From Desulfuromonadales bacterium (GTDB lineage Bacteria; Desulfobacterota; Desulfuromonadia; Desulfuromonadales; DASPGW01): a stretch of 32,382 nucleotides of DNA. This document shows positions 1 through 32,382 of the stretch, piece by piece. The DNA lies in contig DASPGW010000193.1 in NCBI GenBank assembly GCA_035620395.1, positions 1-32,382 on the forward strand. Reading direction: 5' to 3'. A program made the position numbers and the translations under genes. Numbering within the stretch: the first letter of the stretch is position 1; each line of letters begins with the position of its first letter. The notes under the pieces were generated by a model that ran no database searches, was not told the DNA's origin, and saw only the letters and a list, made by a program, of their open reading frames with translations.

Positions 1-1158
1 CTCGGACTGGAAAGCTCCAAAATCGGTTTTTACGCCGAAGTCAAGCAGAAGATTCAGGAGCTGGAAGCCGCCAACCTGGGGCTGCGCACCAAGTCGAGCG
101 AGCTCCAGGCGATTTTCGACTCCATCGGCGACGGCGTGGCCATCTATGACGGCAGCGGCCACGTCCAGCACCGCAACCACATCTGTCCTCGCCTCTTTCC
201 CAGGGAAACCATCGTGGGGGCTTCCTGCCGCCGGCTCTTTCATCCCGAACAGCCCCATTCACCTGTCAACTGCCCGGTGGAACGGGCGCTTTTGGGCGAA
301 AGCGTCCAGATCTCCTTCGCTGCCAACAAGGAGGAGGCGGAGCCCCGCTATTTCGACGTCACGGCAACGCCCATCGAAGATCCCGGCGGCAAGCGGCGGG
401 CGCTCATCTTCCTGCGGGACGTGACGGGAAAACGGCTCCAGGAGCTGCAGTTGCTGCAGGCGGAAAAGATGTCGAGCATTGGGCTGCTGGCTGCCGGCGT
501 GGCCCACGAGATCAACAACCCCCTGACCTCGGTAGCCGGTTACGCCGAAGCTCTGCTACGGCGGTTCCGCGACGAACCGCAGCTGCGAGAAGACCCCCGA
601 CTCGACGCTTTCCCCAAATACCTGGAGGTCATCATCCGGGAATCGTACCGCTGCAAGGGGATAATCGATTGCCTGCTCTCCTTCAGCCGCAAATCGGACG
701 GTTCCATAGAGCGGGTCGACATCAATCTGGCCCTGCAGGAGGTTCTGGAGCTGGTGCGGCACAAGGCCCGCTACGAAAGGATCGAAATCCGGGAAAATCT
801 GCAGCCCGATCTGCCGGCAGTCCGGGGGGACGGCGCCGGGCTGCGTCAAGTGTTCATGAACCTTCTGATCAATGCCCATCAAGCCATCAACGGGGCCGGC
901 ACGGTGGAGATTGCCACCCGGGGCGACAGGACCGAAGTCATTATCCAGGTAAAAGACACCGGCTCCGGCATCCACCCCGAACTGCTGGACCGCATTTGGG
1001 ACCCCTTTTACACGACCAAGTCGGTGGGGCAGGGCCTCGGTCTTGGCCTGGCCGTCACCTTCAACATCGTCAAACGGCACGGGGGAGACATCAAGGTGGA
1101 AAGCCAAAAAGGCGAAGGATCAATCTTTACTGTGAGACTGCCGCAATGTCAGGAATAG
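1..1158 (+). CDS. PAS-domain sensor histidine kinase, 5' end missing
   Basis: The reading frame is open from the first base, so the gene begins before the window and only its C-terminal 385 residues are seen. A coiled helix leads into a PAS domain (starting LQAIFDSIGDGVAIYD), then the HisKA H-box AHEINNPLTSVAGYAEALL with the phospho-accepting His at about codon 170. The HATPase_c domain follows, with the N-box NLLINAHQAI, the G1 box DTGSGI and the G2 stretch GLGLGLAV. The PAS domain carries a Cys pair (GASC and NCPVERAL) about 20 residues apart around an FHPE motif. No membrane segment is seen in the part present. The stop lies 13 bp inside the next gene, the sigma-54 activator, so the two almost certainly form a two-component pair. 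The protein is closely paralogous to the kinase at 8063-9970. The signal is unknown; the conserved Cys/His suggest redox or metal sensing, but that is inference. Confidence 0.95.
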   Translation, partial: LGLESSKIGFYAEVKQKIQELEAANLGLRTKSSELQAIFDSIGDGVAIYDGSGHVQHRNHICPRLFPRETIVGASCRRLFHPEQPHSPVNCPVERALLGESVQISFAANKEEAEPRYFDVTATPIEDPGGKRRALIFLRDVTGKRLQELQLLQAEKMSSIGLLAAGVAHEINNPLTSVAGYAEALLRRFRDEPQLREDPRLDAFPKYLEVIIRESYRCKGIIDCLLSFSRKSDGSIERVDINLALQEVLELVRHKARYERIEIRENLQPDLPAVRGDGAGLRQVFMNLLINAHQAINGAGTVEIATRGDRTEVIIQVKDTGSGIHPELLDRIWDPFYTTKSVGQGLGLGLAVTFNIVKRHGGDIKVESQKGEGSIFTVRLPQCQE

Positions 1159-2519
1159 CAACGCGCAAGGGTGCCAAGGTCCTCATCGTCGAGGATGAAA
1201 AGCCGCTCCGGGAACTGCTGCAGATGGAGCTCTCCCGCAGCGGTTACAAGGTGGAGGTCGCCGCCAGTGGCGAGGAGGGTCTCGCTGCCTACAAGGAGCA
1301 GATCTTCAATGTGGTCCTCCTCGACGTGCGGATGCCGGGGGCGGACGGTGTGGAGATCCTGCAGCAGATGCGGGCGGAGTCGACCATCCCGGAAATCATC
1401 ATGTTCACCGGCCACGGCACCATCGAGACGGCGGTCGAATGCATCAAGCATGGGGCCTACGACTATCTCACCAAGCCGGTGAAACTCGATGAGCTGGAGA
1501 TGCTGCTCGACAAGGCCTATGATAAAAACCGCCTCAGGCTTGAGAACATCAACCTGAAGATGGAGGTCAACAAGGTCGAGAATCACCGGATTGTCGGCAA
1601 GAGCCAGGGGATCCAGAAGGTGCTGGAAACCGTCCGGCGCTGGGGGGTGACGGACGAGCACGTGCTGATCCATGGTGAAAGCGGCACCGGCAAGGAACTC
1701 GTCGCCCGGGCGGTGCACGACGCCAGCCGGCGGGCCAATAAGCCGTTTGTCACGGTCAACTGCGGGCGGCTCAGCGCCAACACTGCTGAAAGCGAGTTAT
1801 TCGGTCACATGCAGGGTGCCTTTACCGGGGCGGTGAAGGGCAGGGCCGGGCTTTTCGAGCTGGCCGACACCGGCACCCTGTTCATGGACGAGGTTTCGGA
1901 AATGCCCCTTGACGTCCAGGTGAAGCTTCTGCGCATCCTGGAGACCAGCACCTTCCGGCGCATGGGGGGGAATCACGATATCCGCGTCGATGTGCGGTTC
2001 GTTTTTGCCTCCAACAAGAACCTCCAGGAATGTGTGAACCGGGGGGAATTCCGTGAAGACCTGTTCCACCGGATGAATCTGCTGCCGATCAACCTCCCCC
2101 CCCTGCGGGAGCGGCCGGATGATATCCTCCCTCTGGCCTGGTTCTTTCTCAAAACTTCCTGCGACAGTGGCCACGAAAACTGGGAAATCACCGAGGAGGC
2201 GATGGCGGCCCTGTGCGCCTACAGTTGGCCAGGCAACGTGCGGGAGCTGAGCAACACCATTCGCCGTGCCTGCATCCTGGCCAGTGACCGGGTGATTACC
2301 TCGGACCTTCTGCCGTTTTCCCCCCCGAAGGTCCTCCCACCCCTCCCCGCAAACGTTTCGGCGGATGCGCAGCCTCTGCCTCTCTGGGTCATCGAACGGG
2401 ACCACATCCGGAAGGTCATCGAAAAGGTAGAAGGCAACAAGAGCAAGGCGGCGAAGATCCTCGAGATCGACCGCAAGACCCTCTACACCAAGCTGGAACG
2501 CTACGGTCTGCCAACCTAG
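1146..2519 (+). CDS. NtrC-type sigma-54-dependent response regulator
   Basis: This 457-residue protein has the three NtrC domains. The receiver (about 10-125) has the acidic pocket VEDE and phospho-acceptor Asp in VVLLDVRMPG. The AAA+ domain (about 145-380) has Walker A GESGTGKE, the sigma-54 contact loop GAFTGA and a Walker B-like LFMDEVSEMP. The C-terminus is a Fis-type helix-turn-helix (NKSKAAKILEIDRKTLYTKL). It would bind upstream palindromes and activate sigma-54 RNA polymerase when phosphorylated by the overlapping kinase. The start is ATG (MSGIATRKG), 13 bp before the kinase stop. Two very good -24/-12 promoters lie in the window, before the alcohol dehydrogenase and before mftA. Both carry similar upstream palindromes, so this regulator is the natural candidate activator of both. 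That target assignment is inference. Confidence 0.95.
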   Translation: MSGIATRKGAKVLIVEDEKPLRELLQMELSRSGYKVEVAASGEEGLAAYKEQIFNVVLLDVRMPGADGVEILQQMRAESTIPEIIMFTGHGTIETAVECIKHGAYDYLTKPVKLDELEMLLDKAYDKNRLRLENINLKMEVNKVENHRIVGKSQGIQKVLETVRRWGVTDEHVLIHGESGTGKELVARAVHDASRRANKPFVTVNCGRLSANTAESELFGHMQGAFTGAVKGRAGLFELADTGTLFMDEVSEMPLDVQVKLLRILETSTFRRMGGNHDIRVDVRFVFASNKNLQECVNRGEFREDLFHRMNLLPINLPPLRERPDDILPLAWFFLKTSCDSGHENWEITEEAMAALCAYSWPGNVRELSNTIRRACILASDRVITSDLLPFSPPKVLPPLPANVSADAQPLPLWVIERDHIRKVIEKVEGNKSKAAKILEIDRKTLYTKLERYGLPT

Positions 2520-2681
2520 CAGAGACTCTGCGGCATTTCTCTACATGGCCCGAGGGCAGGTTACGCGCCGGCCGGGGAAAGCTCGGGATAACCGACGTTA
2601 CATCGACTTGCCGAGCGAAAATGGGTAGATTCTCCACAGTGTGGCAGAAATACTCAGCTGGCGGTCGAAGGATGAAGTGCC

Positions 2682-3782
2682 ATGATGTCATTCGAAACCA
2701 CGGAAATGCTCAAGCGGGCGGGGCTGCGTCCCCCAAGGACACTGACCCTCGCCATCACTGGCGCCTGCAATCTCGCCTGTCGTCATTGCTGGGTAGAAGC
2801 CGGGGAGTCCTCCTCCGCCGCGCACGTGCCGGAGCGGACTCTGCGCCGGCTGATCGAAGAGTTTGCGGCACTGGGCGGGGAGGGTATCCGTCTTACCGGC
2901 GGCGAGCCTCTTTGCCATCCCGGCTGGCTGGGGCTATTGCGCTACGCCCGTGCCCTGGGGCTGGGCGGCGTCTCGCTGCAGACCAACGGCATGCTGTTCC
3001 GCGAGGAAGAAGTGGGCGCACTGCGCGAACTCGACTTCCCGGGGCTCTCGATTCAGATCAGCCTGGATGGGGCCAGCGCGCCCACCCATGATCTGGTCCG
3101 GGGGGCGGGGGCCTTTCAGGCGGTGCTGGACGGCCTCCGGCGGCTCGTCCGGGGTGGGCTGGCGCCGCGTCTGACGCTTTTCTGCACGGAGATGCGGCAC
3201 AATCTGGAGGAAATCCCGGCCCTTCTCGAACTGGCGGCGGACCTCGGCATCGGTTCCGTCGTCACCGGCACCCTCGTCCTGGGTGGCCGGGCGGCTGAAG
3301 GTTCCCTGGTCTCTCCGCCCACCCAGGACCAGTATCGGCGCCTGCTTGATCGCTACGACGCCGAGCCCCGCTTCCGCGAACTCTACAATAATATCGGCAA
3401 GGTGGCGGTACTGGAGTGGCGGGCGGCGGAAACGCCCCGTGCGGAATGCTGTACCTTTGTCGAAAACCCGTATCTCACGCCCACCGGCCGGCTTTATCCC
3501 TGCATGCTCTGCCATGCGGAGGCCTTTGCCGTGGCCGGAGTGTTCGAAAAAAAGCTTGCCGACGCCTTCGCCGAAGGAGTCCCTCTCTGGTCCGCCCTGC
3601 TGCAGATCAGCCACAGCCGGGCCGACGCGCTGGCGGAGTGCCGGGATTGTCCCGGTGCCCTGGTCTGCGCCGGTGGCTGCATGGGCCGGGCATTGGGGAG
3701 TTGTGGCGACTTGAGGGCAGCCGATGACCGCTGCGAAACGAGACGGAGCATCTACCGCCGGAAGCTTGGGCCGCTTTCCTGA
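2682..3782 (+). CDS. radical SAM/SPASM domain protein, function unknown
   Basis: This 366-residue protein has a radical SAM core with CxxxCxxC as CNLACRHC (residues about 29-36) and the SAM-binding GGEP motif. The Cys-rich C-terminal SPASM domain has CC, then CMLC, then C-x2-C-x5-C-x3-C (CRDCPGALVCAGGC) and a last Cys near the end, enough for two auxiliary Fe-S clusters. SPASM proteins modify ribosomal peptides, mature enzymes (anaerobic sulfatase-maturating type), or act in haem d1 and alternative haem synthesis. No precursor peptide is visible beside it, and it is distinct from the mycofactocin maturase at 13520. Start ATG-ATG follows GAAGGA with good spacing; the second Met is an equally possible start. 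It lies 160 bp after the sigma-54 activator with no terminator between, so co-transcription is possible. The substrate is unknown. Confidence 0.9.
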   Translation: MMSFETTEMLKRAGLRPPRTLTLAITGACNLACRHCWVEAGESSSAAHVPERTLRRLIEEFAALGGEGIRLTGGEPLCHPGWLGLLRYARALGLGGVSLQTNGMLFREEEVGALRELDFPGLSIQISLDGASAPTHDLVRGAGAFQAVLDGLRRLVRGGLAPRLTLFCTEMRHNLEEIPALLELAADLGIGSVVTGTLVLGGRAAEGSLVSPPTQDQYRRLLDRYDAEPRFRELYNNIGKVAVLEWRAAETPRAECCTFVENPYLTPTGRLYPCMLCHAEAFAVAGVFEKKLADAFAEGVPLWSALLQISHSRADALAECRDCPGALVCAGGCMGRALGSCGDLRAADDRCETRRSIYRRKLGPLS

Positions 3783-3783
3783 A

Positions 3784-3820
3784 CCGAAAAACCGTATTTT
3801 CCGGAAAATGTTCGGCTTTT
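3784..3820 (+). terminator. possible intrinsic terminator after the radical SAM gene
   Basis: CCGAA (3784-3788) pairs with TTCGG (3811-3815) around a perfect inner palindrome ATTTTCCGGAAAAT (3796-3809), followed by CTTTT. It begins directly after the stop codon of the radical SAM gene. The T-run is short and the outer stem weak, so termination may be inefficient. Confidence 0.4.
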
Positions 3821-4005
3821 GCCGTTCCCAAAAGAGTCGGGCCGCGGCGGGGCAGGCAGATTTGTCCGATCTGACCTATCCGCCGGACCAGGCCTGGCCC
3901 GACCGGTTTCCGTCTGACAGCCTTCGGAGTTGAGCGCGATAAGCCTGATTGATTAGCTTTTTCGTCCTGGGGCCCCCTTTTCTTCCCCCGCCTTTCTCGC
4001 AACCA

Positions 4006-4024
4006 CTGGGGGAAAATTCCCCAG
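4006..4024 (+). promoter_or_regulatory. candidate activator-binding palindrome (UAS) of the alcohol dehydrogenase
   Basis: CTGGGGGAAAATTCCCCAG is a near-perfect 19-bp inverted repeat centred about 160 bp upstream of the -24 element at 4173, a normal distance for an NtrC-type upstream activating site. Three similar sequences lie upstream of the mftA sigma-54 promoter. The rest of 3821-4172 contains no gene I can support and no second clear copy of the motif. Confidence 0.55.
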
Positions 4025-4172
4025 CGTGGATATTATCCATAGTCCCGGCAAACCCTAGTTCAGCGCTTTTTTCTAAAAAGATGTTACCAAAATCCCCGCT
4101 TTCCCTCCCCCGATGCTGCCAATAATCCCGACCAATCGCGAAATAACGCGGTTTTAAACCAACGTTTGGATT

Positions 4173-4187
4173 TGGCACCTTACTTGC
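4173..4187 (+). promoter_or_regulatory. sigma-54 (-24/-12) promoter of the alcohol dehydrogenase
   Basis: TGGCACCTTACTTGC has the invariant GG (4174-4175) and GC (4186-4187) separated by exactly ten bases, matching the RpoN consensus TGGCAC-N5-TTGC. A transcript starting about 12 bases after the GC would have a leader of roughly 185 nt before the dehydrogenase ATG at 4383. I see no convincing riboswitch or leader peptide in that leader. Confidence 0.85.
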
Positions 4188-4382
4188 TCTAGCCATATCC
4201 TGTCCGTAGCGATCAGGCGCGAAGCACTCACATGCCGGCTTTGCATCGTTTCGGCAGAGTAGATAAAACAAAGTTATGGGAGGTGATGGTCAGGTTCGTT
4301 AGGCGCCTATACGACCGAAGCCAGTCATCAAGGCAGCAACAGCGCGAAGCAGTTCACACCACAAAACGAGGAGGATGTACAG

Positions 4383-5588
4383 ATGCCACACTTCAGAGAT
4401 GCCAAGCGGACCCTCAGCCTGGAAAGACGCGAATATCCGATCAAGATGCAGCACGCCTATCCTTCCGTCAATATCGGCTGGGGTGCCCATACGATGGTCG
4501 GCAACGATGCCAAGGCGCTCGGCATGACCAATGCCCTGATCATCACCACCGGCCTCAAGGGGACCGGCATCATCGAGGCCATCCAGGGGGTTCTGAAGCA
4601 CGCCGGGGTTGCCTCGGAGGTCTTTGACAAGGCCACCCCCAATCCCAAGGATTACGAGGTCATGGAAGGCGCCAAGGTTCTGGCCTCCGGCAAGTTCGAC
4701 GGCATCGTCAGCGTCGGCGGCGGCAGCACCACCGACTGCGCCAAGGCGATCAAGCTGGTCTACAGCCATGACGGCCAGGACGTCCGCAGCTTCGAGGGAG
4801 CCTTCAAGGCGACCAAGAAAAACAAGATTCCCCAGCTTGCCATCAACACCACCTCGGGTACCGGTTCCGAGGTCTCCTGCTTCTCGATCATCAACCATAC
4901 CGAGAAGATGTACAAGATGGCCCTTTTCGACCCCAACTGCACCCCGAGCAAGTCGGTCAACGACCCGCTCCTCCACCAGTGCATGAGCCAGGAACTGGCG
5001 GCCTACACCGGCATGGACGCCCTGACCCACGCGGTGGAAGCGATCGCCTCCCGCCTCTGCGTGCAGTCGGCCTACGGCCCCGGCCTCTGGGCGATCACCG
5101 AGATCTTCAACAATCTGCGCCAGTCGGCCAACAACCGGAACAACGAGAAGGCCATCGAGCAGATGGTCTGGGCCGAAATGGCCGCCGCCTACAGCTTCAA
5201 CAGCGCCGGCCTCGGCATCGTCCACAGCATGGCGCACGCCATGGGCGGCCTCTACGACTCCCCGCACGGCCTCTGCAACGCCATCGCCCTGGTCGACGTC
5301 TGCCGCCTCAACCTGCCGGCCTGCCCCGAGCGCTTCGCCATGATGGCCCGCGCCGCCGGCATCAACACCAACGGCATCTCCGACATGAAGGCCGGCGAGC
5401 TGTTCATCGACATGATCCAGGAACTCAAGGACGACCTGGGCATCACCACCAAGTTCGGTGACCTCGGCCTGAAGGAAAAAGACCTCGACGGCCTGGCCAA
5501 GTTCGCCGCGGCCGATATCTGCTCCGAGGGCAACCCTGTCGATATCGGCTTCGACAACATGCGCGCCGTTTTCAAGGGCTGCATGTAA
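4383..5588 (+). CDS. iron-containing alcohol dehydrogenase, methanol/NDMA-dependent type
   Basis: This 401-residue group III Fe-ADH oxidises a primary alcohol to the aldehyde with a nicotinamide cofactor in the cytoplasm. The N-terminal Rossmann half has the nucleotide motif SVGGGSTTDCAKA (about 108-120) and TTSGTGSE. The C-terminal half carries the metal ligands Asp212 and His216 (GMDALTHAVEA), His281 (VHSMAH) and His295 (DSPHGLC). Length and motifs fit the group with methanol:NDMA oxidoreductase (Mdo/ThcE) and Bacillus methanol dehydrogenase. In actinobacteria, members of that group hold NAD(P)H tightly and depend on mycofactocin. The ATG follows a strong GAGGAGG. The gene is monocistronic: sigma-54 promoter upstream, strong terminator downstream. 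The mft operon 7.6 kb downstream with a matching promoter supports mycofactocin dependence, but that and the substrate are inferred; a plain NAD-linked ADH is the alternative. Confidence 0.93.
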   Translation: MPHFRDAKRTLSLERREYPIKMQHAYPSVNIGWGAHTMVGNDAKALGMTNALIITTGLKGTGIIEAIQGVLKHAGVASEVFDKATPNPKDYEVMEGAKVLASGKFDGIVSVGGGSTTDCAKAIKLVYSHDGQDVRSFEGAFKATKKNKIPQLAINTTSGTGSEVSCFSIINHTEKMYKMALFDPNCTPSKSVNDPLLHQCMSQELAAYTGMDALTHAVEAIASRLCVQSAYGPGLWAITEIFNNLRQSANNRNNEKAIEQMVWAEMAAAYSFNSAGLGIVHSMAHAMGGLYDSPHGLCNAIALVDVCRLNLPACPERFAMMARAAGINTNGISDMKAGELFIDMIQELKDDLGITTKFGDLGLKEKDLDGLAKFAAADICSEGNPVDIGFDNMRAVFKGCM

Positions 5589-5620
5589 TTCGTGCTAGAA
5601 TATAAGATAAGCTGAGATGA

Positions 5621-5667
5621 AAAGCCGCTGGCCTCCGGGATTCGATTCCCGGCGCCAGCGGCTTTTT
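5621..5667 (+). terminator. intrinsic terminator after the alcohol dehydrogenase
   Basis: AAAGCCGCTGGC (5621-5632) pairs perfectly with GCCAGCGGCTTT (5654-5665), enclosing an inner hairpin CCGGGA/TCCCGG (5635-5640/5647-5652), and the stem runs into TTTTT. It lies 33 bp after the stop codon. Confidence 0.9.
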
Positions 5668-5729
5668 CACCTGGAAACAAACACGGTGCAGAAAGCCGAT
5701 CTGCAGTATCCCAGCGATTCGAGGTGGAA

Positions 5730-6632
5730 ATGATGACCGAACAGAATGTAAGGGAGCTCCTTCGTACCGGGGGCTACATTGCCGATGAAGCCATTGCGAC
5801 TGCCGTTTTTCTGGCCCTGCGGATGGAGAAGCCGATCCTGATCGAAGGACCACCCGGAGTGGGTAAGACCGGTCTTGCCAAAACACTTTCTGCGGTCATG
5901 GATTTTCCTCTCGTGCGTTTGCAGTGTTACGAAGGGATCGATGAAGGCAAGGCCCTCTACGATTGGGAATACGGCAAACAGCTGCTCTATACCCAGATGC
6001 TGCGCACCCAGCTCGACACGCATCTTAGCGCCGCTTCCAGTCTGCGTGACGCCGTTGAACAGTTGGCCAGCGAGGAGAGTCTGTTCTTTTCCCAGAATTT
6101 TCTGGTTCAGCGGCCCATCCTGCGCAGTTTCCTGTCGGAGAAGCGGTCGGTGCTGCTGATCGATGAAATCGACCGTTCAGACGATGAATTCGAAGCGCTG
6201 CTGCTGGAGTGCCTCAGCGATTTTCAGGTTTCCATCCCGGAGCTTGGCGTCATCGTTGCCAACAACAAACCGCTGGCGATCCTGACCAGCAACGGCACGC
6301 GGATGATTTCCGACGCGCTGCGGCGGCGTTGTCTCTACCTCTATATCGATTACCCGGAGCTGGAACGCGAGGTGCAGATCGTTCGTGCCCGCTTTCCTGA
6401 GATCTGTGATGAGCTGGCGCACCAGATGGTCGGTTTTCTGCGCAAAGCCCGCGAACTGAATCTGCGCAAACCACCCAGCGTCTCCGAAACCCTGGACTGG
6501 GCCGAAGTCCTGTCGATTCTGCATGTGGCGAGGTTGACGCCGGCAGTCGTGGCCAACACGGTCGGCGTAATCTCCAAGCATCAGGCCGACTTGCAGAAGG
6601 TGGTGGAACTGGCCACTGCGGAACTGACCTGA
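5730..6632 (+). CDS. MoxR-family AAA+ ATPase
   Basis: This roughly 300-residue AAA+ ATPase has Walker A GPPGVGKT (about 40-47), Walker B LLIDEIDRSDDEFE and sensor 1 ILTSNGTR. MoxR ATPases act as chaperones with a VWA partner and help assemble or activate metal-containing enzymes and complexes (methanol dehydrogenase, CO dehydrogenase CoxD/CoxE). Here the VWA partner starts 2 bp after the stop, so the two are one operon. I choose ATG at 5730, 6 bp after GAGG (5721-5724); an in-frame GTG at 5724 falls inside that ribosome-binding site, and ATG 5733 is also possible. The position next to an iron alcohol dehydrogenase and a tungsten enzyme locus makes a metalloenzyme-activating role plausible but unproven. 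Confidence 0.9.
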   Translation: MMTEQNVRELLRTGGYIADEAIATAVFLALRMEKPILIEGPPGVGKTGLAKTLSAVMDFPLVRLQCYEGIDEGKALYDWEYGKQLLYTQMLRTQLDTHLSAASSLRDAVEQLASEESLFFSQNFLVQRPILRSFLSEKRSVLLIDEIDRSDDEFEALLLECLSDFQVSIPELGVIVANNKPLAILTSNGTRMISDALRRRCLYLYIDYPELEREVQIVRARFPEICDELAHQMVGFLRKARELNLRKPPSVSETLDWAEVLSILHVARLTPAVVANTVGVISKHQADLQKVVELATAELT

Positions 6633-6634
6633 GC

Positions 6635-8026
6635 ATGGAGACCATCATCACCAGATTTGTCGCCGACCTGAGAAAGGAAGGGCTGCGCGTCTCCCCGGGA
6701 GAGAGCCTCGATGCAGTTTGCGCCCTGGCTTACGGCGGGCTCGAAGGGCGCGGTTCGGTACGCGCCCTGCTGCGTTTGACGCTGGTGAAGAATGTCCACG
6801 ATATCCCGCGCTTCAATAAGGTCTTTGACCGGTTCTTCAGAAAGTATCCGGAGGGGATGGGGGTCGATCCTGCCGATCTGCTGCATGAGGCCATCATCAG
6901 CATGGAAGGGGAAGAGATGCTCGGCACCAACCCGGAAATGGTCAATGAGAACATGTCCCTGGCGATGGTTGATGCCGGCCTGAGCCCCGAAGATCTGAAA
7001 GATCTGCAATCGCTCAAAGAGATCCCCCTGGACCAGCTTGACGGCTCGGAGATCGAGATTCGGCTGAAAGGTTACCAACGGGCGATGGAGGCTCCCAGGC
7101 CGTCGATGCGGATGCCGCAAAATCCGGTCACCATGGCCTTTAAACCGCCGGCGGGGCAGCAGCGTGACCTGACTTTTTCCCAGGAGGAACTTGATGCGAT
7201 GCAGGATGCCGTGTCCCGCATGATCCTGCGCCTGAAAAAGGATATCCGGCGCGTCAAAAACAAGGAGAATCGCGGCAAAATCCACGTCATCCGAACCATT
7301 CAGAAGAATTATCGCAACGGGATGGTCCCCTTTTTGCTGGAATTGCGCCGTAAGCGCAAACAGAAACCGCGCCTGGTTGTTCTTTGCGATGTCAGCTTTT
7401 CCGTCAGTCACGCCTCGCAGTTCATGCTGCTCCTGCTGCATACCCTGCATAATCGTTTGATGGATGTCCGCAGCTTCATCTTCAACGCGGAGTTGGCGGA
7501 AATCACCGAAATGCTCTCGAACTCCCCGATCAATACCATGATGGAAGTCATCGACAGCGGGGCGATCGTTAATCTGGACGACAACAGTGATTACGGCAAA
7601 GTTTTCCTGACCTTCAAAGAGAAATATCTCGAAAACCTGCGCGGCCGACCGGCGGTGATATTTCTCGGCGATGCCCGCAATAACTACAACAAGGCCAACG
7701 ACTGGGTGCTCGAGCAGGTTCGCGAGAAGGCCGGCTACATGCTCTGGTTGACTCCGGAGGATCGCTCCTTGTGGAAGAGGGGAGATTGCCTGATCGAAAC
7801 CTATGGCGCCTGGTGCGACAAGGTCGAGTTTGTCAAGAATGTCGAAGAGTTGAATGTGATTGTCGAGGACCTGTTTCGCAACATCTATCTGGAGGATGAG
7901 CACCGCTCCATGCGGTCGATCAACAAGGCCGAAGAAGATCAGGGATACGATTATCGCGATTATTACACGCGGGGCGGCAGCCGTTCGGAGCCAGGTTTTG
8001 ACCCGGAGGGTCGTAGTCACTGGTGA
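6635..8026 (+). CDS. VWA domain (CoxE-like) protein, MoxR partner
   Basis: This 463-residue soluble protein has a von Willebrand A domain in its C-terminal half. The metal-ion-dependent adhesion site is DVSFSVS (about residue 250, DxSxS), and FLGDARNN lies further on as the Asp-containing MIDAS loop. The helical N-terminal region fits the CoxE-like/DUF58-related family. With the MoxR ATPase immediately upstream (2-bp gap) it forms the usual ATPase/VWA pair that remodels a client protein. The C-terminal tail is Arg/Tyr-rich (YDYRDYYTRGG). No signal peptide or membrane helix is evident, so it should be cytoplasmic. The client is unknown. Confidence 0.88.
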   Translation: METIITRFVADLRKEGLRVSPGESLDAVCALAYGGLEGRGSVRALLRLTLVKNVHDIPRFNKVFDRFFRKYPEGMGVDPADLLHEAIISMEGEEMLGTNPEMVNENMSLAMVDAGLSPEDLKDLQSLKEIPLDQLDGSEIEIRLKGYQRAMEAPRPSMRMPQNPVTMAFKPPAGQQRDLTFSQEELDAMQDAVSRMILRLKKDIRRVKNKENRGKIHVIRTIQKNYRNGMVPFLLELRRKRKQKPRLVVLCDVSFSVSHASQFMLLLLHTLHNRLMDVRSFIFNAELAEITEMLSNSPINTMMEVIDSGAIVNLDDNSDYGKVFLTFKEKYLENLRGRPAVIFLGDARNNYNKANDWVLEQVREKAGYMLWLTPEDRSLWKRGDCLIETYGAWCDKVEFVKNVEELNVIVEDLFRNIYLEDEHRSMRSINKAEEDQGYDYRDYYTRGGSRSEPGFDPEGRSHW

Positions 8027-8062
8027 CCGAAGCGACGGGAACTCAATTCAGAGGGAAATGCT

Positions 8063-9970
<1,908 letters not shown>

Positions 9971-10006
9971 CGAGGTCACCGCACGCAGGGCAATTCCCCG
10001 GAATAA

Positions 10007-10165
10007 ACCGACGGTGTCGTCGTGCCGGCCACCAGCCTGGACCTCCCCTTCGCCCGGAAGCGCTGGTGCACGGCTGCGGGCATCGACCGGATCAATACCC
10101 TCTCCGACTACCAACAACACCCCCTTGCTCGCGTCTGCGGGGTGCTGAGCAAAGAGTTGACAAGT
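10007..10165 (+). pseudogene. remnant of a thiol peroxidase (Tpx) gene
   Basis: In one frame the sequence reads VVVPATSLDLPFARKRWC, then GIDRINTLSDY, then GVLSKEL. This matches the order and spacing of the C-terminal half of Tpx, including the DLPFAxxRxC motif with the resolving Cys. The N-terminal half with the peroxidatic Cys is absent, a stop codon (10004-10006) sits just upstream, and after SKEL the expected LLARAVFVVD stretch is lost. It is therefore a decayed fragment. The frame stays open to about 10285 without recognisable similarity. I compared from memory of the family, not by database search. Confidence 0.7.
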
Positions 10166-10222
10166 CTTTTCCCTGTTTCTTCCTCGCCCGCATCCTGGGT
10201 GGCGAGGCACTCTGGCGCATCC

Positions 10223-10231
10223 TGGTATAAT
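10223..10231 (+). promoter_or_regulatory. possible extended -10 promoter of the HD hydrolase
   Basis: TGGTATAAT is a perfect -10 hexamer with the TGn extension, about 50 bp upstream of the start codon at 10282. No good -35 hexamer lies at 16-18 bp; a TTGACA at 10157 is too far away to pair with it. It sits in the decayed stretch between 9971 and 10281, which otherwise holds only the Tpx remnant. Confidence 0.45.
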
Positions 10232-10281
10232 TTGGAAAATGGAATAATGCCTGTCCAGCAGCCAGATGGGGAGACAGCAAA

Positions 10282-10833
10282 TTGAACAAGCATGTCCGAT
10301 TGCTCAGGGCGGTTGCCTTTGCTGCGGAGAAACACAAAGACCATCGTCGCAAGGACGCAAACGCTTCCCCCTATATCAACCATCTTATCGCCGCTGCCAG
10401 TGTCCTTGCGGAAGAAGGCAAGGTTACGGACGAAGACCTGATATTGGCGGCGATCCTTCATGATACGGTCGAAGATACGGAAACCACGTTCACCGAACTC
10501 GAAGAGCATTTCGGCAGCGCTGTTGCCGGAATAGTTCGCGAAGTCACGGACGATAAAACCTTGGAGAAAAAGGTTCGTAAACAGCTCCAGGAAGAGCACG
10601 CACCCCACGTGTCATCTCAGGCGAAGCAGCTGATAATAGCGGACAAGATCTGCAATATCCGGGACATCAGGCATTCCCCCCCGGCCGGCTGGTCGCTGGA
10701 GAGAAAACGGGAATATGTGGAATGGACCAGGCGGGTAGTCGCTGGCTGCAGGAGCGTCAATGAACTGCTCGATAAGGCGTATGACGAGACGGCATGCGAT
10801 CTCGACCGGCACCTGGGATTACCCGCCGGCTGA
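10282..10833 (+). CDS. small HD-domain phosphohydrolase, RelA/SpoT-hydrolase (MESH1-like) type
   Basis: This 183-residue protein has the HD signature of the (p)ppGpp hydrolase family: an upstream metal His in SPYINHLIAA, the HD pair with following acidic residues in ILHDTVEDTETT, and a distal Asp in IIADKICNIRDI. It contains the HD domain only, with no synthetase or TGS domain, as in small alarmone hydrolases and MESH1/HDDC3-like enzymes. Its substrate could be (p)ppGpp or another nucleotide (MESH1 also hydrolyses NADPH). The start is TTG with GGGGAG about 8 bp upstream; an in-frame ATG near the start is lacking. The LOG-HAD gene follows 91 bp later on the same strand, giving a two-gene nucleotide-metabolism block. 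Confidence 0.85.
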   Translation: MNKHVRLLRAVAFAAEKHKDHRRKDANASPYINHLIAAASVLAEEGKVTDEDLILAAILHDTVEDTETTFTELEEHFGSAVAGIVREVTDDKTLEKKVRKQLQEEHAPHVSSQAKQLIIADKICNIRDIRHSPPAGWSLERKREYVEWTRRVVAGCRSVNELLDKAYDETACDLDRHLGLPAG

Positions 10834-10924
10834 TCCGCAGGCTCGACAGATTGAAGGACGGCAGGAAGGAGAGGGCAGCCGTAATAAAGCGGCCAGCAAA
10901 AAGGCGGGCGACGAGGAGCATGCG

Positions 10925-12178
10925 ATGCAACCCCGAAAGCGGATCGCGGTTTTTGGCAGTTTTCTGACCAACGCGGAATCGGTCGAATTTGGGATGGCAG
11001 AGGAGCTTGGCTACCTGCTTGCCCAAAAAGGCTTCCAGGTGATTTGCGGCGGTCATGGCGGCATAGCCAATCCGCTTGTCGCTGGGGTGACGAGAGGCGG
11101 CGGGGTAGTACGGGGAGTCGCCCTGGACGAATCCAGATTTCAGAGTCGAAGTGCAAGGATGAATCCCCGCATCACCGAGATCGTCCAGGTCGATTCTCTC
11201 TCCGCACGCCTGGAGATGCTGGCAGACGCAGACGGCTATATCTTCTTTTCGGGGGGGATCGGCACTCTTGCCGAGTTCGCCTTCATCTGGCATTCGTTGC
11301 AGATCGCGGCGGATTTCGACCGGCCGGTAATGCTCATCTCCCGAGGCTGGAAACCTTTGCTGGCGAAGATCAGGCAGGATCAGCTGATCAAGCAAAAGTA
11401 CTACCGGATGGTGCACCTCTGTGAGCAGATGAAGGAGGCCCTGGCGATCGTCACGCAGGATTATTCGATAAAATACGATGATCCCTGCCGCCTTTTTTAT
11501 AAGGAAGCCGTCCTTTTTGATCTGGACGGAACCATTGTGGAGTCACCGGAGGAGGAGCTCATACGTGCCTGTGAAAACAATGGCTTTTTCTATCCGCAGC
11601 CGGAGGTGGTCGCTGCGTACAGAAAAGCGGGCCGGCCGCAATGTCTCCCTGGGGAAGAGGCAACGAGAAGGGGTGAGGCATCACACAAGACCGCCGTTCT
11701 GGAACATCTCGGCCTGGACGCGAGAGCGGCAGCCCGGGTTGCGGAGCAGGTCTGCAGCGAGCGTGGAGAGATTCCACGGCTGTATGCCGATGCCCACGAA
11801 ACCCTTCGCTATTTCAAAGAAAACGGCTTCTCTACAGGGGCCTTCTCCTCCCGTCCGGCCTGGCAGTTGAAGGAAATGCTGTCGACCCATGAATTGTCCG
11901 GGTTGTTCGACGTCGTCATCCCCCTGGAACGCTCAGGTACACATCCCGGCCGGAGCCCGTTTGTCGAGGCGCTGTCACGCTGCGGCTTCAACCCGGAGAG
12001 GCTCGTTCATGTCGGCATAACTCCTCCTGAAGACGGCCGTGATCCCCTGGCGATCAATGTTGACACGGTCGTGCTCGATCGTCATCTGGCCCATATTCTC
12101 GATGACAAGGCATGCAAAATCCGCTCGCTTGCCGAGTTGAAACACCTGATCAAACATCGGGTACTGGTCGGAACCTGA
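10925..12178 (+). CDS. LOG-like nucleotide hydrolase fused to a HAD-family domain
   Basis: This 417-residue protein has two parts. Residues about 1-180 resemble the LOG / lysine-decarboxylase-like Rossmann family of nucleoside-5'-monophosphate phosphoribohydrolases: IAVFGS at the start, CGGHGGIANP, and SGGIGTLAEF in place of the canonical PGGxGTxxE. Residues about 190-417 resemble a HAD phosphatase: motif I FDLDGTIVES and a motif II Ser in FSSRP. The expected motif IV (VGDxxxD) reads VGITPPEDGRD, so an acidic residue is shifted or lost and activity is uncertain. The ATG at 10925 is preceded by GAGGAG; the frame stays open further upstream but without a supported start. The preceding HD hydrolase suggests a nucleotide-cleansing role, which is inference. 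Confidence 0.8.
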   Translation: MQPRKRIAVFGSFLTNAESVEFGMAEELGYLLAQKGFQVICGGHGGIANPLVAGVTRGGGVVRGVALDESRFQSRSARMNPRITEIVQVDSLSARLEMLADADGYIFFSGGIGTLAEFAFIWHSLQIAADFDRPVMLISRGWKPLLAKIRQDQLIKQKYYRMVHLCEQMKEALAIVTQDYSIKYDDPCRLFYKEAVLFDLDGTIVESPEEELIRACENNGFFYPQPEVVAAYRKAGRPQCLPGEEATRRGEASHKTAVLEHLGLDARAAARVAEQVCSERGEIPRLYADAHETLRYFKENGFSTGAFSSRPAWQLKEMLSTHELSGLFDVVIPLERSGTHPGRSPFVEALSRCGFNPERLVHVGITPPEDGRDPLAINVDTVVLDRHLAHILDDKACKIRSLAELKHLIKHRVLVGT

Positions 12179-12291
12179 AGAATCCTGATTAGAACCCATT
12201 CCCAGCCTGCTTTGCTGTCCCTCCTCACCCCGGGAAGGTTCCGAAGAAAACGCAACGCGTCCCCAGTTTTCCCTCTCCGGCGTCTGTGCCG

Positions 12292-12783
12292 TCATCGCCG
12301 TCTGTCGGCAAAGTATCTGGCCACCACCCGCGTGTGCATGACAAACCCCAGTTCCACCGGCCGATTGATGAGGAGCACCTCCTGCGTCTCCTCGGAGGTG
12401 AACGGCTTCAGGGCGCCGTCTGGCTGCTTCTCGGCCAGGCCGAAGATGACCAGGGTGTCATCCAGGCCGTTCTGCACGTCGTAGAGATTGACCTCGCTGC
12501 CGGCGATGTCGATGCCGGTCTCCTCCAGCAACTCTCGCCTCGCCCCCTCCTGCCATGTCTCGCCGGGATCGATATACCCGCCGGGGAGGGTGAGTGTCCC
12601 CCTCTGCGGGTCGATATTCCTGCGGATGACGACCAGACCCTTAGCCACCGGACAGAGGACCACCACCACCGGCAGGGGATTCAGGTAGGACTTGTTGCCG
12701 CAGGCACGGCATGTTCGGGGCCAGGGTTCCGCAGCGGGAAATCTGGCTCCGCAAAACGAGCAGTGGGAATTTTTTTCCGGCAT
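12292..12783 (-). CDS. Nudix hydrolase with N-terminal zinc ribbon
   Basis: This 163-residue protein on the minus strand starts at MPEKNSHCSFCG. An N-terminal zinc ribbon has two CxxC pairs (CSFC and CRAC). The Nudix box is complete: G-x5-E-x7-REUxEExGU as GGYIDPGETWQEGARRELLE followed by ETGID. This resembles NADH-pyrophosphatase-like and ADP-ribose-pyrophosphatase-like Nudix enzymes, which cleave nucleoside diphosphates linked to another group. I prefer the start at 12783, with GGTGGAG just upstream, over a longer frame to 12903 whose extra residues match nothing. It converges with the LOG-HAD gene (113 bp between stops, no clear terminator) and diverges from the mft operon. The substrate is unknown. 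Confidence 0.88.
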   Translation of the reverse strand: MPEKNSHCSFCGARFPAAEPWPRTCRACGNKSYLNPLPVVVVLCPVAKGLVVIRRNIDPQRGTLTLPGGYIDPGETWQEGARRELLEETGIDIAGSEVNLYDVQNGLDDTLVIFGLAEKQPDGALKPFTSEETQEVLLINRPVELGFVMHTRVVARYFADRRR

Positions 12784-12921
12784 GGCTCCACCTTGCTGCG
12801 GGCGGCTGATCGGATGAAATCCTGAAAAGTCCGGAGTTGCCGCCTTCCGCGTTAATCTATTGTGCATGTAATGTTCCGGTGTTGGCAATGGGGGAGATTG
12901 CAAAACATCGGTTTATCAAAA

Positions 12922-12957
12922 TGTAGACAAGCTCCCCACTGGGGAGAAAGTCTACAG
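12922..12957 (+). promoter_or_regulatory. compound palindrome upstream of mftA (candidate activator site 1)
   Basis: TGTAGAC (12922-12928) pairs with GTCTACA (12950-12956) and encloses a second inverted repeat CTCCCC-ACT-GGGGAG (12932-12946). Within it, CTGGGGAGAAAGTCTACAG (12939-12957) aligns with the palindrome at 4006-4024 before the alcohol dehydrogenase. Its centre is about 140 bp upstream of the mft -24 element. Confidence 0.5.
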
Positions 12958-12966
12958 TTGGCCGGG

Positions 12967-12985
12967 CATGGAGAAACTTCCCCTC
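12967..12985 (+). promoter_or_regulatory. candidate activator site 2 upstream of mftA
   Basis: The core GGAGAAACTTCCCC (12970-12983) matches the core GGGGAAAATTCCCC of the palindrome at 4006-4024 at 12 of 14 positions. The outer CTG/CAG arms are not conserved here, so it is the weakest of the three. Confidence 0.35.
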
Positions 12986-12993
12986 CCTTCCAG

Positions 12994-13012
12994 CTGCCCC
13001 ATTTCTCCCCAC
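12994..13012 (-). promoter_or_regulatory. candidate activator site 3 upstream of mftA
   Basis: On the minus strand it reads GTGGGGAGAAATGGGGCAG. This shares the block TGGGGAGAAA and the terminal CAG with site 1. Its centre is about 85 bp upstream of the -24 element. Apart from these sites and the promoter, the 383 bp between the Nudix gene and mftA hold nothing I can assign. Confidence 0.4.
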
Positions 13013-13085
13013 TTTGTCGGCAGGGGGATGTGGCGGAATTCCCCCGAAACCCTTGAAGTGCCCATATAGACCGGTGTTTTATTTT

Positions 13086-13100
13086 TGGCACCAGCGTTGC
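13086..13100 (+). promoter_or_regulatory. sigma-54 (-24/-12) promoter of the mycofactocin operon
   Basis: TGGCACCAGCGTTGC followed by A is a perfect match to the RpoN consensus, with GG at 13087-13088, ten bases, then GC at 13099-13100. Transcription would begin about 55 bp before the mftA start codon. No competing sigma-70 promoter stands out. Confidence 0.88.
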
Positions 13101-13166
13101 AATGTATAGAGACCTAAGGCGCATCGTCAACGGATGCCGAAAATGAACCTCAAAAGGAGAGAGCAC

Positions 13167-13280
13167 ATGGAAACGGAAAAAAATCAGGCAATCGAAGAAG
13201 CATGTAACGAAGAGCCCCGGATCCTGGAGGAAATTCAGGTCGAAGAGCTCGCAATCGACGGCATCTGCGGGGTGTACTGA
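13167..13280 (+). CDS. mftA: mycofactocin precursor peptide MftA
   Basis: This 37-residue peptide ends in EELAIDGICGVY, the hallmark C-terminus of MftA (IDG-x-CGVY). In the known pathway MftC oxidatively decarboxylates the last Tyr and cross-links it to the penultimate Val; the Val-Tyr-derived core is later released and becomes the redox cofactor mycofactocin. The acidic N-terminal part (METEKNQAIEEACNEE) is the leader recognised by MftB. An internal Cys at residue 13 is in addition to the conserved one in CGVY. The ATG follows AAAAGGAGAG with good spacing. mftB begins 1 bp after the stop. The identity is clear from the C-terminal motif and the neighbours. Confidence 0.96.
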   Translation: METEKNQAIEEACNEEPRILEEIQVEELAIDGICGVY

Positions 13281-13281
13281 G

Positions 13282-13539
13282 ATGGCGGCGGCAGGCATCC
13301 GGCTGCATCCCGCCTGCCGCGTCAGGCAAGAGGGGTTCGGCCTCCTGTTTTACGATTCCAGGGGGCCGCGCCTTCTCTTCGCCGAAACCGGCAGACTGCT
13401 TTCCACCGATTTCTTCGCCACCGTCCGGAGCCTGGACGACCTCCCTGCCGGGCTGTCGGAGCAGGAGCAGCGAATTTTGAAGAAATTTCTGTCGCAACTT
13501 CTGGAAAAGGGATTTCTCCGTGAGCAATCGATTTGTTGA
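13282..13539 (+). CDS. mftB: mycofactocin peptide chaperone MftB (PqqD-like)
   Basis: This 85-residue protein matches the small PqqD-like RiPP recognition element that binds the MftA leader and presents it to MftC. Visible family traits are the N-terminal VRQEGFGLLFYDSRGPRLLF beta-strand pair, SEQEQRILKKFLSQLLEKGFL as the recognition helices, and the position between mftA and mftC. It starts with ATG 1 bp after mftA, and its 3' end overlaps mftC by 20 bp, consistent with translational coupling. Confidence 0.93.
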   Translation: MAAAGIRLHPACRVRQEGFGLLFYDSRGPRLLFAETGRLLSTDFFATVRSLDDLPAGLSEQEQRILKKFLSQLLEKGFLREQSIC

Positions 13540-14560
13540 AAAGGGACTCCGCTCCCCCGTCAATCTGACCTGGGAAGTGACTTTCGCCTGCAACCTGCGT
13601 TGCCGCCATTGTCTGTCGGCTTCCGACGAGCCGGCGCCGGACGAAATGACGACCGGCGAAGCTCTGGACCTGGTGGAACAATTGCACCACGCCGGCGTCT
13701 TTCAAATCAATTTCGGCGGCGGCGAGCCTTTCCTGCGCCCCGATTTTGAAGAGATCCTGGCCGCCTGCCACGGTAAAGGGATCATGACCTGCATCTCCAC
13801 CAACGGCACCCTGCTCGACCCTGCACGGGTAGCCCGGCTGGCCGCGAGCCGGCTGGTGGCCATCCAGGTCAGCCTGGACGGGGCGAGCCGGGAGACCTGC
13901 GACGCCATCCGCGGCCAGGGGGTTTTCGACCGGGCCATCAAGGCCGTCGAGCTGTTGGCCGCCAGTTCCATCCCGACCAGTATCAATACGGTATTGACCG
14001 CCCAGAATGCCGGCGAAATCCCGGCGCTGCACGAACTGGCCCGTTCTCTCGGGGTATCGCTGCGGGTCAGCCGCTTCCGTCCGTCCGGGCGCGGGGCGGA
14101 CAACTGGGAAGATCTCCGGCCGACCCCGGCCCAGCTCCTGGCCTTCTCGGCCTGGCTGGCCGACAGCGGCGACGTGCGTACCGGCGACAGCTTCTTCTCG
14201 CTGACGACCCAGGAGCGCCAGGGCCTTGGGCTCAATCTTTGCGGCGCGGCCAAGCTCACCTGCTGCGTGGGCCCCACCGGCAACATGTATCCCTGCGCCT
14301 TTCTCCAGACCGACCGGTTCAAGGCAGGGTCGTTGCGCGACAACTCCTTCCAGGAGATCTGGGACGATTCGGAGATTTACGCCTCCTTCCGCAGTTTGAG
14401 AATCCACTCCTGCGAGGAGTGCCGGCGCTTCGACCAGTGCCACGGCGGCTGTCCGGCCGTCGCCTGGCACCTGAAGAACGATATCAACGGCGGCGACCCC
14501 GAGTGTCTGGAGCGCTGCGTGACCAGCATTGCCGACACCTCGCGGACGCAAGCGGCATAG
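13520..14560 (+). CDS. mftC: mycofactocin radical SAM maturase MftC
   Basis: This 346-residue radical SAM/SPASM enzyme has the SAM cluster motif CNLRCRHC (residues about 24-31), FGGGEPFLRPDF as the SAM-binding GGEP motif, and a SPASM domain with CGAAKLTCC, MYPC, C-x2-C-x5-C-x3-C (CEECRRFDQCHGGC) and a final CLERC for auxiliary clusters. In the known pathway it decarboxylates the MftA C-terminal Tyr and forms the Val-Tyr cross-link. The start is GTG (reads SNRFVEKG), preceded by GGAAAAGGG inside mftB. Its length and place after mftAB fit MftC well. It differs clearly from the radical SAM protein at 2682. Confidence 0.95.
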   Translation: MSNRFVEKGLRSPVNLTWEVTFACNLRCRHCLSASDEPAPDEMTTGEALDLVEQLHHAGVFQINFGGGEPFLRPDFEEILAACHGKGIMTCISTNGTLLDPARVARLAASRLVAIQVSLDGASRETCDAIRGQGVFDRAIKAVELLAASSIPTSINTVLTAQNAGEIPALHELARSLGVSLRVSRFRPSGRGADNWEDLRPTPAQLLAFSAWLADSGDVRTGDSFFSLTTQERQGLGLNLCGAAKLTCCVGPTGNMYPCAFLQTDRFKAGSLRDNSFQEIWDDSEIYASFRSLRIHSCEECRRFDQCHGGCPAVAWHLKNDINGGDPECLERCVTSIADTSRTQAA

Positions 14561-14564
14561 ATTG

Positions 14565-14584
14565 AAGTCCGACCGGTCGGACTT
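14565..14584. promoter_or_regulatory. perfect 20-bp palindrome between mftC and the OYE gene
   Basis: AAGTCCGACCGGTCGGACTT is fully self-complementary and lies 4 bp after the mftC stop and 39 bp before the OYE start. Perfect GC-rich dyads of this kind are typical operators of dimeric repressors such as TetR-family proteins (MftR, the usual mycofactocin regulator, is TetR-family). In RNA it would form an 8-bp stem with a CCGG loop but has no T-run, so it is not a standard terminator. No TetR gene is in the window. Confidence 0.55.
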
Positions 14585-14623
14585 GTCGGAACCAAAAACA
14601 AGGATCACGTCAGGAGCTACCCC

Positions 14624-16585
14624 ATGATGTTCCAATACCTGTTTTCGCCCCTCAAGATCGGCACGGTCGAGGTGAAGAACCGCATATCCTTCCAGCCGCA
14701 CCTGACCAATCTGGCGGTGGACAATCTTCCCAGCGAACGCCAGATGTACTACTGGGGCGAGCGGGCCAAAGGGGGCGCCGGCCTCATCATCACCGAAGAG
14801 ATGAGTGTGCACCCCACGGACATGGCTTACGACAAGCTGATCGACGTCTATCATTCCGAGGTTATCCCCGGCTTCAAGAAGATCACCGATTACGTCCATC
14901 AGTTCGACTCCAAAATCTTCGCCCAGCTCAACCACAACGGCCAGCAGTGCGACGGCAGCAACTCCAGACTGCCGGTCTGGGCTCCCTCGCCGATGCCCGA
15001 CGTCCTTTTCCGCGAAACCCCCAAGGAGATGGAACCCGAGGACATCGAAGAGGTGGCCCGCTACTTCGCCAAGAGCGCCATTCACGTGCGGGAGGGGGGC
15101 TTCGACGGCATCGAGCTGCAGTTCGGCCACTCCAGCCTCGCCCGGCAGTTCCTCTCCCCCCTGACCAACTTCCGCTCGGACGAGTACGGCGGCAGCCTGG
15201 AAAACCGGATGCGGGCGCCCCTGAAGTTTATCTCCGCGGTGCGCAAGGCGGCGGGCAAAGACTTTACGGTCGGCATCCGGATGTGCGCCGACGAGATGAT
15301 CCCGGGCGGGCTCGACCTGGGCCAGGTCCAGGAGATCTGCGCCCGCTTCGAGGCGAGCGGCCTCATCGACTTCATGGATCTCTCCATCGCCACCTTCTAC
15401 AACCTCTACCTGGTCGAAGGCTCCATGCATACCCCGCTCGGCTATACCATTCCGCTGGCGGCCGGCATCCGGGAGAAGATCAAGCTGCCCGTCTTCTGCA
15501 CCGGCCGGATCAACGACCCGGTCATGGCCGAGAAAGTCCTCGCCAATGGCCAGGCCGACATGATCGGCATGTGCCGCGGCCTGATCTGCGACCCCTTCAT
15601 GCCGAAGAAGGCGTTCGAGGGGCGGCTGGACGACATCCGCTACTGTGTGGCTGACAACCAGGGGTGCATCGGCCGCATCGGGATGAACAAGACCCTCGGC
15701 TGCATCCAGAATCCGGCCATCGGGCGGGAGAAGGAGTGGGGTGAAGGGACCCTCGAAAAGGCGGCGGTAAAGAAGAAGGTGACGATCGTCGGCGGCGGCC
15801 CGGGCGGCATGTGGGCGGCGAAGATGGCCGGCCGCCGCGGCCACCAGGTGACCCTCTACGACCGCAACGAAACCCTCGGCGGCCAGGTGCTGACCGCCAT
15901 GAAAGGGGCGGGGCGGGACGAATTCGGTGTCATCATCCGCAACGAGAAGGGGCAGGTGGAAAAGACCGGCGCTAACGTCAAGCTGGGTGTCGAAGTGACC
16001 ACCGAACAGGTGCTGGCGGAAAAGCCGGACGTGGTGATCATCGCTACCGGCAGCGTCCCCAAGGAGCATCCGGTCGGCGGGGCCGACGGCCCGGCGGTCT
16101 GGAATGTCTGGCAGGTGCTGAACGGCGAGGCGCAGTTGGGGGAAAAGGTCTGCCTGATCGACTATGACGGCCACCACCGGGCCACCGCCACGGCCGAGTA
16201 CCTGGCCAACCTGGGGAAAACGGTGCACATCATCACCTCCAGCCTCTTCATCGGCGCCGAACTGGGGCCGACCCAGGACCTCTACCTGACCAGGCAGCGG
16301 CTCCTGCAGAAGGGGGCCACTTTCACCCCGGATATCGCCGTGATGGAAGTTGCGGGCGAAGCCGGCGCCAAAACTGTCAAGGGGTTCAACGTCTATTCGA
16401 ACGTCTGGGATGAGTGGGGGCCGTTCGACACCATCGTGCTTGCCATGGGGCAGCGCGTGGAGGACGCCCTCTACATGAGCCTGAAGGGGAAGGTGAAGGA
16501 GCTCTACCGGATCGGCGACAGCGTCGCCCCGCGCAAGGTCGACATGGCCATCTGGGAAGGGCACCGGATCGGGAGGGAGATCTGA
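14624..16585 (+). CDS. OYE/FadH-family flavin oxidoreductase, mycofactocin-associated
   Basis: This 653-residue protein has the architecture of 2,4-dienoyl-CoA reductase FadH / trimethylamine dehydrogenase: an N-terminal FMN TIM barrel (about 1-340; FLSPLTNFRSDEYGGSLENR), a short Fe-S segment, then FAD and NAD(P)-binding folds (VTIVGGGPGGMWAA; later VCLIDYDGHH). The Fe-S segment has C341, D344, C348 and C360 in the exact C-x2-C-x3-C-x11-C spacing of FadH, with the second Cys replaced by Asp. The barrel motif HxxHGYL is changed to QFGHSSL, so dienoyl-CoA reductase chemistry is doubtful. OYE-type proteins are known companions of mycofactocin genes (TIGRFAM lists mycofactocin FadH/OYE families). 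The following EtfA, FixC, FixX and EtfB genes suggest it moves electrons between mycofactocin and an ETF. The ATG-ATG start has CAGGAG upstream. The stop overlaps the next ATG. Confidence 0.9.
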   Translation: MMFQYLFSPLKIGTVEVKNRISFQPHLTNLAVDNLPSERQMYYWGERAKGGAGLIITEEMSVHPTDMAYDKLIDVYHSEVIPGFKKITDYVHQFDSKIFAQLNHNGQQCDGSNSRLPVWAPSPMPDVLFRETPKEMEPEDIEEVARYFAKSAIHVREGGFDGIELQFGHSSLARQFLSPLTNFRSDEYGGSLENRMRAPLKFISAVRKAAGKDFTVGIRMCADEMIPGGLDLGQVQEICARFEASGLIDFMDLSIATFYNLYLVEGSMHTPLGYTIPLAAGIREKIKLPVFCTGRINDPVMAEKVLANGQADMIGMCRGLICDPFMPKKAFEGRLDDIRYCVADNQGCIGRIGMNKTLGCIQNPAIGREKEWGEGTLEKAAVKKKVTIVGGGPGGMWAAKMAGRRGHQVTLYDRNETLGGQVLTAMKGAGRDEFGVIIRNEKGQVEKTGANVKLGVEVTTEQVLAEKPDVVIIATGSVPKEHPVGGADGPAVWNVWQVLNGEAQLGEKVCLIDYDGHHRATATAEYLANLGKTVHIITSSLFIGAELGPTQDLYLTRQRLLQKGATFTPDIAVMEVAGEAGAKTVKGFNVYSNVWDEWGPFDTIVLAMGQRVEDALYMSLKGKVKELYRIGDSVAPRKVDMAIWEGHRIGREI

Positions 16586-17580
16586 TGGCCGGCAAAATCC
16601 TCGTTTTTGTCGACCTGCCCGACGGCGAGCTCGACGAGACCGGGCGGGGTCTGCTCTCCTACGGGTCGCGCCTGGCCGGCATTCTCGGCTCCCCCTGGGA
16701 AGTCGTCACCCCCATCGTTTGCAGCGGCGAACAGATGGCCGGGTTCGGAGCCTACGGCGTGCCGGCGATCACCCGCGTCGACGGCGGCAGTCTCCTCGAT
16801 ACCCCGGCGCTTCTCGGCCAAACCCTGGCCGCCCTGGCGGCGGCGAATGGGGCGACTCTCTTTGTTCTGCCCCACAATGCCCTGGGCGCGACCCTGGCTC
16901 CGGTGATTGCCGCGACCCTCGATGCCGCCATTCTCACCGAAATAGTCACCGCCAGCCACGATGCCGACGGCCTGCGGATTGCCCGGCAGGCCCTGGGCGG
17001 ACGGGTAGCGGAGACGAAGGTGTGGGACGGCTCCCGTCCCCTCGTCGTCACCGTTCCGACCCGTTGCCTGAGCCAGGTGCTCATGCCGACCGTCCGCCCC
17101 AGCACGCCGGCGGTGGAAACCTGGCGTCCCGCCGCCATGCCGGCCGAGGCTGCGGCGCGGGTTACCGGCCGCATTCCGCCCGATCCCCAGACCGTCGACC
17201 TCACCGAGGCGGAAGTCATCTTCAGCGCCGGCAAGGGGTGCGACGCGGTGACCTTCGACATGCTCAAGGAACTTTGCCGACTGCTCAACGTCTCCTTCGG
17301 CGTCACCCGGCCCGTGTACGACCTGGGGTGGACCGGCTTCGAGCGGATGGTCGGACAGACCGGCCGTACCGTCACCCCCCGGTTTTACCTGGCCCTCGGC
17401 ATCTCCGGTTCCATGCACCATGTGGGGGGGATCAAGGACTCCCGGCGGATCGTGGCGGTCAACAACGATGCCAAGGCCCCCATCTTTCCCAACGCCGACG
17501 AGGGGTTCGTCGCCGACCTGAAGGAGGTGCTGCCGCACCTGCTGGCGCGGGCAAAGTCGGCCATCGGAGGTGCGCCATGA
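16585..17580 (+). CDS. electron transfer flavoprotein alpha subunit (EtfA/FixB-like)
   Basis: This 331-residue protein has the C-terminal EtfA FAD-binding domain: a YDLGW element, MVGQTGRTVTP, LGISGSMHHVGG (family usual GISGAxQH), VNNDAKAPIFPNAD and a final ADLKEVLPHL. The N-terminal domain is a weaker ETF fold. ETF alpha/beta dimers pass electrons between dehydrogenases and a quinone oxidoreductase, and FixAB types may bifurcate. The ATG overlaps the OYE stop (ATGA), so the two are translationally coupled, and fixC overlaps its end in the same way. Its partner beta subunit is at 19243, separated by fixC and fixX. Confidence 0.93.
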   Translation: MAGKILVFVDLPDGELDETGRGLLSYGSRLAGILGSPWEVVTPIVCSGEQMAGFGAYGVPAITRVDGGSLLDTPALLGQTLAALAAANGATLFVLPHNALGATLAPVIAATLDAAILTEIVTASHDADGLRIARQALGGRVAETKVWDGSRPLVVTVPTRCLSQVLMPTVRPSTPAVETWRPAAMPAEAAARVTGRIPPDPQTVDLTEAEVIFSAGKGCDAVTFDMLKELCRLLNVSFGVTRPVYDLGWTGFERMVGQTGRTVTPRFYLALGISGSMHHVGGIKDSRRIVAVNNDAKAPIFPNADEGFVADLKEVLPHLLARAKSAIGGAP

Positions 17581-18872
17581 GCAAGTCGTATCAGGCAATC
17601 GTCGTCGGGGCCGGGCCGGCCGGATCCTCCGCAGCCCTGACCATGGCCAGGGCCGGGCTGGAGGTGGCGCTGGTCGAGCGGGGCACCTTCCCCGGCGAAA
17701 AGAACATGTTCGGCGGAGTCCTGCACCGGCTCCCCGCCCTGGAGGAGGTCTTCCCCGACTTTTGGGATCGGGCGCCGCTGGAGCGGCACATCGTCAAGAA
17801 GGGCGTCACCTTCATGACCGGCGACTCCAGCTTCAGCACGCTGATCGAAGCGGGGAACTTCGACCGCACTCCCTACAACGGCTACACCGTTTTCCGGCCG
17901 CGTTTCGACCGCTGGCTCGCCGATGAGGCGGTCAAGGCCGGCGCCACCCTCATCACCAGCGCCACGGTGGAAGATGTGGTCACCCGGGGCGGCCGGGTCG
18001 CCGGTGTCAGCATCCTCGACCGGGGAGAGTTGGCCGCTCCGGTGGTGGTCGCCGCCGACGGCGTCCTCTCCTTCACCGCCCTCAAGGCGGGGCTGCGGCG
18101 GCCGACCTTCGACCCGGCGCAGATGGCGGTCGGCATCAAGGCGCTGATCGACATGCCGCGGGAAGTGATCGACGACCGCTTCGGTCTGGTCCGCGATCAG
18201 GGTTACGCCGGCGAGTTCGTCGGCTGCACCGGCGGCGTTCGGGGGGGCGGCTTCCTCTACACCAACTACGACTCCCTCTCCATTGGCCTGGTCTTCCACC
18301 TGGCCAGCCTGCGGGTAAGCGGCAAGACCCCCTACGACCTGCTCAACGAATTTCTCGAGCAGCCCCAGGTCGCCAAGCTGGTTCGCGGCGGGCGGCTTCA
18401 GGAGTATTCGGCCCACCTGATTCCCGAGGGAGGATTTGACATGATCCCCGAGCTGGTCGGCGACGGTATTCTCGTCACCGGCGATGCCGCCGCCCTCTGC
18501 AATGCCACCGGGGTCAATCTGGAGGGGATCAACCTGGCGACCCAGTCGGGTGTCCTGGCCGGCCAGGCGGTAATCGCCGCCCAACAGGCGGGGGACTTCA
18601 GCCGCAAGGGGCTGGAGGAGTACCGGCGGTTGATGAACGACAGCTATGTGATCAAGGACCTCAAGCTGTACCGCAAGGCGCCGCACATGCTGCACAACGA
18701 CCGCATCTACAACGAGTATCCGGAGCTCATAACGAGCGTCATGGAACAGATCTACAGCATAGACGGAGCTCCCAAGGAGAGCTTGTCCAAGCTGTTCCTG
18801 AAGACGGCCCGGGAGAAGGTGGGCCTGGCGAACATCCTGTCCGACGCCTTCGGCGCCTGGAGAGCTGTATGA
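17577..18872 (+). CDS. FixC-like ETF:quinone oxidoreductase flavoprotein
   Basis: This 431-residue FAD protein starts with a dinucleotide-binding motif (AIVVGAGPAGSSAALTMARA). The second FAD motif GILVTGDAAALCNATGVNLE includes the conserved GD. It lacks the C-terminal ferredoxin domain of full-length ETF-QO, and that domain is encoded separately by the next gene, exactly the FixC/FixX split. FixC accepts electrons from FixAB and passes them toward quinone. No transmembrane helix is evident; membrane attachment would be peripheral. It overlaps both neighbours by 4 bp (ATGA). Confidence 0.93.
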   Translation: MSKSYQAIVVGAGPAGSSAALTMARAGLEVALVERGTFPGEKNMFGGVLHRLPALEEVFPDFWDRAPLERHIVKKGVTFMTGDSSFSTLIEAGNFDRTPYNGYTVFRPRFDRWLADEAVKAGATLITSATVEDVVTRGGRVAGVSILDRGELAAPVVVAADGVLSFTALKAGLRRPTFDPAQMAVGIKALIDMPREVIDDRFGLVRDQGYAGEFVGCTGGVRGGGFLYTNYDSLSIGLVFHLASLRVSGKTPYDLLNEFLEQPQVAKLVRGGRLQEYSAHLIPEGGFDMIPELVGDGILVTGDAAALCNATGVNLEGINLATQSGVLAGQAVIAAQQAGDFSRKGLEEYRRLMNDSYVIKDLKLYRKAPHMLHNDRIYNEYPELITSVMEQIYSIDGAPKESLSKLFLKTAREKVGLANILSDAFGAWRAV

Positions 18873-19147
18873 ACATCGACGAGATCTTCGACTTCACCAG
18901 CTTCAGCATCGACCGTGAACCGCACATCGTCCTCGACACCCAGGTCTGCGTCGGCTGCGACAACCGCGGCTGCGTCAACTCCTGTCCGGCCCGCTGCTAC
19001 ACCTGGAGCGAGGCGGAGCAGAAGATGACCTTCGTCTACGACGGCTGCCTCGAATGCGGCACCTGCTATGTCGTCTGCCACCGCAAGGCCTTCACCCGCT
19101 GGCGCTATCCGCGGGGGGGCTTCGGGGTGGCGTATAGGATGACCTGA
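18869..19147 (+). CDS. FixX-like ferredoxin
   Basis: This 92-residue protein has CVGCDNRGCVNSCPARC followed by CLECGTCYVVC and the family C-terminus WRYPRGGFGVAYRM. The second group (C-x2-C-x2-C-x3-C) is a classical 4Fe-4S motif, and the first group supplies more potential ligands. FixX is the ferredoxin partner of FixC, carrying electrons toward quinone. It is coupled to fixC by a 4-bp overlap. Confidence 0.93.
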   Translation: MNIDEIFDFTSFSIDREPHIVLDTQVCVGCDNRGCVNSCPARCYTWSEAEQKMTFVYDGCLECGTCYVVCHRKAFTRWRYPRGGFGVAYRMT

Positions 19148-19172
19148 AAAACAAGGTTGAAGGCTGAATTAT

Positions 19173-19216
19173 GAAGGATGAAAGCAGGCCTGCTTTTTTT
19201 CATTCATTCATCCTTC
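19173..19216 (+). repeat. inverted repeat with T-run between fixX and fixA
   Basis: GAAGGATGAA (19173-19182) is the reverse complement of TTCATCCTTC (19207-19216). The core AGCAGGCCTGCT (19183-19194) is self-complementary and runs into seven Ts (to 19200), so it could act as a weak terminator or pause site. A further copy TTCATCCTT sits at 19221-19229, and the left side is flanked by a similar GAAGGCTGAA, giving the look of a small dispersed repeat. It interrupts an otherwise tightly coupled operon. Confidence 0.6.
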
Positions 19217-19242
19217 CGACTTCATCCTTAAGGAGTAAAAAC

Positions 19243-20136
19243 ATGCCCAACAATAACCTCGATATCCTCGTCCTCCTCCGTGAGACCGCCGATCCCCGTC
19301 CCCCCGCCGGCATCCTCACGCGGGGCGCCGGCATCAGCGAGCGGGGGCTGCGGCGTCTGCCGAATCCGGCGGACCTGGCGGCCCTGGAGGAGGCCCTCTG
19401 TCTCAAGGACACGCTCGGTGCCCGGGTGACGGTGGTTGCCGTCGGTCCCGCCCGGCTCGACGACACCCTGCGGCTCGCTTTCGCCATGGGGGTGGACCGG
19501 GGGATCCGGTTCTGGGACCACGGCCTGGATGGGGGCGATGCCCTGGTCGATGCGCGCATCCTCGCCCGGATCATGACCATTCTCTCTCCTACCCTTGTCT
19601 TCACCGGCAACCGGCTGACGGACCGGGGAGACGACCCGGCGCCGGCCCTGGCCGCTGCGGTGCTGGGCATGCCGTGCATCGCCGCCACCGTCTCGCTCAC
19701 GCTCAAGCAGGCAGGTGTCGAAGCGCTGCGCAAGGCGGACCGGGGCGCCCGGCAGTCGGTTGCGGCGCCGTTCCCCTGCACGGTCCTCTTCGAGGAGGAG
19801 AAAGTGCCACGATACCCCTCCATCGAGGCGGTCATCAAATCCCTGCTGGCGCCCGTCGAGGAATGGGTGCTGGCGGACCTGGGTCTCCCCTTCTGGGAGG
19901 TGGGCGCCACGGGTGCCAGTCTCACGACGGCGGAGTTCGGTCTTCCCCGCCCCGACCCGGTCCGGGTCGTGACTCCGGATCCGCAGCTACCCGCCTTCGA
20001 GCGGATACTCTCCCTGCTCTCCGGCGGGATCAAGGCCCGCGAGGGGAGGATGCACTCTCTCTCGGCCGAGGAGACGGCCGCGGGGCTCTGGAAGATTTTC
20101 TGCGAGGAGGGTCTGGCCCCGGGAGGAACCTCATGA
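19243..20136 (+). CDS. electron transfer flavoprotein beta subunit (EtfB/FixA-like)
   Basis: This 297-residue protein begins MPNNNLDILVLLRETADPRP, with the EtfB pattern of a conserved N-terminal strand, NPADLAALEEAL (NxxDxxAxEEAL) and VTVVAVGPARLDDTLRLAFAMG. FTGNRLTDRGDDPAPALAA is the counterpart of the nucleotide-binding GxxxxDxxxxQxGP region, with the usual Q/GP partly altered. It is longer than common EtfB (about 255 residues). It would pair with the EtfA-like protein at 16585. ATG follows TTAAGGAGT. It overlaps mftF by 4 bp. Whether it is a bifurcating type cannot be decided by eye. Confidence 0.88.
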   Translation: MPNNNLDILVLLRETADPRPPAGILTRGAGISERGLRRLPNPADLAALEEALCLKDTLGARVTVVAVGPARLDDTLRLAFAMGVDRGIRFWDHGLDGGDALVDARILARIMTILSPTLVFTGNRLTDRGDDPAPALAAAVLGMPCIAATVSLTLKQAGVEALRKADRGARQSVAAPFPCTVLFEEEKVPRYPSIEAVIKSLLAPVEEWVLADLGLPFWEVGATGASLTTAEFGLPRPDPVRVVTPDPQLPAFERILSLLSGGIKAREGRMHSLSAEETAAGLWKIFCEEGLAPGGTS

Positions 20137-21566
20137 CCTACCGTCTGGCAGAGCACGTGGAACTGGTGGAGCGGGAGGGGGCAAGCTACCTGGTGGCCAA
20201 GACCCCTCTCTGCGCTCTGCGCCTGAACGGTTCGCTGGCGGAGCTCGTCAGGCGCGGGCTGGCCGGGCCGCTGACGCCCGCCTCCGCCGCTGAAACCAAG
20301 GTCCTCGAGCAGTTGGTCGCCAAAGGGTTCGTGGAACGGATCCGCAGCCTGGCCGAACAGCCGGCGGCACTTCCCACCGTCAGTGTCGTCATCCCGGTCA
20401 AGGACCGGGCGGAGGAGCTCGCCCGCTGCCTCGCTTCCCTCGCCCGGCTCGACTATCCGCAGGAGAAGCTCCAGGTCATCGTCGTCGACGACGGCAGCCG
20501 CGACGAATCGGCGCTGGTGGCCCGCCAGGCCGGCGCGCTCGTCATCCCCTCGGGGGGGACGGGGCGAGGGCCGGCGGCGGCGCGCAACGTCGGCGCATCC
20601 GTCGCGACCGGGGAGGTCCTCGCCTTCATCGATTCCGACTGCAGCGCCTCGGCGGGGTGGCTCGCCGAGTTGATCCCCGCCTTTGCCGATCCGCTCATGG
20701 TGGCCGTCGGCGGGCGGGTGGACGGCATGTGTACCGCTTCCGCCGTCGACCGCTACGAGGCGGTCATGTCGAGCCTCACCCTCGGTTCGCGGGAGCGTAC
20801 GGGCAGCGGCGGAAACGACACCTTCTACCTGCCCAGCTGCAACCTGCTGGTGCGGCGGCCAGCCTTTCTGGCGGCCCGCGGCTTCGACGACAGCATGCAC
20901 GTGGGGGAGGATGTCGACCTGACCTGGCGCCTGCGGGACGCCGGCTGGACCATCGCCTATCTGCCGGTGGGAGGGGTTCTGCACGAGCACCGCAGCACAG
21001 TCCGCTCCTTCATGTCCCGCCGTTTCGACTACGGCACCTCCGAGGGGCAGCTTCAGGTCCTGCATCCCCAGCGCCGCAAGCGGCTGGTCATCCCCCCCTT
21101 GCTGGCCCTCGTGCTGGCTCTTTGTCTTCTGGCTCCGTTGGCGGCGTGGTGGCCGCTGCTGCCGGCCGCAGGACTGCTCGCAGCCGACGCGGTAGTGGTC
21201 CGGCTGCGGATTGCCCGCCGGGGACTCCCCATCGGCCTGCCGGCCTTGCTCGCCGGGCGCCTGCGGGCCCTAGGCAGCCTGGTCTACTATCTCTGCTACC
21301 ACTTGGTGCGCTACTACGCCGCCGTACTCATCGCCATCGCGCTGGCCCTTCCCCCGTTCTGGGCGGTGTTCGTCGGTGCTCTGGGGGTTGCCGCCGGCGT
21401 CGATTATGCGGTGAAAAAGCCGCGTCTCTCCTTCGTCCGTTTCGCCGGCATCTATCTGCTGGAGCAGGTTGCCTACGGAGCCGGCGTCTTCTGGGGGTGC
21501 CTGCGGCGGAAAACCTTTGCCTCCTACCGGGTGCTCATCCTCCGGCAGGCGGAGCTTTCGGTTTAA
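20133..21566 (+). CDS. mftF: mycofactocin glycosyltransferase MftF
   Basis: This 477-residue protein has a PqqD-like N-terminal segment of about 80 residues (LVEREGASYLVAKTPLCALR). A GT2 catalytic domain follows with VSVVIPVKDRAEELARCL, IVVDDGSRDES, IDSDCSAS (DxD-like) and GEDVDLTWRLRDAGW (the ED and Q/RxxRW-like region). A C-terminal hydrophobic region has several membrane helices (about 305-450). MftF adds beta-1,4-glucose units to mycofactocin in mycobacteria. It is the last gene of the tightly coupled block, and its ATG overlaps the EtfB stop. The frame stays open much further upstream, but the 20133 start is fixed by coupling and by the domain boundary. The TAA is followed closely by the AOR riboswitch, with no terminator seen between. 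Confidence 0.9.
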   Translation: MTYRLAEHVELVEREGASYLVAKTPLCALRLNGSLAELVRRGLAGPLTPASAAETKVLEQLVAKGFVERIRSLAEQPAALPTVSVVIPVKDRAEELARCLASLARLDYPQEKLQVIVVDDGSRDESALVARQAGALVIPSGGTGRGPAAARNVGASVATGEVLAFIDSDCSASAGWLAELIPAFADPLMVAVGGRVDGMCTASAVDRYEAVMSSLTLGSRERTGSGGNDTFYLPSCNLLVRRPAFLAARGFDDSMHVGEDVDLTWRLRDAGWTIAYLPVGGVLHEHRSTVRSFMSRRFDYGTSEGQLQVLHPQRRKRLVIPPLLALVLALCLLAPLAAWWPLLPAAGLLAADAVVVRLRIARRGLPIGLPALLAGRLRALGSLVYYLCYHLVRYYAAVLIAIALALPPFWAVFVGALGVAAGVDYAVKKPRLSFVRFAGIYLLEQVAYGAGVFWGCLRRKTFASYRVLILRQAELSV

Positions 21567-21584
21567 GATCAAGAAAATTTAAAC

Positions 21585-21677
21585 ATCTCCGAGTCTGCGC
21601 GCCTACAGGAATATCCCACGGTGACAGGCCAACGGGTTCTGCCGGAAACGGCAGGGCCTCCCTGGCGGAAAGGAGAT
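21585..21677 (+). ncRNA. Moco/Tuco-type riboswitch upstream of the AOR gene
   Basis: The outer stem ATCTCC (21585-21590) pairs with GGAGAT (21672-21677), starting with the conserved TCTCCGAG. A central four-base stem AGGC/GCCT is followed by GGCCAACGGGTT, a hairpin CTGCC-GGAAAC-GGCAG closed by GGCC, then CTCCC and GGAAAGGAG. These are the conserved blocks of the Moco RNA motif. A near-copy precedes the moeA cluster. The 3' strand of the outer stem runs straight into TTTTTT (21677-21682), so the closed form could promote termination. Placement before a tungsten-type AOR points to a tungsten-cofactor response, which is inference. Confidence 0.88.
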
Positions 21678-21718
21678 TTTTTCAGCCACAATCAAGCGGG
21701 AAAGGAGAAACAAAGGGT

Positions 21719-23455
21719 ATGGACAAGATTGCCAGAATCAACATGGGCGCGGCAGGCGGCCCGAAGGTGACGGTTGAGGACGTCGGTGAATATGCCGGAC
21801 TCGGCGGCCGGGCACTGACCTCCCTGCTCATCGCCAAGGAAGTACACCCCCTCTGCCATGCGCTGGGCGCCGAGAACAAGCTGGTCATCGCCCCCGGCAT
21901 GCTGAGCGGTACCGCCGGCGCCATGACCGGCCGGCTGTCGGTGGGGTGCAAGAGCCCGCTGACCGGCACCATCAAGGAGTCCAACGCCGGCGGCCAGGCG
22001 GCGCAGGTTATGGCACGGATAGGCTATGCCGCCATCGTCCTCGAGGGGAAACCGGAAGGCGACGACCTCTACAAGATCTACGTCAACAAGGATGGCATCC
22101 ACGTCATCGTCGACAACAGCCTGAAGGACCTCGACAACTACCCGGTCATCGAGAAGCTGCGCAAGGAGTACGGTGACAAGGTCGCCTACATGTCGATCGG
22201 CACCGCCGGCGAGCGCAAGCTGCTGGCGGCCTCCATCGCCTGCACCGACCCGGAACTGCGGCCGACCCGGCACTGCGGCCGTGGCGGCGTGGGCGCCGTC
22301 ATGGGCGCCAAGCGGGTCAAGGCGATCATCCTCGACGACGCCGGGATGAAGATGCGCCCGCCGAAAGACCCGGAGAAGTACCGGGACGCCAACCGCAAGT
22401 TCGTCGAGGGGCTGCGCAAGCACCCGGTCACCGGCGAGGGCCTGCCCGCCTACGGCACCAACATCCTGACCAACGTGCTGAACGAGGCGGGCGGCTACCC
22501 CAGCTACAACTTCAAGCAGGGACAATTCGCCGGCTCTTCCAATATCAGTGGCGAGTCCCAGGCGGCGCTGGAAGTCAAGCGCGGCGGCAGCGCCACCCAC
22601 GGCTGCCATCGCGGCTGCGTCATCCAGTGCTCCGGCATCTACAACGACAAGGACGGCCACTACCTGACCAAGCAGCCGGAGTACGAGACGGTCTGGTCGC
22701 ATGGCGGCCACTGCGGCATCGACGACCTCGACACCATCGCCCACCTCGACTTCCTGGACGACAACATCGGCCTCGATACCATCGAAATGGGGGTCACCAT
22801 CGGCGTCGCCATGGACGCGGGAATTATCAAGTTCGGCGACCGCGAGGGGGCCATCCGCCTGATGGAGGAAGTCGGCAAGGGGACGCCGCTCGGCCGCATC
22901 CTCGGCAGCGGCGCCGCGGTGACCGGCAAGGTGTTCGGCGTCGAGCGGGTACCGGTGGTCAAGGACCAGGCCCTGCCCGCCTACGACCCGCGCGCCATCC
23001 AGGGGATCGGCGTCACCTACGCCACCACCACCATGGGGGCCGACCATACCGCTGGCTACGCCATCGCCACCAACATCCTCAAGGTCGGCGGCGACGTCGA
23101 TCCGCTGAAGACCGAAGGCCAGGTCGAGCTCTCCCGCAACCTGCAGATCGCCACCGCCGCCATCGACTCGACCGGCATGTGCCTCTTCATCGCCTTCGCC
23201 ATTATGGACCAGCCGGAGACTTTCCAGGCGCTGCTCGACATGCTCGGTTCCTTCTACGGCATCACCATGACCGGCGACGACGTGGTGGCGCTGGGCAAGC
23301 GGGTTCTCGCCGCAGAGCGGGACTTCAACACCCGCGCCGGTTTCACCAAGCATCACGACCGGCTCCCCCGTTTCTTCTACAACGAGCCGATTGCGCCCCA
23401 CAACGTCACGTTCATGATGAAGGATGAGGAGCTGGACGAGGTCTTCAACTTCTAG
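21719..23455 (+). CDS. aldehyde:ferredoxin oxidoreductase (AOR family, tungsten-type)
   Basis: This 578-residue AOR-family enzyme has the N-terminal pterin-binding domain (GLGGRALTSLL, PGMLSGTAGAMTGRLSVGCKSPLTGT, SNAGGQ). The 4Fe-4S ligands are C296, C300 and C304 (CHRGCVIQC) plus C488 (STGMCLF). The spacing of the first pair is C-x3-C rather than the C-x2-C of Pyrococcus AOR. It would oxidise aldehydes to acids, or reduce acids, with ferredoxin, using a tungsten bis-pterin. It sits behind a Moco/Tuco riboswitch and upstream of MoaD, E1, MoeA and TupA genes. ATG 21719 follows GGAG; a strong terminator follows the stop. Coupling to the alcohol dehydrogenase (alcohol to aldehyde to acid) is inferred from context. 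Confidence 0.95.
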   Translation: MDKIARINMGAAGGPKVTVEDVGEYAGLGGRALTSLLIAKEVHPLCHALGAENKLVIAPGMLSGTAGAMTGRLSVGCKSPLTGTIKESNAGGQAAQVMARIGYAAIVLEGKPEGDDLYKIYVNKDGIHVIVDNSLKDLDNYPVIEKLRKEYGDKVAYMSIGTAGERKLLAASIACTDPELRPTRHCGRGGVGAVMGAKRVKAIILDDAGMKMRPPKDPEKYRDANRKFVEGLRKHPVTGEGLPAYGTNILTNVLNEAGGYPSYNFKQGQFAGSSNISGESQAALEVKRGGSATHGCHRGCVIQCSGIYNDKDGHYLTKQPEYETVWSHGGHCGIDDLDTIAHLDFLDDNIGLDTIEMGVTIGVAMDAGIIKFGDREGAIRLMEEVGKGTPLGRILGSGAAVTGKVFGVERVPVVKDQALPAYDPRAIQGIGVTYATTTMGADHTAGYAIATNILKVGGDVDPLKTEGQVELSRNLQIATAAIDSTGMCLFIAFAIMDQPETFQALLDMLGSFYGITMTGDDVVALGKRVLAAERDFNTRAGFTKHHDRLPRFFYNEPIAPHNVTFMMKDEELDEVFNF

Positions 23456-23504
23456 TGGGGGATAAGGTGTAACAGCCCCTGAAATCCCGAACATTGCTGA
23501 ATCA

Positions 23505-23532
23505 GGCGGGGCATCTCGCCCCGCCTTTTTTT
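23505..23532 (+). terminator. strong intrinsic terminator after AOR
   Basis: GGCGGGGC (23505-23512), loop ATCTC, GCCCCGCC (23518-23525), then seven Ts. It ends the AOR transcript 50 bp after the stop and 22 bp before the next gene, so the downstream genes need read-through or a promoter of their own. Confidence 0.93.
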
Positions 23533-23553
23533 ACAGGCCGATCAGGAGGGAGC

Positions 23554-23775
23554 ATGCTGCTGGAACAGTTGGTGGAAAATGCCGGGCAGCCCCCGGAGTA
23601 TGACTGGGACGCCTACTACCGCTGGCTGTTCAGCGTGCTTGCGGGCCGGGAAGTCACCGGCTACAGTTTCTGGCAATGCAAACAATGCCTCACGGTCAAT
23701 GTCGTCTACCTGCCGGCACGCTACGGAACCTGCCGCGGCTGCGCACTCATTCATCTGCCGAACGAGATGTGTTAA
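23554..23775 (+). CDS. small zinc-ribbon-like protein, function unknown
   Basis: This 73-residue protein begins MLLEQLVENAGQPPEYDWD. Its C-terminal half has two Cys pairs, CKQC and CRGC, about 22 residues apart, the layout of a small zinc ribbon or rubredoxin-like knuckle. The ATG is preceded by AGGAGGGAG, an excellent ribosome-binding site, which supports it as a real gene. I do not recognise the family. Lying between AOR and the cofactor genes, it may be an accessory to the AOR, but nothing in the sequence proves that. Confidence 0.7.
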   Translation: MLLEQLVENAGQPPEYDWDAYYRWLFSVLAGREVTGYSFWQCKQCLTVNVVYLPARYGTCRGCALIHLPNEMC

Positions 23776-23821
23776 AGTAGGGTTGTCTTCCTTGCGGCGC
23801 TAGAAACCGGGAAAGAAAATC

Positions 23822-24457
23822 ATGGCGCAGGAGAACCGCCGGCAGTCCACGGCAAGGCTTTCGCTTACCTTTGCGGATGGAATGCCGGAACATCTCAGCT
23901 GCTTTTTTTCGCTTCTGCAGCAAGGGTTCTGCATCAGGGTGCAGGTCGGCTGCGGTATCCGGGAACTGCTCTGCAGCCAGTTCGGCATCGACCCGGACTA
24001 CCTGAAGCAGCGGATCACGACCATTTTTCTCAACGGCAAGCCGGTTGACGATACGGAAGCCAGCCGGATCGCCGAGGGTGCCACGCTGGCTCTTTCCGCC
24101 GCCATGCCGGGCCTGGTCGGCGCCACCATGCGGCGTGGCGGCTTCTATGCCGCCATGCGCGGTGCCATCACCCACCATGAATCGGCAGAAGGTGCTGAGG
24201 AAAAATACGGCACTATCAGGATCAAGTTGTTCAACCTGCTGATGGCCGAATTGGGGCCGGGTTTTCTGCGGCAGGGGATTGTCGTCCCGACTCCCGCGTT
24301 GGCGAATTTTCTGGCCGCGCAAGCTCCCGATTTCTGGGAGGGATGGAGCGAAATACGGCTGAACGGTAAACCGGTCGCAGCCGGGATTTTGCAAACCGGG
24401 GCATGGACTGCCCCGAGCGAGGAATTGACAGAGCTTTGTGTCCTCTTCGAGGAGTGA
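23822..24457 (+). CDS. unrecognised protein, possible duplicated beta-grasp (MoaD/ThiS-like) fold
   Basis: This 211-residue protein has no family I can name. Two halves seem related. Residues about 38-100 contain VGCGIRELL, IFLNGKPVDD, EGATLALS and end LVGATMRRGG. Residues about 125-211 contain IVVPTPALANFL, IRLNGKPVAA and LTELCVLFEE. The order (hydrophobic strand, xxLL helix, NGKPV strand, G-D/A-T-LAL strand) resembles ubiquitin-like sulphur carriers. Its stop is 3 bp before a genuine MoaD-like gene that is followed by an E1 gene. It may therefore be an AOR-specific or cofactor-assembly accessory. The ribosome-binding site is weak (GGGAAAG). Confidence 0.75.
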   Translation: MAQENRRQSTARLSLTFADGMPEHLSCFFSLLQQGFCIRVQVGCGIRELLCSQFGIDPDYLKQRITTIFLNGKPVDDTEASRIAEGATLALSAAMPGLVGATMRRGGFYAAMRGAITHHESAEGAEEKYGTIRIKLFNLLMAELGPGFLRQGIVVPTPALANFLAAQAPDFWEGWSEIRLNGKPVAAGILQTGAWTAPSEELTELCVLFEE

Positions 24458-24460
24458 AAC

Positions 24461-24685
24461 ATGCAGGTTACGGTCAAACTGTTCGCGAATTTCCGTCACG
24501 GACGCTTCAACATCGAAGTCCGCCAATATCAGCCGGGCACCACCGTCGGGCAGGTCGTCGAAGAGATCGGCATCCCGAAGGAGGAGCTGGGCATCCTGCT
24601 CGTCAACAGCCGGCATGTCGGTTTGGACCGTGAATTGCACGACGGGGATACACTTGCCCTGTTCCCCCTGGTTGGAGGCGGCTGA
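24461..24685 (+). CDS. MoaD/ThiS-family sulphur carrier protein
   Basis: This 74-residue ubiquitin-like protein starts MQVTVKLFANFR, has TTVGQVVEEIGIP and LLVNSRHVG, and ends DGDTLALFPLVGGG with the required C-terminal Gly-Gly. Such proteins are adenylated at the C-terminus by an E1 (ThiF/MoeB type) and carry thiocarboxylate sulphur for the molybdopterin dithiolene. It lies 3 bp after the unknown gene and 1 bp before the E1 gene. In this setting it probably serves molybdenum or tungsten pterin synthesis, although a catalytic MoaE partner is not in the window. Confidence 0.92.
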   Translation: MQVTVKLFANFRHGRFNIEVRQYQPGTTVGQVVEEIGIPKEELGILLVNSRHVGLDRELHDGDTLALFPLVGGG

Positions 24686-24686
24686 G

Positions 24687-25505
24687 ATGGAGGAACTCCG
24701 AACCTTTCTCGAAAAGCATGCAGACGGCGATCTGCTCGCCTGGCGGCATCAGGTGGCGGCCGCGAAGCACTTCGGCCTGAGCCTGGCCGAAGTGGAAACG
24801 GCGATCCTCGAAGCCGGGCTGCTGCCGGCACGCTACCAGCGCAACCGCCGGATGCTCTCGACGCTGCAGCAGCTCCAGCTGTTCCGCAGCCGGGTCGCCG
24901 TGATCGGCTGCGGCGGGCTGGGTGGTTACATTCTGGAACAGCTGGCCCGTCTCGGAGTGGGACATATTGTCGCAATTGATCCCGATGTCTTCGAGGAGCA
25001 CAACCTCAACCGCCAACTGCTCTCCTCGCCCGCCATGCTGGGCCGCGCCAAGGCGGAGCTGGCGGCGCAGCGGGTGGCGGAAATCAATCCGGCGGTGACC
25101 CTCAATCCGGTGCGTGAAGCTTTTTCCCGGGAAAATGGCCGCGAGCTGCTTTCCGGGCTGGACTGCATCGTCGACGCGGTGGATAATGTAACGGCGCGCC
25201 TGGAGCTGGAAGCGGTCTGCAGCGAACTGAATGTTCCCCTGGTGCACGGGGCCATCGCCGGCTGGTATGGCCACGTCGCCACCATCTATCCGGGCGAAAA
25301 CACCATGCAGTTGATCTATCGTCACTGGACGGGGGGCAAGGGGGTCGAGCAGCAATTGGGCAACCCCTCCTTTACGCCGGCCGTAGCCGCCAGTCTCGAG
25401 GTCGCTGAGGTGTGCAAAGTTCTGCTCGGGCAGGGGGCGCTGTTGCGCAACCGGAAGCTTGCCTTCAATCTGCTCGATATGGAGGTCGAGGAAATCCCTT
25501 TGTAG
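24687..25505 (+). CDS. ThiF/MoeB-family adenylyltransferase (E1-like)
   Basis: This 272-residue protein has an ATP-binding Rossmann fold with VAVIGCGGLGGYILEQLARLGVG, then the family sequence DPDVFEEHNLNRQLL with the Asp and Arg of the active site, and DCIVDAVDNVTARLELE. An extra N-terminal helical segment of about 60 residues precedes the E1 core. The two CxxC zinc pairs of MoeB/ThiF and the usual catalytic Cys region are not evident, as in several HesA/MoeB-like proteins tied to tungsten enzymes. It would activate the MoaD-like protein encoded 1 bp upstream. The gene ends just before the second riboswitch. Confidence 0.92.
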   Translation: MEELRTFLEKHADGDLLAWRHQVAAAKHFGLSLAEVETAILEAGLLPARYQRNRRMLSTLQQLQLFRSRVAVIGCGGLGGYILEQLARLGVGHIVAIDPDVFEEHNLNRQLLSSPAMLGRAKAELAAQRVAEINPAVTLNPVREAFSRENGRELLSGLDCIVDAVDNVTARLELEAVCSELNVPLVHGAIAGWYGHVATIYPGENTMQLIYRHWTGGKGVEQQLGNPSFTPAVAASLEVAEVCKVLLGQGALLRNRKLAFNLLDMEVEEIPL

Positions 25506-25545
25506 CAGGCCGGGTATTTTTTATAAGCCCTGGATATCCAAATAA

Positions 25546-25641
25546 ATCTCCGAGCCTTCACGCCTAAAGGGTATGCGCCCCAAGGCGGCAGGCCAACGGG
25601 TTCCGCCGGAAACGGCGGCGCCTCCCTCTTGGAAAGGAGAA
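25546..25641 (+). ncRNA. second Moco/Tuco-type riboswitch, upstream of moeA
   Basis: It has the same conserved blocks as the element at 21585. TCTCC (25547-25551) pairs with GGAGA (25636-25640), and CCGAG follows on the 5' side. GGCCAACGGGTT is followed by CCGCC-GGAAAC-GGCGG, then GCCTCCC and GGAAAGGAG. A small side hairpin GGG-TATGCG-CCC (25569-25580) corresponds to GGA-ATA-TCC in the first copy. A terminator 40 bp downstream offers the expression platform. Confidence 0.9.
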
Positions 25642-25679
25642 CCGCTTGTCGCAGGATCGAAAGATCAGGAGTATCGCGA

Positions 25680-25709
25680 GGGCTCTTTCCGGAAGGGAAG
25701 AGCCCTTTT
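25680..25709 (+). terminator. terminator between the second riboswitch and moeA
   Basis: GGGCTCTT (25680-25687) pairs with AAGAGCCC (25698-25705), followed by TTTT. It lies after the aptamer and before the moeA start, the usual place for a riboswitch-controlled attenuator. An antiterminator pairing was not identified by eye. Confidence 0.75.
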
Positions 25710-25730
25710 CGCTATGGAGCGCGCCCCAAC

Positions 25731-26957
25731 ATGGCAGTCACCTTTGAAGAAGCAAGAAGCCTGATTCTGGAAAATGTCGTGCCGCTCGCCACCGAGCGGG
25801 TGCAGCTTCTTGCCGCGGTCGGTAGAATTCTGGCCGAAGAGTTGCGTGCCCCCTGGGACCTTCCCGGTTGGGACAACTCGGCCATGGACGGTTACGCCGT
25901 GCGCGCCGAGGACTGCCGTGAGCCCGTGACCCTTGTCGTGGTGGATTACCTTCCCGCCGGCGGCAGCGCCGAGGGGATGGTCGTGCGGCCGGGGACGGCA
26001 GTGAAGATCATGACCGGCGCGCCGGTTCCGCAGGGCTGCACCGCCGTCGTACCTTTCGAGGCGGCGACGGAGGAAGGGGACAGGGTGCACATCCGGGACC
26101 GGGTGGAGCCGCGCAGCCACATCCGTTTCCGCGGCGAGGACCTCCGGGCCGGCGATCTCGTCATCCCTGCCGGCACCCTGCTGCGACCGCCGGAGATCAA
26201 CATGCTCGCCGCCTTCGGCCAGGCGCAGGTTGCCGTCTATCGCCGGCCGCGGGTCTCCATCCTCTCCACCGGCGATGAGCTGGTGGAACTCGGCGAAGCG
26301 ATCGCGCCGGGCAAGATCGTCAACAGCAACTCCCACTCCCTGGCGGCCGCCGTCATGGAGGCCGGGGGGGAGCCGGTGCTCCTCGGCATCGCCCGGGACA
26401 ACCGGGAGAGTCACCTGGAGAAGCTCAGCGCGGGCCTGGCGGCCGACGTGCTGCTCACCTCCGCCGGGGTGTCGGCTGGCGACCGCGACCTGGTGCGCGA
26501 GGTTCTCTCCGGGCTGGGGGTGCGGCAGATCTTCTGGAAGGCGGCGATTCAGCCGGGGGGGCCCATCGCCTTCGGCATCCGGGACAGCGTGCCGGTCTTC
26601 TCTCTCCCCGGCAACCCGGTGGCGACGCTGATCACCTTCGAGATGTTCGTGCGGCCGGCGCTGCTGCAGATGCAGGGGCACGGCGGGGTGGTCCGGCCCA
26701 CCGTCCGGGCGCGGCTGCAGGAGCCGGCGAAGAAGAAGCCGGGCCGGGTGCGGTTTTTGCGGGTGCAGGTGCGCGGCAGCGAAACGGGGCTGGTCGCGTC
26801 GAGCTCGGGGGACCAGAACACCGGCATCCTGCGCACCATGGTGCGGGCCAACGGCATCGTCATCCTGCCGGCCGAACGGGAATACTTCGCCGCCGGCGAC
26901 GAGGTCGACGTCCACCTCCTCGATCCGATCTGGACCCTGCCGCAGGGGAGGGGCTGA
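25731..26957 (+). CDS. moeA: molybdopterin molybdenumtransferase MoeA, paralog 1
   Basis: This 408-residue MoeA-family protein inserts molybdate or tungstate into adenylated molybdopterin. Family marks are DNSAMDGYAV (about 45-54), the middle-domain STGDEL, SAGVSAGDRD, and SLPGNPVATL. The usual KPGKP loop is IQPGGP here, a departure in a substrate-contacting region. The C-terminal domain IV is present. I choose ATG 25731 (MAVTFEEARS), where MoeA similarity begins; the frame is open upstream through the terminator and riboswitch but that part is not protein-like. The stop overlaps moeA paralog 2 by 1 bp. It is under riboswitch control. Confidence 0.93.
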   Translation: MAVTFEEARSLILENVVPLATERVQLLAAVGRILAEELRAPWDLPGWDNSAMDGYAVRAEDCREPVTLVVVDYLPAGGSAEGMVVRPGTAVKIMTGAPVPQGCTAVVPFEAATEEGDRVHIRDRVEPRSHIRFRGEDLRAGDLVIPAGTLLRPPEINMLAAFGQAQVAVYRRPRVSILSTGDELVELGEAIAPGKIVNSNSHSLAAAVMEAGGEPVLLGIARDNRESHLEKLSAGLAADVLLTSAGVSAGDRDLVREVLSGLGVRQIFWKAAIQPGGPIAFGIRDSVPVFSLPGNPVATLITFEMFVRPALLQMQGHGGVVRPTVRARLQEPAKKKPGRVRFLRVQVRGSETGLVASSSGDQNTGILRTMVRANGIVILPAEREYFAAGDEVDVHLLDPIWTLPQGRG

Positions 26958-28198
26958 TGAGCCAGGGGTTTCTCAAGACCTTGAGCCGTCCGGAATTCCA
27001 GGCCCTGTTGCAGACCTTTTCCTGCACCGGGACGGAAATCGTACCCTTTCACCGGGCCCGCAACCGGGTGCTGGCCGAGGACCTGCTCTCCCCGGAAGAC
27101 CTGCCGACCGGCCGTCGCTCCTCGATGGATGGCTACGCACTGCAGGCCGCCGACACCTTCGGCGCCGGCGAGAGCAGCCCCGCCTACCTCGACTGCAGCC
27201 GCACGCTGGAGGTCAACGAGTTTCCCGACTTCGCCCTGGTGCCGGGCCAATGCGCCTGGATCCCCACCGGAGGTTTTCTGCCGGCGGGGGCCGACAGCGT
27301 GGTGATGGTGGAATACACCCAGGAGATCGGCGCCGGTACCATCGAGGTCCGGCAGAGCGTGGCACCGGGGGAAAACGTCATGGAGCGGGGCGAAGACGCC
27401 GCCGCGGGCCAACTGGTTCTGACCGCCGGCAGCCGTCTGCGCACCCAGGAGGTGGGACTGCTGGCCGCCCTCGGCCTGGCCGAGGTGAGGGTGCACCGGC
27501 GCCCCCGGGTCGCCGTCCTCTCCACCGGCGACGAGTTGGTGCCGGTCGAGGGAACGCCCGCGCCGGGCCGCATCCGCGACGTCAACTCTCACACCGTCGC
27601 CTGCCTCGTCGAAGGGGCCGGGGGCGAAGTGCTCCCCCGCGGCATCGTCGGCGACGACCTGGAGCGACTGGCGCAGGCGCTGCAGGTTGCCTTGGAGCAA
27701 AGCGACGTGGTCTTTCTCTCCGGCGGCAGCTCCAAGGGGACGCGCGATCATACCATCGCCGCCCTGGAGGCACTCGCCGGAGCGGAGATCCTCTGCCACG
27801 GGGTGCGCATCAGCCCCGGCAAACCGACCATCCTGGCCCGGGTGGGAGAAAAAGCGGTGGTGGGACTCCCTGGCCAGGTCGGCTCGGCCCAGGTGGTGAT
27901 GACCGTGCTGGGGCAGCCCTTCCTCCGCCACCTCGCCGGCGACCGCGAGGCCTTTGCCGAGCGGCTGCGGCCGCTGCACCGGGCGCGCCTCGCCCGCAAC
28001 CTCGAATCGCGGCAGGGGAGGGAGGACTTCGTCCGGGTCCGCCTGGAGCCGGCCGCAGGCGGCCTCCCTTTGGCCCAACCGGTCCTCGGCAAGTCGGGGC
28101 TGCTGCGCACCCTGCTGCAGAGCGACGGCCTTCTCGTCATTCCGGCCGATGTGGAGGGCTTCCGGGAGGGGCAGGAAGTTGACGTCTGGATTCTCTGA
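26957..28198 (+). CDS. molybdopterin molybdenumtransferase MoeA, paralog 2
   Basis: This 413-residue MoeA paralog has RRSSMDGYALQA, ILPAGADSVVMVE-like GGFLPAGADSVVMVE, STGDELVP, SGGSSKGTRDHT and ISPGKPT, the last giving an intact PGKP loop unlike paralog 1. It is translationally coupled to paralog 1 (TGATG). Its loop sequences (SSKGTRD, SPGKPT, GLPGQVGSA) are closer to those of the third paralog than to the first. In organisms with tungsten enzymes, duplicate MoeA proteins have been proposed to separate molybdate from tungstate insertion. Confidence 0.93.
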   Translation: MSQGFLKTLSRPEFQALLQTFSCTGTEIVPFHRARNRVLAEDLLSPEDLPTGRRSSMDGYALQAADTFGAGESSPAYLDCSRTLEVNEFPDFALVPGQCAWIPTGGFLPAGADSVVMVEYTQEIGAGTIEVRQSVAPGENVMERGEDAAAGQLVLTAGSRLRTQEVGLLAALGLAEVRVHRRPRVAVLSTGDELVPVEGTPAPGRIRDVNSHTVACLVEGAGGEVLPRGIVGDDLERLAQALQVALEQSDVVFLSGGSSKGTRDHTIAALEALAGAEILCHGVRISPGKPTILARVGEKAVVGLPGQVGSAQVVMTVLGQPFLRHLAGDREAFAERLRPLHRARLARNLESRQGREDFVRVRLEPAAGGLPLAQPVLGKSGLLRTLLQSDGLLVIPADVEGFREGQEVDVWIL

Positions 28199-28211
28199 GG
28201 AAAGGACGACC

Positions 28212-30152
28212 GTGTCGAGGCGCAATTTCTACCTGAAAACCATCCCGCCGGCCGAGGCCGTCGAAAAGGCCCGGGCCGCCCTCGACCGCGACCGGCTGGT
28301 GGGGACGGAGACCGTTGCCGTCTCCGAGGCCGCCGGCCGGGTCACCGCCGGCCCCGTCTATGCCCGCTACTCGGCCCCCGCCTTTCATGCCGCTGCCATG
28401 GACGGCATCGCGGTGCGGGCGGAAAAGACCTTCGCCGCCCGCGAAGGTAGTCCCCTGCGGCTGGAACCGGAGACGGACTTCCTGCCCGTCAATACCGGCG
28501 AGCCTATTCCTGCGGGGATGGATGCGGTCATCAAGATCGAGGAGACGGTCGAAACCGCCGGCGGCGCCGTCTTCATCGAAGCCCCCGCCTTCCCCTGGAT
28601 GCACGTGCGGCGCATCGGCCAGGACATCGTGGCCACCGAGCTGATGCTCCCCCGGAATCACCAGCTCTCCCCCTACGACATCGGCGCCCTGCTTTCGGTC
28701 GGCGTCTGGGAGGTCGAGGTCCGGCAGCGGGTGAAGCTGGTCTTCATCCCCACCGGCGATGAAGTGCTCGACTTTACCCTGCGCCCCTCGCCGGGGCTGG
28801 GGCAGGTGATCGAGAGCAATTCCCAGGTCTTCTGTGCCCTGGCCCGGAGCTGGGGCGCCGAGCCCCGCCGTGTCCCGCCGGTGGCGGACGACCCGCAGGT
28901 GCTGCGGGCGGCGGTGCAGCAGGCCCTCGCCTCCGACGCCCAGGTGGTGGTCGTGGGGGCGGGCTCCTCCGCCGGCGAGCGTGACTTTTCCGCCGCGATT
29001 TTCGCCGAGCTCGGGGAGGTGCTGGTGCACGGCCTTGCCGTCAGCCCCGGCAAGCCGACCCTGCTGGGGGTGGCCGGCGGCAAGCTGCTGGTCGGGGCGC
29101 CGGGCTACCCGGGGAGCGCCATCGTCTGTTTCGAGGAGGTGCTGGCGCCGCTGGTCGCCTGGCTGGGACACGCCTCTGCGCCGGTGCGCGAGCGGCTGCC
29201 GGCCAGGCTGACCCGCAAGACCCCCTCCCGGCTCGGCACCGAAGAGCTGGTACGCCTGGCGGTCGGCCGCATCGGCGGCGAGGCGATGGCGGTCCCCCTG
29301 GGGCGGGGCCCCGGGATGATCACCAATCTCACCCGGGCCCAGGCCCTGCTGCGGGTCCCGGCCGCCAGCGAGGGGGTCGAACAGGACGCGAGGGTCGACG
29401 CTGAGCTGCTGGTGCCGGCTTCGGACCTCGACTCGGTGCTGGTGCATGTCGGCAGCCACGACAACCTGCTCGACCTGATCGCCGACGACCTGATGGGCCT
29501 GGCCGAACCCCGGCGCCTGGTTTCCAGCAACGTCGGCAGCCTCGGCGGGCTGACCGCCATCCGCAACGGTTCGGCCATGCTCGCCGGGACCCATCTGCTC
29601 GATCCCGAGACGGACGACTTCAACTTCCCCTTCCTGGACAAATATCTTCCCGGCATCGAAGTGTTGGTGGTCAACCTGGCCATCCGCCACCAGGGGCTGA
29701 TCGTCCCGAAGGGAAATCCCAAGGGCCTGCGCGGGATCGAGGACCTCGCCCGGACGGATGTCTCCTTCATCAACCGGCAGCGCGGTGCCGGCACCCGCAT
29801 CCTGCTTGATCATCACCTGCAGCAGGCCGGCCTGAACCCGGCCCGGATCAACGGCTACGACCGCGAGGAATTCACCCACATGGCGGTAGCGGTCAATGTG
29901 CTGAGCGGCGCCGTCGACACCGGCCTGGGGATCTACTCCGCCGCCCGCGCCCTGAGCCTCGACTTCGTCCCTCTGGCGCGGGAGCGCTACGATCTGGTTA
30001 TTCCCAGCCGCTTCGTCGAGGACCGCCGCATTCAGGACCTGCTCTCCCTCCTGCAGCGGGAGGAATTCAAGGCCCGGATCGAGGCGCTCGGCGGGTACGA
30101 AACGCCCCTGACGGGCCAGGTGATGACGCCCGGGGTAGGGTTGGGCGGATAG
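28212..30152 (+). CDS. MoeA paralog 3 fused to a periplasmic-binding-protein-like domain
   Basis: This 646-residue two-part protein has residues about 1-410 as a full MoeA: AAMDGIAVRAEK, PTGDEVLD, GAGSSAGERDFSA, VSPGKPTLLG and GAPGYPGSA. Residues about 415-646 form a PBP-like domain (COG1910 type): VHVGSHDNLLDLIADDL, SNVGSLGGLTAI, HQGLIVPKGNPKGLRGIEDL, INRQRGAGTRILLD and GAVDTGLGI. This domain has no signal peptide and sits in the cytoplasm, so it may sense or hold the oxyanion. The start is GTG with GGAAAGGACG upstream, 13 bp after paralog 2. The same domain recurs in the next gene fused to an HTH. The MoeA-PBP architecture is known in anaerobes and archaea. Confidence 0.93.
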   Translation: MSRRNFYLKTIPPAEAVEKARAALDRDRLVGTETVAVSEAAGRVTAGPVYARYSAPAFHAAAMDGIAVRAEKTFAAREGSPLRLEPETDFLPVNTGEPIPAGMDAVIKIEETVETAGGAVFIEAPAFPWMHVRRIGQDIVATELMLPRNHQLSPYDIGALLSVGVWEVEVRQRVKLVFIPTGDEVLDFTLRPSPGLGQVIESNSQVFCALARSWGAEPRRVPPVADDPQVLRAAVQQALASDAQVVVVGAGSSAGERDFSAAIFAELGEVLVHGLAVSPGKPTLLGVAGGKLLVGAPGYPGSAIVCFEEVLAPLVAWLGHASAPVRERLPARLTRKTPSRLGTEELVRLAVGRIGGEAMAVPLGRGPGMITNLTRAQALLRVPAASEGVEQDARVDAELLVPASDLDSVLVHVGSHDNLLDLIADDLMGLAEPRRLVSSNVGSLGGLTAIRNGSAMLAGTHLLDPETDDFNFPFLDKYLPGIEVLVVNLAIRHQGLIVPKGNPKGLRGIEDLARTDVSFINRQRGAGTRILLDHHLQQAGLNPARINGYDREEFTHMAVAVNVLSGAVDTGLGIYSAARALSLDFVPLARERYDLVIPSRFVEDRRIQDLLSLLQREEFKARIEALGGYETPLTGQVMTPGVGLGG

Positions 30153-30237
30153 ACTTTTTCTTTCTCTTCCTCTATAGTTCCGGGCAGATCCTCATTTTGC
30201 CCGCGGAACCCTGCCGATTCTTGCAAGGAAGCCCGAT

Positions 30238-31149
30238 ATGGAAAAATTGCTCTCCACCAGAGAGGTCGCCGAATTTCTCGGGGTCAACGAGAAGATGATC
30301 TACACCCTGATCAACGAAAAGGGTCTGCCGGCGACCAGGATCACCGGGAAGTGGCTCTTTCCCAAGAATCTGGTCGAGCAGTGGGTGGAGAGCCGGACTA
30401 TCAACTATCCGCGGCAGCCGGAGTCGGCGGTCCACGTTCCCAACCTGCTGCTGATCGCGGGGAGCAACGACATTCTGCTCGACCGCGCAATGATGCTCTT
30501 CCGGCGGCAGAACCCGGAGCATGCCGTCCTCTTCGGCAACCTCGGCAGCCTCGGCGGGCTGAAGGCACTGCGGCAGGGGCTCTGCCACATCGCCACCAGC
30601 CACCTGGCCCAGGAGAATGACGAGGAGTACAATTTCTCCTTCGCCGCCAGCGAACTGGAGGAACTCCCCGCCGTGGTCAACTTCTGCCGTCGCGAGCAGG
30701 GACTGCTGGTCGCCAAGGCGAATCCCCGTGACATCGGAGGGGTTGCCGACATCGGCGCCAAGGATCTGCGGATTGCCAATCGCCCGCTCGAAGCAAGCAC
30801 GCGGCTGCTGCTCGATCGGGAGTTGCAGAAGGCCGGCCTCGACTGCCGCCACGTCAAGGGGTACGACCGCGAATTCCAGAGCCATCTGGAGGTGGGCCTG
30901 GAAGTGCTGGCCGGACGGGCGGACACCGGCCCGGGCATCCGTGCCGTCGCCTCCCTGCTCGATCTCGATTTCCTTCCCCTCGGGTGGGAACGTTTCGACC
31001 TCCTCATCCCCAAGGACGGCTTCTTCGCCAAGGGCGTCCAGCTATTTCTGGACATGCTCCGTGGCGGCGCCTTCCCACCCCTGGCCGAGGGCCTGGCCGG
31101 TTATGACCTGAGCCTGAGCGGCAAGATGGTCTATCCCCGGGGCCGCTGA
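30238..31149 (+). CDS. HTH (excisionase-type) regulator with a PBP-like ligand domain
   Basis: This 303-residue protein has an N-terminal winged helix of the excisionase/MerR-like HTH_17 type (LLSTREVAEFLGVNEKMIYTL, then WLFPKNLVEQWV). A PBP-like domain follows (about 65-300) with LLIAGSNDILLDRAM, FGNLGSLGGLKALRQG, EQGLLVAKANPRDIGG and GRADTGPGIRAVAS. The ligand domain is similar along its length to the C-terminus of MoeA paralog 3. It probably senses molybdate or tungstate and controls the neighbouring uptake or cofactor genes. ATG 30238 follows AAGGAAG. It lies 85 bp after paralog 3 and 396 bp before tupA. Confidence 0.9.
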   Translation: MEKLLSTREVAEFLGVNEKMIYTLINEKGLPATRITGKWLFPKNLVEQWVESRTINYPRQPESAVHVPNLLLIAGSNDILLDRAMMLFRRQNPEHAVLFGNLGSLGGLKALRQGLCHIATSHLAQENDEEYNFSFAASELEELPAVVNFCRREQGLLVAKANPRDIGGVADIGAKDLRIANRPLEASTRLLLDRELQKAGLDCRHVKGYDREFQSHLEVGLEVLAGRADTGPGIRAVASLLDLDFLPLGWERFDLLIPKDGFFAKGVQLFLDMLRGGAFPPLAEGLAGYDLSLSGKMVYPRGR

Positions 31150-31421
31150 CGCGCAACTTCTCTACCGCAACATTCCTTCCGTCTCCTCTGAAAAGTAATT
31201 ATCGGTTATTTCTTGTTTCCTTTATGCGCGGGAATGAGAGGGGGCCGAGCTTTTGTGTCGTTATTGCCCGGTGTGGACATTTTCCACGAGCCAAAACGAT
31301 ACAAAACGCCCCTCTTGCAACTCCGCCTGTTTTTCAATTCCTGCTGACGAAATGTAACTTGCTGTTTTTGCATGGATGGCACGCTGCGGCCGCGCCGGCA
31401 TCCAAATTGCAAACCGAATTG

Positions 31422-31458
31422 TAAGATATAGTTATTTTTGGTAGCATTTAGTATCTTA
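31422..31458. promoter_or_regulatory. inverted repeat upstream of tupA
   Basis: TAAGATA (31422-31428) is the reverse complement of TATCTTA (31452-31458), with a 23-bp AT-rich spacer, about 90 bp before the tupA start. It is a candidate operator, possibly for the HTH-PBP regulator. A smaller dyad GTGGA-cattt-TCCAC lies at 31273-31287. The rest of the 396-bp gap (31150-31545) is unusually AT-rich for the window and holds no gene or riboswitch I can recognise. Confidence 0.4.
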
Positions 31459-31545
31459 TCGTCTCTGAAAGAAGCCGGACGCTTTTGTTGGGTCCTTGGC
31501 TCGCCGATTCAGACAAAAGGTTCCACTATCCGAGAGGCCACTGAA

Positions 31546-32355
31546 ATGAAAAAAATGCGCATCTTGTCGACGATTCTCGTCCTGTCGCTTTTTCTCGGCC
31601 AGGCCGCCGCAGCCGAGGAGCGGCTGAAGATGTCGACCACTACTTCGACAGAGAACTCGGGGCTGCTCAAGGTCCTGCTCCTCCCCTTCGAGCAGCAGAA
31701 CGCCTGCAAGGTCGATGTCGTCGCCGTCGGCACCGGCAAGGCGCTCAAGCTCGGTGAGGCCGGCGACGTCGATGTGGTGCTGGTCCATGCCCGCAAGCTG
31801 GAGGACAAGTTTGTCGCCGACGGCTTTGGGGTGAATCGCAAGGATGTCATGTACAACGACTTCGTCATCCTCGGCCAGGCCGCCGACCCGGCCGGCGTCA
31901 AGGGAGCGAAGACGGCCGCCGAAGCGCTGGCGAAGATCGCCGCAGCGCAGGCCCCCTTTGTCTCCCGCGGCGATGAATCCGGGACGCACCAGAAGGAGAA
32001 GGAACTCTGGCAGGTGGCCGACGGTATCCCCAAGGCCGCCTGGTATGTGGAGGCCGGCCAGGGGATGGGCGAAGTGATCGTCATGGCGACCGAGAAGCAG
32101 GGCTACACCCTGGCCGACCGGGGGACCTACAACGCCTTCAAGAAGGCGAAGACCAACCTCGTGATCGTCTTCGCCGGAGAGAAGGGGCTGTTCAACCCCT
32201 ACGGAGTGATTGCCGTCAACCCGCAGAAGCATCCGCATGTGAAGTACGACCTGGCGCTGAAGTTCATCGACTTCATCACCGGCCCGCAGGGGCAGAAGAT
32301 TATCGCCGATTTCAAGGTCGACGGCGACCCGATCTTCTTCGTGTACGGCAAGTAA
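31546..32355 (+). CDS. tupA: tungstate ABC transporter substrate-binding protein TupA
   Basis: This 269-residue protein has a Sec signal peptide (MKKMRILSTILVLSLFLGQA, cleavage near AAA-E). The mature part starts ERLKMSTTTSTENSGLL, with the TTTST motif that binds tungstate in TupA. GEAGDVDVVLVHAR, SRGDESGTHQKEKELW and LADRGTYNAF are further family marks. It delivers tungstate to the TupBC permease, whose genes would follow after the window. The start at 31546 is fixed by the signal peptide; the frame is open upstream but not protein-like. Context with AOR and MoeA genes fits tungsten supply. Confidence 0.95.
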   Translation: MKKMRILSTILVLSLFLGQAAAAEERLKMSTTTSTENSGLLKVLLLPFEQQNACKVDVVAVGTGKALKLGEAGDVDVVLVHARKLEDKFVADGFGVNRKDVMYNDFVILGQAADPAGVKGAKTAAEALAKIAAAQAPFVSRGDESGTHQKEKELWQVADGIPKAAWYVEAGQGMGEVIVMATEKQGYTLADRGTYNAFKKAKTNLVIVFAGEKGLFNPYGVIAVNPQKHPHVKYDLALKFIDFITGPQGQKIIADFKVDGDPIFFVYGK

Positions 32356-32373
32356 TCCGCCACGGCGGATTTT
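32354..32373 (+). terminator. small hairpin after tupA
   Basis: AATCCGC (32354-32360), loop CACG, GCGGATT (32365-32371) then TT. It starts at the tupA stop codon. Short hairpins after a binding-protein gene often cause partial termination or protect the upstream message, keeping the binding protein in excess over the permease. The window ends nine bases later. Confidence 0.5.
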
Positions 32374-32382
32374 ACAGGAATT

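What the first reader, a model, noticed from the sequence alone, without database searches (positions are those of the whole stretch)
4383..23455. Candidate anaerobic alcohol-to-acid pathway: mycofactocin, Fe-ADH, OYE/FixABCX and tungsten AOR in one locus
Seen: an Fe-ADH of the methanol/NDMA type, mftABC and mftF interleaved with OYE, EtfA, FixC, FixX and EtfB, then an AOR with its cofactor genes. Known: in mycobacteria, Mdo-type ADHs need mycofactocin to reoxidise bound NADH, and FixABCX moves electrons to quinone and can drive ferredoxin reduction. Inferred: reduced mycofactocin passes electrons via OYE to the ETF/FixCX module, while AOR clears the aldehyde and yields reduced ferredoxin. This would be a complete respiratory or bifurcating route for alcohols in an anaerobe, different from the aerobic mycobacterial chain.
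Basis: partly seen in the sequence, partly recalled or inferred. Interest (0 to 1): 0.9.

Follow-up and report, generated by a model that had tools for sequence, protein, structure and literature searches.

The report
Quinone-linked mycofactocin alcohol-oxidation locus
A Geobacter-like bacterium carries the genes for an unusual alcohol-burning cofactor (mycofactocin) in which a five-gene flavin and iron-sulfur electron-transfer module sits where a standard cofactor-making enzyme normally is, suggesting a second, respiration-coupled way to make and recycle this cofactor.

Summary
The window holds mftA-mftB-mftC-OYE2-EtfA-FixC-FixX-EtfB-mftF as one tight operon, then an AOR with molybdopterin genes and a TupA-like gene. 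An Fe-ADH lies 7.6 kb upstream in its own block. The only two perfect sigma-54 pattern matches in the window precede the Fe-ADH and mftA, and both recur in relatives. Linkage is real: OYE2 passes its cut-off in 18 of 20 MftC-positive and 2 of 116 other genomes of the order; the cassette order recurs in Chloroflexota, Streptomyces plasmids and haloarchaea. New: OYE2-EtfA-FixC-FixX-EtfB and mftD, the enzyme that makes the cofactor's redox centre, are near-exclusive alternatives (12 of 12 plasmid records; 19 of 20 genomes; in one sister pair the cassette is the only large difference within the operon). No MftG was found either. Best reading: a quinone-linked dehydrogenase module acting on mycofactocin itself, replacing MftD and probably MftG. 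No chemistry is shown. MftD-type versus MftG-type activity remains open and is testable.

The parts
136..1158 (+). sensor histidine kinase (PAS, HisKA, HATPase)
   Evidence: Pfam; homologue also near the Fe-ADH in three other loci
1179..2519 (+). NtrC-type response regulator with sigma-54 activation domain (frame opens at 669; receiver domain starts about 1179)
   Evidence: Pfam Response_reg, Sigma54_activat, HTH_8
2682..3782 (+). radical SAM protein, function unknown; none of the 25 NCBIfam models shown is over its cut-off
4173..4188 (+). perfect sigma-54 pattern match before the Fe-ADH
   Evidence: same site (at most 1 mismatch) in 9 of 9 close homologues with at least 331 bp upstream
4383..5588 (+). 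iron-containing alcohol dehydrogenase with an NPKDYEV stretch
   Evidence: 75-96% identical copies in 22 of 136 genomes
5724..6632 (+). MadB-like AAA ATPase
   Evidence: NF047784 305 bits, cut 475
6635..8026 (+). MadC-like VWA (CoxE-type) protein
   Evidence: PF05762; NF047783 151 bits, cut 600
8063..9970 (+). multi-PAS sensor kinase, conserved beside mft in relatives
13086..13101 (+). perfect sigma-54 pattern match before mftA
   Evidence: 50 of 57 homologous upstream regions with at most 1 mismatch, shuffled rate 0.006
13170..13280 (+). mftA precursor, C-terminus ...ELAIDGICGVY
   Evidence: TIGR03969, NF040489 over cut-off
13282..13539 (+). mftB
   Evidence: TIGR03967 over cut-off
13520..14560 (+). 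mftC radical SAM maturase
   Evidence: TIGR03962 over cut-off
14624..16585 (+). OYE2: FMN barrel, Fe-S and FAD/ADP domain, first gene of the cassette
   Evidence: TIGR03997 over cut-off; model and fold search; second nucleotide site lacks GxGxxG
16585..17580 (+). EtfA
   Evidence: PF00766; NF038209 136 bits below cut 240; stop/start overlap with OYE2 in the sequence printed
17577..18872 (+). FixC-like flavoprotein (candidate ETF:quinone oxidoreductase)
   Evidence: PRK10157 363 bits, cut 610; 4-base overlap
18869..19147 (+). FixX-like ferredoxin with two full Cys motifs
   Evidence: both motifs in 54 of 54 homologues
19171..20136 (+). EtfB (start may be about 19243)
   Evidence: PF01012; TIGR04503 78 bits below cut 200; nearest solved EtfB 1o94_C
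20133..21566 (+). mftF glycosyltransferase
   Evidence: TIGR03965 over cut-off; 4-base overlap with EtfB
21719..23455 (+). aldehyde:ferredoxin oxidoreductase
   Evidence: PF02730, PF01314
23494..23775 (+). small conserved protein of unknown function
   Evidence: 71-73% homologues in four other loci
23822..24457 (+). protein of unknown function that follows the AOR in relatives
24438..25505 (+). MoeB/ThiF-family adenylyltransferase
   Evidence: PF00899
25629..30152 (+). three MoeA-family genes, the third fused to a PBP domain
   Evidence: PRK14498 722 bits, cut 534
31438..32355 (+). TupA-like tungstate-binding protein
   Evidence: PF12849; NF041772 250 bits, cut 400

Best explanation
The locus is a second type of mycofactocin system. 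The gene facts are shown; steps 1-3 are inference. (1) MftA/B/C make the cyclised core, a peptidase releases it (MftE is absent by cut-off; a creatininase-family protein elsewhere in the genome is a candidate) and MftF glycosylates it. (2) The OYE2-EtfA-FixC-FixX-EtfB cassette takes the place of MftD, and probably also of MftG: OYE2 removes two electrons from carbon 3 of the mycofactocin ring (amine to ketone in maturation, alcohol to ketone in each catalytic cycle) and passes them through the ETF to FixC/FixX and the quinone pool. (3) The Fe-ADH oxidises a small alcohol with bound NAD, mycofactocin takes its electrons, and the AOR oxidises the aldehyde with ferredoxin as acceptor. The Fe-ADH block and the mft operon are probably switched on together from sigma-54 promoters.
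For: One operon: 1- or 4-base overlaps at OYE2/EtfA, EtfA/FixC, FixC/FixX, EtfB/MftF. Full gene order in 44 of 49 loci with enough flank, including Chloroflexota and Anaeromyxobacter; cassette beside mft also in Streptomyces plasmids and two haloarchaea. OYE2 over cut-off in 18 of 20 MftC+ and 2 of 116 MftC- genomes; of these two, G042's contig carries an mftC tail (it is L129) and G065's contig starts 234 bp before OYE2. Near-exclusion with MftD: plasmid records 8 cassette, 4 MftD, 0 both, 0 neither; order genomes 17 cassette only, 2 MftD only, 1 both, 0 neither (Fisher p 0.016); MftD in 0 of 50 further mft+ genomes. Sister loci of G086 and G087: within the operon the only large difference is the 5.5 kb cassette, with about 84-87% DNA identity on both sides; G087 has MftD on the same contig. 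In M. smegmatis loss of mftD abolishes PMFT and MFT, loss of mftE only lowers them (PMC7491314, passages), so an MftD-less maker needs a substitute. No GMC protein over an MftG cut-off in 45 mft+ genomes. OYE2 lacks the second GxGxxG in 69 of 69 and there resembles trimethylamine/histamine dehydrogenase; nearest solved EtfB is that of trimethylamine dehydrogenase. MFT couple -255 mV, menaquinone -74 mV (PMC11778925, passage).
Against: No enzymology. A whole ETF plus quinone reductase seems heavy for a biosynthetic step alone. OYE2's closest solved relatives by sequence are reductases, and it lacks trimethylamine dehydrogenase's flavin-linking Cys30 and Tyr169 (alignment; residue roles recalled). 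G124 holds both MftD (two copies on short contigs, 7% contamination) and the cassette; G172 (Anaeromyxobacter RBG_16_69_14, L109) shows neither. Only 5 independent MftD changes on the MftC tree: 4 opposite, 0 same, 1 no difference, sign test p 0.125. MftD-only genomes G083 and G087 have neither the cassette nor a GMC protein, so the cassette tracks MftD better than MftG; G087 does have an OYE2-like protein below cut-off elsewhere (462 bits). Window-type AOR is also in 10 MftC- genomes.
Confidence: 0.6

Rival explanations
1. Re-oxidation only: OYE2-ETF-FixCX is a mycofactocinol:quinone oxidoreductase that replaces MftG, while some unrelated enzyme does MftD's step.
For: ETF plus FixCX suits high catabolic flux; no protein over an MftG cut-off in 45 mft+ genomes; the MftG paper states that about 25% of MftC genomes lack MftG and leaves open what replaces it (PMC11778925, passage).
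Against: Leaves the loss of MftD unexplained, and the cassette is near-exclusive with MftD rather than MftG: G083 and G087 have MftD but neither a GMC protein nor the cassette.
Confidence: 0.2
2. Maturation only: the cassette is a non-homologous MftD that makes the keto group, and reduced mycofactocin is re-oxidised by something else.
For: It starts right after mftC (after OYE1 in Streptomyces), where mftD sits in Tsukamurella and Streptomyces NBC_00080; exclusion with MftD; MftD-only genomes lack MftG too; OYE2 shares the fold of ETF-linked amine dehydrogenases.
Against: Five proteins and a quinone link for a step needed only in trace amounts; no MftG in the cassette genomes tested.
Confidence: 0.13
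3. OYE2 works as a reductase on another substrate (as in dienoyl-CoA or naphthoyl-CoA reductases), the mft linkage being indirect.
For: Closest solved relatives by sequence are naphthoyl-CoA and dienoyl-CoA reductase; naphthoyl-CoA reductase is first by E-value and by Z (36.5; others 34.9 and below) in the fold searches.
Against: No NAD(P)H motif in the second nucleotide site (0 of 69); OYE2 over cut-off in only 2 of 116 MftC- genomes, one of them with an mftC tail; ETF and FixCX genes overlap with it in one operon.
Confidence: 0.04
4. The ETF module bifurcates electrons to ferredoxin and quinone, as FixABCX does.
For: FixC- and FixX-like partners; the AOR also handles ferredoxin; the nearest solved EtfA are from bifurcating complexes (5ol2_A 111.5 bits, 6fah_A 107.3) ahead of the trimethylamine dehydrogenase ETF (88.1; which ETFs bifurcate is recalled).
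Against: 0 of 52 EtfB match the GDTAQVGP-type stretch of the bifurcating ETFs aligned, although two Chloroflexota EtfB (L119, L124) keep a related ...VGP stretch; nearest solved EtfB is trimethylamine dehydrogenase's; flow to quinone is downhill without it.
Confidence: 0.03

Closest known systems
Actinobacterial mycofactocin system mftABCDEFG (Tsukamurella L181, Streptomyces NBC_00080 L182; M. smegmatis in PMC7491314 and PMC11778925)
   Same: mftA, B, C, F over curated cut-offs; linked alcohol dehydrogenase
   Different: mftD, mftE and mftG absent by cut-off; a five-gene OYE2/ETF/FixCX cassette sits between mftC and mftF
Geobacter mycofactocin clusters (G. uraniireducens, Geobacter M18 in Haft 2011 PMC3023750; G. 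pickeringii methanol cluster PMC4358379)
   Same: mycofactocin with Fe-ADH genes in Geobacter; methanol oxidation proposed for G. pickeringii
   Different: the passages read assign no role to OYE, ETF or FixCX genes and do not mention an AOR or a swap with mftD
NCBIfam families mycofact_OYE_2 (TIGR03997), mft_etfA (NF038209), mft_etfB (TIGR04503)
   Same: by their names curators had already linked these proteins with mycofactocin; OYE2 passes its cut-off
   Different: window EtfA/EtfB are below those cut-offs; FixC/FixX carry no mft name; the names give no function
Trimethylamine/histamine dehydrogenase with ETF and ETF:quinone oxidoreductase
   Same: full-length fold (TM 0.81 by query length), no NAD(P)H motif, nearest solved EtfB
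   Different: flavin-linking Cys and catalytic Tyr not kept; nearest solved EtfA are other ETFs; substrate unknown
FixABCX
   Same: FixC- and FixX-like genes beside ETF genes
   Different: ETF subunits best match mft/other ETF models, not FixAB; FixX has two full Cys motifs; FixC and FixX below model cut-offs

Membership tests
Mycofactocin biosynthesis system | MftA with Val-Tyr end, MftB, MftC, MftF over curated cut-offs | tested here: met
Mycofactocin biosynthesis system | MftD (TIGR03966) that makes the redox centre | tested here: not met
   own genome best 19.1 bits vs cut 470.85, (draft genome, 95.8% complete)
Mycofactocin biosynthesis system | MftE (TIGR03964) | tested here: not met
   own genome 126.3 bits vs cut 172; 0 of 22 over cut-off
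Mycofactocin biosynthesis system | MftG as re-oxidase | tested here: not met
   no GMC_oxred_N match at E 1e-15 in the own genome; GMC proteins of other mft+ genomes below MftG cut-offs
Mycofactocin OYE family 2 (TIGR03997) | whole-protein score over cut-off | tested here: met
   974.7 vs 793.15 bits
NDMA-dependent methanol dehydrogenase (TIGR04266) | whole-protein score over cut-off | tested here: not met
   301 vs 625 bits; 0 of 20 genomes at E 1e-100, (no control rang there)
Mycofactocin-linked Fe-ADH (Haft 2011) | NAD-contact stretch like TSNPKDYEVH | tested here: met
   TPNPKDYEVM in the window vs the paper's stretch; not fully specific, since a 1,3-propanediol oxidoreductase (3bfj) has NPKDTNV at the same place
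FixABCX electron-bifurcating complex | EtfB with the bifurcating-type stretch | tested here: not met
   0 of 52 EtfB; alignments
FixABCX electron-bifurcating complex | FixC-like flavoprotein and FixX-like ferredoxin | tested here: inconclusive
   best NCBIfam matches are FixC (363 vs 610 bits) and FixX (61 vs 166 bits), below cut-off
Trimethylamine/histamine dehydrogenase family | FMN barrel + Fe-S + ADP-type domain, no NAD(P)H motif | tested here: met
Trimethylamine/histamine dehydrogenase family | flavin-linking Cys30 and catalytic Tyr169 | tested here: not met
   alignment; residue roles recalled
Aldehyde:ferredoxin oxidoreductase | AFOR_N and AFOR_C domains over cut-off | tested here: met
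Aldehyde:ferredoxin oxidoreductase | tungsten rather than molybdenum | not testable with these tools
   only a TupA-like gene nearby, below cut-off

The most novel reading that the evidence does not exclude
There are two interchangeable kinds of mycofactocin system in nature. In the second kind, one ETF-linked OYE-family dehydrogenase oxidises the same ring carbon twice over: amine to ketone when the cofactor is made, alcohol to ketone every time it is used. One quinone-linked module would thus replace both MftD and MftG, in anaerobes, streptomycetes and archaea.
Probability: 0.35. Interest if true: 0.85.

Novelty: new variant of a known kind. Interest (0 to 1): 0.74.

Why it matters
The 2025 MftG paper says that about a quarter of mycofactocin genomes lack MftG and leaves open what replaces it (PMC11778925, passage read). 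This locus names a concrete candidate, conserved across several bacterial phyla and in two haloarchaea, and adds a point I did not find in print (searches; key reviews not held): the same genomes lack MftD, the enzyme known to make the cofactor's redox centre. If right, mycofactocin can be made and recycled without MftD or MftG, with electrons going straight to quinone, which would help explain mycofactocin in organisms that live without oxygen, such as Geobacter and Dehalococcoidia (lifestyles recalled).

Tried and rejected
Bifurcation to ferredoxin: set low on the EtfB evidence, but not excluded because the nearest solved EtfA are bifurcating; after re-checking that call I raised its odds from 0.01 to 0.03 and took 0.02 off 'maturation only'. 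Fe-ADH as a TIGR04266 member: rejected by cut-off. AOR as an obligatory part: rejected; window-type AOR (75% identity or more) is in 12 of 20 MftC+ and 10 of 116 MftC- genomes. HD and LOG/HAD genes between the two blocks: seen in only one other locus, taken as not part. The unknown protein after the AOR was modelled (pLDDT 84.5); the PDB search gave nothing at E 0.001 or better, only weak MoaD/TGS-like rows. A viral-contig scan with MftC found no relative. The sign test for MftD/cassette exclusion cannot reach 0.05 with 5 pairs (a quick tree with long-branch warnings). GTAGAC half-sites upstream of mft are only mildly enriched (15 of 50 vs 0.106 shuffled) and are not claimed. In one search, 24 of 100 shuffles of the window gave at least 2 matches at up to one mismatch; the claim rests on both being perfect, on their places and on recurrence in relatives.

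One search used 50 of 55 intended loci (L114, L127, L129, L130, L131 left out; limit 50), so in the tree row L114 is scored MftD-negative without a search. Tree rows were labelled cassette-positive by default except those set by hand; L117, L118 and L121 rest on partial or below-cut-off OYE2 matches, L112 on its sister locus L111. Counts include duplicate genomes; one search removed them. In one search, L087 fails the position test though one search shows all its genes. In one search two of six GMC proteins were tested only as the matched pieces (184 and 223 aa). One search covered 45 of the mft+ genomes then in hand, not all. Haloarchaeal OYE (38-39%) is no closer to the window's than OYEs from plasmids without MftC such as Shinella (38%); it is assigned by its place before EtfA-FixC-FixX. 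S. lavendulae and S. yangpuensis plasmids score alike and may be near copies, so 12 plasmids may be 11. For plasmid records the chromosomes were not searched, and the S. lavendulae region was not inspected.

Papers: PMC3023750 (passages and section 9), PMC4358379, PMC11778925, PMC7491314, PMC8406134 and PMC11166783 (passages only); all others only as search listings. The JACS 2019 MftD paper, the 2019 mycofactocin review and the 2024 RHA1 paper are not held and were not seen; they could describe MftD-less clusters.

Full report
What is there. The window is the whole contig C193 of an unnamed 3.3 Mb draft genome; the closest named MftC is from Geobacteraceae MAGs at 88% identity. Two blocks lie on the plus strand. 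Block 1 starts with an Fe-ADH (4383-5588) followed by a MadB-like AAA ATPase, a MadC-like VWA protein and a multi-PAS kinase. Block 2 is mftA-mftB-mftC-OYE2-EtfA-FixC-FixX-EtfB-mftF (13170-21566). OYE2/EtfA share one base, and EtfA/FixC, FixC/FixX and EtfB/MftF share four, so the cassette is built into the mycofactocin operon. An AOR starts 152 bp later, followed by two unknown proteins, a MoeB/ThiF protein, three MoeA-type genes and, at the contig end, a TupA-like tungstate-binding protein.

The Fe-ADH belongs to the system although it is 7.6 kb away. Copies 75-96% identical are in 22 of 136 genomes of the order: 17 of 20 with MftC over cut-off and 5 of 116 without (Fisher p 1e-14, no kinship correction). 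Of the five, G042 and G065 have OYE2, and G070 has a 763-bit OYE2 piece at a contig edge; G003 and G011 are true exceptions as far as seen. It carries TPNPKDYEVM, close to the TSNPKDYEVH stretch that Haft 2011 singled out as an NAD contact in mycofactocin-linked Fe-ADHs; a propanediol oxidoreductase without known mycofactocin has NPKDTNV there, so the stretch alone proves little. The only two perfect matches to the sigma-54 pattern in the window stand before the Fe-ADH and before mftA. At up to one mismatch 0.9 are expected by chance, and 24 of 100 shuffles give two or more, so the weight lies on recurrence: the mft site is found in 50 of 57 homologous upstream regions (shuffled rate 0.006; the seven without it are L104, L108, L111, L112, L113, L118, L128) and the Fe-ADH site in 9 of 9 close homologues with at least 331 bp upstream, against 0 of 17 more distant Fe-ADHs in the same loci. 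A sigma-54 activator with a kinase is encoded at the left end. The sigma-54 consensus is recalled.

Conservation. Of 71 loci found with an MftC profile in genome contigs, 70 hold an MftC. OYE2 follows mftC in 58 of 65 with at least 1.2 kb downstream, and the full order OYE2-EtfA-FixC-FixX-EtfB-MftF is kept in 44 of 49 with at least 6.5 kb. This covers Geobacter-like genomes, Anaeromyxobacter (L108; L113 is a related MAG) and Chloroflexota (L119, L120, L123, L124), whose MftC is only about 50% identical. AOR follows within 12 kb in 28 of 37; in L108 and L113 it lies on the other side, and in a Desulfobacteraceae MAG (L116) AOR and an Fe-ADH directly follow mftF. This supports a working link, but window-type AOR occurs in 12 of 20 MftC+ and also 10 of 116 MftC- genomes, so it is a partner and not a core part.

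The main new point. OYE2 passes its cut-off in 20 of 136 genomes of the order: 18 of the 20 with MftC over cut-off, plus G042 and G065. G042's contig is the same as L129, which carries an mftC tail; G065's contig begins 234 bp before OYE2. MftD, which makes the redox-active keto group, is over cut-off in only 3 of 20 MftC+ genomes of the order (G083, G087, G124) and in 0 of 50 others. G083 and G087 are exactly the two without OYE2 over cut-off (G087 has a 462-bit OYE2-like protein elsewhere); G124 has both; none of the 20 has neither (Fisher p 0.016). Outside the order G172 shows neither. Among 12 plasmid records with MftC, 8 have OYE2 and the other 4 have MftD (p 0.002). Inspection of 11 plasmid regions shows mftABC-OYE1-OYE2-etfA-FixC-FixX-etfB with mftE in five Streptomyces (in L186 OYE2 is unannotated and matches in two pieces) and the cassette beside mftABC and the glycosyltransferase in two haloarchaea, all without mftD; mftABCDEF with mftG appears in Tsukamurella and Streptomyces NBC_00080, and mftD without a listed mftG in Thermomicrobium and M. 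chubuense. So one genus, Streptomyces, holds both kinds. G086 and G087 are sisters by MftC (SH-aLRT 99). Their loci match at about 84-87% DNA identity on both sides of the cassette; within the operon the only large difference is the 5.5 kb cassette, in whose place G087 has about 95 bp (further upstream there is another indel of about 1.4 kb and weaker stretches). G087 has MftD on the same contig. On the MftC tree there are 5 independent changes of MftD: the cassette changes the other way in 4, the same way in 0, and does not differ in 1; p is 0.125, so the test is short of power.

Why this matters for function. In M. smegmatis, MftD carries out oxidative deamination of AHDP to PMFT; without mftD no PMFT or MFT is formed, whereas without mftE amounts only fall (PMC7491314, passages). 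A genome with mftABC and mftF but no MftD therefore needs a substitute or makes a different product. Type II clusters in Streptomyces and Haloterrigena keep mftE, so the cassette answers to MftD (and MftG), not MftE. In the window's order MftE is over cut-off in 0 of 22 genomes, but 17 of 22 have a weaker creatininase-family match, the window's own at 126 bits (cut 172). MftG was not found: 6 of 45 mft+ genomes hold a GMC protein at E 1e-15; three are choline dehydrogenases over cut-off (295-323 bits on the MftG model, cut 387), one is nearest cholesterol oxidase, and two, tested as pieces only, gave no match, while two plasmid MftG controls pass an MftG cut-off.

What OYE2 looks like. It belongs to the FMN/Fe-S/FAD group. 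Closest by sequence are naphthoyl-CoA reductase and dienoyl-CoA reductase, then trimethylamine and histamine dehydrogenases. The model (pLDDT 77.5) has its highest TM-score by query length with trimethylamine and histamine dehydrogenase (0.81 each; naphthoyl-CoA reductase 0.76), while naphthoyl-CoA reductase leads by E-value and by Z (36.5 against 34.9, 34.8 and 34.0), so the fold alone does not decide. The second nucleotide site has no GxGxxG in 69 of 69 homologues, unlike dienoyl-CoA reductase and like the ETF-linked amine dehydrogenases. The nearest solved EtfB is the trimethylamine dehydrogenase partner (92.8 bits, next 71.4); the nearest solved EtfA, however, are other ETFs, recalled as bifurcating (111.5 and 107.3 bits against 88.1). 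The flavin-linking Cys and the catalytic Tyr of trimethylamine dehydrogenase are not kept. So it looks like an ETF-reducing dehydrogenase with its own active site (H26, H104, E164, D223, E224 invariant, H169 and Y262 nearly so). Carbon 3 of the ring bears NH2 in AHDP and OH in reduced mycofactocin (structures partly recalled), so one enzyme could in principle oxidise both; this is inference.

Energetics. The PMFT couple is near -255 mV and menaquinone -74 mV (PMC11778925, passage), so electron flow to quinone is downhill and needs no bifurcation.

Status of each step. Shown: gene content, order, overlaps, co-occurrence, sigma-54 sites, failure to find MftD/MftG, cassette-MftD near-exclusion with its two exceptions (G124, G172). 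Inferred: that OYE2 acts on mycofactocin compounds, the direction of electron flow, the Fe-ADH substrate, the AOR role.

Known and new. Mycofactocin in Geobacter and its Fe-ADHs were noted in 2011 (PMC3023750), and a methanol cluster plus mycofactocin in G. pickeringii in 2015 (PMC4358379). NCBIfam already names OYE2 and the ETF subunits as mycofactocin-associated. I found no paper in the held library joining mycofactocin with 'electron transfer flavoprotein' or 'aldehyde ferredoxin oxidoreductase', nor MftD with FixC, but key reviews are not held.

Noticed in passing
window 15644-15703 (OYE2 residues 341-360): One of the four Fe-S cluster Cys ligands of OYE2 is Asp in the window and in 27 of 77 aligned rows (window and duplicates included), Cys in 50; a natural 3Cys-1Asp cluster variant.
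   Followed up: partly
window 18869-19147: FixX-like protein has two complete Cys motifs (C-x2-C-x4-C-x3-CP and C-x2-C-x2-C-x3-C) in 54 of 54 homologues, hinting at two clusters, not the one I recall for ETF-QO/FixX.
   Followed up: partly
window 12922-12956: Strong dyad TGTAGAC...CTCCCCACTGGGGAG...GTCTACA about 164 bp before the mft sigma-54 site; a GGGGA-centred dyad also lies before the Fe-ADH site. Possible activator sites.
   Followed up: partly
window 23822-24457: Unknown protein following the AOR in many relatives; conserved AMPGLVGATMRRGG stretch; model pLDDT 84.5 shows two alpha-beta halves, weakly MoaD/TGS-like.
   Followed up: partly
window 5724-8026; L178 4272-7446; L183 19919-23043: An AAA ATPase plus VWA protein pair accompanies mycofactocin dehydrogenase genes both here and in two haloarchaeal mft loci; possibly an activation pair for the dehydrogenases.
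   Followed up: partly
window 2682-3782: A lone radical SAM protein upstream of the Fe-ADH, also found before the Fe-ADH or after mftF in several relatives (L065, L067, L106, L108, L113); weakly similar to MftC (108 bits, cut 265), function unknown.
   Followed up: no
L176, L177, L184-L186: Streptomyces plasmid mft clusters with two OYEs (OYE1 and OYE2); L184-L186 also have an annotated mycofactocin-coupled SDR, and several sit beside polyketide or other secondary-metabolism genes.
   Followed up: no
G124 contigs C264 and C130 (L139, L140): Two 93% identical MftD copies on short contigs of a draft with 7% contamination that also has the cassette; real double or contamination not resolved.
   Followed up: partly

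Follow-up and report, generated by a model that had tools for sequence, protein, structure and literature searches.

What are five genes for electron transfer doing in the middle of an operon for the redox cofactor mycofactocin? We analyzed this arrangement in a Geobacter-like bacterium, on a stretch of DNA of 32,382 nucleotides (the window). All genes of the operon are carried on the plus strand in the order mftA-mftB-mftC-[OYE2-etfA-fixC-fixX-etfB]-mftF, and the OYE-FixB-FixC-FixX-FixA series that the earlier note had placed between mftC and mftF is present as claimed. Direct translation of mftA (positions 13167 to 13280) gives a precursor peptide with the C-terminus IDGICGVY; it is followed by mftB (13282 to 13539; TIGR03967, 64 bits versus a cut-off of 33) and by mftC for the radical SAM maturase (13520 to 14560; TIGR03962, 351 bits versus 265). 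With the glycosyltransferase gene mftF (20133 to 21566; TIGR03965, 380 bits versus 280), the locus thus unites the four genes mftA, mftB, mftC, and mftF by which a mycofactocin cluster is recognized. The first gene of the inserted cassette, OYE2 (14624 to 16585), encodes an FMN/Fe-S/FAD oxidoreductase of the mycofact_OYE_2 family (TIGR03997, 975 bits versus 793), so that MftB, MftC, OYE2, and MftF all score above the NCBIfam cut-offs. The second gene, etfA (16585 to 17580), specifies a protein with the PF00766 and PF01012 domains in which the FAD motif is kept; the fifth is etfB (19243 to 20136). Their best families are mft_etfA (NF038209, 136 bits) and mft_etfB (TIGR04503, 78 bits), although both scores lie below the respective cut-offs of 240 and 200. 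Between them lie a gene for a FixC-type ETF:quinone oxidoreductase flavoprotein (17577 to 18872), whose best PDB match is FixC from T. maritima over its full length (7koe_C, E 1.4e-80), and one for a FixX-type ferredoxin (18869 to 19147), whose eight cysteines are arranged as two clusters (PRK15449 FixX, 61 bits, below the cut-off of 166).

Most junctions within the cassette, and the one to mftF, are overlaps. Three of four ATGA overlaps claimed previously were found at etfA-fixC (17577), fixC-fixX (18869), and etfB-mftF (20133), whereas the OYE2-etfA junction at 16585 reads TGATG and overlaps by 1 nucleotide only. EtfB most likely starts at 19243, with AAGGAG just upstream, which leaves a gap of 95 nucleotides behind fixX; OYE2 is likewise set off from mftC, by 63 nucleotides. 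The same spacings recur in related loci (-1 for OYE2-etfA in 37 of 47, -4 for etfA-fixC in 47 of 48, -4 for fixC-fixX in 40 of 48, and -4 for etfB-mftF in 36 of 44), and from this recurrence the overlaps exceed chance. Among 195 relatives, 32 genomes possess mftC and 32 OYE2, with both genes present in 29. Gene order is kept in all 34 related loci in which the seven genes are readable and can still be recognized in Chloroflexota, Defluviicoccus, Actinomycetota, and haloarchaea; a lack of conservation elsewhere, which would have spoken against the earlier note, was therefore not observed. An AOR gene, retained in many relatives, follows 152 nucleotides 3' of mftF on the same strand, and the transcript may thus extend beyond mftF.

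Might the ETF and FixCX genes simply be an ordinary module for nitrogen fixation, bifurcation, or fatty acid oxidation that sits in the operon by accident? The closest solved relative of FixC does stem from a bifurcating complex, and the cassette has its four electron-transfer gene families in common with FixABCX/EtfABCX (T. maritima 7koe, Rhizobium fixABCX). Unlike these systems, however, etfA-fixC-fixX-etfB stand behind OYE2, and in the motif alignment EtfB lacks the bifurcation loop IDGDTAQVG and carries TDRGDDPAPA in its place. In the EtfB tree, a branch with 99/97 support, present in 100% of the bootstraps, separates the mycofactocin-associated EtfBs from the bifurcating and nif FixABCX-type ETFs and also from the beta-oxidation ETFs, including those of the Paracoccus/Sphingobium type. 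The EtfA tree groups 16 ordinary ETFs without any mycofactocin-associated member, although the latter do not form a single clade. Further ETFs are encoded elsewhere in the source genome (C42 and C280), order and overlaps are conserved within the mycofactocin context, and two related Desulfuromonadia genomes (G037 and G129) lack the ETF/FixCX genes and OYE2 together. We therefore regard an accidental ordinary module as very improbable. The earlier view that the module was assembled for use with mycofactocin, not for fatty acid oxidation or nitrogen fixation, gains support from gene order and from the separate ETF grouping together with the absent bifurcation motif.

Which use this might be is indicated by the distribution of MftD, the premycofactocin synthase (TIGR03966). 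MftD is usual but not universal in mycofactocin clusters (PMC3023750); in those that contain it, mftD directly follows mftC and hence takes the slot that OYE2 occupies in cassette clusters. When the whole source genome was searched for MftD, no match had an E-value below 7e-4. Among 73 sampled MftC-positive Actinomycetota, MftD is present in 57 and the OYE2 cassette in exactly the other 16, with no genome possessing both and none possessing neither (Fisher p = 1.9e-16). The two states are well separated by bit scores: genomes counted as MftD-positive give at least 570 for MftD, against a maximum of 303 where the cassette is found, and OYE2 scores no lower than 764 in genomes counted as having it and no higher than 562 in those with MftD. 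Scores above the mft_etfA cut-off occur in 12 of the 16 cassette Actinomycetota, the remaining four having an EtfA beside OYE2, and in none of the 57 with MftD. Twelve plasmids with mftC follow the same pattern: four carry mftD, and eight the cassette (six from Streptomyces, one each from Haloterrigena and Halolamina), so that haloarchaea are included. The two cassette-free Desulfuromonadia genomes both possess MftD. In G037, the synteny corresponds to that of the window without the cassette (AAA-VWA-HK-mftA-B-C-F-AOR-MoaD-ThiF-MoeA) and MftD lies about 18 kb away; in G129, it is found on the same contig. A single genome (G046) contains both MftD and the cassette, and its MftD contigs appear to be foreign (GC 0.53 versus 0.63). 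This one-for-one exchange has happened repeatedly: the MftC tree contains 12 changes between the cassette and MftD states, at least 7 of which are forced by supported branches, and of eight independent pairs seven are opposite and none is the same (p = 0.016). As a third marker MftE was not clear, since most Desulfuromonadia have only below-cut-off creatininases that are unlinked to the cluster.

In Mycobacterium smegmatis, loss of MftD abolishes mycofactocin and the amine AHDP accumulates (PMC7491314); producers without MftD therefore need a substitute. Since the cassette is present where MftD is missing, it probably does the job of MftD by another chemical route, and we consider it rather likely that OYE2-etfA-fixC-fixX-etfB is a replacement for MftD. 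This proposal is drawn solely from the distribution data, while the use inferred in the earlier note had been drawn solely from position. We infer substrate, reaction, and electron path as follows. MftC, together with MftB, would form the cyclized Val-Tyr core, from which a peptidase would release the aminopyrrolidinone AHDP; OYE2, in place of the lactate-oxidase-like MftD, would then oxidize AHDP at its C-N bond, which would yield the alpha-keto amide of premycofactocin. From OYE2, electrons would travel via its Fe-S cluster to EtfAB and on through FixC-FixX to menaquinone. Cassette and MftD, which would serve the same biosynthetic step, resemble each other in their position after mftC, in being part of the operon, and in using a flavin enzyme. 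MftD, however, is a single protein of the FMN-dependent lactate dehydrogenase family (PF01070), whereas the cassette comprises five genes with OYE2 in PF00724 and has a built-in ETF-quinone exit; the MftD step has been described as aerobic (PMC8406134). In one related locus (L099), OYE and EtfAB are retained while a multihaem cytochrome and a CCG/Fer4 protein stand in place of FixCX.

The architecture of OYE2 is that of the TMADH/DCR type, with NCR, DCR, TMADH, and histamine dehydrogenase as full-length relatives in the PDB. It shares this full-length architecture with trimethylamine and histamine dehydrogenases (1o94, 3k30, 6de6) and, like them, has no GxGxxG loop for NAD(P)H, the corresponding stretch resembling that of histamine dehydrogenase; among solved structures, the ETF of TMADH (1o94) is the best match of EtfB. 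Unlike TMADH, OYE2 has Leu, Glu, and Gln at the positions of Cys30, Tyr60, and Tyr169, and some copies possess CxxD for CxxC at the Fe-S cluster. This Cys-to-Asp exchange was dropped as a diagnostic trait, as it occurs in only 17 of 53 readable close copies. E59, Q166, H169, and E265 of OYE2 are conserved and may line its substrate site. Both in sequence and fold, amine dehydrogenases are slightly more distant from OYE2 than 2-naphthoyl-CoA and dienoyl-CoA reductases are, and a fold search with the OYE2 model (pLDDT 82) returned the known full-length family without separating amine dehydrogenases from enoyl reductases. We propose amine oxidation with ETF as acceptor, a proposal with which the architecture agrees while key TMADH residues differ. 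The abundance of ene-reductases and CoA-ester reductases in this family also leaves some room for an OYE2 that oxidizes or reduces the MftC product in another way, the mature molecule then not being mycofactocin, and we know of no cassette organism whose product is known. Against such a different cofactor, which we hold to be quite improbable, stand the MftA core, which is conserved across both cassette and MftD loci with an identical CGVY end, the presence of MftB, MftC, and MftF in both classes, the swap between close MftC relatives, and neighbors of the mycofactocin-type dehydrogenase kind (an Fe-ADH near NDMA methanol dehydrogenase, and MadB- and MadC-like proteins).

The ETF-quinone exit also recalls MftG, the mycofactocinol dehydrogenase (TIGR03970), through which electrons from mycofactocin likewise reach the respiratory chain but which belongs to the GMC family. 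MftG is missing from about 25% of the genomes with MftC, their re-oxidant being an open question, and PMFT, at -255 mV, is able to reduce menaquinone (PMC11778925). The cassette could then be a mycofactocinol:quinone oxidoreductase that only re-oxidizes the finished cofactor, and indeed MftG scored above its cut-off in none of 45 and none of 16 cassette genomes in two sets. However, 39 MftD-positive Actinomycetota possess neither MftG nor the cassette. What the cassette complements is therefore MftD and not MftG, with which it does not alternate; for this reason our first idea of the cassette as an MftG replacement was dropped. Re-oxidation as the sole function, which we rate as unlikely, would moreover leave the MftD step of cassette genomes, the source genome included, without a known enzyme. 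The cassette may nevertheless have a dual role in the MftD step and in re-oxidation.

That NCBI labels some of these proteins "mycofactocin-associated" is already known: the names mft_etfA, mft_etfB, and mycofact_OYE_1/2 (TIGR03996/TIGR03997) tie them to the cofactor, and Streptomyces plasmid clusters carry these annotations, but the names state no function and the EtfA and EtfB of the window fall below the cut-offs. In the open-licence literature on mycofactocin with ETF, old yellow enzyme, or EtfA/FixC, we found no paper that gives the cassette the role of MftD or describes its exchange with MftD. The new point is function: the cassette appears to take the place of MftD, which normally comes next after mftC.

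Published accounts let mycofactocin biosynthesis pass through MftD with its reportedly aerobic step, yet mycofactocin clusters occur in anaerobic lineages. If our proposal is true, an ETF-linked substitute for MftD would explain these clusters; since the cassette is also found in Streptomyces and haloarchaea, the absence of oxygen alone cannot account for it. In a broader and more speculative reading, which we put forward tentatively, a TMADH-like amine dehydrogenase coupled to the quinone pool, with no need for oxygen as electron acceptor, would be a second, unrelated premycofactocin synthase of bacteria and haloarchaea that also re-oxidizes mycofactocinol and so combines the work of MftD and MftG. 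Under the main proposal of an ETF-linked substitute, MftD-less clusters would be predicted to make active cofactor, organisms without MftG would gain a named candidate for draining mycofactocin electrons, and family names that had stood without explanation (mft_etfA/B and mycofact_OYE_2) would become a testable enzyme system.

The mycofactocin (mft) operon of the window runs on the plus strand from mftA (positions 13167-13280; product METEKNQAIEEACNEEPRILEEIQVEELAIDGICGVY) through mftB, mftC, OYE2, etfA, fixC, fixX and etfB (start at 19243) to mftF. This bears out the placement of a five-gene OYE-EtfA-FixC-FixX-EtfB cassette between mftC and mftF in the earlier note; of the four ATGA overlaps claimed there, three were found, but the OYE2-EtfA junction reads TGATG. 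MftB, MftC, OYE2 and MftF matched NCBIfam mycofactocin models above cut-off, and the best families of EtfA and EtfB were mft_etfA and mft_etfB, both far under cut-off. Consensus scans detected no plus-strand consensus promoter, and terminator-like sites did not exceed the chance number.

The gene order is conserved elsewhere, a point on which the note had made its reading depend. A scan of GTDB genomes for OYE2 yielded 79 loci, and in all 34 with seven readable genes, mftC, OYE2, etfA, fixC, fixX, etfB and mftF follow one another in this order on one strand; the gene overlaps recur at the same junctions in the compared loci. Chloroflexota, Defluviicoccus and Frankiaceae possess the same arrangement at roughly 30-55% identity, often with a second OYE. 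Among 195 relatives, MftC exceeded its cut-off in 32 genomes and OYE2 in 32, with both in 29; the three genomes with OYE2 only have truncated loci, as contig ends would give.

Streptomyces NBC_00080 carries the classical order mftA-B-C-D-E-F, whereas NBC_00557 lacks mftD and reads mftA-B-C-(FAD-dependent oxidoreductase)-OYE2-etfA-fixC-fixX-etfB-SDR-mftF-mftE. We therefore tested whether the cassette alternates with MftD, the usual premycofactocin synthase. MftC was present in 73 of 396 Actinomycetota genomes; MftD exceeded its cut-off in 57 of these, and the remaining 16 are exactly those with OYE2 (14 over cut-off, two more at 787 and 764 bits). Scores for presence and absence lie widely apart for both proteins. 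The mft_etfA cut-off was exceeded in 12 of the 16 OYE2 genomes and in none of the 57 MftD genomes; in the other four, an EtfA adjoins OYE2. Since the mycofactocinol dehydrogenase MftG exceeded its cut-off in 18 genomes, every one MftD-positive, and MftG and the cassette are both missing from 39 MftD-positive genomes, it is MftD with which the cassette alternates.

This exchange occurred repeatedly. Within the Desulfuromonadia, MftD exceeded its cut-off in three genomes only. G037 shares the synteny of the window on both sides and has mftC followed directly by mftF, without the cassette, which is likewise missing from G129. The third, G046, has both. Its two MftD genes (L163, L164) lie on contigs that differ strongly from its cassette contig in composition; the listed contamination of the assembly is 7%, and these contigs are likely contamination. 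Twelve plasmids carry mftC, eight with the cassette and four with mftD; among the eight are those of two haloarchaea, Haloterrigena and Halolamina, with an OYE that shares about 38% identity with OYE2 of the window (TIGR03997 about 620 bits, under cut-off). In the phylogeny of 93 MftC proteins, the cassette/MftD label changes at least 12 times, seven of them forced by supported branches, and of eight independent pairs seven are opposite and one shows no difference, as expected from G046. All loci not drawn from the samples of Actinomycetota, relatives or plasmids were retrieved via OYE2 and thus add breadth, not independent statistics. In two Streptomyces megaplasmids (L126, L127), a type I polyketide synthase and other biosynthetic genes adjoin the cassette-type cluster.

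Judged by sequence, the cassette ETFs are not ordinary ETFs. They stand apart from nif-type and beta-oxidation-type clades, in line with the reading in the earlier note: 21 mft EtfB sequences form one side of a branch (support 99/97, present in all bootstraps), with those of A. fermentans, C. difficile, CarD, Rhizobium FixA, Paracoccus, Sphingobium and the C42 and C280 ETFs of the window's own genome on the other. Sixteen ordinary EtfAs cluster at 94/92 with no mft member among them; in this unrooted tree the mft EtfAs are split, and some EtfAs of other OYE clusters fall between them. The bifurcating loop IDGDTAQVG, for which the note had proposed inspecting EtfB, is absent from every mft EtfB in the alignment; mft EtfA retains its flavin motif.

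TMADH (trimethylamine dehydrogenase) takes electrons from an amine and hands them to an ETF. Over its full length, OYE2 shares the architecture of this enzyme, 2-naphthoyl-CoA reductase, dienoyl-CoA reductase, histamine dehydrogenase and HisD. It has no GxGxxG motif, the mark of an NAD(P)H site, and its stretch at that place resembles that of histamine dehydrogenase. Its conserved E59, Q166, H169 and E265 presumably lie at or near Tyr60, Tyr169, His172 and Asp267 of TMADH, as aligned. OYE2 (14624-16585) carries a 4Fe-4S site, C-x2-D-x3-C-x11-C, at residues 341-360; among close relatives, 36 have Cys as the second ligand and 17 have Asp. The nearest solved structure to EtfB is the ETF of TMADH, and FixC matches the FixC subunit of T. 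maritima. In a Myxococcota mft cluster (L099:12946-15629), a multihaem cytochrome c and a CCG/Fer4 protein replace FixC-FixX between etfA and etfB. In M. smegmatis, MftC makes the cyclised core, MftE frees the amine precursor AHDP and MftD deaminates it to premycofactocin (PMFT); without mftD, AHDP builds up and mycofactocin is lost, while mftE loss is partly tolerated (PMC7491314). The MftD step is reported as aerobic (PMC8406134). From this MftD background, the architecture, the structure matches and the alternative exit in Myxococcota, we infer that electrons would pass from AHDP via OYE2, EtfAB and FixCX to menaquinone, with AHDP as the putative substrate and oxidation as the putative direction. 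The same path could possibly re-oxidise mycofactocinol.

Upstream lies a trio (4383-8026; all under family cut-offs) of an iron alcohol dehydrogenase related to NDMA-dependent methanol dehydrogenase and ErcA, a MadB-like AAA ATPase and a MadC-like VWA protein. It lies close to mft clusters in many relatives of Geobacter and also in Chloroflexota and Defluviicoccus; Haft et al. reported the iron alcohol dehydrogenase beside mftC in Geobacter uraniireducens (PMC3023750). Downstream of mftF (21719-25505) follow genes for a putative aldehyde:ferredoxin oxidoreductase (AOR), a small protein (23554-23775) and MoaD-like and ThiF-like proteins, conserved there in many relatives; the AOR, MoaD-like and ThiF-like genes remain in cassette-free G037. 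MoeA-type genes and a TupA-like protein are also found downstream; at 28038-31149, a MoeA-type protein extended by an additional C-terminal domain precedes one sharing that domain only (PRK14498 matches). A second radical SAM protein, of uncertain family (2682-3782), is 52% identical to one beside the mft genes of Anaeromyxobacter oryzae (L089). The region may plausibly be an island for mycofactocin-dependent oxidation of alcohols, whose aldehyde product would go to a tungsten enzyme.

NCBI family names (mft_etfA, NF038209; mft_etfB, TIGR04503; mycofact_OYE_2, TIGR03997) indicate that curators had already noticed the link of the cassette proteins with mycofactocin; a search of open-licence literature found no published statement of their exchange with MftD. 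The cassette is probably a non-orthologous replacement of one step in the known mycofactocin pathway.
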